From Maribacter luteus (lineage in GTDB: Bacteria; Bacteroidota; Bacteroidia; Flavobacteriales; Flavobacteriaceae): 64,000 bases of DNA. The first letter of the stretch is position 1; each line of letters begins with the position of its first letter. The translations under genes were made by a program, and so were the position numbers. Of this stretch, positions 1 through 64,000 are shown piece after piece. The notes under the pieces were generated by a model. That model saw nothing but the letters and a program-made list of their open reading frames with translations, was not told the DNA's origin and did no database searches. The stretch lies in assembly GCF_009674825.1 (NCBI RefSeq), contig NZ_WKJH01000030.1, positions 310,001 through 374,000 on the forward strand. Direction: 5' to 3'.

Positions 1-1
1 C

Positions 2-328
2 AAAGACAATCACATGTCCCCTTCCGAAACCATCGCATACCATAAACAAAATGACGCGGTTTATTCAAAAAGAGGTTTTTTGGAAGCTGATCAGGAATAT
101 GAAATGGTAGTCACCGATGATGGTGAAACATGGGTGAATTGTTGGTTGGACTGGGAAGCTACCTTAGCAGCGAACAATCAGAAATACGATATGCCCGTTC
201 ACCTCACTTATCAATTTGTTAATGGGAAAATAGTGAAGGAATATGGGTATTGGGACCCCTCGGCACTTGTATTGGCATTTAATGAAGCAGAGGCTAAAAA
301 AGTTGCCGATGAAGAAGAATCCGATTAG
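2..328 (+). CDS. SnoaL/NTF2-like protein, C-terminal part (cut by window edge)
   Basis: The reading frame is open to the left edge (K-D-N-H precede the first Met at 14), so this is probably the C-terminal part of a longer gene that starts outside the window. The visible piece ends in a beta-rich segment (about residues 60-85, V-H-L-T-Y-Q-F, G-K-I-V-K-E-Y-G-Y-W-D) followed by an acidic helix, as in the last strands of SnoaL/NTF2-like domains. The next gene is a tandem SnoaL protein in the same direction, which supports the family call. The function is unknown. No enzyme residue can be assigned from this fragment. Confidence 0.6.
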   Translation, partial: KDNHMSPSETIAYHKQNDAVYSKRGFLEADQEYEMVVTDDGETWVNCWLDWEATLAANNQKYDMPVHLTYQFVNGKIVKEYGYWDPSALVLAFNEAEAKKVADEEESD

Positions 329-373
329 TACATCCATCCTGTTGAAGATAACAGAATAATTAAAACAAAAACC

Positions 374-437
374 AAACCCGGCAGAAACATACGCTGAACA
401 TTTTTCGGGGGAACAATGCTAGCACCCTGTCGGGTTT
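374..437 (+). repeat. Inverted repeat in the leader of the tandem SnoaL lipoprotein gene
   Basis: AAACCCGGCAG at 374-384 and CTGTCGGGTTT at 427-437 are complementary in 10 of 11 positions, with a 42-base loop. The right arm lies 14 bases before the preferred start codon at 452 and covers the alternative start at 416. It could be a weak terminator for the upstream gene or a leader structure. There is no T-run after it. Confidence 0.4.
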
Positions 438-451
438 ACAATGAATTGACC

Positions 452-1333
452 ATGAATAAACAAATTCAAATTCTGTATTTTTTCATCATTACATGTATAC
501 TATCATGTTCTAATGAAAACAAGCAATTAACCGCCAATATCAATATGTATTCCAATACTTGGGATGAAGTACTGAACAATGGCAAACTAGATTTGATCAA
601 TGATGAACATTTTGATACCAATGTTACGTTACTCATGTCCCCTGAAAATATTGTGGGTATTGAGAATGTAAAGGATTTTTATGCAAACTATCTGAACGGA
701 TTTTCCGATATCGAATTCAGTATTGTAGATATATTCGGCCAAGGTGACAAAATGGTAAAGCATTGGCATTTTAAAGGGAAGCATACCGGCGAATTTTTTG
801 GGATTCCGGCAACGGGTAAATCAGTGGATATAGATGGCGTTACCCTGATTGGCATGAAAAATGACAAAATTGCCTTAGAACAGGACTTCATGGACAATAT
901 GGATTTTATGCAACAATTGGGAATCCTCTCAAACCCTGACAATGTCGTAGTGATCAACACCTTGTACAATGCTTTTGCAGCTGGTGACATTCCCTCAGTT
1001 TTAAAATTGTTGGATGCCAATGTAGTCTGGAATGAAGCTGAAGGTAATATCTATGCAAAAGGTAACCCGTATTTAGGGCCAGATGCCGTCCTTAATGTAG
1101 TTTTCACCCCAATAGGAAAGGATTACGACTATTTTAATCTGGAAAATATAGAACTTCATGAAATGTACGAAAACCAGGTTCTTGCCAGTCTACGGTACAA
1201 AGGCAAATTAAAGAAAAACGGAGCCCATATAGATGCTCAAGTAGCACATTTATGGACACTTAAGAACAATAAGATCATCGGCTTTCAACAATATGTCGAC
1301 ACCAAACAACTTGCAGATGCAAATAAGAAGTAG
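452..1333 (+). CDS. Lipoprotein with two SnoaL-like (NTF2-fold) domains
   Basis: Secreted lipoprotein of 293 residues. The start at 452 gives a clean lipoprotein signal (N-K, hydrophobic stretch, lipobox I-L-S-C), while the in-frame ATG at 416 would put charged residues ahead of it and falls inside a leader inverted repeat. The first domain (about residues 20-150) resembles SnoaL ester-cyclase proteins, with G-x-x-x-V-K-D-F-Y and a K-H-W-H-F-K-G strand. The second (about 165-290) starts V-I-N-T-L-Y-N-A-F-A-A-G-D, the usual NTF2-like opening. It is probably anchored to a membrane and binds a small molecule. Substrate and reaction are unknown. The gene ends just before a strong terminator. Confidence 0.75.
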   Translation: MNKQIQILYFFIITCILSCSNENKQLTANINMYSNTWDEVLNNGKLDLINDEHFDTNVTLLMSPENIVGIENVKDFYANYLNGFSDIEFSIVDIFGQGDKMVKHWHFKGKHTGEFFGIPATGKSVDIDGVTLIGMKNDKIALEQDFMDNMDFMQQLGILSNPDNVVVINTLYNAFAAGDIPSVLKLLDANVVWNEAEGNIYAKGNPYLGPDAVLNVVFTPIGKDYDYFNLENIELHEMYENQVLASLRYKGKLKKNGAHIDAQVAHLWTLKNNKIIGFQQYVDTKQLADANKK

Positions 1334-1369
1334 AGAATTACAAGAACCGGTAAAAACTATACTTTAACA

Positions 1370-1396
1370 AAACCCGTTTATAAACGGGTTTTTTTG
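1370..1396 (+). terminator. Rho-independent terminator, probably bidirectional
   Basis: AACCCGTTTA followed directly by TAAACGGGTT and a T-run. A-residues precede the stem, so it can also end transcripts of the convergent VOC gene on the minus strand. Confidence 0.85.
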
Positions 1397-1411
1397 ATTT
1401 TTGGCAACATA

Positions 1412-1786
1412 TTATCTATCCCTATAAAAGGTCAACCCATTTTCAAAAGGATCGTAGAAGGCAAATTCTTTTGTTCCCCAAGCTGTTTCCCTTAAAAGGG
1501 TATGGGCATTAAAAACATCTTTTTCAAAATATTCCTCATAAAGTGCCTCAATATGCTGGGTAACAATGCGGACCATTGGTCTATTTACAGAATACTCCCA
1601 TTCCCGGGAATCGTGCCATTGTAAATGTATCTCAATCGCATCTCGAATAACACCGGCATAGGTCGGTTTTTTACTATCATCTGCAAAGGCTATTTTAAAA
1701 CCTAATCGATTTACATAAAAATCAAGTGCCTCAACCACATCCTTTACAGGAAGAACCGGATGAATTTGATGTAAATACCCTTTCAT
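1412..1786 (-). CDS. VOC (glyoxalase/bleomycin-resistance) family protein
   Basis: Small one-domain protein of 124 residues. The start at 1786 (M-K-G-Y-L-H) is chosen because the frame extending further upstream encodes a basic, hydrophobic, AT-rich tail not typical of the family. The H-P-V-L-P-V-K-D-V-V-E-A-L-D-F-Y opening and the closing D-P-F-E-N-G-L-T-F-Y-R are the paired beta-alpha-beta-beta-beta signatures of VOC proteins. Dimers of such proteins bind metal ions or antibiotics. The specific role is unknown. It is transcribed divergently from the endonuclease-like gene at 1852. Confidence 0.75.
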   Translation of the reverse strand: MKGYLHQIHPVLPVKDVVEALDFYVNRLGFKIAFADDSKKPTYAGVIRDAIEIHLQWHDSREWEYSVNRPMVRIVTQHIEALYEEYFEKDVFNAHTLLRETAWGTKEFAFYDPFENGLTFYRDR

Positions 1787-1851
1787 ATTTATAATTTGAT
1801 CATATATAAGTACCTTGTGTATTAATTTACAAAAAAATAAAATCACATATT

Positions 1852-2691
1852 TTGAATACACGATTCACCCTCTTTCTACTATTGGTCTTTATTGTTAAAG
1901 TAACTCAGAGTCAAGAACTCAGGACAATGACTTATAACATCAAATACGACAACATAAACGATACGGTGAACAACTGGAACGACCGCAAGGAAAGCATGGT
2001 AAAACTAATAGAACACTATGAACCTGCTGTACTTGGAATGCAAGAAGTACTTCACCGCCAATTGACCTATATCGACAGTGCTTTAACAGATTACTCCCAT
2101 ATTGGGGTAGGCCGTGATGACGGACGACAAAAAGGGGAATACTCCCCCATATTTTATGACCATACCAAACTTAAGGTCTTAAAAAGCAATACGTTCTGGT
2201 TATCCCCTACGCCTGAAAAGATCTCAAAAGGATGGGATGCCGCTTTGGAACGCATTTGTACCTACGCACTTTTTGAAAACAAGACAGACCAAAGTAAATT
2301 CTACTTCTTCAACACACATTTTGACCATAGGGGGGTTATTGCCCGGGAAAAATCGGCCGAATTGATCCTTAAAAAAATCCAAGAAATAAATGACAAAGGT
2401 TACCCAGTGATTTTAACGGGGGATTTTAACCTTAGTCCTATGGAAAAACCTATTCAACTACTTAAAAAGAACCTACAAGAGGGCATGGACCATACCCTGA
2501 AACCGTTTTATGGGCCTAGTGGAACCTTCAGTGGTTTTGACCATAATAGAACGTTGGACCATAAAATCGATTATATATTTGTAAAAGGATTTAAAGTACT
2601 ATCTTATATACATATTGATGACCGTATGGAAAACAATAAACATATTTCGGACCATCTACCTGTTATGGCAACCTTGGAAAAAGAAAAATAA
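1852..2691 (+). CDS. Secreted endonuclease/exonuclease/phosphatase family protein
   Basis: The protein has 279 residues and its apparent start codon is TTG. That start supplies a signal peptide ending near Q-S-Q, and the next Met lies past it inside the first core strand. The EEP active site is complete: T-Y-N-I-K-Y, M-Q-E-V (E65), N-T-H-F-D-H-R, G-D-F-N (D191, N193), D-Y-I-F-V and S-D-H-L-P (D267, H268). The family cleaves phosphodiester or phosphomonoester bonds, and secreted members act on DNA, sphingomyelin or inositol phosphates. The substrate here is not evident. The stop overlaps the next start by one base (TAATG), implying translational coupling. Confidence 0.85.
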   Translation: MNTRFTLFLLLVFIVKVTQSQELRTMTYNIKYDNINDTVNNWNDRKESMVKLIEHYEPAVLGMQEVLHRQLTYIDSALTDYSHIGVGRDDGRQKGEYSPIFYDHTKLKVLKSNTFWLSPTPEKISKGWDAALERICTYALFENKTDQSKFYFFNTHFDHRGVIAREKSAELILKKIQEINDKGYPVILTGDFNLSPMEKPIQLLKKNLQEGMDHTLKPFYGPSGTFSGFDHNRTLDHKIDYIFVKGFKVLSYIHIDDRMENNKHISDHLPVMATLEKEK

Positions 2692-3293
2692 TGTATATAC
2701 CCCATAAATATAAAAACGGGAATATAACTGAAGTGAAAGATTTCCTAACCAAAAATAGTTTTGGCATATTGGTGAACCAAGTCGATGGTAAGCCATGGGC
2801 CACTCATATTCCGATGGAATTGGAAACTACCGATGACGGTAAGGATGTATTGATTAGCCATATTGCCAAAGCCAATCCCCAATGGAAACACTTTGCTGAA
2901 AATGACAATGTTCTATGTATTTTCAACGGTCCGCACAGTTATATCTCCTCTTCTTGGTACAAAGAGGAAGAAGTCCCCACATGGAATTACATTGCGGTTC
3001 ATGTTTACGGAAAAATCAAGATTTTAACCGAAGAAGAAGTAATGGCATCCATGCACAAATTGGTTGATAAATACGAGTTGAATTCCAAAAAACCCATTTC
3101 TCTACATAATTTGTCTGAAAAGACCTTGCGACAAGTAAAAGGAGTAGTTGGTTTTCAAATCACCATAGAAAGTATTCAGGCGGCCTACAAACTTTCCCAA
3201 GGCCGGGAACATGACCATGAACGTATAATAGAAGAACTGGAAAACACCAACAACCCCAACGCAAGGGATATTGCAAATAGGATGAAAGAATAA
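2691..3293 (+). CDS. PaiB-like FMN-binding protein
   Basis: 200 residues. The opening M-Y-I-P, the A-T-H-I-P-M segment, G-P-H-S-Y-I-S-S-S-W-Y and V-P-T-W-N-Y motifs match PaiB (FMN-binding split-barrel, annotated as a negative transcriptional regulator in Bacillus). These proteins are cytoplasmic and flavin-binding, and direct DNA binding is not shown for most of them. The gene is coupled to the upstream endonuclease-like gene by a one-base overlap, although one product is secreted and the other is not. Confidence 0.85.
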   Translation: MYIPHKYKNGNITEVKDFLTKNSFGILVNQVDGKPWATHIPMELETTDDGKDVLISHIAKANPQWKHFAENDNVLCIFNGPHSYISSSWYKEEEVPTWNYIAVHVYGKIKILTEEEVMASMHKLVDKYELNSKKPISLHNLSEKTLRQVKGVVGFQITIESIQAAYKLSQGREHDHERIIEELENTNNPNARDIANRMKE

Positions 3294-3295
3294 TC

Positions 3296-4285
3296 CTAAG
3301 CTTTAATTGATTTATATTTTTTTAAAATACGATCGATCTTTTCATTGCTTTCAGGATTTATGAATTTCCTTTCCGGATTTTCATCCAACCACTGCAAAGT
3401 CCTTTTAATTCCTGTGGCAAAAGGAATGGTAGCCCTAAATTCAGGTACAAAAGTCTTTATTTTGGTATTGTCGAAAATAACGCTTTCGGCCTTATCGGCC
3501 AGAAGTGTACCGGTATAGGAAGGTTCTACCGAACAAATGAAATCAGAGGCTATATGTACCACCCGAGCTTCTATTCCCAAACTATCGGCTAGAATCTTGT
3601 AAATCATATTCCAACTTAAAATTTCATCGGAAGTAATGTGAAAGGCATGGCCAATGGCCTGTGTTAATCCCAACAAACCAACAAAACCCTTCGCGAAATC
3701 ATCGGAATGGGTAACGGTCCATAAAGAGGTACCATCACCATGTATGATTATCTCCTTTCCTTTTAGAATCCTATCCGCTGCGGTATATTCATTAAACCCT
3801 CCTATGGCTATGGGTATTACGGTATCATAGGTAAGGGACGGGCGCACAATGGTAATCGGAAACCCTTCCTCGCGATAAGCCCTTTGTAATCTATCTTCAC
3901 ATTTAATCTTGTTTTCGGAATAATCCCATAAGGTGTTACAGAGAGGTGTGGACTCAGTAATAATCGGGTAGCTCAAAGGGGTTTGGTAACATGAGGCAGA
4001 ACTAATGAATATGTACTGTTTGGTCTTTCCTTTAAAAAGCAAGATATCCCTTTCAATATCCTGAGGGGTAAAAGCGATCCAATTGACCACAACATCCCAA
4101 TCATGCTTTTCCAATTCAGATAATTGTTCGCGTTTCGTTATGTCTCCCAGGATTTTCTTGGCCCCTACAATTCTATTCTCCGAATTTCCCCGGTTTAAAT
4201 GGTAAAGGTCAATACCTTTCTCTATGGCCAAACGACTTGAGGCCGAACTAATATTACCGGTACCCCCAATAAACAATACTTTCAT
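3296..4285 (-). CDS. NAD(P)-dependent SDR-family oxidoreductase/epimerase-like protein
   Basis: 329 residues. The N-terminal nucleotide-binding motif is F-I-G-G-T-G-N-I (residues 5-12), followed by H-L-N-R-G-N. S-S-A-S-C-Y and Y-S-E-N-K hold the Ser and the Tyr-x3-Lys of extended and atypical SDRs. Homologues are often annotated as epimerase/dehydratase or CSP41-like. The substrate is unknown, but an NDP-sugar or similar sugar is likely. It is convergent with the PaiB-like gene, with stop codons only a few bases apart and no visible terminator between them. Confidence 0.8.
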   Translation of the reverse strand: MKVLFIGGTGNISSASSRLAIEKGIDLYHLNRGNSENRIVGAKKILGDITKREQLSELEKHDWDVVVNWIAFTPQDIERDILLFKGKTKQYIFISSASCYQTPLSYPIITESTPLCNTLWDYSENKIKCEDRLQRAYREEGFPITIVRPSLTYDTVIPIAIGGFNEYTAADRILKGKEIIIHGDGTSLWTVTHSDDFAKGFVGLLGLTQAIGHAFHITSDEILSWNMIYKILADSLGIEARVVHIASDFICSVEPSYTGTLLADKAESVIFDNTKIKTFVPEFRATIPFATGIKRTLQWLDENPERKFINPESNEKIDRILKKYKSIKA

Positions 4286-4593
4286 GGAAATAGTTTTTTT
4301 TAAATAAAAATTGAAGTTAGAAATAAAAGATGAGAATGACTACTCCATCCCTTCCTAATACTTGATAAAAAAAACGTGTTTACGCTTAACTTATCACGCT
4401 AAAGTAAATCTACTTATAACATCAAAAATCGATTAACAGTAGCCCCTCAAATACCTTTTCATTGCTAGGAATATTAGCGAAATGGAAACATAGAATATCA
4501 CCTAAGAAAATAGCAATCGTTTATAGTCCAAAATAATTAAAAGCGCTAATTTTATAGTCGTTTAAATTCATTCCAACCTAAATAAATAATTAC
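4286..4593. other. Intergenic region between divergent SDR and MFS genes
   Basis: 308 bases, AT-rich, with no supportable ORF. The sequence AAAAGCGCTAATTTTATAG at about 4541-4559 is a partly palindromic stretch some 35-50 bases before the MFS start and includes a TAATTTTA element resembling a Bacteroidota -7 box. I found no other clear element. The region must hold the promoters of both flanking genes. Confidence 0.4.
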
Positions 4594-5934
4594 ATGTCTC
4601 AAGTATCCATCAGCTCCCAAAAACCTAAGTTATCATTTTGGCAAATCTGGAATATGAGCTTCGGGTTTTTAGGGATTCAATTTGGTTTTGCCTTGCAAAA
4701 TGCCAATGTCAGCCGAATTTTCGAAACCCTAGGAGCTTCAAAAGATGAACTCCCAATCCTCTGGCTAGCAGCTCCTGTTACTGGGCTTTTGATACAACCC
4801 ATTATCGGATATTACAGCGATCGCACATGGCATAAGAAATGGGGGCGTCGAAGACCTTTTTTCGCCATAGGGGCCATCTTGGCGACCATAGCATTGTTTA
4901 CCATGCCCAATTCAACGGCATTATGGATGGCCGTGATAATGCTTTGGTTAATGGATGCTTCAATAAATATAAGTATGGAGCCGTTCAGGGCTTTTGTTGG
5001 GGATATGTTGCCCAATGAGCAACGTACAAGTGGTTTTGCCATGCAAAGTTTTTTCATTGGAATTGGGGCCGTAGTCGCTTCCGCACTTCCTTATATCTTC
5101 ACCAATTGGTTCGGCATCAGCAATATAGCAACTGATGGAGGAATCCCAGATGCAGTAAAATGGTCATTTTATGTTGGTGGTATCGCCTATTTCAGTGCGG
5201 TAATGTGGACCGTTTTCAACACAGAGGAATACCCACCCGATGATGTTGAAAAGTTAAAATTGGAAAATGCACAAACAGGTGTATTTACAGGCTTGGCGGA
5301 ATCCTTTATAGGTATTTTCAAAATGCCCAAAACAATGGTTCAATTGGCGTTTGTACAATTTTTTTCATGGTTTGCCCTATTCGCCATGTGGATCTATACA
5401 ACATCGGCCGTAACTAGCCATGTGTATGGAGCAACGGACACCACATCAGCACTATATAACGAAGGTGCCAATTGGGTAGGCATCTGTTTTGCCATCTATA
5501 ATGGAATAGCGGCTGTCGTTGCCTTTTTATTACCTGTAATCGCCAAAAAAACGAGTAGACGAATAACCCACTTATTGGCGTTGTTCATCGGAGGGCTTGG
5601 ACTCATTTCCATTTATTTCATCACCGACCCCAATATGCTTTTGGTATCGATGGTAGGTATTGGTATAGCTTGGGCCAGTATTCTTTCTATGCCTTATGCC
5701 ATACTCTCCAGCATTTTACCTGCCAAGAAAATGGGCTACTATATGGGCGTATTCAATTTCTTTATCGTAATCCCCCAAATTGTAGCTGCGGGAATACTAG
5801 GTTTTATGTTGAAATCATTTTTTAATAATGATGCCATTTATGCAATGATTATCGGGGGTGTTTCGTTTTTCATAGCTGGTTTGTTGTGCTTGATCGTACA
5901 TGATAATGAAAATTCCGTTGAAAGTACGGAATAA
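4594..5934 (+). CDS. MFS sugar transporter (GPH/SLC45-like)
   Basis: 446 residues with about 12 hydrophobic segments. N-terminal features (M-S-F-G-F-L-G-I-Q-F-G-F-A-L-Q-N, I-I-G-Y-Y-S-D-R, K-W-G-R-R-R-P-F) match the cation-symport transporters of the SLC45/sucrose-maltose type that many Bacteroidota carry in alpha-glucan utilisation loci. It would import a disaccharide or oligosaccharide across the inner membrane. No sus-type or glycosidase gene is adjacent, so the substrate cannot be fixed by context. Confidence 0.8.
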   Translation: MSQVSISSQKPKLSFWQIWNMSFGFLGIQFGFALQNANVSRIFETLGASKDELPILWLAAPVTGLLIQPIIGYYSDRTWHKKWGRRRPFFAIGAILATIALFTMPNSTALWMAVIMLWLMDASINISMEPFRAFVGDMLPNEQRTSGFAMQSFFIGIGAVVASALPYIFTNWFGISNIATDGGIPDAVKWSFYVGGIAYFSAVMWTVFNTEEYPPDDVEKLKLENAQTGVFTGLAESFIGIFKMPKTMVQLAFVQFFSWFALFAMWIYTTSAVTSHVYGATDTTSALYNEGANWVGICFAIYNGIAAVVAFLLPVIAKKTSRRITHLLALFIGGLGLISIYFITDPNMLLVSMVGIGIAWASILSMPYAILSSILPAKKMGYYMGVFNFFIVIPQIVAAGILGFMLKSFFNNDAIYAMIIGGVSFFIAGLLCLIVHDNENSVESTE

Positions 5935-6006
5935 CTTATCCAAGACTTTATTCCTTAAATCATACGAACATAAAGGCCAAAAGATCCTATAATTCTTTTC
6001 GTGTAC

Positions 6007-6034
6007 TTTATGGCAATTACATTATTGCCATAAA
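6007..6034. repeat. Perfect 11-bp inverted repeat with 6-bp spacer
   Basis: TTTATGGCAAT at 6007-6017 and ATTGCCATAAA at 6024-6034 are exact reverse complements. It lies 73 bases after the MFS stop and 103 bases before the DUF2141 start. It may be an operator or a terminator hairpin, although no strong T-run follows. Confidence 0.6.
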
Positions 6035-6136
6035 ATACAGTTCAGTCCCACAAAACAACAATTGGGTCAATGTAGTTTTTAAAAAGTGGGTAATTAGTGG
6101 AGTTTTGAAGCATCATTAACAAATAAACCACGATAG

Positions 6137-6559
6137 ATGAAAACTTTAGCACTTATTATCACTTTAATCCTTACCAACCTAATCGCAACTGCCCAAGACC
6201 CTCAAGAAGGTATTACGTTGACTGTACATATCGAAAATGTAATGAACGATAACGGTAAGGTTCTGGCAACCTTGCACAATTCAGAAACCTTTATGAAAGG
6301 AGCAGGTGTTGACTATGCATCGGCAGACAGCAAAAAAGGCCAATTGACCCTTACCTTTGAGAACATTACTCCCGGTGAATATGCCGTTATGTTACTACAT
6401 GATGAGAACAATAACAAACAAATGGATTTTGAAGCCAACGGAATGCCCAAAGAAAACTATGCCACTAGTGGTAGTATGCAATTATATGGGCCACCGACTT
6501 TTGATGCCTCAAAATTTGAAGTTACCGATGAAGATATTGAGTTCAATATTAGATTTTAG
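6137..6559 (+). CDS. DUF2141 secreted protein
   Basis: 140 residues with a cleavable signal peptide (cleavage near I-A-T-A-Q-D, about residue 19). The body matches DUF2141: an Ig-like beta domain with G-K-V-L-A-T-L-H-N, P-G-E-Y-A-V-M-L-L-H-D-E-N-N-N and the typical D-F-E-A-N-G-M-P-K-E. Proteins of this family are exported to the periplasm or outer surface of Bacteroidota, and their role is unknown. It is a single-gene unit ending at a bidirectional terminator. Confidence 0.85.
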   Translation: MKTLALIITLILTNLIATAQDPQEGITLTVHIENVMNDNGKVLATLHNSETFMKGAGVDYASADSKKGQLTLTFENITPGEYAVMLLHDENNNKQMDFEANGMPKENYATSGSMQLYGPPTFDASKFEVTDEDIEFNIRF

Positions 6560-6582
6560 ACAACCATCATCAATCAAAAAAT

Positions 6583-6613
6583 AAAAAAGGCTTCCAAGAT
6601 GGAAGCCTTTTTT
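6583..6613 (+). terminator. Bidirectional rho-independent terminator
   Basis: GGCTTCC, 5-base loop, GGAAGCC, flanked by an A-run on the left and a T-run on the right. It serves the DUF2141 gene on the plus strand and dps on the minus strand. Confidence 0.9.
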
Positions 6614-6634
6614 CTGTCAATATTCCAGAAACTA

Positions 6635-7114
6635 CTAAATATCTTCTGCCAACCATGCTTTCATCATCCAAACGGTTTTTTCCTGTTCAGAGATAAAATC
6701 GCTCATCATTGAATTTGTTCCTTCATCTTCAGCTTCATCGGAAGCATTTAAAAGCTTACGCTCGATCATTAACAATTGCGTCAATGATTCCACGATCAAA
6801 CGTATGGCTTCCTCATCCTTGGTGACATTCTTACCTACCGGCACCTTGGAATTAGCTATATAATCCTCAAAAGTATGCAAAGGCACTCCTCCTAAGGTAA
6901 GGATACGTTCGGCTATCTCATCTACTTTCATATTCGCATCATCATAAAGCTCTTCAAACTTAACATGAAGGTCAAAAAAACGTTTCCCCTTAATATTCCA
7001 ATGAATACCCCTTAAATTCTGGTAATATCTTTGAAAATTTGCTAATAACTCGTTTAAATCATCACTTAAAGCCAATGATTTTTCGGCATTTAAACCAATA
7101 CTATTGTAAGACAT
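6635..7114 (-). CDS. dps: Dps-family ferritin-like DNA-protecting protein
   Basis: 159 residues, the usual length. The ferroxidase motif G-I-H-W-N-I-K-G is followed by F-F-D-L-H-V-K-F-E-E-L-Y-D-D and the D-E-I-A-E-R-I-L-T-L-G-G helix, the shared di-iron site built at the Dps dimer interface. The protein oxidises and stores iron using hydrogen peroxide and binds the chromosome under stress. It is transcribed divergently from an oxyR-like gene, the classical regulator of dps, across a 102-base intergenic region. Confidence 0.93.
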   Translation of the reverse strand: MSYNSIGLNAEKSLALSDDLNELLANFQRYYQNLRGIHWNIKGKRFFDLHVKFEELYDDANMKVDEIAERILTLGGVPLHTFEDYIANSKVPVGKNVTKDEEAIRLIVESLTQLLMIERKLLNASDEAEDEGTNSMMSDFISEQEKTVWMMKAWLAEDI

Positions 7115-7216
7115 AATGTTTGTTTTTATTGTGATATAAAATTAATGAATATTCAGCCTTTTGAGGGTAGTTTTGATCGTTAGTTTTTATATTTTTATAA
7201 GCTGAAATTATAATCC

Positions 7217-8158
7217 ATGACCATTACTCAATTACAGTATGTATTGGCTGTTGCCGAGCACAAGAATTTTACTTTGGCCGCCCAAAAAAGTTTTGTTACT
7301 CAACCTACGTTAAGTATGCAAGTACAAAAACTTGAAGATGAATTGGACGTACTCATTTTTGACCGTGCAAAAAAACCGATCGCTGTTACCGAGGTAGGGG
7401 AAAAAATTGTGGAGCAGGCGAAAAACATCGTTAACGAAGCAAATCGCATCAAGGATATCGTAGATCAGGACAAGGGTTTTATCGGTGGTGATTATACATT
7501 GGGTATTATACCTACCATTATGCCCACACTTTTACCCATGTTCCTAAAAACATTTATTAAACAGTATCCAAAAGTTAACCTGATCATTAAAGAACAAAAT
7601 ACCGAAAACCTTATTCGTAATATCCAAGATGGCCATATAGATGCAGCTATTGCAGCTACTCCCTTAGAAATTGAATTCATTAAGGAAAGGCCTTTATATT
7701 ATGAACCTTTTGTGGGTTATGTACCGCCGAACCATAGATTGGCTAACTCAACAAAACTTGATCCGTCGGACCTGGATATCTCGGATATACTCTTATTGCG
7801 AGACGGGCACTGTTTTAGGGATGGTGTCATCAACCTCTGTAATGCGACCAAAAATTATGGGGAAGAACATTTTAGATTACAGAGTGGTAGTTTCGAGACC
7901 TTGGTAAACTTATCGAATGAAGGACTTGGAATGACCCTCTTACCCTACCTGAACACCCTTGACCTGGATGAGAGCAAAAAGAAATACTTAAAACATTTCA
8001 ATGCCCCCTCCCCTGCTCGTGAAGTGAGTTTGATTTATCATAAGAGTGAATTGAAAATTCAAATTACGGAGGCATTAAGGGATGTTATTTCGGGAATTGT
8101 GAGAGGTGCGATTGCCTTTCAGGATGTAAAGATCATCAGTCCGATCAACAAATCGTGA
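7217..8158 (+). CDS. oxyR: OxyR-type LysR-family hydrogen peroxide sensor
   Basis: 313 residues. The N-terminal winged HTH (M-T-I-T-Q-L-Q-Y-V-L-A-V-A-E-H, T-Q-P-T-L-S-M-Q-V-Q-K-L-E-D-E-L) is the LysR type. The regulatory domain carries D-G-H-C-F-R-D-G-V-I-N-L-C, with the two cysteines at residues 199 and 208. This is the same spacing and the same numbering as the redox pair of E. coli OxyR, so a peroxide-formed disulfide is expected. Divergent dps supports the role. The stop codon directly abuts the stop of the convergent lipoprotein gene. Confidence 0.93.
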   Translation: MTITQLQYVLAVAEHKNFTLAAQKSFVTQPTLSMQVQKLEDELDVLIFDRAKKPIAVTEVGEKIVEQAKNIVNEANRIKDIVDQDKGFIGGDYTLGIIPTIMPTLLPMFLKTFIKQYPKVNLIIKEQNTENLIRNIQDGHIDAAIAATPLEIEFIKERPLYYEPFVGYVPPNHRLANSTKLDPSDLDISDILLLRDGHCFRDGVINLCNATKNYGEEHFRLQSGSFETLVNLSNEGLGMTLLPYLNTLDLDESKKKYLKHFNAPSPAREVSLIYHKSELKIQITEALRDVISGIVRGAIAFQDVKIISPINKS

Positions 8159-8557
8159 TCAATCGATTTTTTTAAATCGATATGAACATTCCTCAATACA
8201 ACCTAAAAAACCCAAGATCAATTTGCTTTCCTCAAATGAAATGAGGTAAACAGGTTCATACAGCTCAGAATTACACAAAAACCGTAGATAAAGCCTTTCC
8301 TCACCAATGGCAAAAGTACCATTTACCGGTGCTTTACAGCCTTCCCACTTAGAAAGTTGCAACGTACCGTCCTTACTGAATTCATAAACCACACCATCAT
8401 CAACGAAGGTCCAATCAACAATGCCGCCGGGACTTATTTTTGTTGCCTCAAGTTGCCATTTTCCGATAATGTCGTGTATAATAACATCACCATTCAAATC
8501 ATCATCAGTACAACCCAGCAACATTACGAACAAAAATGGAAAAAGGTACCTCATCAA
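8159..8557 (-). CDS. Lipocalin-like lipoprotein
   Basis: 132 residues. The signal peptide ends in the lipobox M-L-L-G-C. The mature part has I-I-G-K-W-Q-L-E-A-T, a run of beta strands and a late C-x3-C pair, as in lipocalin-like lipoproteins of Bacteroidota. The N terminus could be either of two adjacent Met codons. The function is unknown. Its stop codon touches the oxyR stop with no intergenic base. Confidence 0.7.
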   Translation of the reverse strand: MMRYLFPFLFVMLLGCTDDDLNGDVIIHDIIGKWQLEATKISPGGIVDWTFVDDGVVYEFSKDGTLQLSKWEGCKAPVNGTFAIGEERLYLRFLCNSELYEPVYLISFEESKLILGFLGCIEECSYRFKKID

Positions 8558-8631
8558 TTTCTTACTACGATTTACGTACGGTATATTAAATTATATACGG
8601 TACAAAAGCAATTGTGGTTGTCCTAATCCCT

Positions 8632-8659
8632 CAAAAAAAAACCACCCTCACGGGTGGTT
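8632..8659 (-). terminator. Rho-independent terminator of the small ORF at 8665
   Basis: Read on the minus strand: ACCACCC, CGTG loop, GGGTGGT and then a run of T residues. Confidence 0.85.
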
Positions 8660-8664
8660 ATACA

Positions 8665-8862
8665 TTATGCTTTTAATAAAATAAGACTATCCTGTAATTG
8701 CGGTTTGTCGGTAATGAACTGTTGTACCCAGTACTTCAGTTCTTCAATTTCGGCCGGCAGTAGTCTTTTTACTGCCTTTTCTAACTCTTTACAAAAGAGT
8801 TTAGCGTCAAAACTAACTTTTTTCAGTACCGTTTTAGTGTACTCAAACATAGCTCTTGCCAT
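8665..8862 (-). CDS. Small conserved-type hypothetical protein
   Basis: 65 residues, predicted almost wholly helical and amphipathic (K-T-V-L-K-K-V-S-F-D-A-K-L-F-C-K-E-L, L-P-A-E-I-E-E-L-K-Y-W-V). It has its own terminator directly downstream, which argues that it is a real transcribed gene. No domain recognised. It is cytoplasmic, with no signal peptide. Confidence 0.65.
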   Translation of the reverse strand: MARAMFEYTKTVLKKVSFDAKLFCKELEKAVKRLLPAEIEELKYWVQQFITDKPQLQDSLILLKA

Positions 8863-9007
8863 ATTCCAAAATATTTAATTAGTTGTTGTTTACTCAAAGT
8901 TAACTATAAAATCAGATACATTATTGCTTGCAAATCGTTAAATATTCAATAAATTCCTGTTAATTTAATAATCATAGGAAGAAATTGATAAATTTCACGA
9001 TAAAGGC

Positions 9008-10276
9008 ATGAGAAAAATCGTTGTTCTACTTTTATTAACTATCTTATTCACAAGCTGTTCCAGTGCTAAAAGGCAGATATCAAAAGAAATCGGAAGCCAA
9101 CTGAAAACCAAGGCGTACAAGAACCAATTCACCGGATTATTGTTGGTTGATGCTAAAACTAAAGATACTTTGTTCAAAAGTAACAGTACCAAGTTTTTTA
9201 CACCTGCCAGTAACACCAAGATATATACACTTTACGCAGCTTTAAAATTGATCCCCGAAAGAATACCTGTCCTCGAATATATTGTTCGGCATGATACACT
9301 TTATGTTCAAGGTACGGGTAACCCAACCAATTTACACCCGTATTTCAATGATAGTACAGCGGTTAATTTTATGAAACCCTATGAACACATTGTTCTTTAC
9401 CTAAACAATTTTCAAGATGACAAATATGGTCCGGGTTGGTCGTGGGACGATTATCAATATTACTATTCTCCCGAGCGTAGTGGGCTTCCCCTTTATGGCA
9501 ACGTGCTAACTATTGAAAATGGAGATGGCCTTAGGGTCTTCCCTGAATATTTCAGTGACAGTATTGTACCAATAAAGCATTCATATCGGCGCGAACCCAA
9601 TCGGAACATGTTCTATTTTGACCCTAAACAGAAAGACACTCTTGAAATTCCTTTGGTGACCGATAGTAGTCTTACACGAGATTTATTGGAGAAAGTACTG
9701 GGTAAAAAAGTCAAAATCACCAATTCAAAACCGATTGGGGAACATAAGGTTTTATTTGGAATACATGCTGATACAGTTTATAAAAGGATGATGGAAGTAA
9801 GTGACAATTTCCTTGCAGAACAGTTATTGTTCGTAGCCTCTTCTACGATTTCTGACACATTGAACAGTGCCAAAGCACGGAAATATGTGCTAGAAAAACA
9901 CTTGGCCGATTTACGACAACCGCCCAGATGGGTTGATGGTTCTGGACTTTCTCGATATAACCTGTTCACACCGGAATCCATGGTTCATGTTTTGGACAAG
10001 CTTTATACAGAAATCCCCGAAGAAAGATTATTTCAATTTTTCCCTACCGGAGGAGTTAACGGTACGTTGGAAGATTGGTACCCTGGCGACCCCGAACCCT
10101 ATATCCATGCAAAAACCGGCAGCTTAAGCAATAATCATTGTTTAAGTGGTTATTTACTGACCAAATCAGGAAAAACAGTGATTTTCAGTTTTATGAACAA
10201 CCATTTTACCGAAAATTCTTCCGAAGTAAAAAAACGGATGCAAAGTATCTTAGAAAAAGTACGGGACACGTATTAA
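9008..10276 (+). CDS. dacB: D-alanyl-D-alanine carboxypeptidase/endopeptidase, PBP4 (S13) family
   Basis: 422 residues; a lipoprotein by its N terminus (I-L-F-T-S-C). All three active-site motifs of penicillin-binding proteins are present: S-N-T-K with catalytic Ser68 and Lys71, S-D-N at 265-267, and K-T-G at 369-371. The V-D-G-S-G-L-S-R-Y-N stretch is typical of family S13. It trims peptidoglycan stem peptides in the periplasm. At about 420 residues it is somewhat shorter than E. coli PBP4, as in other Bacteroidota. Confidence 0.9.
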   Translation: MRKIVVLLLLTILFTSCSSAKRQISKEIGSQLKTKAYKNQFTGLLLVDAKTKDTLFKSNSTKFFTPASNTKIYTLYAALKLIPERIPVLEYIVRHDTLYVQGTGNPTNLHPYFNDSTAVNFMKPYEHIVLYLNNFQDDKYGPGWSWDDYQYYYSPERSGLPLYGNVLTIENGDGLRVFPEYFSDSIVPIKHSYRREPNRNMFYFDPKQKDTLEIPLVTDSSLTRDLLEKVLGKKVKITNSKPIGEHKVLFGIHADTVYKRMMEVSDNFLAEQLLFVASSTISDTLNSAKARKYVLEKHLADLRQPPRWVDGSGLSRYNLFTPESMVHVLDKLYTEIPEERLFQFFPTGGVNGTLEDWYPGDPEPYIHAKTGSLSNNHCLSGYLLTKSGKTVIFSFMNNHFTENSSEVKKRMQSILEKVRDTY

Positions 10277-10310
10277 TTAAGATCCGGATTATAAGGAAGA
10301 AGATTTACTA

Positions 10311-10895
10311 TCAAACAACCAATCCGTTTACTTGGGCGTATTGCAACAATATAATAGTCTTTGCATCTTTGATTTCACCTGACTTGATCATATCAATGGC
10401 TTCTTGAAAAGGCATCTCCAAAACTTCTATATTCTCGGTTTCATGGTCCACACCACCTCCTTCACTTACTTTCATACCGTCTTCATAGGTTGCGACAAAA
10501 TAATGCAAAACCTCGGTTACGGCACCAGGCGAGCTATATGCTTCAAATATTTTATGTACTTCACCAATCTTGTAACCTGTTTCTTCTTCCACTTCTTTCT
10601 TAATACAAACCTCAGGATGATCGCCATCTAAAAGTCCGGCACAGACCTCGACCATCATTCCATCTTCATTGCCATTTACATATGTGGGCATCCTAAATTG
10701 CCGTGTTAACACAACTGTACCTTTCTCTTTGTTATATAATAAGATAGCCGCCCCATTTCCCCGATCGTACACTTCACGGGATTGGGCTTCCCAAGTACCA
10801 TCCTCCCTTTCATATTCAAAGGTCATTTTATTCAGAATGTACCAATTATCCGATAACAATTCGGTTTCTATATTCCTTATGCTTCCTTTTTCCAA
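10311..10895 (-). CDS. nudK: Nudix hydrolase, NudK (GDP-mannose pyrophosphatase) type
   Basis: 194 residues. It carries the Nudix box variant [23 protein letters not shown], which closely resembles that of E. coli NudK, followed by the family's S-S-P-G-A-V-T-E. NudK hydrolyses GDP-mannose and related sugar nucleotides to a sugar phosphate and GMP. The acidic E-x2-E-E pair for Mg2+ is intact. The gene stands alone, convergent with dacB. Confidence 0.8.
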
Positions 10896-11090
10896 AATCC
10901 TTCTGGTTTTTATAACTGTTATTTATTGAAACCCCATTTAAAATGTCGATAAAAATAATGGGACATTATCCCAATAAACAGGGGCTAGAAATGAAATTTT
11001 AATACTACTTTTAATCAACGGATAAAAACGAATTCAATTATATTCGAGAGCTAATTTCCGGGATTTTAACCAAACCAAAGCATAAACCAC

Positions 11091-12665
11091 ATGAAAAAGT
11101 CTTTTGTACTGCTACTTATTTCATTTTTTCTAACAGTAAGTTGCAAACAAGTCCAAAAAGAAAAACAAGAAACCAAAAAACTGCCAAGAGTCGCCATTGC
11201 GGGAATAGGGATTGAATCGAGTACCTTCTCCCCTGCCCAGAGCCATGAAGAAGCATTTCATGCGCGTATCGGGGATTCTATCTTTGGAAGATATCCGTTT
11301 TTTGCTGAAGGAAGTGACATACGAAATAGGGCCGAATGGGTTCCGACCCTATTGGGCAAAGCTATACCTGGCGGGATTGTTACAACAGAAGCTTACGAAA
11401 GTATGGTAGGCAAAACCTTGAAAATGCTGGAAGAAAATGGCCCTTATGACGGACTTTTCTTCGATATTCATGGTGCAATGAGCGTAGTAGGTTTACAAGA
11501 TGCCGAAGGCGACCTCATTAAACGTATTCGAGAAGTCGTAGGCCCTGAGGTTTTGATTTCCTCCTCTATGGATTTACATGGTAACGTAACAGAAACCCTT
11601 GCCGAACAGAGCGATCTGATCACATGCTACCGCATGGCTCCGCATGAAGATGCTTTGGAATCAAAAGCAAGGGCGATTACCAACATGTTAGATCGTTTGG
11701 AAAACGGCAAGGGCAAACCTGAATATAAGGCATGGATTCCCGTACCGATCCTGTTGCCAGGCGAAAAAACAAGTACCCGCATAGAACCAGGTAAAAGCCT
11801 TTACGCTAAAATACCGGCCATTGAACAGCAAGAAGGCGTTATAGACGCTGCCATATGGATTGGCTATGCTTGGGCCGACGAACCCCGTAACCATGCCGTG
11901 GTAATGGTAACCGGAGATGATAAAGAGGAAGTTACAAAAGGAGCTGAAGATTTAGCCAAAGCTTTCTGGGAGGTACGTAATGAATTTGAATTCGTAGCCC
12001 CTGTCGCTACTTTTGAAGAGAGTTTAGCCAAGGCTTTGAAGAGTGAGAAACATCCCTATATCATAAGTGATATGGGTGACAACCCTACCGCAGGGGGTGC
12101 CGGTGATGTTACTTGGACATTAGAGGAAATCTTGGCACGACCTGAGTTCAAATCGGAAAAAGGCCCTTCTTTGATATATGCCTCAATACCCGGGCCTGAA
12201 TTGATCAATGAAGCTTTAAAAGTCGGTGTCGGTGGAAAAGTTTCTGCAATGGCAGGTGCCGAAGTTGACGATCGTTTCGCCCCTCCCCTAAAACTTACCG
12301 GTACGGTAACCGCCATAAAAGAAGGGGACCGTGATGCGGAATTTGAAGTCGTTGTACAAATTGGGAGCATAAAGGTCATTGTTACGAAAAAAAGAAAACC
12401 ATACCACTACAAGGCCGATTTTATAGATTTGAACCTAGATCCTGAAAAAACGGATATCGTAGTAGTTAAAATCGGGTATTTGGTTCCCGAACTTTATGAA
12501 ATGCGGGGCGATTGGATCATGGCCTTGACCCCAGGCGGAGTTGACCAAGATTTGGAGCGTTTGGGCCACAAGCACATTAAACGCCCTATGTTTCCGTTAG
12601 ACAAAGACATGGAGACACCTGATTTAAGTGCACGATTGATCAAGGCTTCGGACAAACTAGAGTAA
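11091..12665 (+). CDS. M81-family metallopeptidase-like lipoprotein (MlrC type)
   Basis: 524 residues with a lipoprotein signal (L-T-V-S-C near residue 19). The M81 domain opens with I-A-G-I-G-I-E-S-S-T-F-S-P and contains F-F-D-I-H-G-A-M, S-M-D-L-H-G-N and D-M-G-D-N-P-T-A-G-G-A-G-D, which hold the Asp/His metal ligands of the microcystinase MlrC family. Homologues cleave linear peptides or amidic substrates. The physiological substrate is unknown. Export as a lipoprotein is in line with scavenging of peptides or amino-acid derivatives. Confidence 0.85.
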   Translation: MKKSFVLLLISFFLTVSCKQVQKEKQETKKLPRVAIAGIGIESSTFSPAQSHEEAFHARIGDSIFGRYPFFAEGSDIRNRAEWVPTLLGKAIPGGIVTTEAYESMVGKTLKMLEENGPYDGLFFDIHGAMSVVGLQDAEGDLIKRIREVVGPEVLISSSMDLHGNVTETLAEQSDLITCYRMAPHEDALESKARAITNMLDRLENGKGKPEYKAWIPVPILLPGEKTSTRIEPGKSLYAKIPAIEQQEGVIDAAIWIGYAWADEPRNHAVVMVTGDDKEEVTKGAEDLAKAFWEVRNEFEFVAPVATFEESLAKALKSEKHPYIISDMGDNPTAGGAGDVTWTLEEILARPEFKSEKGPSLIYASIPGPELINEALKVGVGGKVSAMAGAEVDDRFAPPLKLTGTVTAIKEGDRDAEFEVVVQIGSIKVIVTKKRKPYHYKADFIDLNLDPEKTDIVVVKIGYLVPELYEMRGDWIMALTPGGVDQDLERLGHKHIKRPMFPLDKDMETPDLSARLIKASDKLE

Positions 12666-12670
12666 TGTTA

Positions 12671-12718
12671 AAAAAAAGAAGGGGAAATGGAATAAGAACC
12701 AATTTCCCCTTCTTTAAA
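12671..12718 (+). terminator. Bidirectional rho-independent terminator
   Basis: AAGAAGGGGAAAT (about 12677-12689) pairs with ATTTCCCCTTCTT (about 12702-12714). The minus strand has the longer T-run, so it probably serves both the M81 gene and the convergent AIM24 gene. Confidence 0.85.
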
Positions 12719-12776
12719 CATTATTTTTTGAATTTTAAGTATTTATAATAAGGACATATAAGGCGTAAATACCCGA

Positions 12777-13574
12777 TTAAAATCGGTTATCCCCACCAAC
12801 GATATCGCCTAGAGTCCCTAAAATACTTCCTTCACCTTTGTCCTTACCTCCTCTGGGAATCGATGCCACTATCCTTCCGGCCAATCGACTAAAAGGCAAA
12901 GATTGAATGTATACCGTTCCTGGTCCCCGAAGTGTCGCAAAGAACAATCCCTCACCTCCGAAAACCGTATTTTTTATTCCACCAACAAACTCGATATCAT
13001 AATCTACATCTTTGGTAAAACCGACAATACAGCCTGTATCCACTTTTAATACTTCGCCAGGGGCCAAAACCTTTTTTGCCATCGTTCCGCCTGCATGCAC
13101 AAAGGCCATACCGTCACCTTCCAACTTTTGCATAATAAAACCTTCACCTCCAAATAATCCCCGGCCCAAGCGTTTCGAAAACTCAATCCCTACCGATACA
13201 CCCTTAGCAGCGCAAAGGAAGGCATCTTTTTGGCAAATGAACTTCCCATCTTTTTCAGAAAGGTCAATAGGCAATATTTTTCCAGGATAGGGAGAAGCAA
13301 AGCTTACTTGCTTTTTTCCTTGTCCTGCATTTAAAAAAGCGGTCATAAAAAGACTCTCTCCTGTGAGTACCCTTTTCCCGGCTGAGAATATTTTACCAAG
13401 AACACTATTGTCCTGATTAGATCCATCGCCGAAAATGGTATCCATCTTAATGTCGGAATCCATCATCATAAAACTACCCGCTTCAGCCACAACGGCCTCT
13501 TGCGGATCCAGTTCTATTTCGACATATTGCATTTCTTCCCCGTAAATCTGGTAATCTATTTCGTGTGCGTTCAT
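12777..13574 (-). CDS. AIM24/TIGR00266 family protein
   Basis: 265 residues. It shows the glycine-rich beta-roll repeats of the family: V-V-A-E-A-G-S-F-M-M-M, F-L-C-A-A-K-G-V, G-L-F-G-G-E-G-F-I-M-Q-K-L-E-G, and F-G-G-E-G-L-F-F-A-T-L-R-G-P-G. The fold resembles a tryptophan-RNA-binding-like or beta-helical domain. The bacterial function is unknown; it is cytoplasmic. It is a monocistronic unit. Confidence 0.88.
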   Translation of the reverse strand: MNAHEIDYQIYGEEMQYVEIELDPQEAVVAEAGSFMMMDSDIKMDTIFGDGSNQDNSVLGKIFSAGKRVLTGESLFMTAFLNAGQGKKQVSFASPYPGKILPIDLSEKDGKFICQKDAFLCAAKGVSVGIEFSKRLGRGLFGGEGFIMQKLEGDGMAFVHAGGTMAKKVLAPGEVLKVDTGCIVGFTKDVDYDIEFVGGIKNTVFGGEGLFFATLRGPGTVYIQSLPFSRLAGRIVASIPRGGKDKGEGSILGTLGDIVGGDNRF

Positions 13575-13727
13575 TTAAAAGTTTTTAGTGTTTGACATTG
13601 ATTAGTTGCTGAAATTCATCTTTTGTTACACCTCATTGATTTTTTCCATTTTAATTGAAAAATACAAGGTAGAAAAAATTAAGTTCAACTAAAAAACACC
13701 GTTTCAACTATTCATGAACCACTCTGG

Positions 13728-14627
13728 CTAATAAGGGCTTTTAACTTTTGCTTTTTTACCAAAGTTGTACCTTAACCCAAAATTATAATATAAGCCATTT
13801 TCCAATTCAAAATCATAAATCTCGTCCGAATCGTAATCTTGAACTTCCATCGTGTTAAAAGCGGAATAACCGGCCTTGGCATTGAATACGAAAGCCTTTA
13901 GGAAAGTTACATTATAACCTACCCCACCGACCAAATAGGTGTTTTTCAACTTTCCGGTATAATCTTCTCTATAGATTTCAATATCATCATTGATATTTCC
14001 CGCGAAACCATCCAAGGTTGTGAAAGCTTCAAAATTATGGTTCTCACGAAAAGACCATTTTAACCTACTATCGGGAAAACCTATTTTATATGCCCATTGA
14101 TCATCTATCCTTTTGGTGTAAGCAACGACCGGAATCGGGAAATTCAATCCGTTTTGGGCATCATATTCAACCCCGAAACTCCACATAGAGTTGTTTTCCT
14201 CGTTTAATTTATCAAATACCAACGAACCATTAACAAAGATATCTTCGTTACCCAATTCCTCTTCGTCAAAATTAGAGGATATCTGTGGAGCCACTTTTAA
14301 AGAAAACCCCCATCCGTTCTCAAGTATTCGATTATATAATAAGCCTAAACTAAAGGTCTGGAAATTATCGATTTGGTATGTTTCAAAAGGTACGTCCTCG
14401 TCAACATAACCAATGTTCAAATTTTGATATTCACCAATTAAGCTGATACTTTCCTTACTTGAAAAGTTCTTTATCGGAAAATCGAACCCAACGCTATTCT
14501 TTTTAAAAGTTCCCACTTCGGAATTAGGTAAGATTTCAGAGTTGAAATAAACACTCCCGGTTTCCTGTGAAAAGCCCACACCTACCGCACTTAAAATAAA
14601 GATAATCACCAATTTTCGCATTTTCAT
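13728..14627 (-). CDS. Outer-membrane beta-barrel protein, DUF6268-like
   Basis: 299 residues with a signal peptide (cleavage near G-F-S-Q). Alternating aromatic/polar strands run through the protein, and it ends N-G-L-Y-Y-N-F-G-L-R-Y-N-F-G, like the last strands of an outer-membrane barrel. The resemblance is to DUF6268 proteins of Bacteroidota. Role unknown. The start could be the first or third codon, since M-K-M precedes the positively charged R-K. Confidence 0.65.
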   Translation of the reverse strand: MKMRKLVIIFILSAVGVGFSQETGSVYFNSEILPNSEVGTFKKNSVGFDFPIKNFSSKESISLIGEYQNLNIGYVDEDVPFETYQIDNFQTFSLGLLYNRILENGWGFSLKVAPQISSNFDEEELGNEDIFVNGSLVFDKLNEENNSMWSFGVEYDAQNGLNFPIPVVAYTKRIDDQWAYKIGFPDSRLKWSFRENHNFEAFTTLDGFAGNINDDIEIYREDYTGKLKNTYLVGGVGYNVTFLKAFVFNAKAGYSAFNTMEVQDYDSDEIYDFELENGLYYNFGLRYNFGKKAKVKSPY

Positions 14628-14799
14628 TTCTAATTTAAAGATTATTGATCAGGTCTTGATTACTATAGACTAGCTCCAAGACCAATTAGAAACGAAATTG
14701 GTAATTATGCCAAAGAACAACAAAGCAAATAGATCTGTAAGGGTTTTAAGTATACCAAACAGGGGTATTTATCTACGGAATGCTTTTAAAGCGTAAAAT

Positions 14800-15258
14800 T
14801 TATTTCTTTTTTAACTTAACCGTCCACTCAAACTCAAAGGTAGATACCACTACCCCATCCTCATTTACACCTACAGATTTCATCCAAACGGTCTGCCCCT
14901 CTCCAGTAGCAATGGTTTTATCCAGTGCATCCTTTATCTTGTGGCCATCTTCACAAGTAAACGTAATTCTGCCGGTGGCCTTTTTTGAAAAATTGGCCGT
15001 GTTGTTCAACACCAGCATCGAAATCCTTTTACCACTTTCCTTTATCTGATCAATGACCATCGTACCCGTACTGAATTCTGCCGCCATACCTTGTACGGCC
15101 CAAAACATGGAGTTAAAGGGGTTCTGATTAAACCATTTATGCTTAACCGTAACGATGGCTTTTTGCTTATCTATATACTTTAATCGCACACCACACCACC
15201 AAGCCGATGGTAATTTAAAAAAAGAGAATGTATTGAATTTTCGTACGGTAGTACCCAT
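14800..15258 (-). CDS. DUF4442 hotdog-fold protein
   Basis: About 152 residues from the ATG at 15258; an upstream GTG at 15276 would add six residues. The pattern K-F-N-T-F-S-F-F-K-L-P-S-A-W-W-C-G-V-R, N-P-F-N-S-M-F-W-A-V-Q-G-M-A-A-E and V-S-T-F-E-F-E-W is that of DUF4442, a thioesterase-like hotdog domain. It would act on an acyl thioester in the cytoplasm. The substrate is unknown. Confidence 0.75.
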   Translation of the reverse strand: MGTTVRKFNTFSFFKLPSAWWCGVRLKYIDKQKAIVTVKHKWFNQNPFNSMFWAVQGMAAEFSTGTMVIDQIKESGKRISMLVLNNTANFSKKATGRITFTCEDGHKIKDALDKTIATGEGQTVWMKSVGVNEDGVVVSTFEFEWTVKLKKK

Positions 15259-15391
15259 GATCATTATAATTTTCACTAAATGTATGCAAAATAATCGACC
15301 TTTTAAATGTTAATACTATGTTAATTTTTAGTACTATGTTTTGCAAAGTACCTTCTTTTAGCCATATATTTGTATAAGAAAATAATAGGCC

Positions 15392-15874
15392 ATGACAGAC
15401 ACCATCTCAAAACACGAACGAAATCTATCAGCGATCATACATGCATCTACCTTTAGCAAGTTCTTTATTCCCTTTGGTAATTTCATTATTCCGTTGGTAT
15501 TATGGACAGCGAACAAGAGGGATTATGAATTTGTTGACCACAACGGTAAACAGGCATTGAACTTTCAGATTAGCATGCTTTTATATTCTATAATCCTAGG
15601 TATGATAAGCATTCCGTTTTTCATTGGTTTTCTTCCCAATATTTTCGATCACGGCTTTTTCGGCTTTGATGGCCTAAACAGTTATAACAATTTCAATATA
15701 GATATAGACTTGGACGGTTTTCCTTTCAACGGATGGATTTTCCCCGTAGGAATAGCTGGTTTATTGCACGGTGCCTTATTCATAGTAAATGTGGTATATA
15801 CCATTTTGGCAACCATGAAAACCAATGAGGGAGAGACTTTTAGATACCCTTTCACCATAAACTTTATAAAATAA
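15392..15874 (+). CDS. DUF4870 membrane protein
   Basis: 160 residues with three to four hydrophobic segments (about 25-42, 58-82, 115-140). The motif V-D-H-N-G-K-Q-A-L-N-F-Q-I is the family hallmark (H-x-x-Q-A-L-N-F). Role unknown; it is integral to the inner membrane. The stop overlaps the next start by one base (TAATG), so the next gene is probably translated by coupling. Confidence 0.85.
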   Translation: MTDTISKHERNLSAIIHASTFSKFFIPFGNFIIPLVLWTANKRDYEFVDHNGKQALNFQISMLLYSIILGMISIPFFIGFLPNIFDHGFFGFDGLNSYNNFNIDIDLDGFPFNGWIFPVGIAGLLHGALFIVNVVYTILATMKTNEGETFRYPFTINFIK

Positions 15875-16329
15875 TGAGGTCACTAAAAAACATAATACTC
15901 TTACCTTGTATAATCTTGATGGCCAACCTATCAACGGCTCAAGTGCCTGAGGGTTCTGAATTGTATGAAACCATATTGGCCATGGACACTGCTTATTTCG
16001 CGGCTTATAATACTTGTGATATGGAAACCCAAGCAATGATCTTGGCCGAAGATCTGGAATTCTACCATGACAAAGGGGGATTATCAACATCTAAGGAAGA
16101 AATTCTCGAAGGCATAGAAAAAAATATTTGTGGCAAAGTAACCCGTGAATTGGTTGAGGACAGCTTCGAAGTTCACGAAATCAAAGGTTTCGGGGCGATA
16201 GCCATGGGGCTTCATAAATTTTACAATAACCAGGAACCGGATGCAATTTCAAAACCAAGCAAATTTATAGGTATATGGACACAGAACAATAATAAATGGC
16301 AGATGACCAGAATCATCAGTTTACACTAA
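15874..16329 (+). CDS. Secreted DUF4440/SnoaL-like (NTF2-fold) protein
   Basis: 151 residues with an N-terminal signal peptide (cleavage near L-S-T-A-Q). The mature domain has A-M-D-T-A-Y-F-A-A-Y-N-T-C-D, L-E-F-Y-H-D-K-G-G and a closing W-Q-M-T-R-I-I-S-L-H, the order of elements in DUF4440. It forms a two-gene unit with the DUF4870 membrane protein. Function unknown. Confidence 0.8.
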   Translation: MRSLKNIILLPCIILMANLSTAQVPEGSELYETILAMDTAYFAAYNTCDMETQAMILAEDLEFYHDKGGLSTSKEEILEGIEKNICGKVTRELVEDSFEVHEIKGFGAIAMGLHKFYNNQEPDAISKPSKFIGIWTQNNNKWQMTRIISLH

Positions 16330-16391
16330 ATGGAGGAAATGGGAATAGGGAACACCCTAGTTGCCCGGAGGAGTTTAATCATCAATCAAAA

Positions 16392-16457
16392 CCTGAACTG
16401 GATCTATTTCAAGACATCTTAATCACGTGTCACACATTGAAATAGACCCAGGCCAGG
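16392..16457. repeat. Long imperfect inverted repeat before the padR gene
   Basis: CCTGAACTGGATCTATTTCAA (arm ending at 16412; three mismatches over 21) faces its near reverse complement TTGAAATAGACCCAGGCCAGG (from 16437). The loop is 24 bases and no T-run follows. It lies between the DUF4440 stop and the padR start, so it could be a processed RNA structure or an operator region. Confidence 0.55.
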
Positions 16458-16493
16458 AAAAACGAACAGTTAAATTAATAGAATCATGAAATT

Positions 16494-16832
16494 ATGAATG
16501 TAGAAAACACAAAAGCACAAATGCGAAAGGGGGTTTTGGAGTACTGCATACTGTCTATCCTGAACGGAGAGGACAAATATGCTTCCGAAATTCTTAGTAC
16601 CCTTAAAGACGCTAAGATGCTTGTCGTTGAAGGTACCATTTACCCTCTATTGACGAGGCTTAAGAATGCCGGCTTACTCAACTATCGTTGGGAAGAGTCT
16701 ACTTCCGGACCTCCACGAAAATATTACACCTTGACCGAAACAGGAAAATTGTTCCTGAAAGAACTAGATACTACCTGGGATGAATTAAGAATGGCCACCA
16801 ACGTGGTAACCAACAAAAAAAACAAAAAATAA
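16494..16832 (+). CDS. PadR-family transcriptional regulator
   Basis: 112 residues. The winged helix shows M-R-K-G-V-L-E-Y-C-I-L-S-I-L, V-E-G-T-I-Y-P-L-L-T-R-L-K-N-A-G-L-L and S-G-P-P-R-K-Y-Y-T-L-T-E-T-G, all standard PadR. The C-terminal dimerisation part is short (PadR-s1 subfamily) and ends in a lysine-rich tail. It is coupled by a one-base overlap to the PspC-domain gene, so it probably controls this envelope-stress operon and itself. Confidence 0.9.
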   Translation: MNVENTKAQMRKGVLEYCILSILNGEDKYASEILSTLKDAKMLVVEGTIYPLLTRLKNAGLLNYRWEESTSGPPRKYYTLTETGKLFLKELDTTWDELRMATNVVTNKKNKK

Positions 16833-18664
16833 TGAACAAGACAGTAAACATAAATCTCGCAAATAGGCTTTTTCACATGGATGAAGAGGCATACAACAAG
16901 ATGCGTCGATATTTGGAAGCTATAAAACGTTCATTCGCCAACACCCCGGGCAGTGATGAGATACAAGCTGATATCGAAGCGAGAATTGCAGAACTTTTTT
17001 ATGAAAAATTGGAAAATGAACGACAGGTCATCACCTTGAAAGAAGTTGATACCATAATTTCGGTCATGGGACAACCTGAGGATTATATGATCGATGAGGA
17101 TATTTTCGAAGACGAACCCATTAATAAAGGGAAAAAATCTGCGAATACTACTTCTAGGGTCAAGAAACTCTACCGGGATATGGAGCATAAATATATAGGT
17201 GGTGTTTGTGCCGGATTGGAGCATTATCTTGGTCTCGACGCCCTATGGATCCGTATAATTTTCATTCTCCTTGCGGTAACCACCGGTTTTGGTTTCATTG
17301 CATATATACTTCTTTGGATATTGGTTCCTGAAGCAGTTACAACCTCCCAAAAATTGGATATGACGGGAAAGCCCGTGAACATCAGCAATATAGAGCGCAA
17401 AGTTAAAGAAGGTATTGATGATGTTACAGACAGGGTTAAAAGTGTGGATTATGAAAAGGTGGGCAATAAGGTAAAAAGCAGTAGTAAAAGCTTCTTTGAT
17501 ACCATCGGCGATATATTCATGTTCATTTTTAAGGTCTTCGGAAAATTCATAGGAATTCTCTTGATCTTGATCGGAGCAGCTACGTTGATCGGTTTGTTCA
17601 TAGGCCTTTTCACCGTTGGGGTTTTGGATATGATACATATTCCAGGAGTAGATTTTTACAACATGGTCAACTCTACCAATGCGCCGGTTTGGTTGGTCTC
17701 TTTATTAGCGTTCTTCGCCATAGGTATTCCCTTCTTTTTTGTCCTTTATTTAGGACTAAAGATTTTAGTGAACAACTTAAAATCCATCGGTAACATTGCC
17801 AAATTCACTTTATTGGGCTTATGGCTTATATCATTGGTTACTTTGGTCGTTCTAGGTATTCGGCAAGCAGCGGCACATGCCTATTCAGATAGTGTAACTG
17901 TTGAACAGTCTTTATATTTCGAGGTGCCCAATGATACCTTGACAATTAGTATGCAGACTTCCGAATATTTCGAAAAAAGAAGAAATATGGCGATTGATGG
18001 GGTTATGGTAACTTCAACAGATGAGGGAGAAGAAATCTTGGTCTCGGACGATGTTCGCCTGTCCGTAAAAAAGTCAAAGGATAGTATTGTTCGTGTTAAG
18101 ATTCGTAAAGATGCCAATGGCAGTTCTTTTAACGAAGCAAAAGAGATTGCCCGAAATATTGAATATTCTTACAAGGTGGAAGGTAATACCATTGCTTTCG
18201 ATGATTTTCTTACTACATCCTTAAAATATAAGTTCAGGGACCAAGAAGTCTGGATAACTCTCTATGTACCGGAAGGTAAAAAGATTCAATTCGATAGTGA
18301 GTCTAAAAGATGCATGCCAATAAGTGCGAATAATGACCAAGATATGGGACGATGTGATTTACAGGAACATATTTGGGATATGGGAACCGATAGTGAACTG
18401 AAATGTCTGGATTGTCCCGAAATCATTGAAGAAGAAGACGCACAAGGCAATGACAGAATAATCATAAATGAGGATGGCATAGACATCGATATTAAGGACA
18501 ATGGGGATTCCTTTAAAATGAAGATCGATCAGAACGGCGTTAAAATCCAGGCCGACGACAGCACCGATGGGGAAGTATTGAACATTGACCTGAACGATAA
18601 AGGTGATGGACTTAAAATGAACATAGACGAGGAAGGTGTCGTCATCAAAAACAAGAACAGTTAA
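16832..18664 (+). CDS. PspC-domain envelope-stress membrane protein
   Basis: 610 residues. The N-terminal 100 residues form a helical soluble domain. A PspC domain follows (about 110-170, with Y-I-G-G-V-C-A-G-L-E-H-Y-L-G-L-D and a long hydrophobic segment), then several transmembrane segments (about 225-270, 285-315, 325-355), then a large beta-rich, acidic C-terminal domain. Fusions of this kind sit next to PadR and DUF2807 genes in many Bacteroidota. It is likely an inner-membrane sensor or membrane-integrity protein, with the C-terminal domain in the periplasm. Confidence 0.85.
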   Translation: MNKTVNINLANRLFHMDEEAYNKMRRYLEAIKRSFANTPGSDEIQADIEARIAELFYEKLENERQVITLKEVDTIISVMGQPEDYMIDEDIFEDEPINKGKKSANTTSRVKKLYRDMEHKYIGGVCAGLEHYLGLDALWIRIIFILLAVTTGFGFIAYILLWILVPEAVTTSQKLDMTGKPVNISNIERKVKEGIDDVTDRVKSVDYEKVGNKVKSSSKSFFDTIGDIFMFIFKVFGKFIGILLILIGAATLIGLFIGLFTVGVLDMIHIPGVDFYNMVNSTNAPVWLVSLLAFFAIGIPFFFVLYLGLKILVNNLKSIGNIAKFTLLGLWLISLVTLVVLGIRQAAAHAYSDSVTVEQSLYFEVPNDTLTISMQTSEYFEKRRNMAIDGVMVTSTDEGEEILVSDDVRLSVKKSKDSIVRVKIRKDANGSSFNEAKEIARNIEYSYKVEGNTIAFDDFLTTSLKYKFRDQEVWITLYVPEGKKIQFDSESKRCMPISANNDQDMGRCDLQEHIWDMGTDSELKCLDCPEIIEEEDAQGNDRIIINEDGIDIDIKDNGDSFKMKIDQNGVKIQADDSTDGEVLNIDLNDKGDGLKMNIDEEGVVIKNKNS

Positions 18665-18830
18665 ATCATCAATACAGTTCAGTAAGCATAATCAACAACT
18701 GGGTAACCAACTATTTTTTTAATACCAGATAAAAAATAAATTTATTGACTCATACCGACTTTGTTTCGGTAAACAACCAAAAAATCATTAATCTGACCTT
18801 GAAGTATTCTCAAGGTAAAAACAAACAATC

Positions 18831-19562
18831 ATGACAACACTAGTAAGAATTACAATCGCACTGATTTTAGCCTTATTTCTATCTTCCTGTGGATTTGACA
18901 TCAACTTCGGGGATTTCGGTAGTGGTAAGAAAGGAAATGGGAACGTTACTTCCGAAACTAGGGAGATAACCAGTGAATTTACAGAGGTTTCAGCTTCAGA
19001 GGGCCTTGATGTTTATGTTACCCAAGGGGATGAATTCGGTATTACCGTTGAAGCGGATGAGAACATCATCGATCTAATCGCAACGGATATTAAAAATGAC
19101 AGACTACGAATCCATGCCGAAGAAAATATCGGAAGGGCCACCAAAAAAGTCTTTGTTACCTTGCCCGAAATTACGGCCTTAAAGAGTTCTAGCGGTGCCC
19201 ACTTAAGTACTGAGAACATGGTCAATTCCGATAAATTGGAAATTGACGGCAGTAGTGGGGCCAACATTCAAATAGAAATGAATGTAAGTGAGGTGGATAT
19301 CGATGCCAGCAGTGGGGCCAACCTTAATTTATCCGGCGATTCCCAGACCATCTACGTAGATGCAAGTTCCGGAGCTAATATCAACGCAAAAAAATTAACC
19401 TCTAAAGTATGCCATGCCGATGCCAGTAGCGGTGGTAACGTATCGGTATATGTCTCTGATGATCTAACCGCTGATGCCAGTAGTGGTGGCAACATTTCTT
19501 ATTCTGGAGATGCCAATGTCACCAAAAAGAAATCTGTATCGGGGAGTGTACATAAAAACTAA
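18831..19562 (+). CDS. DUF2807 (head GIN domain) lipoprotein
   Basis: 243 residues with a lipoprotein signal (L-S-S-C near residue 20). The mature part is a DUF2807 beta-helix: E-V-S-A-S-E-G-L-D-V-Y-V-T-Q-G-D, then repeated S-S-G-A-N/S-S-G-G-N turns (about residues 120-235), one per coil. DNA encoding the turns is itself repetitive (GATGCCAGCAGTGG variants). It is probably exposed in the periplasm or on the outer membrane, and belongs functionally with the PadR-PspC pair upstream. A terminator follows. Confidence 0.85.
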   Translation: MTTLVRITIALILALFLSSCGFDINFGDFGSGKKGNGNVTSETREITSEFTEVSASEGLDVYVTQGDEFGITVEADENIIDLIATDIKNDRLRIHAEENIGRATKKVFVTLPEITALKSSSGAHLSTENMVNSDKLEIDGSSGANIQIEMNVSEVDIDASSGANLNLSGDSQTIYVDASSGANINAKKLTSKVCHADASSGGNVSVYVSDDLTADASSGGNISYSGDANVTKKKSVSGSVHKN

Positions 19563-19591
19563 GTGATATACCATCTAAAACCTACTTAAAG

Positions 19592-19619
19592 AACCATCGA
19601 AATTTCGATGGTTTTTTTA
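19592..19619 (+). terminator. Rho-independent terminator after the DUF2807 gene
   Basis: ACCATCGAAATTTCGATGGT is a perfect hairpin followed by seven T residues. Confidence 0.9.
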
Positions 19620-19667
19620 ATTTATAGTCCATCGGCTTTATCTATCTTAGTGTAAACATTTTTCAAC

Positions 19668-20678
19668 ATGCAAATCCTATTAAAAAAATACACCTTAGCC
19701 TTAAAACATACCTTTAGTATCTCCAGGGAGTCACATGATTATCAAGACACTATGATCGTGGGTCTATCTTTGAACGGACAAACGGGTTATGGCGAGGCCA
19801 CTTCAAACCCCTATTACAAAATTACGGTTGAAAGTATGATGGGTGAGATTGAAACCGTAAGGGAGAAAATAGAATCCTTTGATTTTACCCTTCCCGAGGT
19901 ATTTCATCAATTTCTTACAGAGCAAGGATTGAGCAATTTTACCATCTGTGCCCTGGATTTGGCAGCTCATGATCTTTATGGCAAATTATTGGGCAAACCC
20001 CTATACGATATTTGGGGAACGGGAATTAACCACTACCCTACTTCAAATTACACAATAGGGATAGCCGACATACCAACCATGGTCCGCAAAATGGAAGAAA
20101 AACCATGGCCGATCTATAAAATTAAACTTGGGACCGAAAATGATGTGGAAATCGTACGTGAATTACGCAAACATACCGATGCCATATTCAGGATTGATGC
20201 CAATTGTGCTTGGACAGCCGAGGAAACCATAGCCAATGCCCCATTACTTAAAGAGTTAGCGGTTGAATTTTTAGAACAGCCCTTAAAAGCATCTGATTGG
20301 GATGGTATGAAAAAAGTATCGGAACATTGTGTATTACCTGTTATAGCGGACGAAAGCTGTATCCTTGAATCCGATGTTGAAGCATGTGGGCCATATTTCG
20401 ACGGAATCAATATTAAGCTGACCAAATGCGGTGGTTTAACGCCGGCTCTTCGTATGATCAAAAAAGGTAAAGCCATGGGGTTAAAAGTAATGGTTGGTTG
20501 TATGACCGAGTCTTCTGTCGGAATCTCGGCCATTGCACAACTTGCACCACAACTGGATTTTGTTGATATGGACGGCGCAATGTTATTAAAGGAAGATATT
20601 GCCAACGGAATACGTATAAATGAAGATGCCTCCCTTGAATTTCCGAAATTGGGCGGCAGCGGAATAACCTTAAAATAA
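19668..20678 (+). CDS. Dipeptide epimerase (enolase superfamily, L-Ala-D/L-Glu epimerase-like)
   Basis: 336 residues. The muconate-lactonising-type barrel has both catalytic lysines (K-I-K-L-G with Lys153, and N-I-K-L-T with Lys250) and the three metal ligands Asp177 (R-I-D-A-N), Glu203 (F-L-E-Q-P) and Asp228 (I-A-D-E-S). Family members epimerise dipeptides such as L-Ala-D-Glu released from peptidoglycan. The substrate here is inferred only from the family. The stop overlaps the next start by one base. Confidence 0.88.
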   Translation: MQILLKKYTLALKHTFSISRESHDYQDTMIVGLSLNGQTGYGEATSNPYYKITVESMMGEIETVREKIESFDFTLPEVFHQFLTEQGLSNFTICALDLAAHDLYGKLLGKPLYDIWGTGINHYPTSNYTIGIADIPTMVRKMEEKPWPIYKIKLGTENDVEIVRELRKHTDAIFRIDANCAWTAEETIANAPLLKELAVEFLEQPLKASDWDGMKKVSEHCVLPVIADESCILESDVEACGPYFDGINIKLTKCGGLTPALRMIKKGKAMGLKVMVGCMTESSVGISAIAQLAPQLDFVDMDGAMLLKEDIANGIRINEDASLEFPKLGGSGITLK

Positions 20679-21724
20679 TGGCACATTATATCGATGGTTT
20701 TCCTGGACGGGAAATAACGGTAAAAGGCTCAAAATACCACTATTTTGGTGGAACCTCTTATTTAGGGCTCCAGACCGATCTGGAATATCAAGATCTATTT
20801 ATCAAGAACATAAGGCAATACGGCACTAATTATGGTGCATCTAGAAAATCGAATATTCGCCTTTCCGTTTATGAAAAATCCGAATCTTTACTCGCTGATA
20901 CCGTCGGCAGTGCATCGGCCCTAACATTATCCTCCGGTTATTTGGCTGGCCAATTCGTTGCCCAAAATTTCAACAAACCGGAATACAAGCTATTTTATGC
21001 CCCAAATACCCATTCGGCACTTTACAATAATTACAACAAACCTTATACAGACTTCATTGAATTGAAATGTGCGATTCTAGAACATTTACAAAGCAATAAT
21101 AAGGTTATCCCTGTGGTTTTTATCGATTCCATTGATTTCAGTGGTCAAAATTATCCTGATTTCAACGGATTAAAAACCCTTCCTTTAGACAAGATAATCA
21201 TTGTGGCCGATGATTCCCATGGCATTGGTATAATTGGGAATAACGGTGAAGGGGTCTTTAGGACATTACTAGGATTTAAGCCTAAGGAATTGATAGTCTG
21301 CTGCTCTTTGGGCAAAGGTTATGCCATACAGGCCGGGGCGGTATTCGGCACCGAAGACAGAATAGAACAACTTGGTAATACGGCTTTTTTTGGCGGAGCT
21401 AGTCCTGCCGCTCCTTCAAGTATGGCAACATTCCTTGATGGACAAGATATTTACAACAAAAAAAGAGTACAACTCTTTCAAAATATGTCCTACTTTGAAA
21501 AAACAATACACCAACTCGATTTTTTCAATCATATGCACGGTCACCCTACGTACTCCTTCAATTCTCCAAAATTGGCCGATTATCTTGAAGAAAACGGTCA
21601 TATAATTACCAACTTCAATTACCCTGCAGAAAGTTCGTCTGTTATGAGCCGTATTGTTTTGAGCAGTCATCATACCAAAAAAGATATGGATCGCTTCTCT
21701 CTTCTTTTAAATTCCTTTCTTTAA
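20678..21724 (+). CDS. PLP-dependent enzyme of the aminotransferase I/II (BioF/KBL-like) fold
   Basis: 348 residues. D-D-S-H-G-I-G-I-I-G binds PLP, and the Schiff-base lysine is K213 in S-L-G-K-G-Y. Y-L-G-L near the N terminus and Y-G-A-S-R-K resemble 7-keto-8-aminopelargonate synthase and 2-amino-3-ketobutyrate ligase. It is shorter than true BioF, and no biotin genes are near. Coupling with dipeptide epimerase suggests a linked step in peptide or cell-wall amino-acid turnover. The reaction is not known. Confidence 0.75.
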   Translation: MAHYIDGFPGREITVKGSKYHYFGGTSYLGLQTDLEYQDLFIKNIRQYGTNYGASRKSNIRLSVYEKSESLLADTVGSASALTLSSGYLAGQFVAQNFNKPEYKLFYAPNTHSALYNNYNKPYTDFIELKCAILEHLQSNNKVIPVVFIDSIDFSGQNYPDFNGLKTLPLDKIIIVADDSHGIGIIGNNGEGVFRTLLGFKPKELIVCCSLGKGYAIQAGAVFGTEDRIEQLGNTAFFGGASPAAPSSMATFLDGQDIYNKKRVQLFQNMSYFEKTIHQLDFFNHMHGHPTYSFNSPKLADYLEENGHIITNFNYPAESSSVMSRIVLSSHHTKKDMDRFSLLLNSFL

Positions 21725-21843
21725 CAGTACGTTTTTTACCCCGGTCCAAAATATAAAATGCACAATTATAGCAATTTAGAATTATGATTTTAACATAATT
21801 ATTTGTAACTTTTAAAGGATATTAACTCCTAAAACAAATAACT

Positions 21844-22314
21844 ATGAAAAAATTACTTGGAGCCGCGTTCATGATGGCAATATTTGTGACTATAGTGGCA
21901 TTTACGAGTTCTAAACCCGATACATATCACTCTATTGAAGGTACTTGGGAGCTAGAGAATTTTTACAATTTTGATGGTGAGAACATAACGGACACCTTAC
22001 CTACCACTGAAGGATACAGACAGGTGAAAATGTATTATAATGGTAAGGTGATGTGGTCACGTACCACTCAAAAATTCATTAAGGATGCTGATGGTAATGA
22101 TGTAAAGGGTAGGTTTGGTTACGGTACCTACAAGATTACGATGAATGGATTGGAAGAAAATATTGAATATGGGGACATTGGCATGATGACCGAGCTGGAT
22201 ACGTTACGCAACTTCAAATTTGAACTTTGGCTCGATGATGATAGATATAGCCAGATAACACTTGATGAGGAAGGTAACAGAACATTTTCTGAAAATTATA
22301 GAAGAATAGATTAA
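21844..22314 (+). CDS. Exported lipocalin-like hypothetical protein
   Basis: 156 residues with an N-terminal hydrophobic signal segment (about 5-22). The mature part begins I-E-G-T-W-E-L-E-N-F-Y-N-F-D-G, the opening of lipocalin-like beta barrels, and contains several D-x-D/N turns. No catalytic motif is visible. Role unknown. It is a single-gene unit flanked downstream by a strong hairpin. Confidence 0.6.
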   Translation: MKKLLGAAFMMAIFVTIVAFTSSKPDTYHSIEGTWELENFYNFDGENITDTLPTTEGYRQVKMYYNGKVMWSRTTQKFIKDADGNDVKGRFGYGTYKITMNGLEENIEYGDIGMMTELDTLRNFKFELWLDDDRYSQITLDEEGNRTFSENYRRID

Positions 22315-22335
22315 ACCATTCCCACTTTTAACCAT

Positions 22336-22376
22336 AAAACCGTCCTTATGATGAATATCATCGTAAGGACGGTTTC
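22336..22376 (+). terminator. Strong hairpin between convergent genes
   Basis: AACCGTCCTTA (about 22337-22348) pairs with TAAGGACGGTT (about 22364-22374), with a loop that is itself partly palindromic. It probably terminates both the lipocalin-like gene and trxB. Confidence 0.75.
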
Positions 22377-22393
22377 ATTATTATTCCTCTTAA

Positions 22394-23362
22394 CTAAGCC
22401 ACTTCCTCCTCTGCGGATTCGACCAAAGCTAAATAACGTTCAGCATCCAAGGCAGCCATACATCCTGTACCTGCTGCGGTAATTGCCTGTCTGTATTCCT
22501 TATCCTGTGCATCGCCACAAGCGAAAACACCTGGAAGATTTGTCTTGGTAGACTTTCCTTCTGTAATAATATATCCGGTTTCGTCCATATTGATCTGCCC
22601 TTTGAAAATATCGGTATTCGGTTTATGGCCGATAGCGATAAAAAGACCGGTTATGGCGATTTCCTCTTTTTCATTGGTTTGGTTGTTCACCATTCTAAGT
22701 CCTTCGACCACTTGATCACCTAAAACCTCATCAACTTGGGTATTATATCTAACTTCTAGATTAGGAAGACTGTTTACCCTGTGTTGCATGGCTTTTGATG
22801 CCCGCATATGATCTTTACGAACGAGCATGGTTACTTTATTACAAATATTTGCCAGATAGGAGGCTTCTTCAGCAGCGGTATCCCCTCCCCCTACTATGGC
22901 AACATCTTGTCCTTTGTAGAAAAAGCCGTCACAAACCGCACAGGCAGAAACTCCACCACCCCTTAAACGTTGCTCACTGGGCAAATTTAAATATTTGGCT
23001 GTGGCCCCTGTAGAAATTATAATGGTTTGCGCTTCAATTAACTTATTATCATCAACTGTAACTTTATGGGTACCACCTGCTACTTTACTCAACTCAACAG
23101 CTGTTACCATACCAATACGAACATCTGTCCCGAACCTTTCAGCTTGCTGTTGCAACTGCATCATCATCGAAGGACCATCGATACCTTCAGGATACCCTGG
23201 AAAGTTATCTACCTCAGTTGTAGTTGTCAACTGTCCGCCAGGTTCCATACCTGTATAAACAACAGGTTTCAGATCTGCGCGGGCAGCATAAATCGCAGCG
23301 GTATAACCTGCAGGACCGGATCCAATAATCAATGTTTTGATTTGTTCTATTTTGTCTGACAT
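22394..23362 (-). CDS. trxB: Thioredoxin reductase
   Basis: 322 residues from the ATG at 23362; the frame further upstream adds an unrelated hydrophobic tail and is rejected. FAD motif I-G-S-G-P-A-G-Y, the redox C-A-V-C at 141-144, the NADPH motif G-G-G-D-T-A and the final G-D-A-Q-D-K-E-Y-R-Q are all intact. It reduces thioredoxin with NADPH in the cytoplasm. A thioredoxin gene lies 12 kb away in the stress island. The upstream TGA-N6-TCA site points to cls rather than to trxB. Confidence 0.95.
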   Translation of the reverse strand: MSDKIEQIKTLIIGSGPAGYTAAIYAARADLKPVVYTGMEPGGQLTTTTEVDNFPGYPEGIDGPSMMMQLQQQAERFGTDVRIGMVTAVELSKVAGGTHKVTVDDNKLIEAQTIIISTGATAKYLNLPSEQRLRGGGVSACAVCDGFFYKGQDVAIVGGGDTAAEEASYLANICNKVTMLVRKDHMRASKAMQHRVNSLPNLEVRYNTQVDEVLGDQVVEGLRMVNNQTNEKEEIAITGLFIAIGHKPNTDIFKGQINMDETGYIITEGKSTKTNLPGVFACGDAQDKEYRQAITAAGTGCMAALDAERYLALVESAEEEVA

Positions 23363-23499
23363 ATTCAAATTATTCAATTGGGTTTGATAAAACAAAAGTA
23401 GGTTTTTTGTCAAAAACCTTACAGCCAAAGTTATCAAAAGTTTTTAAAGAAACCTCTTGTGCCATAACAAAATCAAAGCGTTAGCCGGCTCCCTGCCCA

Positions 23500-23542
23500 T
23501 GATGGGCATCATGAAAAATTCCCGTTATGTTTCGTATTTTTA
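23500..23542 (+). promoter_or_regulatory. Crp/Fnr-type site and promoter for cls (site 1)
   Basis: TGATGGGCATCA (23500-23511), within the exact palindrome ATGATG-GG-CATCAT, is followed after 23 bases by TATTTTTA (23535-23542). The expected leader to the start codon at 23565 is short. This is the first of 12 sites with the same layout. Confidence 0.7.
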
Positions 23543-23564
23543 AACCCTATTCCTAAAAACCGCT

Positions 23565-24992
23565 ATGTATTGGATAATAGCCTTGATAATTTATGTGCTT
23601 ATTGCCATTGGTATGGTCATTAGCTTGTTGGTCAACGGAATTAAACCGGCCAAAACACTAGCTTGGTTATTAACTATTTTCACTATTCCCATCGGAGGTA
23701 TCCTACTTTATTGGATGATCGGAAGAAACAGAAAAAAGTATTCTTGGAAAGACATTCAGGAAGATATAGCGATCAACAATTACCTAAAAAAAATACAGGA
23801 AAACAAAGACGCTGCGGAAACAGTGGAAATGGAGGCTGAAGAATATTCCAAAATTACCCACCTTGTTGAAAAGAACAATGGTTTTAAGCCCACCAAGAAC
23901 AATGAGGTTAAATTGTTGAAGGATGGCAAGGCAACATTCGATGCCATTTTTAAAGCCCTTGAATCTGCCGATAAATATATCTATCTACTTTATTACATTT
24001 TTGAAGAAGGAGAACTCGCGGACAGATTGATAGCTTTATTTGACGAAAAAGTGAAAAAAGGTGTTAAGGTAAAGATCATCTACGATGGGGTCGGCAGTTA
24101 TTCACTGAGTAAAAGATATATTACCCAACTTAAATCGATCGGTGTAGAGGTTTATCCTTTTCTGCCCTTTAAATTGGGAAGGTTCTTAGCATCTATCAAC
24201 TACAGGAACCATAGAAAAATTATTATCGTTGATGGCAAGATCGCGTTTACAGGGGGGATAAACATTTCGGATAAATACCTGAAAGGTGATCTGGTACTTG
24301 GTAAATGGCACGACATGCACATACAATTACGTGGTGCTTCGGTTTTAGAATTGCAAGTTGTATTTGAGATTGATTGGTTCTTGGTCTCCGGTGACAATTC
24401 GGAATTAAATCGTGATTTGCCTTCTTTGGAAGAAAAGGTAGGGAACCAAATCGTACAGATCGTTTATGGCGGACCTGACGATTATTTCTCCCCAATAGGG
24501 CAAACGTACTTCGCTATGATCAATAATGCCAAAAAATATATCTACATTACCAATCCCTATATTATTCCGGGCACAGCGATTCTCAGATCTTTGGAAGTTG
24601 CCGCCAATAGCGGTGTCGATGTTAGGCTTCTGGTATCGGCCAATGCTGATAGCACTTTGGTGAATTGGAGTGTTAGATCGTATTTTGAAACTTTTCTAAG
24701 GGCCGGGGTAAAAATATATCTGTTCCCCAAAGGATTCCTACACAGCAAGATCATCGTTTCGGATGATAATCTTGTTTCTATAGGTACCGCCAATATGGAT
24801 ATAAGAAGCTTTGAACAAAATTATGAGGTAAATGCCCTGGTCTATGATCAAAAAACAGCCCTTTTACTAAAACAGGATTTTTTAAATGAGATAGACCAAA
24901 GTATACCTTTAGACTATGAAACCTTTATGAATAGACCCTATCTGGAAAAAATTAAGGAAGGTTTTGCCAAAATATTCAGCCCATTGTTATAG
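23565..24992 (+). CDS. cls: Cardiolipin synthase (phospholipase D superfamily)
   Basis: 475 residues. Two N-terminal transmembrane segments (PLDc_N, about 2-25 and 35-55) precede two HKD motifs: H216-x-K in N-H-R-K-I-I-I-V-D-G and H393-x-K in H-S-K-I-I-V-S-D-D. The enzyme joins phosphatidylglycerol (or PG and PE) to make cardiolipin at the inner membrane. The gene has the island's regulatory site upstream, so cardiolipin synthesis is probably raised with the stress regulon. Its last six bases overlap the end of the convergent dehydrogenase gene. Confidence 0.92.
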   Translation: MYWIIALIIYVLIAIGMVISLLVNGIKPAKTLAWLLTIFTIPIGGILLYWMIGRNRKKYSWKDIQEDIAINNYLKKIQENKDAAETVEMEAEEYSKITHLVEKNNGFKPTKNNEVKLLKDGKATFDAIFKALESADKYIYLLYYIFEEGELADRLIALFDEKVKKGVKVKIIYDGVGSYSLSKRYITQLKSIGVEVYPFLPFKLGRFLASINYRNHRKIIIVDGKIAFTGGINISDKYLKGDLVLGKWHDMHIQLRGASVLELQVVFEIDWFLVSGDNSELNRDLPSLEEKVGNQIVQIVYGGPDDYFSPIGQTYFAMINNAKKYIYITNPYIIPGTAILRSLEVAANSGVDVRLLVSANADSTLVNWSVRSYFETFLRAGVKIYLFPKGFLHSKIIVSDDNLVSIGTANMDIRSFEQNYEVNALVYDQKTALLLKQDFLNEIDQSIPLDYETFMNRPYLEKIKEGFAKIFSPLL

Positions 24993-25994
24993 CACGAGGG
25001 TTTCATATCCCAATTCGTTCTTACAAGGTTTTCCTTCTTGCCAACTATCCAAATTATCGAAGGTAATCTCCGCTATCCTAGTAAGGGCCTCTTTGGTTAC
25101 ATATGCTTGGTGCGGGGTTAATAAGACATTGGGGAAAGTAAGTAAGGTCCTTAAGTTTTCATCTTGTATACCAATGGATGAATTATCTTTAAAAAACAAC
25201 CCCTTTTCCCTCTCATATACATCGGCTGCATAAAAAGCTATCTTTTTGTTCCTCAACGCGTTGATCAAGGCTTTAGTATCTACGATCGCACCTCTGGCCG
25301 TATTCACAAGTACCACTTTCGATTTCATTTTATCAAAAGCCTGCTCATTGAGCATATGATGGGTTACCGAATTTAATGGCACATGCAGACTGATTATATC
25401 TGCATGCTCAAATAGCTTGGCCATATCAACATATTCAACACCGAAGTTCTGTATCAGTTCTTGTTTAACTTGTAAATCGTGTGCCAGGAGCTTACAACCG
25501 AATCCGTGCATAATTTTGACCATTACAGAACCTATACGTCCTGTACCAACGATTCCCACGGTTTTACCGACCAAATCAAAACCTAACAATCGTTTCTGTT
25601 TAAAATTGTACTCATGTACCTGCCGATCGGCAATATGTGTTTTCCGATTTGCGGCCATAAGCAATGCTACGGCATGCTCAGCAATGGCATTAGGGGAATA
25701 GTCCGGGGCATTGGCCACTTTGAGTCCAAATCTTTTGGCGGCCTTGATCTGAATATTATTATAACCGGCCGATCGTAAAGAAATGTATTTAACGCCTAAA
25801 TCCCTTAATTTCTCCAAAACGATCAAACTGGCATCATCACTTGAAAATATGCTGATGGCATCAAAACCCATTGCTTTTATCGCAGAGTTCGTATCAAGTG
25901 CTTCTTTTATATATGTAGTTTTATGGCGTAACCTATTTGCCTTTTTAAGAAAGGGAATCTCAAAATCCTGCGCACTATAGACCAGTAATTTCAT
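24987..25994 (-). CDS. ldhA: D-lactate dehydrogenase-type 2-hydroxyacid dehydrogenase
   Basis: 335 residues. It has the substrate-binding Arg in S-L-R-S-A-G-Y-N-N, the NAD motif G-T-G-R-I-G, N-T-A-R-G-A-I-V-D-T, and the catalytic His in L-T-P-H-Q-A-Y-V-T. The pattern resembles fermentative D-LDH rather than phosphoglycerate dehydrogenase. It regenerates NAD+ by reducing pyruvate or a related 2-oxoacid. Its start overlaps the end of the upstream lipoprotein gene by 20 bases, so it is the last gene of a three-gene operon with the site at 27203. This fits low-oxygen induction. Confidence 0.85.
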   Translation of the reverse strand: MKLLVYSAQDFEIPFLKKANRLRHKTTYIKEALDTNSAIKAMGFDAISIFSSDDASLIVLEKLRDLGVKYISLRSAGYNNIQIKAAKRFGLKVANAPDYSPNAIAEHAVALLMAANRKTHIADRQVHEYNFKQKRLLGFDLVGKTVGIVGTGRIGSVMVKIMHGFGCKLLAHDLQVKQELIQNFGVEYVDMAKLFEHADIISLHVPLNSVTHHMLNEQAFDKMKSKVVLVNTARGAIVDTKALINALRNKKIAFYAADVYEREKGLFFKDNSSIGIQDENLRTLLTFPNVLLTPHQAYVTKEALTRIAEITFDNLDSWQEGKPCKNELGYETLVL

Positions 25995-26637
25995 TTTTGT
26001 CTTCTTTTCTGAATATTAAATCTTGATCTTCCATCGCCGTAATGACCAACTTTATATAATCATCGATCACATCCTCAATATCTACAGGATCCAAGATATC
26101 TATAGAACCCCTCCAAATCAATTCCCTTTCCTTACCCGGACAAATACAATATAGGGAAGTTTCCGCATGATAAACAGCAAAAGTTTCATGTTCATCGGGC
26201 TCATAGTAAATTCTTTGGCTGCTCAGGTAATCTTCATCAAAACCCCTATTATAGCGATCTAGATTATTCAACAACCTTCTGTTCTTCTCTACATTCTCCA
26301 CACCGATTACCTTAGAGAAAAGTATGGCATCGAAGTCCTTGTCCAACAATTGTTGCTCAACATCAGATAGCTCTTGCTCAGAACGTTCCGAGGAGGTGAA
26401 ATCAACATCAAATACGTCTATGCTCCGCATAGCCTCTACATTACGGGCTTCAAACTGATCCCGTAATTTGGTTTCATACTCCATTCGGGCATCTTTGTTG
26501 TAGGTCATCCCCACTATCAGTACTTTATTGGCATTGAATATCACAATATCCGGATTCTTCCAATTTTCTACCAATTCGGCAGAGGAACAACCCAACATCA
26601 AAAGGACGACAAGTGTAAAGAGACCTAACTTTTTCAT
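25975..26637 (-). CDS. Uncharacterised lipoprotein between a stress-family gene and ldhA
   Basis: 220 residues with the lipobox L-M-L-G-C at about residues 13-17. The mature part starts with an alpha/beta segment (V-L-I-V-G-M-T-Y-N-K-D-A-R-M-E-Y-E) reminiscent of DUF4136-like lipoproteins; the rest is acidic, with many D/E residues. It is probably an envelope protein. It begins 20 bases after the upstream gene and overlaps ldhA, so it shares their regulation. No function can be given. Confidence 0.65.
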   Translation of the reverse strand: MKKLGLFTLVVLLMLGCSSAELVENWKNPDIVIFNANKVLIVGMTYNKDARMEYETKLRDQFEARNVEAMRSIDVFDVDFTSSERSEQELSDVEQQLLDKDFDAILFSKVIGVENVEKNRRLLNNLDRYNRGFDEDYLSSQRIYYEPDEHETFAVYHAETSLYCICPGKERELIWRGSIDILDPVDIEDVIDDYIKLVITAMEDQDLIFRKEDKNEITGL

Positions 26638-26657
26638 GGTATTTTATTTATAGGGAC

Positions 26658-27101
26658 TTAATTCAACAGCCTTTTTTGTTTTTCCTTCTTCATGACCTTC
26701 GAAATCATTTGGAACAAACTTCCTTTGAGTTTTCTGTAATCGGCCAAATAGTTATCAATAGCAAAAATCATATCCCTATGGGATTCGGTATAAGCTTTCT
26801 CCATTTTGGGTTGATCGATATCGTCGACCATAATGGATAGTTGATTTTCGTGTATTTTGGCCTTTTTCAGTAGTTTCTCTGCTTCCACTTCCGAATTGGA
26901 TATAGCAGTGACCAACTCCCTACTTTCATCGTACATACCCGAACTTGTGATTTGAAGCGTATAGGACTTGACCAAGTCATTCAAAAACATCTGCTCATCC
27001 TTGACAAATTTCAATTCTGAAATCCAATCCAAAGAGGTTTGATGCATTTCTTCTGGGCTTTTCCATTCTAAATACCTGTAAATCTGATTTTTAGCTTTCA
27101 T
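26658..27101 (-). CDS. Helical stress-island protein, paralogue 1 of 4
   Basis: 147 residues, no signal peptide, nearly all helix. The shared signature is W-I-S-E-L-K-F-V-K-D-E-Q-M-F-L-N-D-L-V-K-S-Y near residue 26, then H-E-N-Q-L-S-I-M about 60 residues later, then a last helix with Y-R-K-L-K-G-S-L-F-Q and a basic tail M-K-K-E-K-Q-K-R. The same pattern recurs in the genes at 28146, 38713 and 40676. The fold may be a small helical bundle. Not a family I recognise. First gene of the operon with the lipoprotein and ldhA. Confidence 0.7.
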   Translation of the reverse strand: MKAKNQIYRYLEWKSPEEMHQTSLDWISELKFVKDEQMFLNDLVKSYTLQITSSGMYDESRELVTAISNSEVEAEKLLKKAKIHENQLSIMVDDIDQPKMEKAYTESHRDMIFAIDNYLADYRKLKGSLFQMISKVMKKEKQKRLLN

Positions 27102-27423
27102 AGTCTATTGTTTTTATTTTACTTTCATCATACGGTGCATCCTTATGCTTTCCAGGTTCCGATTACATTTACCAAGTTATCTATTTTGCGGTTTGGGCTC
27201 AATGATTTAGATCAGTCAATCATAAAGCGATCGGTTTAATCCCAATGATTTACTTTTCTACGACATGTTATGTCTTCTTTTTACGACAGATTTGATTAAG
27301 TATTCTTATTTTTGAGGATGATTCAATTTTTATAAGTCGATGTCAATGACTATTTTGCATCGTTGCAAAACAACTGACTGACACAAACACGAATTTACAT
27401 CAACGTTAAAGTTGCTCCCCAAG
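27102..27423. other. Divergent regulatory region between paralogue 1 and the LytTR regulator
   Basis: 322 bases without a gene. It holds the Crp/Fnr-type site at 27203-27214 with its minus-strand -7 element, and a separate TATTTTTG at 27307-27314 that could be the promoter of the plus-strand regulator gene, giving a leader of about 100 bases. A loose inverted repeat (ACATGTTATGT at 27263-27273) has no assigned role. Confidence 0.5.
27172..27214 (-). promoter_or_regulatory. Crp/Fnr-type site and promoter of the paralogue 1-lipoprotein-ldhA operon (site 2)
   Basis: TGATTTAGATCA (27203-27214). On the minus strand, 23 bases later, comes TAACTTGG (27172-27179). No -7 element is found at this spacing on the plus strand, so the LytTR gene is probably not a target. 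Confidence 0.6.
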
Positions 27424-28131
27424 ATGACTAAAATAACCTTGAACACTGTTGTAGTCGAAGACTCTGAAACTCAAAGGGCCGTGATTACAAAACTAGCCAA
27501 AGACAATCCCCATTTGAATGTTGTTGGTGATTATGCAAATGGTATACTTGCCTTGAATGCCATTAAAAAAACCAAAGTAGATCTAATATTGCTTGATATT
27601 GTTATGCCTGTGGTAAATGGCTTTGATTTACTCGATTCTTTAGAGAAACCACCTCAAATCATCCTTATATCGGATAGTAGTGATTATGCCCTAAAAGCCT
27701 TTGATTACAATAATATAACCGACTATTTACAAAAACCGATAGACAAATCACGGTTTGCTACGGCGATAGATAGGGCCGTGAAGACCCAAAACCAAATCAA
27801 TAGGGATAATGATGAGGGAGAGTTCGTTTATGTTAATGTTGACCTTCAAAAGAAAAAAATCTTTATTAATTCCATTCAATGGGTAGAGGCCATGGGCGAT
27901 TATATTAAGATCGTGACCACTGAAGGCAAATTTGTAGTCTTATCCACTATGAAAGCATTTTTGGAACAAATGCCCGAGAACAAACTCATTAGAATACACA
28001 AATCATATATCGTAAACGTGAATAAGATCGATAATTGGAGTAGCACCAAGGTCGAGGTCGACGGTACAAAACTTCCCATGAGCAGATCACATAAAGATCA
28101 ACTGGAAAAAATCCTTATCATCACGGAATAA
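27424..28131 (+). CDS. LytTR-family response regulator
   Basis: 235 residues from the ATG at 27424; a TTG four codons earlier is less likely. The receiver domain (1-120) carries the phospho-acceptor Asp58 in L-L-D-I-V-M-P and K in L-Q-K-P. The LytTR DNA-binding domain (about 135-235) has I-Q-W-V-E-A-M-G-D-Y-I-K-I, F-L-R/I-R-I-H-K-S-Y-I-V-N and the closing S-R-S-H. No histidine kinase is adjacent. It sits inside the stress island but lacks the shared promoter motif. Confidence 0.9.
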   Translation: MTKITLNTVVVEDSETQRAVITKLAKDNPHLNVVGDYANGILALNAIKKTKVDLILLDIVMPVVNGFDLLDSLEKPPQIILISDSSDYALKAFDYNNITDYLQKPIDKSRFATAIDRAVKTQNQINRDNDEGEFVYVNVDLQKKKIFINSIQWVEAMGDYIKIVTTEGKFVVLSTMKAFLEQMPENKLIRIHKSYIVNVNKIDNWSSTKVEVDGTKLPMSRSHKDQLEKILIITE

Positions 28132-28145
28132 CGGTATCAATTATA

Positions 28146-28577
28146 TTAGTTATTGGGTTTACGTTTTTTTAATATACACCCGGCGTATTCGAAAATCTCG
28201 TATTTCAAGTCTTTGAAATTCTCCATATAATTGACCGCTTCCACTTTGAGTTTTTCATGTTTTTGATGATAGAAATTATCACAGACACTATCTGAACATT
28301 CCAGTATACCACCAATACTATTTTCATGGTGCCCGATCATTTTCGATAACTTGTCCCAATCGTCCTTTGACCTTTTTATACGTGCTTGGTAGTCTTGTAA
28401 ACGCTCGAACAAGTTCGGTGTATTGGGCTCAAATACATAGGAATTCAATAAGTGCTGAATAAAGGTCAGTTCGTCGTTTATGAGCTGCAAGCAAGAATTC
28501 CAATGCTTGGATTCCCTGTACATCTCATCCACTTTTGCCGATACGATCTTCTTTGTCATTTTTTTATGGGAAACCAT
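28146..28577 (-). CDS. Helical stress-island protein, paralogue 2 of 4
   Basis: 143 residues. The signature is H-W-N-S-C-L-Q-L-I-N-D-E-L-T-F-I-Q-H-L-L-N-S-Y at about residues 24-46, then H-H-E-N-S-I-G-G-I, then L-K-Y-E-I-F-E and a basic end K-K-R-K-P. It aligns by eye with the genes at 26658, 38713 and 40676. A Met at residue 7 is an alternative start. It is a monocistronic unit with its own regulatory site. Function unknown. Confidence 0.7.
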   Translation of the reverse strand: MVSHKKMTKKIVSAKVDEMYRESKHWNSCLQLINDELTFIQHLLNSYVFEPNTPNLFERLQDYQARIKRSKDDWDKLSKMIGHHENSIGGILECSDSVCDNFYHQKHEKLKVEAVNYMENFKDLKYEIFEYAGCILKKRKPNN

Positions 28578-28593
28578 GGCCTTAAATTTTAAG

Positions 28594-28636
28594 TAAAATT
28601 ATCCATGACCTCATTGTTTTACAATGACGAAGATCA
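28594..28636 (-). promoter_or_regulatory. Crp/Fnr-type site and promoter of paralogue 2 (site 3)
   Basis: TGACGAAGATCA (28625-28636), then on the minus strand 23 bases and TAATTTTA (28594-28601). The site sits in the 68-base gap between the beta-CASP gene's stop and this gene's start. Confidence 0.65.
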
Positions 28637-28645
28637 GTCTGCCGC

Positions 28646-30016
28646 CTAAACCATTAACTCAATGGTTTCATAGAGCTTAGGTATATGCACCTGCCAATTA
28701 TGCTCATATACCAATTTACTCCTAAACGTATCGAGTGCCGTGGGCTCCCCATGTACCAAAAACACCTTTTCCGGTACGTTTTTCAAAGCTTCTACCCAAT
28801 GTAACAGTCCTGATTGATCAGCATGTGCCGAAAGGCTCTCCAAATGTTCTATTTTCGCTTTTACCGGATAATATTTACCAAAAAGCTTAAGTTCATGGGC
28901 GCCTTCCAAGAGTTGTTTTCCCCTTGTTCCCTCGGCTTGGTAGCCTACCAATAAAACTATTGTGCTCTCAACATCGATCAACTGCTTTAAATAGGTAAGT
29001 ACCCTTCCACCGGTTACCATACCACTACCGGCAATTACGATTTTTGGTCTTGGGTCGTCTATGGTTTCCCATGTTTCCTTGTAAGAACTGATGATATTCA
29101 CGTGATCGCACATAGAATGATATTCCTTTAATGAGAGTTTATGCCATGTCGGGAACCGTTCAAAAACCGATAAGACATTGTTTCCCATAGGGCTATCAAC
29201 AAAAATGGGGATATTCGGAATCTTGTTCTTTTTATAGAGCATCCATATTTGGTACATAAGTGATTGTAAACGCTCAACGGCAAAAGAAGGGATAATGAGA
29301 TTTCCTTTTTGATGAATGGTCTTATTCACCAATTGGGCCAAAATTGCCTCCACATCTTCTTGCGGATGGTTTTTATTGCCATATGTACTTTCTATAAACA
29401 GGTAGTCGGCCCATTCAGGACGTTCAGGTGGCGCCAATAGAAAATCTTCCGTTCTACCCACATCCCCGGAAAAGACAAACCGCTTTTCAAAAATCTCCAA
29501 CTCAATAAATGTAGCACCAATGATATGTCCGTTGTATTTGGTTCTAAAACGCACATTTGAGGATAAGATCACCCATTCGTCATTTTCTACGGATGAAAAA
29601 AGTTGAATGGTCCTTTCCGCTTCCTTCAGGGTATAGAACGGTAATGCGGGATCATGCTTGGAATACCCCTCCTTATTTGCTTTTTCTGCCTCTTCCTCAT
29701 GAATTTTTGCACTATCCTTCAAAATAATCGAAGTAATGGCCAAGGTTGGTGAGGTGCCTAGTATCTTCCCCTTAAAGCCTTCTTTCAATAACCTGGGCAA
29801 ATATCCTGTATGGTCCAGATGACCATGGGTAAGCAATATGTAATCCAATTGGGTCACATTGATCGGTAGAGGGTCCCAATTCTTGACCCGAAGTTCTTTC
29901 AACCCTTGGAACATTCCACAATCGACCATAAGGTTCAACTCAGGTGTCTCTACATAATACTTAGATCCCGTTACTGTTCCTGAAGCACCTAAAAATTGGA
30001 TTTTTACCGTATTCAT
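28646..30016 (-). CDS. Metallo-beta-lactamase/beta-CASP RNase-like protein
   Basis: 456 residues. The N-terminal MBL domain holds the metal motif H-G-H-L-D-H-T-G and G-D-V-G-R; the beta-CASP insert and R-M-M-B-L tail include G-S-G-M-V-T-G-G-R and S-A-H-A-D-Q-S. This is the CPSF73/YSH1-like branch found in many bacteria and archaea, expected to cut RNA. It follows the ATP-cone nuclease gene after six bases, so it is the last gene of the four-gene operon starting at 32267. Such proteins often sit among stress and ribosome-hibernation genes. Confidence 0.88.
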   Translation of the reverse strand: MNTVKIQFLGASGTVTGSKYYVETPELNLMVDCGMFQGLKELRVKNWDPLPINVTQLDYILLTHGHLDHTGYLPRLLKEGFKGKILGTSPTLAITSIILKDSAKIHEEEAEKANKEGYSKHDPALPFYTLKEAERTIQLFSSVENDEWVILSSNVRFRTKYNGHIIGATFIELEIFEKRFVFSGDVGRTEDFLLAPPERPEWADYLFIESTYGNKNHPQEDVEAILAQLVNKTIHQKGNLIIPSFAVERLQSLMYQIWMLYKKNKIPNIPIFVDSPMGNNVLSVFERFPTWHKLSLKEYHSMCDHVNIISSYKETWETIDDPRPKIVIAGSGMVTGGRVLTYLKQLIDVESTIVLLVGYQAEGTRGKQLLEGAHELKLFGKYYPVKAKIEHLESLSAHADQSGLLHWVEALKNVPEKVFLVHGEPTALDTFRSKLVYEHNWQVHIPKLYETIELMV

Positions 30017-30022
30017 ATCAAT

Positions 30023-30868
30023 CTAGCAGTTACATAATTGGCGTAATTCTTTCATTATTTTTTCTTTTCTCGGCTCTTTGATCTCTAAATGATCAAGAAA
30101 AAAACTGTCGTTCAACAATTCCCGACATAAAACGACATCACGACTCAGCAAAAACTGCTTTTCGCGCTGACTCAATAACGTTGAAACGGTTATGGGATAT
30201 AACCCCAACCTATCTATTCGGTCCCTTAACCCATCACCGTGAGGAATATCCCAACTTAACAGATAAAGATCAACACATTTGCCGTATGCAAGGGCATCTT
30301 CGGTAAAACGGGTATTGGTTACCACCCAGCCTTTATCCAATTCACTATTCCCATTTTTCTCTCGCTCCCAATGCTGTTTTATATCATTATATCTTGAGTT
30401 GATGTACAAGGGTACTTTAACATTACAATTGCGGCCCTCATCACTGTGGAACTTACATTCGATTACGGCTACAAGTCCGTTTTTCTTGGCCAAAACATCA
30501 ACTTCATGAGTCACGCAATGACCTTGTAATACCTTACCTACCTCAGTGGTGTAGCCAGAATAACGCAATATCGCTGCAATGAATTTTTCAAAAGGAAAAC
30601 CTGTAGGCCCCAGTTCATATATGGCCTTTTTCAACTTGTATTTAGACGCCAAAATCGATTTTTTCTTTTTTAACAGGGCAAAAGCCCTATTATATATTTC
30701 GCGGGTAGAGATACCTTGATAAAGCTCATCCCGGACTTGATTTACGATCTGTTCAACAAAGACATCGTCGGCTCCACTGCGTTGTAACGACCTACGTAAT
30801 TTCGAAAGGGAGAATTTCACCTTATCGCCTGACGATTTTATGATTTCTATTGCTTGTTGCTCTTTCAT
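30023..30868 (-). CDS. ATP-cone domain fused to a PD-(D/E)xK nuclease-like domain
   Basis: 281 residues. Residues about 5-90 match an ATP cone, the nucleotide-binding regulatory domain of ribonucleotide reductase and NrdR (V-K-F-S-L-S-K-L-R-R-S-L, I-S-T-R-E-I-Y-N-R-A). Residues about 100-210 contain H-E-V-D-V-L-A followed by V-I-E-C-K-F-H, the Asp...Glu-x-Lys core of Mrr-type restriction endonucleases. The domain order suggests a nuclease under (d)ATP control. No methylase is nearby, so it is not a classical restriction system. Co-transcribed with the beta-CASP protein. Confidence 0.75.
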   Translation of the reverse strand: MKEQQAIEIIKSSGDKVKFSLSKLRRSLQRSGADDVFVEQIVNQVRDELYQGISTREIYNRAFALLKKKKSILASKYKLKKAIYELGPTGFPFEKFIAAILRYSGYTTEVGKVLQGHCVTHEVDVLAKKNGLVAVIECKFHSDEGRNCNVKVPLYINSRYNDIKQHWEREKNGNSELDKGWVVTNTRFTEDALAYGKCVDLYLLSWDIPHGDGLRDRIDRLGLYPITVSTLLSQREKQFLLSRDVVLCRELLNDSFFLDHLEIKEPRKEKIMKELRQLCNC

Positions 30869-30934
30869 TTTAGCATGATTTCAGTGACTGTTCTTATGTT
30901 GTTTTCGCCTAGACCCCCTTAAAGAAACATATTT

Positions 30935-31840
30935 TTATCGCATTGGATTTACACGAACATTCATCTCAGGTATTTTTAGCAACTGTAAGGTCGCCGATGC
31001 CAATTTCACTTTCCCGTTCGTTAATGAAATGGAATGCTCTATGCTTTCGAACAGCCTATGTTTAGTACTTCTTCGTAATTTGTAATCGGTAATGTACCTA
31101 AGGTTGATGGTAATCCAATTATCGGTTAACCCTATAGCCAAGGTAGGATCCAATTTCGCATTTTCAATATAGTAACGTTCTACCATTTTGGCCCAGTTCG
31201 CTTTGGACTTATCGGTATAGTCAGATAACAATTCGACAGCACTCCCCTGTATGATTTCTTTTGCCATTTCAATATCCGAATCATAGGTGACCAGAATGTT
31301 GAGTTCGTCCCAGACAAAGGGGAAGTCCATTGAATAATTTTTTATAGGCCCCTTGAATACGAATGCATTACTGATCTTCACTATCCTACCTGAGTAATTG
31401 TCAGAGCTGACCCACTCCCCCATTTCCATAATGGTAGTATAAATACTGTCAATATCGATTACGTCACCCATAATATTGTTAATCTCTATGCGATCGCCCG
31501 GTTTATAGACCCTAACGAAAAAAATATAGAATGAACCGGCAACACTTAAAATCAGTTCCTGTAAGGTAAATGTGAGTCCGGCTGTAAAAAGCCCGATGAT
31601 AATGGTGTAATCCTTAACACTTTCCAAGGTAAAGGTTATCAGGAAAAGCAGAATTATCAACAAATAACCGATAACCTCTATACCTTTTTGGGCTTTATAC
31701 CTCAGGTTAAGGTTTTCGATTCTTCTTTTTGCCAATTTTCTAAGAAACCCTATGCAAACTATGATGAAGACGATCCATATGAACAACCTTAGTCCTTTTA
31801 GGACAAAGGGATCCTTCAAGAAATCTTCGAATACTTGCAT
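30935..31840 (-). CDS. MscS-family mechanosensitive channel-like protein
   Basis: 301 residues. Two N-terminal membrane helices (about 12-32 and 50-68) are followed by a pore-lining type helix (I-G-L-F-T-A-G-L-T-F-T-L-Q-E) and the MscS beta domain with Y-K-P-G-D-R-I-E-I and G-D-V-I-D-I. It is a short member of the family. It would release solutes on hypo-osmotic shock or conduct small ions. It lies in the same operon as the genes on either side (gaps 19 and 66 bases). Confidence 0.85.
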   Translation of the reverse strand: MQVFEDFLKDPFVLKGLRLFIWIVFIIVCIGFLRKLAKRRIENLNLRYKAQKGIEVIGYLLIILLFLITFTLESVKDYTIIIGLFTAGLTFTLQELILSVAGSFYIFFVRVYKPGDRIEINNIMGDVIDIDSIYTTIMEMGEWVSSDNYSGRIVKISNAFVFKGPIKNYSMDFPFVWDELNILVTYDSDIEMAKEIIQGSAVELLSDYTDKSKANWAKMVERYYIENAKLDPTLAIGLTDNWITINLRYITDYKLRRSTKHRLFESIEHSISLTNGKVKLASATLQLLKIPEMNVRVNPMR

Positions 31841-31859
31841 AATTAAGCGGTTTTAAAGA

Positions 31860-32267
31860 CTATGTCTTGAAGAAATCGCGAACCAATTTCTTGACTTGGT
31901 TATTTGTCATGCTATCCGCTTTTTCGACTGTTTTTACCTTAGCGGCCAATTCCGGATAATTCTTGTCCAGTTCCTTTTTGAATCTTAACGCAGTTTCGGC
32001 CGGACCGAACAAGGCAATATTATCTGCCGATTTAATGGCTTCTACCAATTTTTTGAAATAGGCTTTGTGTTGATGCTTTTCACGTTCCAGGAATTTACTG
32101 TCCTGCACAACATCCTGAGGTCCCCATTTAGCGGTTTTCGTACCTGAACCCCCTGCGGGTCTATAGTTTTCGATTTCTGAAAGCAGTGTTTCAAATTTTT
32201 CCGAATCCTTGTCCAAGAATACCATATGAGCTTTTTCCTTATCGAGCCAAATACCAATATTATTCAT
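31860..32267 (-). CDS. Small protein resembling eRF1/host-attachment-type fold
   Basis: 135 residues. The opening N-N-I-G-I-W-L-D-K-E-K-A-H-M-V-F-L and the later I-A-L-F-G-P-A-E-T-A-L-R-F-K-K-E-L have the beta-alpha pattern of the archaeal-eRF1/Pelota-like domain that occurs in several bacterial stress proteins. A variable glycine-rich loop lies at about 38-45. It may bind tRNA or ribosomes, but this is inference from the fold resemblance only. First gene of the operon with MscS, ATP-cone nuclease and beta-CASP RNase. Confidence 0.6.
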   Translation of the reverse strand: MNNIGIWLDKEKAHMVFLDKDSEKFETLLSEIENYRPAGGSGTKTAKWGPQDVVQDSKFLEREKHQHKAYFKKLVEAIKSADNIALFGPAETALRFKKELDKNYPELAAKVKTVEKADSMTNNQVKKLVRDFFKT

Positions 32268-32290
32268 AATACATGTTTAGATTAGTACAT

Positions 32291-32333
32291 TCAATATCTT
32301 CAAAAAAAAGACCTGGAACAATGACGCAAATCA
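32291..32333 (-). promoter_or_regulatory. Crp/Fnr-type site of the eRF1-like/MscS/nuclease/RNase operon (site 4)
   Basis: TGACGCAAATCA (32322-32333) overlaps the stop codon of the upstream stress-protein gene. At the common spacing the minus strand reads GATATTGA (32291-32298), a weak match to the -7 element. This is the least convincing promoter of the set, though the palindrome is good. Confidence 0.45.
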
Positions 32334-33197
32334 GGCCTTCGCAGGTATTACCAGAAATGGTATATCTATTTTACAGGCCAATTTTTGGATAATCGGTTCT
32401 TTCAGCAAGTTCTCGAAAAACTTATGCTCATAATTCACCATTGCCACCATCCCTATATTCAATTCATCTAAAAAGGTGCGGATCGCGGTTGTCTTACTTT
32501 TATAATTGGGCATCCAATGTAGGGAATGGTCAATTGGTGCTAAATAGGTCTTCAAGGTTTCCAGATTACTCTCCTGGGTCTTAGACAAGGTTTTCTCTTC
32601 GTTTATATGTGCCACCCTTATGGCAGAACCGCAATTAATGGCCATTTCTTTTAAGGAATCAAGTACTTGGGCATCATAATTCCTTTTATAATCGGTTGCA
32701 AAGGCTATCTCATAAGGCATTTGGAAATCGGCATTAATAGGAACCGAAAGAATGGGGCATTTTCTTATCGAGGAAATTGTTTTGACCGTTGTACTGCCCA
32801 AAAACAGGCCAAAGCTATTACTTTCCCCCTTATTACCCATTACGATAAGATCTATGTCGTACTCATCGATAGTCTTGTTAAGGGCTTCGGTTAGATCCAT
32901 TTTTATCGGGATCAATTTATAGGTATGGTTACGGCATTTATGATCAAGGTTAATCCTATGGAAGGTGCGTTTAAGTTCTTCACAGGATTCATCTTTCAAT
33001 TGCTCTAACAGTCCTTTACGATGGCCATCATCATTGGTTCTTTCCAAATTTATACTCAATAAGGGCGTACGCTCATTATAGGCGTTCAAAAGATAAAAGT
33101 TACAAGTTTTTGACTTGAATAATTTTGAAGCATAAAAAAGTGCATTATACGCATCATTCGAAAAATCTGTCGGTATCAATATATTTTTCATGTTCAA
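32331..33197 (-). CDS. Two-domain universal stress protein
   Basis: 288 residues with two USP halves. The first half opens I-L-I-P-T-D-F-S-N-D-A-Y-N-A-L and carries the ATP-binding G-N-K-G-x9-G-S pattern near residues 120-135, so this half should bind ATP. The second half (about 155-288) has lost the glycine loop. It overlaps the upstream USP gene by four bases and is the last of three USP genes in one operon. Confidence 0.9.
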   Translation of the reverse strand: MNMKNILIPTDFSNDAYNALFYASKLFKSKTCNFYLLNAYNERTPLLSINLERTNDDGHRKGLLEQLKDESCEELKRTFHRINLDHKCRNHTYKLIPIKMDLTEALNKTIDEYDIDLIVMGNKGESNSFGLFLGSTTVKTISSIRKCPILSVPINADFQMPYEIAFATDYKRNYDAQVLDSLKEMAINCGSAIRVAHINEEKTLSKTQESNLETLKTYLAPIDHSLHWMPNYKSKTTAIRTFLDELNIGMVAMVNYEHKFFENLLKEPIIQKLACKIDIPFLVIPAKA

Positions 33198-34042
33198 TTA
33201 TTTTTATGGGATGGAATTACTAAAAAAGGAATGGTCTCATGAAAACCTAATTTCTTGATTATAGGCTCTATGAACAAGCGTTCCAAGAAAGTGTGCTTAT
33301 TCTGAATCATTGCCAAAATATCGATTTGTTTCTTTTGTTGGAATGTGTTTATGGCCGTCATGATCTCCTGGTTGGGCTCCTCATGGAACAGATGGGGCGT
33401 TGTACCCAAAAGACTATCTAATTTGGCCTTATTCTTCAACTGTGTGTCGTTAAGATCATAACCAGAGGATACATGCATTACGTTAATCTTGGATTTATAC
33501 CTTGCTGACAAATCCATTATTTCATTTAATTGCTCTTTTTGATAATCGATCTCAAAATCAGTTGGAAAAAGAATCTCCTTCGGAACTTCAAATTCAACAT
33601 TTGGAGGTATGGCCAATATTGGGCAGCAGCCCCTTTTTATGACATGCACGGTATTTGTTCCTATAAAAATCTCTTTGGCCCCTGTAGCTCCTTGGGTACC
33701 CATGATCACTAAGTCAGCATTTTCCTTTTTGGCGGTTTCAACAATTTCATCAACCAAAATGTTGAATGCCGAATGTACCATAAAGGTGTGGTTCTTATTA
33801 TTGAATTCTGATGTAACCTTCTTTTTCAGTTCGTTCAATTGATTCAATGAATTTTCTTGGTAAATGTCTCCTAGACCAATCTGACCGGGACTGTGCAAAA
33901 CATATTCGGCTTGATAGATGGCCGGTGTATAAGTGTGCAAAAGATAAAACGTACACTTTACATCCTTAAATAGTTTAACGGCATAACGAATGGCATTATA
34001 GGCATTATCTGAAAAGTCGGTGGGTAGGATTATACGTTTCAT
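33194..34042 (-). CDS. Two-domain universal stress protein
   Basis: 282 residues. The N-terminal half has I-I-L-P-T-D-F-S-D-N-A-Y-N-A-I and the ATP loop G-T-Q-G-x9-G-T; the C-terminal half (from about 150, I-L-F-P-T-D-F) lacks a clear loop. Middle gene of the USP operon: 15 bases after the first gene and 4 bases overlapping the third. Its divergence from its neighbours suggests old duplications rather than recent copies. Confidence 0.9.
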   Translation of the reverse strand: MKRIILPTDFSDNAYNAIRYAVKLFKDVKCTFYLLHTYTPAIYQAEYVLHSPGQIGLGDIYQENSLNQLNELKKKVTSEFNNKNHTFMVHSAFNILVDEIVETAKKENADLVIMGTQGATGAKEIFIGTNTVHVIKRGCCPILAIPPNVEFEVPKEILFPTDFEIDYQKEQLNEIMDLSARYKSKINVMHVSSGYDLNDTQLKNKAKLDSLLGTTPHLFHEEPNQEIMTAINTFQQKKQIDILAMIQNKHTFLERLFIEPIIKKLGFHETIPFLVIPSHKNN

Positions 34043-34057
34043 CTTGTTTTATTTTAA

Positions 34058-34903
34058 TTATCTATATAAATTTTGCATCACCAAAAACGGAATTTTTATA
34101 TGCAGGCCGATTTTATCCAAAGTTGATTGTACCAACATATCTTCAATAAACGAGTGCCTTGAATTGACCAAAACCAACATGTCAATATTGTTATGTAAGA
34201 TGTATTTGGTAATTGCGATTGATTTATCCTTTTCTTGGGTCGTCTCAAAAACCAATTTGGCCTTGGGAAGACTTTCTCTTAAGAATTGTTGGTTATCCTC
34301 TTGACGAAAGGATAGCTTTTTAATGGGATCTATATATAGCATATGTATGGTAGACCTAAAAGAACCGGATATTTCGCAGAGCAACTTTAATTCGCGCCTT
34401 TTATATGGTACCAAATAATTGGTAGGGAACAATACTTCTTTGGGCGGATGGTAGGCATACCCCTCTGGTATGGCCAAAACGGGACAACTTATATACTTCA
34501 ATACTTGCAAGGTGTTACTACCAAAGGTAAGCCTACGGTCATTGGTCTCTCCCCTTGTCGCCATGACAACTATGTCCATATTCTCCCTGTTTACCAAATC
34601 GTTTACCTCATCTATCAAGGAACCGAATGCCGATACCAACTTATATTTATGATGGGGGTTGGGATATTCGTGTTTGATCTGTTTAAAAACCTTGTCCAGG
34701 TTTTCTTCCGACTTTCTAAAAGTTTCTTCTTTAACCTGTTCCAAAAGACTCCTTTTCGTAAGCTTATCTTGTTGATAAACCTCATCAGCGTAGGCATGCA
34801 TGATGAATATCTCACTTTTTTCATACTTAAATACATGGCATGCATATTTTAAGGCATTGAAAGCATTGTCCGAAAAATCCATAGGTACCAAAATCTTTCT
34901 CAT
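34058..34903 (-). CDS. Two-domain universal stress protein
   Basis: 281 residues from the ATG at 34903. The frame is open to 34930, but that start would lie inside the predicted -7 promoter element. The first half begins K-I-L-V-P-M-D-F-S-D-N-A-F-N-A-L-K-Y. Its ATP loop is altered: A-T-R-G-x9-G-S, with Ala replacing the first Gly, so nucleotide binding may be weakened. First gene of the three-USP operon. Confidence 0.9.
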   Translation of the reverse strand: MRKILVPMDFSDNAFNALKYACHVFKYEKSEIFIMHAYADEVYQQDKLTKRSLLEQVKEETFRKSEENLDKVFKQIKHEYPNPHHKYKLVSAFGSLIDEVNDLVNRENMDIVVMATRGETNDRRLTFGSNTLQVLKYISCPVLAIPEGYAYHPPKEVLFPTNYLVPYKRRELKLLCEISGSFRSTIHMLYIDPIKKLSFRQEDNQQFLRESLPKAKLVFETTQEKDKSIAITKYILHNNIDMLVLVNSRHSFIEDMLVQSTLDKIGLHIKIPFLVMQNLYR

Positions 34904-34927
34904 GTTGCTCGATTTATTCGTTATAAC

Positions 34928-34970
34928 CAAATTTAACTTTTAACACTTGTAATAACCATGATTTTGGTCA
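34928..34970 (-). promoter_or_regulatory. Crp/Fnr-type site and promoter of the three-USP operon (site 5, minus)
   Basis: TGATTTTGGTCA (34959-34970), read on the minus strand, is followed after 23 bases by TAAATTTG (34928-34935), a perfect TAnnTTTG. It gives a short leader to the start at 34903. Confidence 0.75.
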
Positions 34971-35000
34971 GTTAGAAAATCAACGTATTTTATTAATTTG
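34959..35000 (+). promoter_or_regulatory. Same site serving trxA (site 5, plus)
   Basis: The palindrome at 34959-34970 is followed on the plus strand after 22 bases by TTAATTTG (34993-35000). The start codon of the thioredoxin gene is at 35018. One site therefore seems to drive two divergent promoters. Confidence 0.65.
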
Positions 35001-35017
35001 CATTCAAATTATTAGTC

Positions 35018-35317
35018 ATGAAAAGTAGTTTCGGTGATATCATAAATTCGGATACCCCGGTTCTCGTAGATTTCTTTGCGGACTGGTGCGGCCCCTGCAA
35101 AATGCTCGCCCCCATCCTCAAAGATGTAAAGAGCGAACTGGGAGATAGTATCAAAATCGTAAAAATCGATGTGGACAAAAACCCTTCAATAGCCTCTAAA
35201 TACCAAGTAAGGGGTGTACCCACCATGCTTTTGTTCAAAAATGGAAAACAACTTTGGCGGCAATCAGGAGTGCTTCAGAAAAGAGACATTGTTCAGATAA
35301 TTCAATCCCACAAATAA
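35018..35317 (+). CDS. trxA: Thioredoxin
   Basis: 99 residues, a complete thioredoxin. The active site is W-C-G-P-C with Cys24 and Cys27, and cis-Pro lies in R-G-V-P-T-M-L-L-F. It reduces protein disulfides in the cytoplasm using electrons from TrxB. It stands alone among the minus-strand USP genes and shares a bidirectional regulatory site with them, so it is probably a stress-specific thioredoxin rather than the housekeeping one. Confidence 0.93.
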   Translation: MKSSFGDIINSDTPVLVDFFADWCGPCKMLAPILKDVKSELGDSIKIVKIDVDKNPSIASKYQVRGVPTMLLFKNGKQLWRQSGVLQKRDIVQIIQSHK

Positions 35318-35326
35318 TCGTAAAGT

Positions 35327-36166
35327 CTACTCATGTAAAATTAGAAACGGAATATCGGTATGGTAACTGATCTGTTCTACCTTGGGCCTAAATAGGATTC
35401 GCTGAAAGAAATTAAGGTTTTTGGCCACCATGGCAATCATGTCTATGTCCCTTGACTCGGTAAAACATTGTACCGATGTTTCCAGATCGGTTCCTGTAAG
35501 GGAATGGAAACTATGCTTTACATCCTGTAGATAATCATTTAAAAATTCCTTATTACCGGCTTGTTCATCGGTGAGTCTTTCCCCTCTTTTGGAAATATGC
35601 AATATGCGTAGATCGGATTTAAACAAATTGACCATATCTATAAGTGTATCAAGTACCTTAAGATCATAACTCAAGTGGTAATCGGTAGGAAAAGCTATTT
35701 CCCTGGGTGTTTTGAATACGGCATTCTCAGGGACGGCCAAAAGCGGGCATTTAACCTTGGTAAGTACATCTCCCGTATTACTGCCCAATGTAACTTTTTT
35801 AAGACCTGATGCACCTTTAGTCCCCATAATGATCAAGTCAATTTTGTTGTTCTCAACTTGACGTTTTATCGATTCTACAAAAAAATTATGTGAGGCTATG
35901 GTCTTAAAGGTATGTTTACTGCTGGGATCTACTTTTTCCGCTTGTGCCAATAAATGATCTAAACTGATCTTGCTTTCTTTTAAAATGCCCCCATCGACCA
36001 TTTTTGAGGAAACCTTTACACTTGATCCCGCTCCAGAATATGCGGGTATGGGGTTAATATGTAAAAGATGAAAAGTGCAATCGACGTCTTTATACAATCG
36101 AAAGCCATACTTAAGGGCGTTCCACGCATTATCGGAAAAATCGGTAGGGACTAGTATATGCATCAT
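35327..36166 (-). CDS. Two-domain universal stress protein
   Basis: 279 residues. The N-terminal half starts I-L-V-P-T-D-F-S-D-N-A-W-N-A-L-K-Y and has the ATP loop G-T-K-G-x9-G-S; the second half starts at about 150 (I-A-F-P-T-D-Y). It is a monocistronic unit with its own Crp/Fnr-type site, convergent with trxA. Confidence 0.9.
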   Translation of the reverse strand: MMHILVPTDFSDNAWNALKYGFRLYKDVDCTFHLLHINPIPAYSGAGSSVKVSSKMVDGGILKESKISLDHLLAQAEKVDPSSKHTFKTIASHNFFVESIKRQVENNKIDLIIMGTKGASGLKKVTLGSNTGDVLTKVKCPLLAVPENAVFKTPREIAFPTDYHLSYDLKVLDTLIDMVNLFKSDLRILHISKRGERLTDEQAGNKEFLNDYLQDVKHSFHSLTGTDLETSVQCFTESRDIDMIAMVAKNLNFFQRILFRPKVEQISYHTDIPFLILHE

Positions 36167-36193
36167 TTTATGACCATTTTTTTACTTTAAACA

Positions 36194-36236
36194 CAAAAAT
36201 AGGACGTTATTGCATTCCTGTAAATGATCCCTATCA
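36194..36236 (-). promoter_or_regulatory. Crp/Fnr-type site and promoter of the USP gene at 35327 (site 6)
   Basis: TGATCCCTATCA (36225-36236), then on the minus strand 23 bases and TATTTTTG (36194-36201), a perfect TAnnTTTG. It sits between the USP start and the response-regulator stop. Confidence 0.75.
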
Positions 36237-36252
36237 TGAGCAAACATGATTT

Positions 36253-37305
36253 TTAATATATACGGCTAAGGGTTTCTTGATCCAAGATTTTAATATTATG
36301 ATCCTCCATCGCGATCAAACCCTCTTTTCTAAAACTAGACAAAGTACGTATCAAGGTTTCCGTGGCCATACCGGCCACACTGGCCAGATCACTACGCAGA
36401 ATATGGATGTTACCTTGATTGTCCTGCTCCAATTTATCGGCAAATTTCAATAAGGTACTGGCGGTTTTTTTACGTACCGAGCCATATGCCATTTCCAATA
36501 ATTGTTTTTTGGCTTCTGTAAGGTTCTCTGCCAAAACGTGCATCAATTCAATGGCAAGATCATGGTTTTCCTTAACCACGGTTCTGAGTTCATCCTTGCA
36601 GACCCCGACAAGTACGGTATCTTCAATAGCTACCGCATACTCCTCATAAACTTCTTGTGACGTTAAGGAAGTAAATCCGAAGAATTCATCCGCATTATAA
36701 ATGGCTGTTATCAATTCCTTGCCGTTTTCATCCAATTTATAGGTCTTTACGACCCCTTTAATGATCAAATAGACCATATGTACATTACCACCTTCCCGAT
36801 AGATTTCATCGCCTTGTGCGAATTCAAATTCTTGTCCGTTATCATCTAAATAATTCTTGAATTCGTGAATGTTACGAACCTCAAGTCCACTTGCATGGCC
36901 ATGCTCAGATTCTGAACTTTTGATTTCCTGTAAAATAGCGGCCCTCGCCAACCTACTTTCTATAGCACTTATCAATTCTGATTCTTCAAAGGGCTTGGTG
37001 AGGTAATCATCTGCCCCAAGGTTCATTCCTTTGCGAATGTCCTTACGTTCGGTTTTAGCCGATAAGAATATAAAGGGAATATATTTCGTATCAATATCTT
37101 TCCCTAATTGCTCCAGAACCCCGTACCCGTCCAACTCGGGCATCATAATGTCACAGATGATGACATCGGGTAACTTTTCTTTGGCAACGTTAACCCCTTT
37201 CTTTCCGTTGGATGCTGTATATACCTTATAGTCCGAAAGCTCTAGAAGTTCGGCCGTGTTCTCCCTTAATACGGGATCATCCTCTATCAACAGTACTTTG
37301 TTCAT
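36253..37305 (-). CDS. Response regulator with Crp/Fnr-type output domain
   Basis: 350 residues: a receiver domain (1-120; acceptor Asp52 in I-C-D-I-M-M-P, Lys104 in L-T-K-P-F), a linker, a cNMP-binding-type barrel (about 150-260) and a Crp HTH (about 270-345). The barrel lacks the Arg-Ser pair used for cAMP, and there is no Fnr-type cysteine cluster. The recognition helix has E316 and R320 (E-T-L-I-R), as in Fnr/Crp proteins that read TGA half-sites. It lies six bases after its kinase gene. It is the probable regulator of the island. Confidence 0.9.
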   Translation of the reverse strand: MNKVLLIEDDPVLRENTAELLELSDYKVYTASNGKKGVNVAKEKLPDVIICDIMMPELDGYGVLEQLGKDIDTKYIPFIFLSAKTERKDIRKGMNLGADDYLTKPFEESELISAIESRLARAAILQEIKSSESEHGHASGLEVRNIHEFKNYLDDNGQEFEFAQGDEIYREGGNVHMVYLIIKGVVKTYKLDENGKELITAIYNADEFFGFTSLTSQEVYEEYAVAIEDTVLVGVCKDELRTVVKENHDLAIELMHVLAENLTEAKKQLLEMAYGSVRKKTASTLLKFADKLEQDNQGNIHILRSDLASVAGMATETLIRTLSSFRKEGLIAMEDHNIKILDQETLSRIY

Positions 37306-37311
37306 TATTAT

Positions 37312-38556
37312 TTAATTTAATCCTGAATGAATTCGATTATCAACAGGAAGCTCAACCGTAAAGGTAGTTCCTATATGCTCTTTACTTTCAAAATAAACTT
37401 TGCCGCCAAGATTCTCAATATGGTCCCTTATAATATTAAGGCCAATCCCCGTTCCTTGGTTCAATAGTGCATTTTCTGCCCTAAAATAGCGTTCAAAAAT
37501 ATGCTTCTGGTCTTTAGTGGGTATCCCGATACCTTGATCCTTGATCTTTAAAAACATTACCCCATCCTCGACCTTTATTGAAATATCTATCTCAGAATCC
37601 TCAGGGGAATACTTTACTGAATTATATAGCAAATTGGTCAGGATAAGTGTAACTATTTTTTCATCCTGGTAAATAATCACATCATCAATATTATGGGGAT
37701 AATTTATCCGCTGTCCTATTTTCACCAACATATTGGCATTATAAATAACCTCGTTTACCACTTTGCTCAAAGAAAAGTCAGTGAAATCATATATTTCTTT
37801 TCCTTTTTCGAGCCTTTCTATCGACAAAAAATCGGTTAGGATACTGTTCAGATGACGCACCTCGCCGATTATCGTTGATAAATGTTTGTCCCTTCTTTCC
37901 TGATCCCCTGCTCCCTTATATTTTCCGACAAGGGTTGCAGAAGTAAGGATACCGCTCAAAGGCGTTTTAAATTCATGTGATACTAAAGATAAGAATTTTG
38001 TCTTCAACTCGCTTAATTCCCGTTCACGTTGAAGTGCCGATTTCATCTTCTTTTCTGCTTGCTCCCTTCTTTTGATTTCTTGTTCGAGCATCGATACGGT
38101 TTCCCTGAGTTCAAAAGTTCTGGTCTTGATTTTCTTTTCAAGATGTTCATTCAACTCCTTGATCTGATAATCCCTTTTACTGATCTCGGTCTTATCGAAA
38201 ACAAGTGCCAAAACATAATCAACACCCTCAATATTAAAAGGGTTTAGACTAATTTTCACCGGAAAATCACCCTTACATTTGTGTTGGCCCAAAAGAATGC
38301 GGTCAACCATCATTCTTCCTGTTGTCTTCGCCTTGAAAAACGCTTCAACACGATCTTTATGCCCCATATTGTACGCACCTGGAACCAAGACATCTACGGG
38401 TTTGCCTACAAGTTCCCGATCGTCGTAACCGAACATTGTATCCGCCTTCTTGTTCGAAGCAACGATCAATTGCTCCCTATTCACCACCAATAGTCCTTCG
38501 GAAACCGCTTCTGAGAGTAGATTAAAAATGTAGTTGTTCTTCGCAAAAACCCTCAT
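37312..38556 (-). CDS. Soluble PAS-domain histidine kinase
   Basis: 414 residues from the ATG at 38556 (an ATG at 38583 would add nine). There is no membrane segment. The order is PAS (about 8-125), coiled coil (about 125-185), HisKA with H194 in S-H-E-F-K-T-P-L, and HATPase (N box, D-Q-G-I-G-I, G-T-G-I-G-L). The PAS resembles FixL: H66 is at the haem-ligand position, and R86 is 20 residues later, matching His200 and Arg220 of Bradyrhizobium FixL. Haem binding is a hypothesis. It is followed directly by the REC-Crp regulator. Confidence 0.88.
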   Translation of the reverse strand: MRVFAKNNYIFNLLSEAVSEGLLVVNREQLIVASNKKADTMFGYDDRELVGKPVDVLVPGAYNMGHKDRVEAFFKAKTTGRMMVDRILLGQHKCKGDFPVKISLNPFNIEGVDYVLALVFDKTEISKRDYQIKELNEHLEKKIKTRTFELRETVSMLEQEIKRREQAEKKMKSALQRERELSELKTKFLSLVSHEFKTPLSGILTSATLVGKYKGAGDQERRDKHLSTIIGEVRHLNSILTDFLSIERLEKGKEIYDFTDFSLSKVVNEVIYNANMLVKIGQRINYPHNIDDVIIYQDEKIVTLILTNLLYNSVKYSPEDSEIDISIKVEDGVMFLKIKDQGIGIPTKDQKHIFERYFRAENALLNQGTGIGLNIIRDHIENLGGKVYFESKEHIGTTFTVELPVDNRIHSGLN

Positions 38557-38621
38557 TATAATAGAATTGCGCCAAACTACCATAGGTCTTCAAAACAAAT
38601 GGAAATGACTGTATATTAAAT

Positions 38622-38664
38622 GAAAGGTAATTCTTTAGCAACTACGGACTTATGATAAAAATCA
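38622..38664 (-). promoter_or_regulatory. Crp/Fnr-type site and promoter of the kinase-regulator operon (site 7, minus)
   Basis: TGATAAAAATCA (38653-38664); minus strand 23 bases, then TACCTTTC (38622-38629). This suggests that the two-component system regulates itself. Confidence 0.65.
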
Positions 38665-38695
38665 TTTTTTTAGATTATTGATAAGGGTATTTTTA
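38653..38695 (+). promoter_or_regulatory. Same site serving the paralogue 3-cbpA-cbpM operon (site 7, plus)
   Basis: The palindrome is followed on the plus strand after 23 bases by TATTTTTA (38688-38695), 17 bases before the start codon at 38713. Confidence 0.7.
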
Positions 38696-38712
38696 ATGAA
38701 AATGATCTTATC

Positions 38713-39165
38713 ATGGAAAAAGTAAGTGCTACTTCGGATATTTTGTACAGTGTGGATTCTTTACAAACTTATATTTTGGAATGTGAAAAATTAAAATCCG
38801 ATATTGCATTGAAAACGAAAGACATACGCTTTCTACAACAACTTTTGGATCGGTATTTCGATGAAATTGTACAAAATGAAAACCTGGATGAAATACGTGA
38901 AAGTTTAATGCGTTTTCAAGATCTTTGTTATAATTGTTCGCGTTTAAAAAAACGTATAAAAGACCACCAACGCCAATTGGTCGGGATTCTAAAGGGATAT
39001 GAAGGTTTTAACTCCAATGCCCTAACCAAGGAACAGACTTGGATAGAAAAACGTATTGCTTCACTTACGCATGACTTTATTTCCGTTGAAAAAGAAATTT
39101 TGGTCATCGCGGACAACGTAATACAAAAAGACAAGGAAAACAGAAACCATCTATTCATTTGTTAA
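38713..39165 (+). CDS. Helical stress-island protein, paralogue 3 of 4
   Basis: 150 residues, all helix. The signature is L-K-S-D-I-A-L-K-T-K-D-I-R-F-L-Q-Q-L-L-D-R-Y at about residues 27-48, then H-Q-R-Q-L-V-G-I-L, and a last helix with I-S-V-E-K-E-I-L-V-I. The Trp that the other three copies have in the first helix is missing here. First gene of an operon with the CbpA and CbpM homologues, which hints at a link to protein quality control. Function unknown. Confidence 0.7.
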   Translation: MEKVSATSDILYSVDSLQTYILECEKLKSDIALKTKDIRFLQQLLDRYFDEIVQNENLDEIRESLMRFQDLCYNCSRLKKRIKDHQRQLVGILKGYEGFNSNALTKEQTWIEKRIASLTHDFISVEKEILVIADNVIQKDKENRNHLFIC

Positions 39166-39218
39166 CGCATTACATACGGCACATTTAGAACTGAATACCA
39201 ATTAATCGAATCTGCAAA

Positions 39219-40118
39219 ATGGATTACATTGACTATTATAGTGTATTGGGAATTTCAAAAAACGCCACACCCAACGAGATTAAGAAAGCATATCGTAAAC
39301 TCGCGAGGAAATATCATCCTGATGTAAACCCAAATGATGCGGAGGCCGAACGAAAATTTAAACAGATCAATGAGGCCAATGAAGTATTGGGTAATCCTGA
39401 GAACAGAAAAAAATATGATGAATACGGGAAGGATTGGCAACATGCCGATGAAATAGAAAAAGCCCGCAAAGCACAACAACAACAAGGCAGACGATACCAG
39501 TCGTCGGGCGGATTCGGGGAGCACGATTTTTCAGACTTTTTTGAATCTATGTTCGGGGGAAGAACCACTAGAGGCTATTCCAGTGGTAGGCAACCAAAAT
39601 ATCGGGGGAAAGATTTCAATGCCGAGCTCAAACTACAGTTAAACGAAGTTTACTCTACGCATAAGAGAACCTTAACTGTAAACGGAAAGAACATAAGAAT
39701 AACCATTCCCGCAGGTATAGAAAATGGGCAGACCATAAAAATTAACGGGCATGGTGGCCCTGGGCGCAACGGCGGACCAAAAGGTGACCTTTATATTACC
39801 TTCATTATAGAGAACAACACCCCATTTAAACGCGATGGCAATAACCTATATAAAAATGTAGACCTGGATATATATACCGCTGTTTTAGGTGGTGAGATCA
39901 CAGTCGGTACTTTTGATGGTAAGGTAAAACTGAACGTAAAACCAGAGACCCAAAACGGAACCAAGGTAAAGTTGAAAGGGAAAGGGTTTCCAATTTATAA
40001 AAAAGAAGGCAAATTCGGCGACCTGTTCATCACCTATACCATTAAAACACCCACCAATTTATCTGCCAAAGAAAAAGAACTCTTTAAGGAATTGGCCAAA
40101 TTAAAATCACCTAAATAA
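39219..40118 (+). CDS. cbpA: CbpA-type DnaJ co-chaperone
   Basis: 299 residues. A J domain (1-70) with Y-H-P-D-V-N (the H-P-D that activates DnaK) is followed by a G/F-like linker (about 90-125) and two C-terminal substrate-binding domains (about 128-295). There is no zinc-finger region, which separates it from DnaJ and matches CbpA. It delivers clients to DnaK and may bind DNA in the nucleoid. Its stop overlaps the cbpM-like start by one base. Confidence 0.92.
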
Positions 40119-40408
40119 TGGAACAGTATAAATACATAGAAGTCAGGGATTTTTGTGTCAGTCATGGAATCAGTACCCAATTCATTGTACAATTGCATGA
40201 TACTGGTTTGATTAAGGTAGTCAAAAAAGAAAACACCGAATATTTGCAATATGATGAACTACCAAAGGTGGAAAAAATAGTTCGCCTACATGATGACCTT
40301 AACATTAATCTAGAGGGTATTGATGTTATCAATAGTTTATTGGAACGGGTTGAACAAATGCAAAACGAAATCATCAACTTAAAGAACAAACTGGATTTTT
40401 ACGAATAA
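40118..40408 (+). CDS. cbpM: CbpM-like modulator of CbpA
   Basis: 96 residues. The MerR-like HTH-type fold (Y-I-E-V-R-D-F-C-V-S-H-G-I-S, L-H-D-T-G-L-I) and C-terminal coiled coil (L-L-E-R-V-E-Q-M-Q-N-E-I) match CbpM. That protein binds the J domain of CbpA and blocks its action. Placement directly after cbpA with a TAATG overlap, as in other bacteria, supports the assignment. Confidence 0.82.
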   Translation: MEQYKYIEVRDFCVSHGISTQFIVQLHDTGLIKVVKKENTEYLQYDELPKVEKIVRLHDDLNINLEGIDVINSLLERVEQMQNEIINLKNKLDFYE

Positions 40409-40596
40409 TCCCATTAAGTTTAAAAGGTACTAGGACAGCTACTACTTCTTTTGAACCTGAAGGTAGCCCCATGCTTTTTACCCCCCTATCCCCATACTAC
40501 ATTGTTTATTGAAAACAGTCCTTTGCAAGATGCAATTGAGTTGATAACTCCCTGTTAATAAACTTCATAACACCCAATATTTTTAGCTAAACATTA

Positions 40597-40639
40597 TGAT
40601 AATTATCATGAAAAATAGGGTGTTTTGTAGGTAACTTTA
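40597..40639 (+). promoter_or_regulatory. Crp/Fnr-type site and promoter of paralogue 4 (site 8)
   Basis: TGATAATTATCA (40597-40608) is an exact palindrome. After 23 bases comes TAACTTTA (40632-40639), 36 bases before the start codon at 40676. Confidence 0.72.
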
Positions 40640-40675
40640 AGGAATAGCACTAAGCTTGGACTAAATACTATTCAT

Positions 40676-41125
40676 ATGGAAAATTATAGAATAAGACCGA
40701 AAGGAGATTATATTCAACTTACGGATTGGGATGAGTTGTACGTTTTGACCAAACATTGGAAATCTGATTTAACCTTCTATAAACAAGACTTGGTTTTTCT
40801 GCATAACCTATTGAATAAATATTTTATTTGGATTACCAAAGAGGACAATCTTGAGGCCGTAAAAAAAATTGCCGAGGGAATCATGAACGATAGAAAAGTC
40901 GGCAAAAAACTTCTAGAAAGAGTGGGCGAACACCTGAACCATATTGCACAGACCATTGAAGACCCCTTTAAACATGACACCCGATTGTTCCGTGAAGAAC
41001 ATCAAGCCCTTGAAGACGATATCGCTCGCTTTTATAAAACGGTACGTGAAAACAGAAAACAAGTCTTTGCCATAACCGAACACATTATGGACAGTGAAAG
41101 TTTGGGACATTTATTGGAGAAATAA
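40676..41125 (+). CDS. Helical stress-island protein, paralogue 4 of 4
   Basis: 149 residues. The signature is H-W-K-S-D-L-T-F-Y-K-Q-D-L-V-F-L-H-N-L-L-N at about residues 27-47, then G-E-H-L-N-H-I-A, E-E-H-Q-A-L-E-D-D and E-N-R-K-Q-V-F. It is closest by eye to paralogues 2 and 3 in the first helix. No signal peptide. Single-gene unit with its own site. Function unknown. Confidence 0.7.
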   Translation: MENYRIRPKGDYIQLTDWDELYVLTKHWKSDLTFYKQDLVFLHNLLNKYFIWITKEDNLEAVKKIAEGIMNDRKVGKKLLERVGEHLNHIAQTIEDPFKHDTRLFREEHQALEDDIARFYKTVRENRKQVFAITEHIMDSESLGHLLEK

Positions 41126-41128
41126 TTT

Positions 41129-42079
41129 TTAAGAAACATGCTTCCATGCCAATGCCGCAGGCCCCAAAATTGCGGCATTGCGTGGTGCATTCGACAAATA
41201 CACCTTTACTTTGCCCTTGTAGGCGACAAAAAGGTTTTTTTCCATATTGTCCTTAACCGGTTTTAATAGAATATCACCGGCCTTACTAAGTCCACCTGCC
41301 AAAATAAAAGCCTCTGGATCTAAATGAGCAACCGTATCAGCCATTTTACGGCCTAAAATCTCTGCTGTTAAATCGAATGCCCTTAGAGCCAAGGCATCAC
41401 CTTCAATTGCAGCTTTGGCAATATCCTCACCGGTTAAATCCTCAAAACTTATACTACGTAATGGTGAATCTTCACGCATTTCAGAAATTAGCTCAAATAC
41501 CGTTCTTTTAATTCCCGTAACGGAGGCATAGGTTTCCAAACAGCCTTGAAGACCACAATTGCAATACCTTCCATGGGGATCTACATTCACATGTCCGATT
41601 TCCCCAGCTTGGGCATGCTCGCCCAAAAGAAGCTCCCCGTTTACGATAATACCACTTCCTAATCCGGTACCTAAGGTCAGTACAACAAAATTGCGCATTC
41701 CTTGACCCAAACCGAACTCCAACTCCCCTAAGGCCGAAGCATTGGCATCATTCGCTATATACACGGGTAAATTATAAGTTTTGGATATTTCCGCCGCGAT
41801 TGGCGTTTCTTTTCCCCAATTTAAATTGGGAGGATTCTCAATATTACCGGTCAAGGAATTGGCATTGGGGGCCCCTATACCAATGGCAATAGGTTTGTTA
41901 TCCGTACCTACCAAGGCAATCAATTCATTGATATTAAGAACCAATTCCTTTAGAAAATTGGCAAATGGCTTTTTTGATCTTGTACCGAACACCTTTGACC
42001 CAAGTATTTCCCCCTTCTTATCAACAACACCTATTTTTGTGAAAGTTCCGCCTATATCAATGGCCAACACAGTATTCAT
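41129..42079 (-). CDS. ROK-family sugar kinase (glucokinase-like)
   Basis: 316 residues. The ATP motif is D-I-G-G-T-F-T-K-I-G at the N terminus. The ROK sugar/zinc region has G-H-V-N-V-D-P-H-G and C-x-C-x4-C (Y-C-N-C-G-L-Q-G-C), and E-T-Y-A-S follows. It is probably a glucokinase feeding glucose released from glycogen into glycolysis, which fits the glgX/amylase/pyruvate kinase operon under the same type of site. The exact substrate is not certain. Confidence 0.87.
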   Translation of the reverse strand: MNTVLAIDIGGTFTKIGVVDKKGEILGSKVFGTRSKKPFANFLKELVLNINELIALVGTDNKPIAIGIGAPNANSLTGNIENPPNLNWGKETPIAAEISKTYNLPVYIANDANASALGELEFGLGQGMRNFVVLTLGTGLGSGIIVNGELLLGEHAQAGEIGHVNVDPHGRYCNCGLQGCLETYASVTGIKRTVFELISEMREDSPLRSISFEDLTGEDIAKAAIEGDALALRAFDLTAEILGRKMADTVAHLDPEAFILAGGLSKAGDILLKPVKDNMEKNLFVAYKGKVKVYLSNAPRNAAILGPAALAWKHVS

Positions 42080-42097
42080 AATCCATTATTTTAATTA

Positions 42098-42140
42098 CAA
42101 AGGACTTAAAAAATATTACTTTAACGACTGATGCAAATCA
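42098..42140 (-). promoter_or_regulatory. Crp/Fnr-type site and promoter of the ROK kinase gene (site 9, minus)
   Basis: TGATGCAAATCA (42129-42140); minus strand 23 bases, then GTCCTTTG (42098-42105), which keeps the TTTG half of the -7 element. The leader to the start at 42079 is short. Confidence 0.6.
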
Positions 42141-42171
42141 TCCTAAAAAACGAAATTTAGAATTATACTTA
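42129..42171 (+). promoter_or_regulatory. Same site facing the TerB-like gene (site 9, plus)
   Basis: The palindrome is followed on the plus strand after 23 bases by TATACTTA (42164-42171), a partial -7 match. The start codon is at 42210. Confidence 0.45.
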
Positions 42172-42209
42172 ACCTATTAAAAGACGACCAACATTTAATT
42201 TTCGAAAAC

Positions 42210-42605
42210 ATGGAAAATAAAACGGCCCAATTGTATTATCACATCGGGATACTTTTTTATGCCATTGCCATGGCAGACAAAAAAGTTCATGAAGAAGAAT
42301 ATAACAAACTGAAAATCCTTCTCAGACAAAAATGGTTGCAATATCCTGATATCGATGAAAAAACGAACAAGGACAACGCTCTGGAAATATACAACGCATT
42401 TACCAAAATGTTAGAACAAGGAACCGATAGCGAGGAATGTTTTAACCGTTATCGAACGTACTTCTTAAAGAACAAGCCAAAATTTACCGATGAACTCAAA
42501 GCGCTCATATGGGAAACTGGCCAATCGATAGCAACCAGCTTTGCTAAAAAAAACAAATCCGAACTGGTTATTCTAGCCAAGTTACGTATCCTTTTTCAGG
42601 ATTGA
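42210..42605 (+). CDS. TerB-like helical protein
   Basis: 131 residues, all helical. Y-H-I-G-I-L-F-Y-A-I-A-M-A-D-K-K-V-H-E-E-E starts it, close to the first helix of TerB/DjlA-type domains, where an Asp/Glu-rich turn (A-D-K-K-V-H-E-E-E) binds metal. The role in this lineage is unknown; tellurite resistance is only the family name. It lies between the ROK kinase and a USP gene and shares the bidirectional site with the kinase. Confidence 0.6.
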   Translation: MENKTAQLYYHIGILFYAIAMADKKVHEEEYNKLKILLRQKWLQYPDIDEKTNKDNALEIYNAFTKMLEQGTDSEECFNRYRTYFLKNKPKFTDELKALIWETGQSIATSFAKKNKSELVILAKLRILFQD

Positions 42606-42607
42606 AC

Positions 42608-43444
42608 CTATACCTTGAAAGTAATAACGGGAAGATCGGCCCTGTTGGCGATATCTTCCCCTATACTTCCTTTGAAAAAATGTGACAATCCTTTTCTTCC
42701 TTGTGTAGGAAGTGCGATAATATCAGCATCAATTTTCTGGGCATAATTATAAATTCCCTGTTCTATACTGTAATCGTTCAAAATAGTGACTTTTTCTTTG
42801 GACGGATTTTCTCCATGATGGGCCGTTCTCATAAAAATCCCTATTTGCTCCTTGATTTCCTCCGTACTTCTAAAATATTGATTAGGACGGTTTATATACA
42901 CCTTATGAACCTCTACTTTCAATTTATTGAAGAAGTTCATCGCCTTCATATAAACCCCAATATGTTCTACTCCAAAATCACTGGCGAAGACCGCTTTTTT
43001 TATATCAAAATCCTTTCTTTTCTTCTTTATCACCAAAACAGGTACTGAACAATTACGAACCACTTTTTCAGTATTTGAACCTACAAAAAGACCTGTAAGG
43101 CCCGTTACGCCATGGGAGCCCATGACAACAAGGTCTATATTCCGTTCTTTTACGACATTGTTCATTTCGTTGAAGTCTTTATAATTCTGAACGATCTCGA
43201 ACACTTTTACCCCTTTGAGGTATGGTTTATCCAAAAACTCATTAAACCTCTTCTTGGCCAATTTCATGTAGTATTGAGCCTCCATGAACTCTTGGGCTTC
43301 ATTTTTTGTAAAAATGGCCTCAGAGAGTCCTAGCATATGTAATAAGATCAAATCAGCGTTGAATTTACTGGCTAAATGTGCCGCGACTTCCAATGCATTC
43401 TCAGAAAATTCAGAAAAATCTACAGGTACAAGAATTTTATCCAT
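42608..43444 (-). CDS. Two-domain universal stress protein
   Basis: 278 residues. The first half opens I-L-V-P-V-D-F-S-E-F-S-E-N-A-L-E-V-A and has G-S-H-G-x9-G-S. The second half also keeps most of an ATP loop (P-T-Q-G-x9-G-S), unlike the four other USPs here, so both halves may bind nucleotide. It lies 32 bases after hpf and is probably its operon partner. Confidence 0.92.
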   Translation of the reverse strand: MDKILVPVDFSEFSENALEVAAHLASKFNADLILLHMLGLSEAIFTKNEAQEFMEAQYYMKLAKKRFNEFLDKPYLKGVKVFEIVQNYKDFNEMNNVVKERNIDLVVMGSHGVTGLTGLFVGSNTEKVVRNCSVPVLVIKKKRKDFDIKKAVFASDFGVEHIGVYMKAMNFFNKLKVEVHKVYINRPNQYFRSTEEIKEQIGIFMRTAHHGENPSKEKVTILNDYSIEQGIYNYAQKIDADIIALPTQGRKGLSHFFKGSIGEDIANRADLPVITFKV

Positions 43445-43476
43445 AATACAGTAGTTTAAGGATTAGGAATTAATAC

Positions 43477-43776
43477 TCAATGTTTGTTCATTATGGCTTT
43501 GCGCTTATTCAATTGTTTTTCGAGATCCTTTATGGTATTGGCCGCAGCCTTCTCAAAATCGTCTTCATTGGAACTGGCGAAAATCCGTGGTCCAGGGGCA
43601 CTGAGTTCCATCTCACAAATTTTACCCTTACCTGATGGATCGTTTTCTTTCTTAAAATGTACTTCGGCCCTGATTACCCATTCGAATTTGTTTGCGAGTC
43701 GATTTAATTTAGAAGTTATTAATTCATTCATCGCTTCACTTGTAGGCATTTGAACATATTGAATGTTAATTGTCAT
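43477..43776 (-). CDS. hpf: Ribosome hibernation-promoting factor (short HPF/RaiA family)
   Basis: 99 residues, the short form. M-T-I-N-I-Q-Y-V at the start, K-L-N-R-L-A-N-K-F with an acidic/basic beta-alpha-beta-beta-beta-alpha layout, and the last helix A-A-A-N-T-I-K-D-L-E-K-Q-L-N-K-R match the family. It binds the decoding region of the 30S subunit and silences or dimerises ribosomes during starvation. It is expressed from a Crp/Fnr-type site, with a USP gene downstream. Confidence 0.92.
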   Translation of the reverse strand: MTINIQYVQMPTSEAMNELITSKLNRLANKFEWVIRAEVHFKKENDPSGKGKICEMELSAPGPRIFASSNEDDFEKAAANTIKDLEKQLNKRKAIMNKH

Positions 43777-43799
43777 ATTATTTTGATTTTAGATTTACA

Positions 43800-43842
43800 T
43801 AAAGCTATAATCTTTATAAAAAGGAAACCATGACATATGTCA
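43800..43842 (-). promoter_or_regulatory. Crp/Fnr-type site and promoter of hpf-USP (site 10)
   Basis: TGACATATGTCA (43831-43842) is an exact palindrome; minus strand 23 bases, then TAGCTTTA (43800-43807), 24 bases before the hpf start codon. Confidence 0.72.
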
Positions 43843-43933
43843 TTACCTTAAAATAATTCGGATTTAATAGTGCCATTACCACATCTGAAAATAAGTTATA
43901 ACGGCTATTACCTCATTACAAGTACTAGTTTCA

Positions 43934-44779
43934 TTATTCTTCCTTGATTATCTGAGTGGATATTCCCGAACTATTTTTCTTATAGGCAAAAGGCACCTTT
44001 AATTGGTATATGATATCGTTGGCTTTACCATCATCCAGAATATCTAGCCCATAAACGATATCCTTGGTGTCATGATAAACGAACGTTCCAAAAACCCTAT
44101 CCCAAATAGAAAAAATATTCCCAAAATTGGTATCGGTCCATGGCATTTCATGATGATGGTGGAATTTATGTGTATTAGGCGATACAAAAACCATACTTAT
44201 TGTCTTATCCAAGGCACGTGGCAATTGTATATTGGCATGTGAAAAGTAAGTGAACAGCACGGTTAATATCCGGTAAACAAGATAGTATGCCAAGGGTAAA
44301 CCCGCAATTAAAATGGCCAGTAACGAAAACAGTTCCCTCATAAAATAATCTATTGGATGATGACGCGTTCCAGAGGTTACATCTACATTGGTATCACTAT
44401 GGTGAACCATATGAAACCGCCACATAAAACGAACTTTATGCAACATAAAATGTACCACATATTGGGCAAGGAAATCCAATAACATCACGGCCAATATCAA
44501 TTCTACCCATATGGGTAAATCCACCATATTCAATAAACCGAATCCACTTACCTCGAGCCAACTGAAAATACCTACCGTAGCAACACCGAAGAGAACATTG
44601 ATCACAATAGTGGTCGACAACAATATAAAGTTGGTAAATGCATGTTGCCACTTGTCGTATTTGAATTTACGGAGCGGATAAGCCCCCTCTAGCAACCAAA
44701 AAACCACTAACAGTCCAACAATCCACACAAACTTTTGAAGACTGGTCAAATGGGCAAAAAAATCAATAAATGCATTCAT
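43934..44779 (-). CDS. Sterol desaturase/fatty acid hydroxylase-like membrane enzyme
   Basis: 281 residues from the ATG at 44779; a TTG two codons earlier is less likely. Four or more hydrophobic segments are visible. The di-iron histidine boxes are present: H-x3-H (H-F-M-L-H), H-M-V-H-H and H-K-F-H-H-H. Such enzymes hydroxylate or desaturate lipids using O2, NAD(P)H-derived electrons and a non-haem di-iron centre. The substrate is unknown; in Bacteroidota candidates include hydroxy fatty acids and carotenoids. No TGA-N6-TCA site precedes it. Confidence 0.85.
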   Translation of the reverse strand: MNAFIDFFAHLTSLQKFVWIVGLLVVFWLLEGAYPLRKFKYDKWQHAFTNFILLSTTIVINVLFGVATVGIFSWLEVSGFGLLNMVDLPIWVELILAVMLLDFLAQYVVHFMLHKVRFMWRFHMVHHSDTNVDVTSGTRHHPIDYFMRELFSLLAILIAGLPLAYYLVYRILTVLFTYFSHANIQLPRALDKTISMVFVSPNTHKFHHHHEMPWTDTNFGNIFSIWDRVFGTFVYHDTKDIVYGLDILDDGKANDIIYQLKVPFAYKKNSSGISTQIIKEE

Positions 44780-44934
44780 GTTCAAATCAACTACTTTAGT
44801 ATATCAATAAATTTTTAGCTGAATATACTTCAAATATTCAAAAAACAAATAAAATTATTGAGTCATTAACACATGACATTCTTCTTGACTACTTTAAAAA
44901 TACTACGTTCACCCTATCAATCTTCATAAAAAAC

Positions 44935-44977
44935 CATAAAAAAAGCGGCTTGGATACATTCATCCAAACCGCTTAAT
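44935..44977 (-). terminator. Rho-independent terminator of the transketolase gene
   Basis: On the minus strand: AAGCGGTTTGGATG, short loop, TATCCAAGCCGCTT (one mismatch) followed by a T-run. Confidence 0.85.
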
Positions 44978-45019
44978 ATGATATCTCCGCTTCTTTTAAG
45001 CGACAATTTTACATTCTTA

Positions 45020-47050
45020 CTATTTCAAGAAATCAAGTACTTCGTTATATACTTTCTCTCCTGTGAATCCGAATTTATCATCCAACACTTTTGCAGGCGC
45101 TGAATATCCGAAATGATCCAAACCGAAAACCTTACCATTTGGCCCAACCAACGCTTCTAAGTTAACGGGCAATCCGGCTGTAAGTCCAAATACGGGAACA
45201 CCTTCAGGGATAACACTGGTTTGATAATCTTTAGGTTGTAACCTAAAAACACCTTCTGAAGGAATTGAAGCGATACTGACCTTCAAATTCTTTCTTTCTT
45301 CCAATAATCCAGCAGCCTCTATCAAGGTGGATACTTCTGAACCATTGGCTACCAAAACTACGTCAGCACCCGAAGTTTCCTTAACTAGATAACCTCCTTT
45401 TTCCGCATTCAAGGCTTCAGCATATCTAGAACCTGAATTTGCAGGAACATCTTTGATTCCTTGTCTTGAAAGTATAAGACCTGTTGGGGTCTTGGTGTTT
45501 TCCATGGCCATTTTCCAAGCAACACTGGTTTCTTGGGAATCAGCTGGGCGTAATGCCACAAAGCTAGGATCGCCACTATGGTTTTTCAATTTCTCCAACA
45601 AGCGTATTTGTGCTTCTTGTTCTATGGGTTGGTGCGTTGGTCCGTCTTCCCCTACCCTAAAGGCATCGTGAGTCCAAACGAACTTTACGGGCAATTCCTG
45701 AATACAGCTTAATCTGATAGCTGGTTTCATATAGTCGGAGAAAACGAAGAAAGTCGCTACGACAGGAATAACCCCTCCATGAAGTGCTATACCGTTTGCT
45801 ATGGATGCCATGGTCAATTCCGCCACCCCTGCTTGTAAAAACGCACCTGAAAAATCACCTCTTTTCAAGGCCTTCGATTTTTTAAGGAATCCGTCGGTCT
45901 TATCACTATTGGATAAATCGGCGGAAGATACGATCATATTCTCAACGTTCTCAGCTAAATAAGCCAATACGTTTGAAGAAGCGGCCCTAGTTGCCAATCC
46001 GTCTTTATGTACAACGGACTCAAAATCCAATGCTGGCAATTCACCGGAAAGGAAATGGTCTAATTTATCGGCCAATTCTTTATTTTCCTTTTTCCAAGCA
46101 TCAATTTCATTCTTTTTAACTTTGGCATCGGCTTTCTTTTTTTCCAGGACATCTGCATAAAACGCCTTAACATCCGGTTTAATTTCAAAAGGATCACTTG
46201 GGTCAACCCCAAGGTTTACAAGTGTCTTTTCGTAATCAGCACCTGTATGCCCTATAGGTTGTCCGTGTAATTCACAATGCCCTTCGAACATACTGCCATC
46301 GGCGGTAACACAACCTTTGCCCATTATGGTTTTACCGATAATCAAAGTAGGTTTTTCGGTTTCGGCATTGGCTTCTACCAATGCTTTTCTTATGGCATCA
46401 TGATCATGGCCATCAATGGTGATAACTTTCCATCCCCATGCTTTATATTTCATTTCGGTATCCTCTGTGGTTACCTCATCGGTCATCGTGGATAATTGTA
46501 CATCATTAGAGTCATAGAACATGATGAAATTATTCAATCCCAAATGTCCTGCAATTCTACCGGCGCCTTGAGAAATCTCTTCTTGAACACCTCCGTCAGA
46601 AATGAAACCATATATTTTATGGTTCATCCAATCACCAAAACGGGCCTGTAAGAATTTTGATGCTATGGCCGCACCGATACCCATTGTATGTCCTTGTCCT
46701 AAAGGGCCGGATGTGTTTTCTATACCTCTTGCCACATCAACTTCAGGGTGTCCTGGTGTAATGGAACCCCATTGTCTAAAATTCGCTACATCATCTTTGG
46801 CGTAATTACCCAAAAGATAATACTGTGCATACATCAAAGTGGATAAGTGACCTGCATCCATGAAGAAACGGTCCCTGAACGGCCAAGTCATATCACTTGG
46901 GTCGTAGTTGAAAAACTCTGAATACAATATGTGCATAAAATCGGCACCTCCCATTGGGCCACCAGGATGGCCAGAATTGGCCTTTTCAACCATTGCTACT
47001 GCCAGAGCCCTAATATTATCAGCCGATTGCAGATTAATTTCTTTGTTCAT
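45020..47050 (-). CDS. tkt: Transketolase
   Basis: 676 residues from the ATG at 47050; the longer frame to 47119 adds an AT-rich tail and is rejected. N-terminal N-S-G-H-P-G-G-P-M-G-G-A, the thiamine diphosphate motif G-D/S-D-G-G-V-Q-E-E-I-S followed by N-N-F-I-M-F-Y-D, and the pyrimidine and C-terminal domains are in the standard order. It moves two-carbon units in the pentose phosphate pathway. It ends in a strong terminator. The region upstream has a TATCTTTG element but no island motif. Confidence 0.95.
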   Translation of the reverse strand: MNKEINLQSADNIRALAVAMVEKANSGHPGGPMGGADFMHILYSEFFNYDPSDMTWPFRDRFFMDAGHLSTLMYAQYYLLGNYAKDDVANFRQWGSITPGHPEVDVARGIENTSGPLGQGHTMGIGAAIASKFLQARFGDWMNHKIYGFISDGGVQEEISQGAGRIAGHLGLNNFIMFYDSNDVQLSTMTDEVTTEDTEMKYKAWGWKVITIDGHDHDAIRKALVEANAETEKPTLIIGKTIMGKGCVTADGSMFEGHCELHGQPIGHTGADYEKTLVNLGVDPSDPFEIKPDVKAFYADVLEKKKADAKVKKNEIDAWKKENKELADKLDHFLSGELPALDFESVVHKDGLATRAASSNVLAYLAENVENMIVSSADLSNSDKTDGFLKKSKALKRGDFSGAFLQAGVAELTMASIANGIALHGGVIPVVATFFVFSDYMKPAIRLSCIQELPVKFVWTHDAFRVGEDGPTHQPIEQEAQIRLLEKLKNHSGDPSFVALRPADSQETSVAWKMAMENTKTPTGLILSRQGIKDVPANSGSRYAEALNAEKGGYLVKETSGADVVLVANGSEVSTLIEAAGLLEERKNLKVSIASIPSEGVFRLQPKDYQTSVIPEGVPVFGLTAGLPVNLEALVGPNGKVFGLDHFGYSAPAKVLDDKFGFTGEKVYNEVLDFLK

Positions 47051-47360
47051 TCGATGTTTTTTGTAAGAATTATCAGTTAGTCTTTTAAAATCAAAATTTT
47101 CTAAAAAAAATTCAGACAAATCTAACTTTTTTTATTGTTTTTTAGATTGGTATACCTCTAAAAACTATTTACAAAGATATCCACATTAAAAACCGAATTT
47201 TTATAAATAATCGATAACCCTATAGTTTATTACATGTTTGGCCGCTAGTCGCAAAACACTGATTTCATATAACGATTTCGTATTTTATTAATTATACGTA
47301 TGTTCAAAATGAGCAATCGATAAAATTCTATATATTCAAAATCATTAAACTATATGACCT
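47051..47360. other. Intergenic region upstream of transketolase
   Basis: 310 bases, very AT-rich. TATCTTTG on the minus strand (47172-47179) is a perfect -7 element for the tkt promoter, with a leader of about 110 bases. No matching -33 element and no ORF could be supported, and no terminator for galM is evident here. Confidence 0.5.
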
Positions 47361-48545
47361 CTATTGTTTTGTTTTAAAGATAAATGAGGTAGTTGTTGTA
47401 TATTTTTCCCCAGGGTTCAATACCACAGAAGGGAAATTAGGCTGATTCGGAGAATCGGGATAGTGTTGGGTTTCTAAACAGAGGCCACTTCTTTTGCCGT
47501 ACGTGCCACCTTTAGGAATTGGAAGCGTACCGTCCAAAAAATTGCCTGTATATAATTGCACCCCGGGTTCTGTAGTTGCAACTTCCATTACCCTACCTGA
47601 TACCGCTTCATAAACTTTTGCTACCGTACGCAAACCTTTATCCTGACCATTCAATACCCAGTTATGGTCATAGCCTCCCCCTTTATTGATTTGATCGTGA
47701 TCCGCTTCAATATCCTTTCCGATCAATTTGTGCGACCTAAAATCAAATGGGGTTCCGGCAACATCCATTAATTCCCCTGTCGGAATCAAGTTACTGTCTA
47801 CAGGAACCAGTTTATCAGCATTCAAGGTAATTTCATGATCTAATATATTTTTAGAAAAATCACCACTTAGATTAAAATAACTATGTTGTGTAAGATTAAC
47901 TATCGTTGGTCTATCCGTGGTAGATTCATAGGCGACTTTCAAGGTGTTGTCCTTAGTAAGGGTGTAGGTAACGTTAGTTAAAAGGTTCCCAGGGAAACCT
48001 TCATCCATATCCTTGCTCAAATAACTAAGTTTGAGCGAAACATTTTCACCTTCAGAAGTTTCTTCCACCTTCCAAACCACCTTATCAAAACCTTTAATAC
48101 CCCCATGTAAATTATTTGGACCATTATTGGCAGCCAATTGATATTCATTACCGTTCAATGAAAATTTGGCATTTGCTATCCTATTCCCATAACGACCTAC
48201 CAAAGCCCCAAAAAAAGGATTTTCTTTCTCATATTGTTGAAGGGAATCGAATCCTAAGACAACATTGCTAATTTTCCCGTTTTTATCAGGGACAGATAAC
48301 CTTATTATCCTACCTCCGTAAGTTATGATATCTACCTCCATACCGTTATTATTCTTTAAGGTATACATATCTACAGAAATACCTTCCGAAGTAATACCAA
48401 AAGAGTGTCTTTGAAGTGAAGCTTTATTATTTGAGGCCATAGGTTCTAAAATTTTTTCATTATTGATTGTTCCTTTGCAACTTGTAAATACAAAGATCGC
48501 CGCAATGGTTAATATAAAAAAGAAGTTCTGTTTTTTATTTTTCAT
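47361..48545 (-). CDS. galM: Galactose mutarotase (aldose 1-epimerase) lipoprotein
   Basis: 394 residues from the ATG at 48545, which gives a lipoprotein signal (F-V-F-T-S-C). The epimerase domain has N-N-L-H-G-G, T-Q-H-S-Y-F-N-L (catalytic His), G-Y-D-H-N-W and the catalytic Glu in C-L-E-T-Q-H-Y-P-D-S-P-N. It interconverts alpha and beta anomers of galactose or glucose. As a lipoprotein it acts outside the cytoplasm, which is common in Bacteroidota sugar users. No island motif precedes it. Confidence 0.9.
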   Translation of the reverse strand: MKNKKQNFFFILTIAAIFVFTSCKGTINNEKILEPMASNNKASLQRHSFGITSEGISVDMYTLKNNNGMEVDIITYGGRIIRLSVPDKNGKISNVVLGFDSLQQYEKENPFFGALVGRYGNRIANAKFSLNGNEYQLAANNGPNNLHGGIKGFDKVVWKVEETSEGENVSLKLSYLSKDMDEGFPGNLLTNVTYTLTKDNTLKVAYESTTDRPTIVNLTQHSYFNLSGDFSKNILDHEITLNADKLVPVDSNLIPTGELMDVAGTPFDFRSHKLIGKDIEADHDQINKGGGYDHNWVLNGQDKGLRTVAKVYEAVSGRVMEVATTEPGVQLYTGNFLDGTLPIPKGGTYGKRSGLCLETQHYPDSPNQPNFPSVVLNPGEKYTTTTSFIFKTKQ

Positions 48546-48721
48546 ATTTCTAATGTCAATACTATAGTATTTACACAAAAATAGCTGATTGCGAGGTAAG
48601 ATCATTATGAGAGTCCTTATTACTTAATTACTTAGGACAGCATTTAAAGAATACCCTTAACCTAAAATTCCGATTTTATGCTTCAGCTTAAATTAGCCAG
48701 ATGATAAAATCCTCGATTTTA

Positions 48722-48764
48722 TGATGAATGTCATAAATAGTGTTATCATATCAAGGGAACTTTG
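48722..48764 (+). promoter_or_regulatory. Crp/Fnr-type site and promoter of the TolC-HlyD-ABC operon (site 11)
   Basis: TGATGAATGTCA (48722-48733), then 23 bases and GAACTTTG (48757-48764). The TTTG half is exact. This placement rules out a TTG start at 48762 and favours 48801. Confidence 0.65.
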
Positions 48765-48800
48765 TATGCTAGAATCATGGATTTACATTTTTGTTTTCAG

Positions 48801-50285
48801 ATGGATAATTGGACTAAGAAACCTTCAAAAGTCCCGTTCAAATCACTTATGATGGCATTGTTCATCATGACCTCATTTACGTCATATTTGAGCGCTCAGG
48901 AACGGGAAATAAGTATTGCCGAGGCATTGGAGTTGAGCTACAACAACAATGAACAAATTAAGCGCTATATTGAAAGAGTTAAACAGAAAACCTATGAGGA
49001 CAAGGCTGCAATGGGCAATTTCCTTCCGTCTGTCAACCTTTTGGGAGGCTACACATACTTAAGTGAGAATATAGAAGTAAACTCATCCCAGATGTCCAGT
49101 TCCTTAGATGAATTGGGGGGTAAATATAGTGCCGCTTTTGTAGAGGCTTATGGCGAACAGATCGGCCTATCTGGGGTAAGTGCGGAAAGTGCATTCAGTA
49201 CCATGGTTACCGTTCTGGGCCAATTTCCGGACTATACCAATATGGTGATCGACAATCAAGAATATGTAACCGCAGCCCTTACCGCCACACAACCTTTATT
49301 TACAGGTGGAAAGATAATCGCTGGGAAAAAATATGCAAAAGCTGAATTGCAATCTGCCAATATTGAGCTAAAACAGGTTAAGGATGAAATTGCCAATGAA
49401 CTGATCGAACGCTATCTGAATGTGGTCTTATTACAACAGGTTATCAAAGTTCGTCAGCAGGTTTATGAAGGCATGGTCAAACATCAGGAACAAGCCGAAC
49501 GAGCCATTCAACTTGAGATTCTTCCCAAGCACGTTTTATTAAGGGCGCAGGTTGCCGTGGCAGATGCCGAAAAAGACCTGAACAATGACCTGAACAAAAT
49601 ACAGCTCGCAGAAATGGCCTTGCGAACTACTATGAATTTACCTGACTCTATCCCTTTTAAGGTCATGGACAGTATTGCTTATAAGGATATTTATTTGGAT
49701 TTTGACACCCTTCTGAATACGGCTTATACCCAACAACCCGTTTTGGAGTTGATCGATCAAAAAGAAGTAATGGCAAAACAAGCCCATGCCATTGAAAAGT
49801 CAAAATTCATGCCCAATATAGCAGCATTCGGCAGCTATAATATGTTCCGGGAAGACCTACCTATTGTCCCCCCTAAATTCATGGTCGGGGTCCAGGCCCA
49901 AATAAATATTTTTAATGGATTCAAGGATATAAATAAATTGAAAGCCAGCAAGCATTTACAAAAAGAAGTTGAAAACGCCAAAGAATACGCTACCCAACAA
50001 ATCAACCTTCTTGTTAAAAGCAACTATACGAATGCCCTTAACCAGAAAAAACAATACAATAGCCATATAACTACCGTTGACCTTGCAAAAGAAAACCTAA
50101 GAATAAACAAGCGGCGTTTTGAGGAAGGCTTGGGTAAGTCAATAGATGTGATTGATGCTTCCCTCTTGTATGAAAAATCAAAAGTAGAGCAATTAGTGGC
50201 ATTGGATGGGTATTATAAGGCTATTGCAAATTTATATACAGCAATCGGGGAGCCGGAAAAAATAATTCAAATCATTAGTAAATAA
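48801..50285 (+). CDS. TolC-family outer membrane efflux protein
   Basis: 494 residues from the ATG at 48801 (an ATG at 48777 is an alternative). A signal peptide ends near L-S-A-Q. Two long helical hairpin repeats (about 20-240 and 270-490) contain the recurrent patterns of TolC proteins, such as L-L-G-G-Y-T-Y and V-D-L-A-K-E-N-L-R-I-N-K-R-R-F-E-E-G. It forms the outer-membrane channel of a three-part exporter with the HlyD and permease proteins that follow, nine bases downstream. Confidence 0.9.
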   Translation: MDNWTKKPSKVPFKSLMMALFIMTSFTSYLSAQEREISIAEALELSYNNNEQIKRYIERVKQKTYEDKAAMGNFLPSVNLLGGYTYLSENIEVNSSQMSSSLDELGGKYSAAFVEAYGEQIGLSGVSAESAFSTMVTVLGQFPDYTNMVIDNQEYVTAALTATQPLFTGGKIIAGKKYAKAELQSANIELKQVKDEIANELIERYLNVVLLQQVIKVRQQVYEGMVKHQEQAERAIQLEILPKHVLLRAQVAVADAEKDLNNDLNKIQLAEMALRTTMNLPDSIPFKVMDSIAYKDIYLDFDTLLNTAYTQQPVLELIDQKEVMAKQAHAIEKSKFMPNIAAFGSYNMFREDLPIVPPKFMVGVQAQINIFNGFKDINKLKASKHLQKEVENAKEYATQQINLLVKSNYTNALNQKKQYNSHITTVDLAKENLRINKRRFEEGLGKSIDVIDASLLYEKSKVEQLVALDGYYKAIANLYTAIGEPEKIIQIISK

Positions 50286-50293
50286 GTAAGACT

Positions 50294-51268
50294 GTGAAAA
50301 AATCTTATATCACATTAGGCATACCAGTACTGATTATCCTTTTTTCAATTGTATTCTTGATAATACGGGCCAATACCTCCAAACCTGAGATATATTCGGG
50401 AATCTTGGAAACCACAGAGGTAAATGTTTCTTCGGAAATTGCTGGAAGGGTGCATACCATTATCATAGAAAAAGGGCAGACTGTTGAAAAAGGACAGGTG
50501 CTGGCGACTTTGGAACCTGACATCCTTGATGCGAAAAAAGGTCAGGCAGAAGGTATGGTCAAGGCAGCACGTTCTTTGGTAGACAAAGCAGAATTCGGTG
50601 CGCGAACAGAAGAAATCAATGCATTGAAAAACCAATATCAAATGGCAAAAAGCCAATTTGATTTTGCGGAAAAAACATACCAGAGATATCAGGCTTTGTA
50701 TGCGGACAATATTATTTCTAAACAGGAAATGGATGAACTTCAGTTTAAATACGATGCGGCCAAAGAACAGATGAATGCCGCAAAATCCATTTGGGAAATG
50801 GCAAAAAGCGGGGCACGGAAAGAAGATATCAGAGCAGCTTACGGTAGTTATGAAAGTGCCAAAGGTGCCTATAAGGAGGTTGAGGCCTTTTATGATGAAT
50901 TACAGATTACCGCCCCTACAGCAGGAATCATTAGCAACCAAATTGCGGAAGAAGGGGAAGTAATGGCAGCAGGGTATCCTATTTTGACCATTCAAAGGCC
51001 GGAAAAAATATATGCTATCTTCAATGTAAGGGAAGATAATCTGGCAGATTTCAAAATTGGTCAAACCCATAAAGCAAAAGTGCCCGGATTAGGTAATGAA
51101 ACGGTTGAGTTCAAAGTAACTTACATTTCGCCTATGGCAGATTTTGCAACGTGGGTTCCGGTAAAAGCCAAGGGACAATTTGAACTTAAAACCTTTGAAG
51201 TACATCTTAAACCCCAAGAACGTATCGAGGAATTACGTCCTGGCATGTCCATACAGATTTACAAATAA
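50294..51268 (+). CDS. HlyD-family membrane fusion protein
   Basis: 324 residues, with a GTG start. One N-terminal transmembrane segment is followed by a lipoyl/biotinyl half (V-S-S-E-I-A-G-R-V, E-K-G-Q-T-V-E-K-G-Q-V-L-A-T-L), a long coiled coil (about 75-205) and the second lipoyl half with A-P-T-A-G-I-I. The protein bridges inner-membrane pump and TolC channel. The order is close to YhiI/YbhG-type proteins paired with ABC-2 permeases. Confidence 0.92.
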   Translation: MKKSYITLGIPVLIILFSIVFLIIRANTSKPEIYSGILETTEVNVSSEIAGRVHTIIIEKGQTVEKGQVLATLEPDILDAKKGQAEGMVKAARSLVDKAEFGARTEEINALKNQYQMAKSQFDFAEKTYQRYQALYADNIISKQEMDELQFKYDAAKEQMNAAKSIWEMAKSGARKEDIRAAYGSYESAKGAYKEVEAFYDELQITAPTAGIISNQIAEEGEVMAAGYPILTIQRPEKIYAIFNVREDNLADFKIGQTHKAKVPGLGNETVEFKVTYISPMADFATWVPVKAKGQFELKTFEVHLKPQERIEELRPGMSIQIYK

Positions 51269-51274
51269 GCCATT

Positions 51275-52462
51275 ATGTTAAGGAATTGGCCTGTATATCG
51301 AGTTTTTAGGCGGGAACTATTGCGTTTGTCCCAAGAGAAATCTGTGAGGAACCTATTCATTATTATTCCGATAGTGGTGTTCTTTGTATTGGGTTCCATA
51401 TATTATAAAGGGGCATTAAGGGAAGTGCCCATCGCCGTATACGACAATGACAATAGTACCTTAAGCAGAACATATATCCGGTTTTTAGAATCTTCACCCC
51501 ATCTGCAAATAACCCATTACCTATCATCTACAGATGCCTTAGAAAATGCTTTTGTTGAAAAAGGGGTTCAAGGTGTATTCTACATTCCTCAGGATTTTCA
51601 TAAGAACATTCTGAAGAGCGTTCCGACGCAAATCAGGATTTATACCAATTCCACCAATATAGTTTTCGGAAACCTATTGTACAAATCAGCCTTAGAGGTT
51701 ACACAAACCCTTAGTGGTGCAATCGTGGCAAAAAGAATAGCTCCTCTGGGAATAGACCCGAATAAAATAATGGGTACCATACTGCCTATAGACATCAACA
51801 CCAGGGTTTTAGGCAATCCCCAGTATAATTATGTATATTATTTACTCCCCGGGTTGACGACGGTATTATTACAAATGATCATTTTCCTAGCATCAGCAAG
51901 GGCCTTTAACCGCGAATGGAAGAAAAATACCTATACAGAACTTTATTCTATTTCCAAAGGGAATATAGGCTCCATGATTTTGGGTAAATACTTTGCGTTC
52001 ATGATATACGCACTTAGTCTGTGCGGTTTGATTTTTGCCATGGTATTCCCGATTTTCGGAATTCCTATTTATGGTAGTTTCCTGAATATTTTCACCCTGT
52101 TATTACTTTTTCTTACTGTGAATATCTTAATGGGGTTTGGGCTTTCCTTGATTGTAAAAGATGAAATCATAGCCCTAGATGCGGCCATTTTCTATAATTC
52201 ACCGGCCTTTGTTTTCAGTGGCTTTACCTTTCCCATTTGGGCTATGCCATGGCCAAACACCATTTATGCCCAAATAATACCTTATACCCATTTTTTAACC
52301 GCTTTTCTGAAACTATATCAAATAGACACTCCCTTAAACTTCATCTGGCCGGAAGTTTGGAAACTCCTGTTATTTCTTTTAATAGGATTATGCATGATAG
52401 CCATAGGGCTCTTTATTAATAGGAAGAAAATATTTCTTACTCCAAAGACAGCAACATTATGA
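51275..52462 (+). CDS. ABC-2 type transporter permease
   Basis: 395 residues: one N-terminal membrane helix (about 28-45), a large extracytoplasmic domain (about 50-180), then five hydrophobic segments including P-A-F-V-F-S-G-F-T-F-P. This is the YhhJ/YbhS pattern. The gene starts six bases after hlyD and overlaps the second permease by four bases (ATGA). No ATPase gene occurs in the operon. Confidence 0.88.
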   Translation: MLRNWPVYRVFRRELLRLSQEKSVRNLFIIIPIVVFFVLGSIYYKGALREVPIAVYDNDNSTLSRTYIRFLESSPHLQITHYLSSTDALENAFVEKGVQGVFYIPQDFHKNILKSVPTQIRIYTNSTNIVFGNLLYKSALEVTQTLSGAIVAKRIAPLGIDPNKIMGTILPIDINTRVLGNPQYNYVYYLLPGLTTVLLQMIIFLASARAFNREWKKNTYTELYSISKGNIGSMILGKYFAFMIYALSLCGLIFAMVFPIFGIPIYGSFLNIFTLLLLFLTVNILMGFGLSLIVKDEIIALDAAIFYNSPAFVFSGFTFPIWAMPWPNTIYAQIIPYTHFLTAFLKLYQIDTPLNFIWPEVWKLLLFLLIGLCMIAIGLFINRKKIFLTPKTATL

Positions 52463-53655
52463 ATCTAGGCCTAATTTGGAAATTAATCAAGAAGGAAGCT
52501 GAACTGGTCCTTAACGACCATAGTATCTTGTTGGTATTATTGGCCGCCCCCATTCTCTATTTTGTCCTAATGGGATCAACCTATATAAAAAAGGATGAGG
52601 AAAAAGTAAGTGTAGGTGTTGTTGATTTAGACCTAACAAAAAGCAGCAAGTCATTTTTGAACAAGATCAATGCGACCCAAAAGGTTGATATTACTCATAG
52701 TTATACAAGTCTTTCGGAAGCTGAGGACGGAATGTCGAAATTCGAAATTCAAGGGATTGTAAGCATCCCCAAGAATTTTGAGAAAAAACTCAAGAAAAAT
52801 GAAAGTTCCCCAATTGGACTTATATTGAACAATACGAAATTCTTATCCTCAAACGATATTAACAAAGCGGTAAATTTAGTAGCTCTGGAGTACGCTTTTG
52901 AATCGCGTAAAAAATTCTTTGAATCGAAAGGTTTAAACCCCTCGTTTGCCGAATTGAAGGCCAACCCCATAACTACCCAAATAAATGCGGTCTACAATTC
53001 GACCAATAATTACGGGGATTTCCTGTTACCGGCCCTTTTGATTTTGATCTTGCACCAAACCTTGCTGATAGGTCTTTCGGAGGGTATTGCTTCTGACCGT
53101 AAAAAAGGGGTAATGCAGATAAGTTTTAAAGAAAGTAATGATAACTTCCTTAATTATATAATAGGTAAGCTAGGGTTTTATCTTCTGCTTTATTCTGCCT
53201 ATATGTTATTTACTTTTGCAGTGGCTTTTCCATATTTTAACCTCCCAATAAAGGGTAATTTCTTTGCATTGATCGGTGTTTCCCTCGTGTTCTTTACCGC
53301 GACAATATTGTACGGCTGGTTCATATCGTCTTTCTTTAAATCACAGGCAATAGCCATGGAAATAATGGCCTTTACATCCTATCCTGTTTTTTTAATAACG
53401 GGGATTACTTGGTCTCTTGACCAAATGCCGTTGCTTTTACAATTTGTTTCAAAACTTATTCCGTTACAGCCCTTTTTCGTTTTTATAAAGAAACATGCCA
53501 TTATGGGTGTAGACCATCTCTTGTACACCAATGAAATAGTTCATTTGCTTCTTTTACTCTTGATAGGTTATGTGGCCGCCTTCCTCAGGTTTCGTCATCT
53601 ACAAAAGAAAATGGTTATAAAAAAAATGGTTCCTGATAGGGCTCAACAGGTGTAA
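52459..53655 (+). CDS. ABC-2 type transporter permease
   Basis: 398 residues with the same layout as the gene before it (helix at about 20-40, large domain, five C-terminal helices, T-S-Y-P-V-F-L-I-T-G-I-T-W). The two permeases are homologous halves, as in YbhS/YbhR. Together with TolC and HlyD they could export a lipid, drug or peptide. An ATP-binding partner must come from elsewhere in the genome, or the pair works in another way. Confidence 0.88.
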   Translation: MNLGLIWKLIKKEAELVLNDHSILLVLLAAPILYFVLMGSTYIKKDEEKVSVGVVDLDLTKSSKSFLNKINATQKVDITHSYTSLSEAEDGMSKFEIQGIVSIPKNFEKKLKKNESSPIGLILNNTKFLSSNDINKAVNLVALEYAFESRKKFFESKGLNPSFAELKANPITTQINAVYNSTNNYGDFLLPALLILILHQTLLIGLSEGIASDRKKGVMQISFKESNDNFLNYIIGKLGFYLLLYSAYMLFTFAVAFPYFNLPIKGNFFALIGVSLVFFTATILYGWFISSFFKSQAIAMEIMAFTSYPVFLITGITWSLDQMPLLLQFVSKLIPLQPFFVFIKKHAIMGVDHLLYTNEIVHLLLLLLIGYVAAFLRFRHLQKKMVIKKMVPDRAQQV

Positions 53656-53704
53656 TTGCCCGTAAACAAACCAAAACCTATAAACTTAATGTTATGTATA
53701 GGAA

Positions 53705-55789
53705 TTATATTTTAGAATAAAAATCTGCAAACCAAGAACTGGAAGGCGCTATAAGAAAAACGACCGATCTGGCTTTTACCAAATAGGAATCCCCCTCAAC
53801 AATTTCCGCATTTTCAAGTAATACGATATCATCCGGTGAGGGCAAGGAAGTATCGATAATACGAAACCAGTTCATTTTATTAAAATCGTGGGAATCCGGA
53901 ATTTCAAAATTCATATCCTCGGTGTACGCGTTGCAGGCCAGAAACAATACAGAATCTTTTTTATTGGATCTAACGGTACCTGCCAGGCTATGTGATGTAG
54001 CGCTCCAATCGGGTTTTCCCAAATGAACACCGCTCCAATCAATCTGCCTTTTAGTTTGAAGAAATTCCATTAATGGCAATGCATCGTCAGCTTCACTTAA
54101 ATTGGTGTTCAATCTAAAACCGTTCAAAAGACGCACAAATCGGTAGAGTGAAGCGTTCTTTTTAAGCAAATCCCAATCAAACCAACTTATTTCATTGTCT
54201 TGACAATAGGCATTGTTATTACCTTGTTGGGTTCTTCTAACCTCATCCCCCATCAAGATCATAGGTGTACCATAAGAAAGCAGCGTTACCGCCAAAAAAT
54301 TCTTTATTTGTTGTTCCCTTATCCGTACTATGGTCGGATCGGTCGATGGACCTTCCTCCCCAAAGTTATAACTCAGATTGTGGTTAGTACCATCACGATT
54401 ATCTTGCCCGTTTGCCCAATTGTGTTTTTCATTATAGCTTACCAAATCATTAAGGGTAAAGCCATCATGACAGGTAATAAAATTGATACTGGTATCCGCG
54501 GGCTGGTTTTTATGCCCATAGAGATCAGGACTAGCCAATATCCGGGATGCAAAATTCGATATTGAACCTTCATCTCCCCGAATAAAACTACGCACATCAT
54601 CTCGGAACTTTCCATTCCATTCTTTCCATTTATCGCCTATGAAATTACCAACTTGATAAAGTCCGGCCGCATCCCAAGCTTCGGCTATGAGTTTGGCTCC
54701 CGCAAGGATCGGATCGGATTGGATCTCCCAAAGTATGGGTGGACTCTGCAAGGGGTTTCCATACTCATCCCGTGATAAAACGGAAGCCAGATCAAAACGG
54801 AATCCGTCAACATGCATTTCGGAAACCCAAAAACGCAGACTGTCCAAAATCATTCTTCGGGCAATGGAATGATTGGCGTTGATGGTGTTGCCGCAGCCAG
54901 AATAATCCCCATAGGTCCCATCTGTGTTAAGTAGATAATACGCCTTGTTTTCCACCCCTTTAAAACATAATGTAGGCCCATTTTGGTCGCCTTCACTGGT
55001 GTGGTTGTAAACTACATCGAGAATTACCTCTATATCGGCCTTGTGCAAGGCCTTTACCATATCGCGGAATTCGTCCAACGGGCCCAAAATATCTTTACGC
55101 GAACTATATGCCCTATGTGGGGCAAAGAAAGAAACGGGACTATATCCCCAGTAATTCTTATTGCCTGGAGGGGCATCTTGATTATCGAACTGGAATACAG
55201 GTAGTAATTCCACTGCCGTAATTCCCAAATCTTTTAAATAGGGGATTTTCTCTATCAATCCGGCATAGGTTCCCCTCTTCCCTTCCACTACCCCAGAATT
55301 GGGATGCCGTGTAAATCCTTTTACGTGGAGTTCATAGATTATGGTCTGGACAAAGGAATGACGGGGACAACGATCTTCTTCCCAATCATAGCTGCTGGTA
55401 TCTACCACGACACTTTTCATAGCGCTGGCTTGATTATTACCTGGTTTCTCAGCTAACTCACGTTGATACGTTTTAGGAAGCACAACCAGTTTGCTATAGG
55501 GATCCAACAGTACTTTTTGGGAATCAAATAGATATCCCTTTTCAGGACGAAAAGGCCCATATATTCTATAGCCATAGATTTGACCGGCCTTTAACCCCGG
55601 AACGAAAACATGCCAGTACGATTCCGTTCTATTCAGTTTTTTATCAAAAACAATTGTTTCAGTGGGTTCAGTATCTTCTGGATCAGTGAACAACAACAAT
55701 TCTACAGCACTGCTGTTCTTGGAATAAATACTGAAATTAACCCCATTGCCCTTGATTGATGCCCCAATCGGGTATGGCCAACCTTTCAT
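53705..55789 (-). CDS. glgX: Glycogen debranching enzyme GlgX (GH13)
   Basis: 694 residues from the ATG at 55789, which gives the normal GlgX beginning M-K-G-W-P-Y-P-I-G-A. A TTG at 55819 would overlap the upstream stop by four bases and cannot be excluded. CBM48 at the N terminus is followed by a GH13 barrel with V-V-Y-N-H-T, D-G-F-R-F-D-L-A (catalytic Asp), A-E-A-W-D (catalytic Glu) and C-H-D-G-F-T. It removes 1,6-linked branches of glycogen. Last gene of the pyruvate kinase operon. Confidence 0.92.
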   Translation of the reverse strand: MKGWPYPIGASIKGNGVNFSIYSKNSSAVELLLFTDPEDTEPTETIVFDKKLNRTESYWHVFVPGLKAGQIYGYRIYGPFRPEKGYLFDSQKVLLDPYSKLVVLPKTYQRELAEKPGNNQASAMKSVVVDTSSYDWEEDRCPRHSFVQTIIYELHVKGFTRHPNSGVVEGKRGTYAGLIEKIPYLKDLGITAVELLPVFQFDNQDAPPGNKNYWGYSPVSFFAPHRAYSSRKDILGPLDEFRDMVKALHKADIEVILDVVYNHTSEGDQNGPTLCFKGVENKAYYLLNTDGTYGDYSGCGNTINANHSIARRMILDSLRFWVSEMHVDGFRFDLASVLSRDEYGNPLQSPPILWEIQSDPILAGAKLIAEAWDAAGLYQVGNFIGDKWKEWNGKFRDDVRSFIRGDEGSISNFASRILASPDLYGHKNQPADTSINFITCHDGFTLNDLVSYNEKHNWANGQDNRDGTNHNLSYNFGEEGPSTDPTIVRIREQQIKNFLAVTLLSYGTPMILMGDEVRRTQQGNNNAYCQDNEISWFDWDLLKKNASLYRFVRLLNGFRLNTNLSEADDALPLMEFLQTKRQIDWSGVHLGKPDWSATSHSLAGTVRSNKKDSVLFLACNAYTEDMNFEIPDSHDFNKMNWFRIIDTSLPSPDDIVLLENAEIVEGDSYLVKARSVVFLIAPSSSWFADFYSKI

Positions 55790-55815
55790 TATTTTCCTAG
55801 AAGTTTTCAAAACAA

Positions 55816-56985
55816 TCAATTCGCTTGTGTTCTATATTTTGTAATCAAATTTTTAAATCCCTCTAAAAATTCATGATCAATGGCGTTCCAATCCATTGGT
55901 TCCCTGACTGCTAAATCTGAATGGGGAATCGACCCATTGATAGGGGATTTGTTGTAGGTGCAATTTTCGGTACCATAATAAATAACTACGGGATGTCCTA
56001 AAGAAAGTAACAACTCAAATGCCTGTAGCATAATTTGAACATCACCCTTACAATGCAATAAAAACCGGTTCATATCATGGTTATCCAAAAAAGTAACCAT
56101 ATGATAATCGGAAGGTATGCGTTTAAAGTGCTTTTTGATTTTGGATTTCAGCTTTTTGCTTGATAAGAGATCAACTCCATTCTCAACTGCTTCCACTATC
56201 ATTTTGTTGAGGGCAAAGTCCAATACCCCATCCAATTCTCCATGGTACTCCAACTGAATCCCTTCCTGTGATATTCCAAATTTCCTTTTCAGCGTTTTGT
56301 TCCTTAAACCTGTAGTCTTAATAAGCTTTTTCTCCAAACCTTCGCACCAAACCTCACCAATGAACACAGCATGGGGATATTTGGCCTTCATCCTTTTCCT
56401 GAATACTTTCCAAAATTTATGTGATGGCCCTATGGCGTGATCTATTCTAAAGCCATCGAGTCCTAAGGACATCCAATAGTCGGCGACATTGATCATGTAA
56501 TCCCTTGCCCCTACATTATTTAAATTAAGTTTGGGCAACTCACCAAAATCCAGGAAACAACGATAAGTATCTGGCCAATGTTCAAAAATGAACCAATCAT
56601 AATACTTACTATGTCTATGCTGACACGCATCTTTAAAGAAAGGGTGTTCATGGGAACAATGGTTGGGAACAAAATCGGCTATCACATAAAGTCCTCTTTT
56701 ATGCGCTTCATGGATCAGTCTTTGAAGATCTTCCTTGGAACCAAAATGTGGATCTACTTTTTTAAAATCAGTTATATGGTACCCATGGTAATTCAATGAT
56801 TCATAAAAAGGGGAAAGCCATATAACATTGATGCCCAAACTCTCAAAGTAATCGAGTTTCCCAATTACCCCATTGAGATTCCCACCGAGGAATTCGGGTT
56901 TGTTTTCTGTCTTTTCAAAGCCATTGAACCTATCAATGAACACTTGGTAGATCACGGCTTTCCTGAACCATTCCGTAGTACTCAT
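55816..56985 (-). CDS. Alpha-amylase family (GH13) hydrolase, cytoplasmic
   Basis: 389 residues, short, without a signal peptide. The GH13 regions I-A-D-F-V-P-N-H, G-F-R-I-D-H-A (nucleophile Asp), F-I-G-E-V-W (acid/base Glu) and F-L-D-N-H-D are present. It probably cuts alpha-1,4-linked glucan chains inside the cell. It overlaps the upstream pyruvate-kinase-like gene by four bases (ATGA) and the following glgX frame closely, so the three are translated together. Confidence 0.9.
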   Translation of the reverse strand: MSTTEWFRKAVIYQVFIDRFNGFEKTENKPEFLGGNLNGVIGKLDYFESLGINVIWLSPFYESLNYHGYHITDFKKVDPHFGSKEDLQRLIHEAHKRGLYVIADFVPNHCSHEHPFFKDACQHRHSKYYDWFIFEHWPDTYRCFLDFGELPKLNLNNVGARDYMINVADYWMSLGLDGFRIDHAIGPSHKFWKVFRKRMKAKYPHAVFIGEVWCEGLEKKLIKTTGLRNKTLKRKFGISQEGIQLEYHGELDGVLDFALNKMIVEAVENGVDLLSSKKLKSKIKKHFKRIPSDYHMVTFLDNHDMNRFLLHCKGDVQIMLQAFELLLSLGHPVVIYYGTENCTYNKSPINGSIPHSDLAVREPMDWNAIDHEFLEGFKNLITKYRTQAN

Positions 56986-58802
56986 AGTTTTTCCATCCTT
57001 GGGAGCATCTTTTCATTTTTTTCATGAAACTGCTCCATATGCGATAGTATTTTATTCAAAAGTAGCAATACATCATTTATGTAAGGGCCTTTGTTCAACA
57101 TTACACATTCTGCCTTCAATGAGGCCGTTGCATCAGTAATTTCTGCCCTTGATGGCAACCCTTTTTTCGCAAAACTCTCTAAAACTTGAGTGGCCCAAAC
57201 CACGGGAACATGTGCTGCTCCACATAAGGTCAATATTTCTTCTTGCACCTTTCCTATGGCATCCCAACCCGTTTCTACCGCAAGATCTCCCCTCGCGATC
57301 ATTACCCCGATATATTTGACCTTCATGGCCGAAAGTAGTATCTCAAACAGATTATCAAAAGCGAATCGGGTTTCTATTTTCAAGATTATGCTCAAGTTGT
57401 CGATCGCATTCAATTTTTCCAATTCCGTCAATAATTCCTCAACATCCTTTTTAGAGTTGACGAAGGAAAAATTAACAACATCGGCATGCTCAACAACAAA
57501 TTTAAGATCTATTTTATCTTTTTCGGTCAACCCACTTATTCCGAGATATGTGGTTGGGAAGTTCATTCCCTTTTCCGCCTTTAATTTAGATCCGTTCTCA
57601 TTGGCGCGAACGATTCGTAGATCAATACGGTCCGGATATACATTTTCGGCCCTTCCTTCTATCTTACCATCATCGAATAAAATGGTTTCCCCTTTCTTTA
57701 TCCGATCAAAAACCTCGGGAAGTTGACAAGATATGCTGGCCGGTTCTATAAGATTACCTTCCTCATCGAATTTTGCGGGATAACCGAATGTGTCGCCCTT
57801 GGTAATTGTAAGAATATCATTGGTCATCAATAAAATCGACTGTTCAATGGCCGGCAATTCCCCTATTACCCCATCTGGTATTTCCCTATTTCGGCATTTT
57901 AGAATGGTACCGGTACTTATATAGGATGTTTTATTACAATGTAACAATACTTGCTGCTCCCCTACTTTTACCACTTTTAATTTACGTTGCTTACCTCGGG
58001 TGTCTTTCAATGTGAATTTATCACCAAGCTCCAATTTCTGTAGCCAACCCAAACCCACGGGTAATGCATTGGGTTCAGAGGTATCTTTTAATTCAGGAAC
58101 CAATACAAGTAATGCCGGATTTACCACTACTCCACTTTCATTTCGTTTAGGGGAAAATTTACGCACCTTGGGACCGGGTATTATACTTCCTGTCCTAATT
58201 TTTGGCCCTGCAAGGTCCATCGTAATCTTCACCTTTCTTTTCAATGTTTCAGAAGCGGTTTTTACATTCTGGATAATTTGTTCCCAAATGGCCGGATTAT
58301 CATGGGCACAGTTGATTCGTGCACAGTTCATGCCGTTCAGAACCATATTATGTACCATTTGATAATCATAAGCGGCTTGTGTGGGTAAGGTTACCATTAT
58401 CCTAACCCTTCTACCTTTGGAGCGATTTCCCAATAACTCTTTGGTATGGTTCGTTAAAAGTCTTTTACCGTTTTTTATCGATAATCCCGCTTTCAGATTT
58501 TCGGCGGGCAGTTCTCCAATAAGACTATATAAGATGAACCTGGTTTTTAATAAACTCGACATTAAATGTCCTTCTGCTTTTGCAAGTCTTGTTAAACCTA
58601 GATTCTGTAATTTTTTTTGGATATCCCTAAGGTCAAATTTCCTAAAGGCATTATAGTGGATTAAGTTCCTTGCACTTTTATGGTAGTCGGGGTGTATCTG
58701 ACTTAAAAGACCTTCCGCTTCGTTTTCTTCTTGCTGTACCGCAATGATTATGGTTTCAATCTGTGCGATCAGCTCCTTTATTTTCTCAGTCTTTAATTTC
58801 AT
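56982..58802 (-). CDS. pyk: Pyruvate kinase-like protein with N-terminal extension
   Basis: 606 residues from the ATG at 58802; the frame is open to 58862, but the -7 element at 58837-58844 excludes that start. The kinase part begins at about residue 130 (R-I-M-V-T-L-P, A-R-I-N-C-A-H, M-D-L-A-G-P-K-I-R-T-G) and holds the Mg/phosphate site I-L-K-I-E-T and I-A-R-G-D-L-A-V-E. The first 125 residues are a helical extension unknown in ordinary pyruvate kinase, and the C-terminal regulatory domain is short or absent. It converts phosphoenolpyruvate to pyruvate with ATP yield. Confidence 0.85.
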   Translation of the reverse strand: MKLKTEKIKELIAQIETIIIAVQQEENEAEGLLSQIHPDYHKSARNLIHYNAFRKFDLRDIQKKLQNLGLTRLAKAEGHLMSSLLKTRFILYSLIGELPAENLKAGLSIKNGKRLLTNHTKELLGNRSKGRRVRIMVTLPTQAAYDYQMVHNMVLNGMNCARINCAHDNPAIWEQIIQNVKTASETLKRKVKITMDLAGPKIRTGSIIPGPKVRKFSPKRNESGVVVNPALLVLVPELKDTSEPNALPVGLGWLQKLELGDKFTLKDTRGKQRKLKVVKVGEQQVLLHCNKTSYISTGTILKCRNREIPDGVIGELPAIEQSILLMTNDILTITKGDTFGYPAKFDEEGNLIEPASISCQLPEVFDRIKKGETILFDDGKIEGRAENVYPDRIDLRIVRANENGSKLKAEKGMNFPTTYLGISGLTEKDKIDLKFVVEHADVVNFSFVNSKKDVEELLTELEKLNAIDNLSIILKIETRFAFDNLFEILLSAMKVKYIGVMIARGDLAVETGWDAIGKVQEEILTLCGAAHVPVVWATQVLESFAKKGLPSRAEITDATASLKAECVMLNKGPYINDVLLLLNKILSHMEQFHEKNEKMLPRMEKL

Positions 58803-59219
58803 ATTTCCCCTTTTTGCATACGCTGTTATTCCTTTACAAATATATTCATAGGTTTCCAGCATTTTATGACATTGGTCATAATCTTAATTTAAAGTTTTCG
58901 TCTTTCTTTGAAAACAAATGCAAAATCCAATTTAGTGACCATTTTCCTAAATATATTGATTTGGAAAAATCATCCTAGAAATACACGTGAACTACAATAC
59001 CCGACTATTTTTCATCCAAGTCAGAAACGATAACCCGAGTATCAATTTCTTATATGAATTATCATAAAATAACAATCCAACAAACTATAAATCAAACCAT
59101 TATAATCATCTACTTAAATCAGTATATTGCTTAATGAAGCCATTGTTCTTAAAGTTATTGAACCCAAAACAATTTCTTCTTTAAAAATTGTAGTTTTATA
59201 AAGTAATTAGCCAATTTTT
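58803..59219. other. Intergenic region between the pyk operon and the M14 peptidase gene
   Basis: 417 bases, AT-rich, no ORF. It holds the Crp/Fnr-type site and -7 element of the pyk operon (58837-58878). Upstream of the M14 gene is TAGTTTTA at about 59188-59195, a possible -7 element. Nothing else was recognised. Confidence 0.5.
58837..58878 (-). promoter_or_regulatory. Crp/Fnr-type site and promoter of the pyk-amylase-glgX operon (site 12)
   Basis: TGACATTGGTCA (58867-58878), then on the minus strand 22 bases and TATATTTG (58837-58844), a perfect TAnnTTTG. It decides the pyk start at 58802. Confidence 0.75.
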
Positions 59220-60956
59220 ATGAGAGTATTTTTTTGTTTATTGATTTGTTTGACTGCTTGTAATACTTCAAAGGATTCTTCAAATTACGATTTTGAGACT
59301 CATTTTGAAAAAACAGGAGGGTTAGAAACTGCCACCTACCAACAAGTCATAAAGTATTATAATATTCTAGCTGAAACTTATCCCGAAATTTCTTGTGATA
59401 GTATGGGCATGACCGACTCTGGTAAACCTTTGTATTTAATTACCCTTAACCCTGATTTAAAATTTGATTTTTCCGAAATAAGAAAAACAAAACGCGTTAT
59501 TTTAATCAACAACGGTATACATCCTGGAGAACCAGACGGTATTGATGCTACCATGATGTTTTTAAGGGATATAGCGCAAGGTAAAATCAACAAACCTGAA
59601 AATACTGTTTTGGCTACCATTCCCATATATAATGTTGGAGGTAGCCTGAACCGAAATTCAACGTCCCGTACCAATCAAAACGGACCAAAAGAGTACGGTT
59701 TTAGGGGCAATGCCAGAAATTACGATTTAAATCGTGATTTTATCAAAAGTGACACCAAAAATGCACGGACCTTTGCCCGAATTTTTCATTTTGTGAAACC
59801 TGATGTTTTTATTGACAACCACGTTAGTAATGGTGCGGATTATCAATATACCCTTACCCATTTGTTTACACAGCACAATAAACTTGGTGGGGAATTAGGC
59901 AATTATTTACATACCGGAATGATGCCGGAATTGGAACGGAAATTAGCAGAAAAAGAATGGGATATTACACCTTACGTAAATGTCTTTAATCAAGTCCCCG
60001 AAAACGGGTTTTCACAGTTTATGGATTACCCTCGTTATTCCTCGGGTTACTCTACACTGTTCAATACACTGGGAATGATGGTGGAAACCCACATGCTCAA
60101 ACCCTATAAACAGCGGGTAGAAGGCACCTATGAGCTTATGAAAAGCATGTTGGAGATTACTGAAGAAAATGGCAGTAAGATATCAGAATTAAGAAAAAAC
60201 GCCTTTATTGAAGACCAACACCGTGAAAGTTACCCTTTAGATTGGGAAGTGGACACAACAATGACCTCTACTTTAGATTTTAAGGGTTTTAAAGGGGATA
60301 TAATCAAAAGTGACATTACCGGATTAAACCGATTAAAGTATGACAGGACAAAGCCCTTTACCCAAAAAGTAAAATATCAAAATTACTTTAAACCAAAGAT
60401 TACGGTTAACGTACCAAAAGCGTACATAATTCCACAAGGTTGGTTTAACGTCATTAACCTATTGAAAAACAATTCAGTTGAAATGACAACATTAAAAAAA
60501 GACTCCACAATCAACGTTGAGTCTTATAAAATAGAAAGTTACCAAACTAGGAAAACCCCTTATGAGGGCCACTATATGCATTATGACACCAGAGTGGAGA
60601 AAAACCATACCATGATGCAGTTCGCCAAAGGGGATTATCTTATCTATACCGATCAATATGCTTTTAGATATTTGATTGAGACTTTAGAACCCCAGGCCCC
60701 GGATTCTTTCTTTAATTGGAATTTTTTCGATACCGTTCTTCAACAGAAAGAAGGATTCTCACCCTATGTTTGGGAAGATAAAGCTCTTGAAATTCTGGCC
60801 GACAATCCCGAATTGTCATCTGCTTTCACCGCAAAAAAATCGAAGGATAAGGAATTTGCCAAAAATTGGTATGCACAACTGGACTGGATACATAAACATA
60901 CCGAATATTATGAAAAAGCACATTTACAATATCCAGTATTTAGGATAATAGATTAA
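59220..60956 (+). CDS. M14-family zinc carboxypeptidase lipoprotein
   Basis: 578 residues with a lipoprotein signal (L-T-A-C at about residues 11-14). The zinc ligands are His101 and Glu104 (H-P-G-E-P-D-G) and His201 (D-N-H-V-S-N-G), with the catalytic Glu289 (V-E-T-H-M-L). It removes C-terminal residues from peptides outside the cytoplasm. The C-terminal 250 residues form an extra domain of unknown role. Separate from the stress island. Confidence 0.88.
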   Translation: MRVFFCLLICLTACNTSKDSSNYDFETHFEKTGGLETATYQQVIKYYNILAETYPEISCDSMGMTDSGKPLYLITLNPDLKFDFSEIRKTKRVILINNGIHPGEPDGIDATMMFLRDIAQGKINKPENTVLATIPIYNVGGSLNRNSTSRTNQNGPKEYGFRGNARNYDLNRDFIKSDTKNARTFARIFHFVKPDVFIDNHVSNGADYQYTLTHLFTQHNKLGGELGNYLHTGMMPELERKLAEKEWDITPYVNVFNQVPENGFSQFMDYPRYSSGYSTLFNTLGMMVETHMLKPYKQRVEGTYELMKSMLEITEENGSKISELRKNAFIEDQHRESYPLDWEVDTTMTSTLDFKGFKGDIIKSDITGLNRLKYDRTKPFTQKVKYQNYFKPKITVNVPKAYIIPQGWFNVINLLKNNSVEMTTLKKDSTINVESYKIESYQTRKTPYEGHYMHYDTRVEKNHTMMQFAKGDYLIYTDQYAFRYLIETLEPQAPDSFFNWNFFDTVLQQKEGFSPYVWEDKALEILADNPELSSAFTAKKSKDKEFAKNWYAQLDWIHKHTEYYEKAHLQYPVFRIID

Positions 60957-61155
60957 ATCACATTGTTCATTATGGAAATCTTAAAAAAGCTAAAATCACA
61001 CTACTGTATATCATTGATTTTCAAATGTTAATTATGCGTTAATATCAAACCCACTAACCTAGGAGCCATAACATTTAGTCCCATTTTTTGTAGTTTTAGA
61101 ATTATTCTGTCATTTGATAAAATTCCACCGAGTAAAGAACTAAAACCAACCTTAT

Positions 61156-64000
61156 ATGAAAAATGTCATCAAGTTTGCATTGCTCTGTTCAATTACATTC
61201 TGCTTTGCTTTTAACCTAAGTGCCCAAGAGAAATCCAAAAACCCGTTAACGGGATTGGAGTTTAGAAATATTGGTCCGGCAATGGCCTCTGGCAGAATCG
61301 CCGATATTGCGATTCATCCTGAAAATGAAAACATTTGGTATGTAGCCGTTGGATCTGGTGGGGTCTGGAAAACCATGAATTCAGGAACCACATGGGTATC
61401 CCTTTTTGATGATCAACCCTCCTATTCCATAGGGTGCGTAACCATTGACTCCAATAACCCACATACCATTTGGGTAGGGACCGGTGAAAATGTTGGTGGG
61501 CGACATGCCGGCTTTGGTGATGGTATTTATGTAAGTCATGACGACGGTAAGACTTGGAAGAATATGGGATTGAAAAATTCCGAACACTTATCAAAAATCA
61601 TAGTTCACCCGACCAATTCGAATATAGTTTGGGCAGCTTCCCAAGGACCTCTTTGGAGTAAAGGGGGAGACCGAGGCGTCTTTAAAACCACCGATGGTGG
61701 GGAAACATGGGAACGTACCTTAGGGGATACCGAATGGGTGGGTGCAACTGATATGCTTATCGACCCGAACAACCCGGATATACTCTATGCCGCTACATGG
61801 CAAAGACACAGAACAGTAGCGGGTTATTTAGGGGGTGGCCCTGGATCGGGACTTCATAAAAGTACCGATGGCGGGGAAACATGGGAACCCCTTAAAAATG
61901 GTATTCCAAAATCCAATCTCGGTAAAATCGGCTTGGCCATGTCTCCCTTCGATTCACAGGTTATTTATGCGGCCATCGAATTGGACCGAAAAAAGGGCGG
62001 TGTTTTTATAACATGGAACGGGGGTGCATCTTGGTCTAAACAATCAGATGCCGTTTCTGGTGGTACCGGGCCACACTATTATCAGGAATTAATAGCTTCC
62101 CCACATAAAGAAGGAACGCTTTATCTTATGAATAACAGTGCCTTGGTTTCAACAGATCATGGAAAAACCTTTACCTTCATGAGTAGATCAAACCAACATA
62201 GTGACAGTCATGCTTTGGTTTTTAAGAAATCCGACCCTAATTATTTATTGATCGGTACCGATGGTGGTCTTTATGAAAGTTTTGACAATACGGGTAGTTG
62301 GAAATATGTACGAAACTTGCCGATCACCCAATTTTTTAAAATTGCGGTCGATGATGCCGAACCTTTTTACAATGTTTATGGTGGCACACAAGATAATGGT
62401 TCACAAGGCGGTCCGTCGAGAACCATTAGTTCTGATGGTATTGCAAGTGCCGACTGGTGGAAAACACTTGGGGCTGATGGGGCCCAAACGGCTACTGAGC
62501 CTGGAAATCCCGATATTACCTATGGAGAGTTCCAACAAGGTGCCTTATGGCGTATAGATAGTAAAACAAGGGAAACCGTATTTATTCAGCCCCAAGCAAG
62601 AGAGGGTGATCCCTTTGAACGTTTTAATTGGGATGCTCCAATTCTAGTGAGTTCACATAACCCAAAAAGATTATATTTTGCTTCGCAACGGGTTTGGAAA
62701 TCAGAAGACAGGGGCGATTCCTGGAAACCGATTTCAACAGACCTTACCTTGAACCAGGAAAGGATGGACTTTCCTTATTACGGTACATCCCAAAGTTGGG
62801 ATAATGCTTGGGACATAGGCGCAATGTCAAATTATAATACCATTACTTCCTTAGCCGAATCACCAAAACAAGAAGGTTTGATTTACGCTGGTACCGATGA
62901 TGGACTCATTCAAGTAACGGAAGACGGAGGTGCAAATTGGAGAAAATTCACTTTGAATACCATAAAAGGATTACCCACTACACCCTTTGTGAACGATGTT
63001 CGCGCCGATCTTTTTGATGCCAACGTTGTATACGCGGCCTTGGATAACCATAAGTATGGTGATTATAAACCTTACATTATCAAAAGTACTGACAAAGGAA
63101 AGTCTTGGTCTTTGATCAACGGGGATCTTCCCAATAGATTATTGATCTGGAGACTGGTACAAGATCACGTAAAGAAAGATCTATTATTTGCCGCCACCGA
63201 ATTCGGAGTCTATGCTACTTTAAATGGAGGTAAAAACTGGATGGAATTAGAGGGTGGAATGCCAACCATTCCCATTCGGGATATTACCATACAAAGACGT
63301 GAAAATGATTTGGTTGCCGGTTCATTCGGTAGGGGAATATTCATTTTGGACGATATCTCTCCTTTACGGGATTTTGATGAAAGCTTGGAGTCTACTGAAG
63401 CAAAGCTCTTTCCCATAAAACCGGTTGAGTGGTACAAACAATCCAATAGGATAGGAAGTCAAGGTGATGCTGAGTGGATTGCAAAAAATCCTCCTTTCGG
63501 GGCCAATTTCACTTATTACATGGCAGATAAGATAAAATCAAAAACAGACCTCAGGAGGGAAAAAGAGAAAAAAGGAACTGCCAAATTCCCAGGATGGGAT
63601 GCTCTTGAAGAGGAAAGTAGACAAGATGGGCCATCAATACTTTTGGTAATTAAAGATGCTCAAGGAAACGTAATCAATACAGTGAAGGGATCCAACAAAA
63701 AAGGATTTAACCGCGTAAATTGGAACTTAAGTTATCCGAGTAAAAGTGGAGAGCGATTAAAGCCTCCAGAAGGGCGAAGAGGTTTTCGTAGGGGTGGCGT
63801 AATGGTTACCCCCGGGGAGTATTCCGTGACTTTGACCAAACGGGTCAATGGTATCAATACCGTTTTACAAGGACCGGAGACCTTCAAAGTAGCCCCCTTG
63901 TTCGAAGGGGCCTTACCTAGAAAATCATTTGAGGAAATGGATTCGTTCCGGGAAGCTGCTTTTGCATTTCAGCAAGATTTAACGGCAACCAGCACAGCAT
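61156..64000 (+). CDS. Sortilin/VPS10-like BNR-repeat exoprotein (3' end outside window)
   Basis: The frame starts with ATG at 61156 and stays open to the window edge (948 codons seen). A signal peptide ends near L-S-A-Q. Then follows a beta-propeller with repeated BNR/Asp-box motifs: T-D-G-G-E-T-W (twice), E-D-G-G-A-N-W, D-H-G-K-T-F, E-D-R-G-D-S-W, D-K-G-K-S-W. The family is usually annotated as glycosyl hydrolase or WD40/YVTN/BNR repeat protein, but no catalytic residues for sugar cleavage are evident. Position after the M14 peptidase may be chance. Confidence 0.85.
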   Translation, partial: MKNVIKFALLCSITFCFAFNLSAQEKSKNPLTGLEFRNIGPAMASGRIADIAIHPENENIWYVAVGSGGVWKTMNSGTTWVSLFDDQPSYSIGCVTIDSNNPHTIWVGTGENVGGRHAGFGDGIYVSHDDGKTWKNMGLKNSEHLSKIIVHPTNSNIVWAASQGPLWSKGGDRGVFKTTDGGETWERTLGDTEWVGATDMLIDPNNPDILYAATWQRHRTVAGYLGGGPGSGLHKSTDGGETWEPLKNGIPKSNLGKIGLAMSPFDSQVIYAAIELDRKKGGVFITWNGGASWSKQSDAVSGGTGPHYYQELIASPHKEGTLYLMNNSALVSTDHGKTFTFMSRSNQHSDSHALVFKKSDPNYLLIGTDGGLYESFDNTGSWKYVRNLPITQFFKIAVDDAEPFYNVYGGTQDNGSQGGPSRTISSDGIASADWWKTLGADGAQTATEPGNPDITYGEFQQGALWRIDSKTRETVFIQPQAREGDPFERFNWDAPILVSSHNPKRLYFASQRVWKSEDRGDSWKPISTDLTLNQERMDFPYYGTSQSWDNAWDIGAMSNYNTITSLAESPKQEGLIYAGTDDGLIQVTEDGGANWRKFTLNTIKGLPTTPFVNDVRADLFDANVVYAALDNHKYGDYKPYIIKSTDKGKSWSLINGDLPNRLLIWRLVQDHVKKDLLFAATEFGVYATLNGGKNWMELEGGMPTIPIRDITIQRRENDLVAGSFGRGIFILDDISPLRDFDESLESTEAKLFPIKPVEWYKQSNRIGSQGDAEWIAKNPPFGANFTYYMADKIKSKTDLRREKEKKGTAKFPGWDALEEESRQDGPSILLVIKDAQGNVINTVKGSNKKGFNRVNWNLSYPSKSGERLKPPEGRRGFRRGGVMVTPGEYSVTLTKRVNGINTVLQGPETFKVAPLFEGALPRKSFEEMDSFREAAFAFQQDLTATSTA

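Follow-up and report, generated by a model that had tools for sequence, protein, structure and literature searches.

The stretch analysed here, called the window, comprises 64,000 nt of the Maribacter luteus genome (GCF_009674825.1, contig NZ_WKJH01000030.1, positions 310,001-374,000, forward strand). It carries an island of genes for universal stress proteins (Usps), a thioredoxin, a ribosome hibernation factor (HPF), CbpA with a CbpM-like protein and nucleases, together with a gene pair encoding a FixL-like PAS histidine kinase and a protein, termed REC-CRP, that joins a receiver to a Crp-type output domain (Table 1). An earlier note on this DNA had described 12 TGA-N6-TCA palindromes between 23500 and 58867 as the basis of a 35-kb stress regulon, and all 12 were recovered at the same coordinates.

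Table 1. Palindromic sites and island genes in the window, with the match of facing promoter boxes to the six fixed letters of TAnnTTTG and the gap in bases
Feature	Position	Strand	Description
Site 1	23500..23511		Faces cardiolipin synthase (+), box 5/6, gap 23; Pyr_redox gene (-), 5/6, gap 24
Site 2	27203..27214		Faces ORF 26658-27101 (-), 5/6 at 23; LytTR response regulator (+), 2/6
Site 3	28625..28636		Faces ORF 28146-28577 (-), 5/6 at 23
Site 4	32322..32333		Overlaps end of Usp ORF 32331-33197; faces ORF 31860-32267 (-), box only 3/6
Site 5	34959..34970		Divergent: Usp 34058-34930 (-), 6/6 at 23; thioredoxin 35018-35317 (+), 5/6 at 22
Site 6	36225..36236		Just downstream of REC-CRP; faces Usp 35327-36166 (-), 6/6 at 23
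Site 7	38653..38664		Divergent: kinase/REC-CRP operon (-) and ORF 38713-39165 / CbpA-CbpM (+), 5/6 at 23 both ways
Site 8	40597..40608		Faces ORF 40676-41125 (+), 5/6 at 23
Site 9	42129..42140		Divergent: ROK kinase (-) and ORF 42210-42605 (+), 4/6 both ways
Site 10	43831..43842		Faces HPF 43477-43776 and Usp 42608-43444 (-), 5/6 at 23
Site 11	48722..48733		Faces OEP/HlyD/ABC2 exporter operon (+), 5/6 at 23; aldose epimerase (-), 2/6
Site 12	58867..58878		Faces pyruvate-kinase-like / amylase / isoamylase operon (-), 6/6 at 22
Beta-CASP nuclease and Mrr/ATP-cone protein	28646..30868	-	Pfam
Four of the five island Usp genes	32331..36166	-	Pfam; thioredoxin between them on +
REC-CRP	36253..37305	-	Receiver, cNMP-binding domain and HTH_Crp_2 (Pfam); proposed regulator
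PAS histidine kinase, FixL-like	37312..38583	-	Directly upstream of REC-CRP (Pfam)
CbpA (DnaJ) and CbpM-like MerR_2 protein	39219..40408	+	Pfam
131-aa protein	42210..42605	+	No family match; co-occurs with REC-CRP
Fifth Usp and HPF	42608..43776	-	Pfam

On the + strand, an A precedes the TGA at 11 of the 12 palindromes (a C at 42129) and a T or G follows the TCA at all of them, as previously described. All 12 also fit the tighter form TGAY-N4-RTCA, which has 14 matches in the window; the other two lie at 16304, within ORF 15874-16329, and at 22349, between convergent ORFs, where an inverted repeat surrounds the site. The loose palindrome shows just mild enrichment within the window (30 matches against 20.4 expected; equally many in 1 of 100 shuffles), and the signal therefore resides in position and spacing. 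A shared promoter box at near-constant spacing was indeed found, but the gene-facing orientations number 18 and not 15. At least five of the six TAnnTTTG letters are present at a gap of 22 to 24 bases in 13 of these 18, whereas the 69 other offset triplets average 0.81 of the 18 orientations and reach at most 4. The gap, previously given as 22-23 bases, is usually 23: among all 24 directions from the 12 sites, it is 23 in 10 and 22 in 2, and in 2 more it is 24. Boxes are poor (2-3/6) at 27203(+), 32322(-) and 48722(-), and reach 4/6 in both directions at 42129. The complete pattern TGAY-N4-RTCA-N22-23-TAnnTTTG (full site) has 27 matches in the whole genome, and the reversed pattern has none. 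At mapped starts of Flavobacterium psychrophilum, TAnnTTTG lies at -12 to -5 (PMC9723704). With the box position borrowed from that species, a 23-base gap would centre the palindrome at about -41.5, and this predicted position, together with the conserved spacing, agrees with the class II Crp/Fnr-type activator site near -41 proposed earlier.

Site and spacing are conserved in relatives. The loci compared were the best 80 of at least 571 confirmed stretches; by design each has REC-CRP at its centre, and they are mutually related rather than independent. Within them, 418 of 506 TGAY-N4-RTCA matches are intergenic, where the coding fraction is 0.86 (an ORF caller with ATG starts and a minimum of 70 aa was used, and the first 30 bases of a gene were allowed). 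For the seven control palindromes with over 50 matches, the intergenic share is 11-21%, compared with 83% for the site. A TAnnTTTG-like -7 box stands exactly 23 bases away in 45% of the 834 directions from intergenic sites and at other distances in 1.4%. For sites called coding, 12% of 176 directions likewise show a box at a gap of 23, probably reflecting ORF-caller errors. The full-site density in these loci is 81 per Mb (126 sites in 64 of the 80 loci; reversed control, 0), against 3.05 per Mb across whole REC-CRP-positive genomes, and the flanks converge on [C/A]TGAY...RTCAT. Both the intergenic bias and the conservation in relatives, on which the earlier note had made its proposal depend, are thus seen in these loci. 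Beyond the family, only 2 of 6 REC-CRP loci carried a site followed by a box of 5/6 or better, whereas 10 of 12 loci from within the family, likewise 4 kb in size, did so (counted by eye).

Membership in the island was assessed by the sites upstream of relatives of each gene in the best 80 loci. Sites precede relatives of the four adjacent Usp genes in 30/35, 54/59, 36/37 and 98/106 cases, the last being the gene faced by site 6. The corresponding counts are 23/28 for the fifth Usp, 22/24 for HPF, 8/10 for CbpA, 7/9 for CbpM and 39/45 for the 131-aa protein. This last protein occurs in 76 of the 113 REC-CRP-positive genomes of the survey below but in only 5 of the 136 without REC-CRP (counted by hand). 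A set of 92 family matches came down to 83 once duplicate proteins, two loci and genes lying at the edge of a locus had been left out. Thioredoxin (16/29) and the beta-CASP nuclease and Mrr/ATP-cone protein (20/33 each) stand little above background, because a site also lies ahead of the operon for 350 of 835 genes without a match among the window proteins. The inclusion of a carbohydrate and exporter edge in the regulon gained no support from the few relatives found: a site precedes 0/4 for ABC2b, 0/3 for fatty-acid hydroxylase, and 0/2 each for transketolase, aldose epimerase and ABC2a. The pyruvate-kinase, amylase, isoamylase, OEP and HlyD genes have no assigned relatives in the best 80 loci.

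The regulator that reads the sites, left unnamed in the earlier note, is probably REC-CRP. The protein belongs to the Crp/Fnr superfamily (PF00027, 9.9e-16; PF13545, 1.5e-12) and has the acidic pocket, Asp, Lys and adjoining kinase gene of a response regulator. Receiver residues D9, D52 and K104 and recognition-helix residues E316, I319 and R320 are kept in 80 of 80 relatives from the best 80 loci. Across the same relatives, the Fe-S cysteine set of FNR is absent; the only cysteine found in all 80 is Cys51 of the receiver motif ICDIMMP, and another column has C in 30 of them. REC-CRP is presumably controlled by phosphorylation. It scores 65.1 bits against the NCBIfam Fnr model (cut-off, 228) and 79.8 bits against FixK (cut-off, 300), from which its extra receiver domain also sets it apart; among the 25 NCBIfam families listed, of 107 matched, none reached its cut-off. 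The domain arrangement in a structure model with a pTM of 0.41 was left out of the interpretation. The REC-CRP operon has a site in front of it in 61 of 86 relatives from the best 80 loci, but only 26 of the 86 have a well-placed box as well. No account of a receiver-Crp/Fnr regulator was found among the papers listed.

The kinase adjoins REC-CRP in all 78 loci where it was found (it was not found in 2 of the 80), and the alignment of relatives suggests a true start near 38556. Its PAS profile has DosP/FixL haem domains as the top 13 matches in PDB (E, 1e-22 to 1e-16); FixL or DosP structures also fill the first nine Foldseek ranks (best, 2.4e-10), and LOV folds come after, from 5e-8. The haem-ligand histidine H75 is kept in 68 of 75 scorable relatives from the best 80 loci (an aligned His is absent in 7), and the distal Arg position holds R in only 51 of the 75. 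In sequence, fold and proximal His, the kinase falls within the FixL/DosP haem-PAS subfamily and would be expected to bind haem.

The M. luteus genome also encodes a stand-alone FNR-like protein (G000:C15:367618-368316) with an N-terminal CxxC, and the distribution of full sites was surveyed against both regulators in 249 genomes, with tallies made by hand. Genomes lacking an FNR match at E<=1e-50 were scored as FNR negative, a class that may include more distant Crp/Fnr proteins. G013 and G027, which passed E<=1e-30 with partial matches only, were counted as REC-CRP negative, and G227, with a truncated REC-CRP (residues 1-243), as positive. Full sites number 12.9 per genome where both regulators are present (n = 68), 8.6 on average with REC-CRP only (n = 45, none with zero), 6.4 with FNR only (n = 87) and 1.2 with neither (n = 49, 28 with zero); REC-CRP-only genomes differ from those with neither at p = 1.4e-13. 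A few exceptions have many sites and neither regulator found (G271, 11; G081, 9; G180, 7). Full sites, one or more, also occur in 108 of the 136 genomes without REC-CRP, so FNR could drive the window promoters as well. In 14 stretches of REC-CRP-negative genomes, chosen for their clustered sites, the same site and spacing occur at cbb3, hemN-usp, nadA and pfl. Elsewhere in the M. luteus genome, site-bearing genes encode FixI, FixS, PFL, NadA, a HemN-like radical-SAM protein, Usp and Hsp20. The proposed regulon extends beyond 35 kb, to a second island in the genome and an FNR-type core regulon built on the same half-sites. The FNR-like protein would serve the cbb3 oxidase, hemN, nadA and pfl through half-sites common to REC-CRP, with overlapping regulons.

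A second branch of REC-CRP is associated with separate islands in which another inner tetramer is preferred, and its kinases are often LOV-bearing: a LOV blue-light motif is present in 12 of the 20 second-branch kinases examined, 6 of which also have the FixL-like PAS motif. The inner tetramer differs by the paralogue present, with a leave-one-locus-out AUC of 0.83 in which related genera stay in training; the tetramer classes YTAR and CTAG/CTAM/KTAG were defined after the sites were viewed, and the AUC is independent of them. Tentatively, and with slightly more doubt than confidence, a Bacteroidota receiver-Crp/Fnr family may share one palindrome in parallel with the FNR-like protein, each paralogue having its own island and tetramer, so that oxygen and light, through haem-PAS and often LOV kinases, would converge on one anoxic-survival promoter code.

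Quite likely, REC-CRP acts as a class II activator at the sites, is paired with a haem-PAS oxygen kinase and serves a low-oxygen survival island. From site, spacing, conservation, co-occurrence and domain make-up, all read from sequence, we infer the following chain of events. As in FixL, the PAS domain of the kinase would bind haem; once oxygen leaves the haem, the kinase would phosphorylate D52 of the REC-CRP receiver. The phosphorylated dimer would bind [C/A]TGAY-N4-RTCAT centred near -41.5 and activate sigma-A promoters with a TAnnTTTG box. Its targets would be genes for survival of oxygen limitation, namely those for Usps, HPF, CbpA/CbpM, thioredoxin, nucleases and several small proteins of unknown function, and perhaps the kinase/REC-CRP operon itself. 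FixL, FixJ and FixK would in effect be compressed into two proteins. Since oxygen, via the FixL-like kinase, is the most likely signal, and oxygen-limitation genes carry sites elsewhere, the regulon is most likely one of oxygen limitation rather than the general stress regulon of the earlier note. In F. psychrophilum, the cbb3 oxidase and haem synthesis are raised under oxygen limitation (PMC9723704).

Other readings fit the data less well. It is rather unlikely that the FNR-like protein reads the window sites while REC-CRP has other targets or only modulates, even though that protein has the same ExxIR recognition-helix pattern, FNR-type targets use the same site and spacing in genomes without REC-CRP, and in at least 10 genomes the FNR and REC-CRP genes are some 1 kb apart; against this, sites concentrate around REC-CRP, the inner tetramers differ between the two island types, and the 45 genomes with REC-CRP and no FNR match are rich in full sites. 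A cAMP-CRP-like or carbon/starvation regulator over a general starvation/stress regulon, suggested by the HPF, Usp and amylase-type genes and by the Crp superfamily output domain, is improbable: the predicted oxygen-sensor type of the kinase PAS and the typical oxygen-limitation genes that bear sites elsewhere argue against a cAMP-type CRP, as does the failure of REC-CRP to reach the cut-off for any of the 25 NCBIfam families listed, of 107 matched. Almost no credence can be given to the idea that base composition or the usual promoter architecture of Bacteroidota produced the palindromes and boxes with no dedicated regulator. The mild enrichment of the loose palindrome and the standard sigma-A nature of the -7 box would suit such an origin; however, chance is countered by the shuffles, the offset controls, the low intergenic share of control palindromes, the absence of the reversed full pattern from the genome and the best 80 loci, the intergenic bias in relatives and the scarcity of sites in genomes without both regulators.

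Many marine flavobacteria are regarded as aerobes, and the sites offer a readable promoter code for how they may prepare for oxygen loss. Many co-regulated genes of unknown function become candidates for low-oxygen survival, and because the paralogues differ in their inner tetramers, Crp/Fnr specificity inside a shared half-site can be tested directly. Among known systems, the Burkholderia cenocepacia lxa locus, with six universal stress proteins, is raised at low oxygen and has a role in anoxic persistence (PMC9104464). It is Usp-rich like the M. luteus island but belongs to another phylum, and the passages describing it make no mention of a REC-CRP (PMC9104464). The proposed REC-CRP regulon resembles those of FNR/Anr in its TGAY/RTCA half-sites, predicted class II position and targets such as cbb3, hemN, nadA and pfl; REC-CRP differs in lacking the conserved Fe-S cysteine set, in its presumed phosphorylation control and in the [C/A]TGAY...RTCAT flanks of its putative sites. 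The classical FNR site is flanked as TTGAT...ATCAA. In mycobacteria, DosR/DosS-DosT places Usp-rich survival genes under a haem sensor kinase and a response regulator, but the output domain of DosR is of the LuxR/NarL type and that of REC-CRP is Crp/Fnr. FixK sites are of the TGA-N6-TCA type. In the rhizobial FixL-FixJ-FixK cascade, low-oxygen genes are served by a Crp/Fnr protein together with a haem oxygen-sensor kinase and a response regulator (PMC4999443). The M. luteus island likewise has a putative FixL-like oxygen kinase and a Crp/Fnr-type regulator, but receiver and Crp/Fnr domain form one polypeptide without a FixJ-type output domain, and a survival island with Bacteroidota promoters takes the place of nitrogen fixation. 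The comparison points to a two-component system with Crp/Fnr output as a short-cut of the FixL-FixJ-FixK cascade.

An earlier note had described twelve TGA-N6-TCA palindromes between 23500 and 58878, eleven with A before the TGA and all with T or G after the TCA, at a fixed spacing from the promoter. A re-scan of the window confirmed both the palindromes and their flanking bases, and all 12 have in common a tighter form, TGAY-N4-RTCA (the site), which matches 14 times in the window. Of the two additional matches (see the table), the one at 22349 is probably a terminator and no regulatory site. TGA-N6-TCA by itself is in mild excess over chance in the window (30 seen versus 20.4 expected). The spacing is borne out: a -7-like octamer with at least five of the six TAnnTTTG letters (the box) stands at a gap of 22 to 24, preferentially 23, in 13 of the 18 gene-facing orientations, against a mean of 0.81 and a maximum of 4 at 69 other offset triplets. 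The strong signal is thus the spacing, whereas the palindrome alone is weak.

Features of the window and of the second REC-CRP locus (L065) of the same genome
Feature	Position	Strand	Description
REC-CRP	36253-37305	-	Response_reg, cNMP_binding and HTH_Crp_2 domains
PAS histidine kinase	37312-38583	-	directly upstream of REC-CRP
Site 4	32322-32333		overlaps the end of a Usp ORF while facing the next gene
Usp ORF	32331-33197		
Site match	16304		within an ORF
Site match	22349-22360		between two convergent ORFs; inverted repeat on flanks
ORF 42210	42210-42605		131 aa, no family
Paralogue	26658-27101		~145 aa, directly behind a site
Paralogue	28146-28577		~145 aa, directly behind a site
Paralogue	38713-39165		~145 aa, directly behind a site
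Paralogue	40676-41125		~145 aa, directly behind a site
Second kinase	L065:1621-4863		upstream of second REC-CRP; PAS with FixL-like histidine motif, LOV domain (GKNCRFLQ)

Across the whole genome (4.65 Mb), ATGAY-N4-RTCAT occurs at 70 places versus 22 for the reversed pattern, and full sites (site, N22-23, TAnnTTTG) number 27 versus 0. The matches are concentrated in two regions, the window (C6:310-374 kb) and a second island (C15:412-447 kb). Forty genes drawn from those behind intergenic sites in 20 stretches of this genome were scanned against Pfam; they include a HemN-like radical-SAM protein, five Usp, a CBS/M50 protease, PfkB, two Hsp20, FixI, FixS, PFL, PPDK, NadA, a ScdA_N protein, and OYE-type and glyoxalase proteins, and 8 of the 40 had no Pfam match at E<=1e-5.

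The proposed regulator, REC-CRP, is a receiver domain fused to a Crp/Fnr protein. Its relatives were compared in the best 80 of at least 571 confirmed stretches (50-84% identity). The kinase adjoins REC-CRP in all 78 loci where a kinase was found (not found in 2/80), and the relatives show no variation at D9, D52 and K104 of the receiver or at E316, I319 and R320 of the helix. Since Cys51 is the sole cysteine kept in all 80 relatives, REC-CRP probably has no FNR-type Fe-S cluster. The kinase PAS domain resembles haem sensors: a single-sequence PDB search returned 13 sequences, all of them haem domains (from FixL, DosP or other E. coli DOS), and the top 13 matches of a 30-domain profile were DosP/FixL domains (1e-22 to 1e-16), followed by 10jx (4e-14), whose title names a heme-binding PAS domain, and then, from 1e-10, by LOV domains. 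For the predicted fold (mean pLDDT 77.6), Foldseek ranks 1 to 9 were FixL or DosP, and LOV domains came next, from 5e-8. The histidine that aligns with the haem ligand of FixL is conserved in 68 of the 75 relatives that could be scored and replaced in 7, three of the 78 kinases being gapped there. Among the profile matches listed (60 of 414), no solved structure spanned both halves of REC-CRP.

Of the 506 sites in the 80 loci, 418 fall between genes, though coding sequence makes up 86% of the DNA; for the seven control palindromes with over 50 hits, the intergenic share is 11-21%. The box (at least 5/6) stands at exactly 23 in 45% of 834 directions from intergenic sites versus 1.4% elsewhere, and, where the site was called coding, in 12% of 176 directions. 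On the promoter-proximal side the flanking base is T in 124 of 126 full sites; on the distal side it is C (65), A (49), T (11) or G (1), giving the consensus [C/A]TGAY-N4-RTCAT. If the box lies at -12 to -5, the position given for mapped starts of Flavobacterium psychrophilum (PMC9723704), the site centre would fall at -41.5.

A site lies upstream of the operon in relatives of Usp4 (98/106), Usp2 (54/59), Usp3 (36/37), Usp1 (30/35), Usp5 (23/28), HPF (22/24), ORF 42210 (39/45), CbpA (8/10), CbpM (7/9), the nuclease pair (20/33 each), Trx (16/29) and REC-CRP itself (61/86). Because 350 of 835 other genes in these loci also follow a site, the figures for Usp, HPF and ORF 42210 rise clearly above this background, which those for the nucleases and Trx hardly do. 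Speaking against conservation, no site was found upstream of relatives of ABC2b (0/4), fatty-acid hydroxylase (0/3), transketolase, aldose epimerase or ABC2a (0/2 each). ORF 42210, whose product looks TerB-like by eye, co-occurs strongly with REC-CRP: it is present in 76 of 113 REC-CRP-positive genomes versus 5 of 136 others. The four paralogues lack a Pfam match; a site precedes 53 of the 83 members of their family that were examined, in 48 cases with a box.

The site might belong to REC-CRP or to the stand-alone FNR-like protein. Of 249 family genomes compared, 113 have REC-CRP and 155 the FNR-like gene (E<=1e-50). Full sites average 12.9 per genome with both (n = 68), 8.6 with REC-CRP only (n = 45), 6.4 with FNR only (n = 87) and 1.2 with neither (n = 49, zero in 28). 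REC-CRP-only genomes differ from those with neither (p=1.4e-13); the former are larger (3.35 versus 2.28 Mb), but the density gap persists (2.56 versus 0.52 per Mb). Three genomes in which neither was found are exceptions, with 11 (G271), 9 (G081) and 7 (G180) sites. In REC-CRP-negative genomes, surveyed in 14 stretches chosen for clustered sites, the site occurs at FNR/fixI-cco, hemN-usp, nadA and pfl. These FNR-type sites and the counts by regulator argue that the half-sites are common to both regulators, either of which accompanies site retention. The FNR-like gene lies ~1 kb from REC-CRP in at least ten genomes (G094, G104, G143, G154, G167, G186, G192, G206, G246 and G259), a proximity that suggests that the two proteins work together.

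Phylum-wide, 60 of 395 genomes matched REC-CRP at E<=1e-40, 56 near full length and 4 by the receiver only. The window type (81 sequences, support 0.92) and a second type (21, support 0.87) are each monophyletic. Their recognition helices share E316 and R320, with I319 in 19/21 of the second type; position 318 separates them (L/F in 81/81, A in 20/21). The inner tetramers CTAG/CTAM/KTAG, classes picked after inspecting the sites, occur in 4/398 window-type, 50/183 second-type and 0/38 FNR-type sites. The inner tetramer separates window-type from second-type islands with a leave-one-locus-out AUC of 0.83, and within Maribacter these classes occur in 5/68 versus 18/49 sites (p=1e-4). Among 20 second-branch kinases (L225-L244), 12 have the LOV NCRFL motif and 9 the FixL-like histidine motif, the two occurring together in 6; these are possibly oxygen-plus-light kinases. 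Outside the family, a site with a box (at least 5/6) was found in 2 of 6 class-level REC-CRP loci versus 10 of 12 equally long loci from within it, and the promoter code is not established there.

The architecture, site, spacing, conservation and co-occurrence, all seen in sequence, are most simply read as a chain in which oxygen would leave the haem-PAS kinase, the kinase would phosphorylate the receiver of REC-CRP, and the Crp/Fnr module would bind near -41.5 and activate sigma-A promoters. Given this mechanism, the stress regulon proposed earlier is probably rather one for survival under oxygen limitation. A search of the literature, which was not exhaustive, found no description of a receiver-Crp/Fnr fusion paired with a FixL-like kinase, of its island or of its promoter code; each component of the system is a member of a known family.
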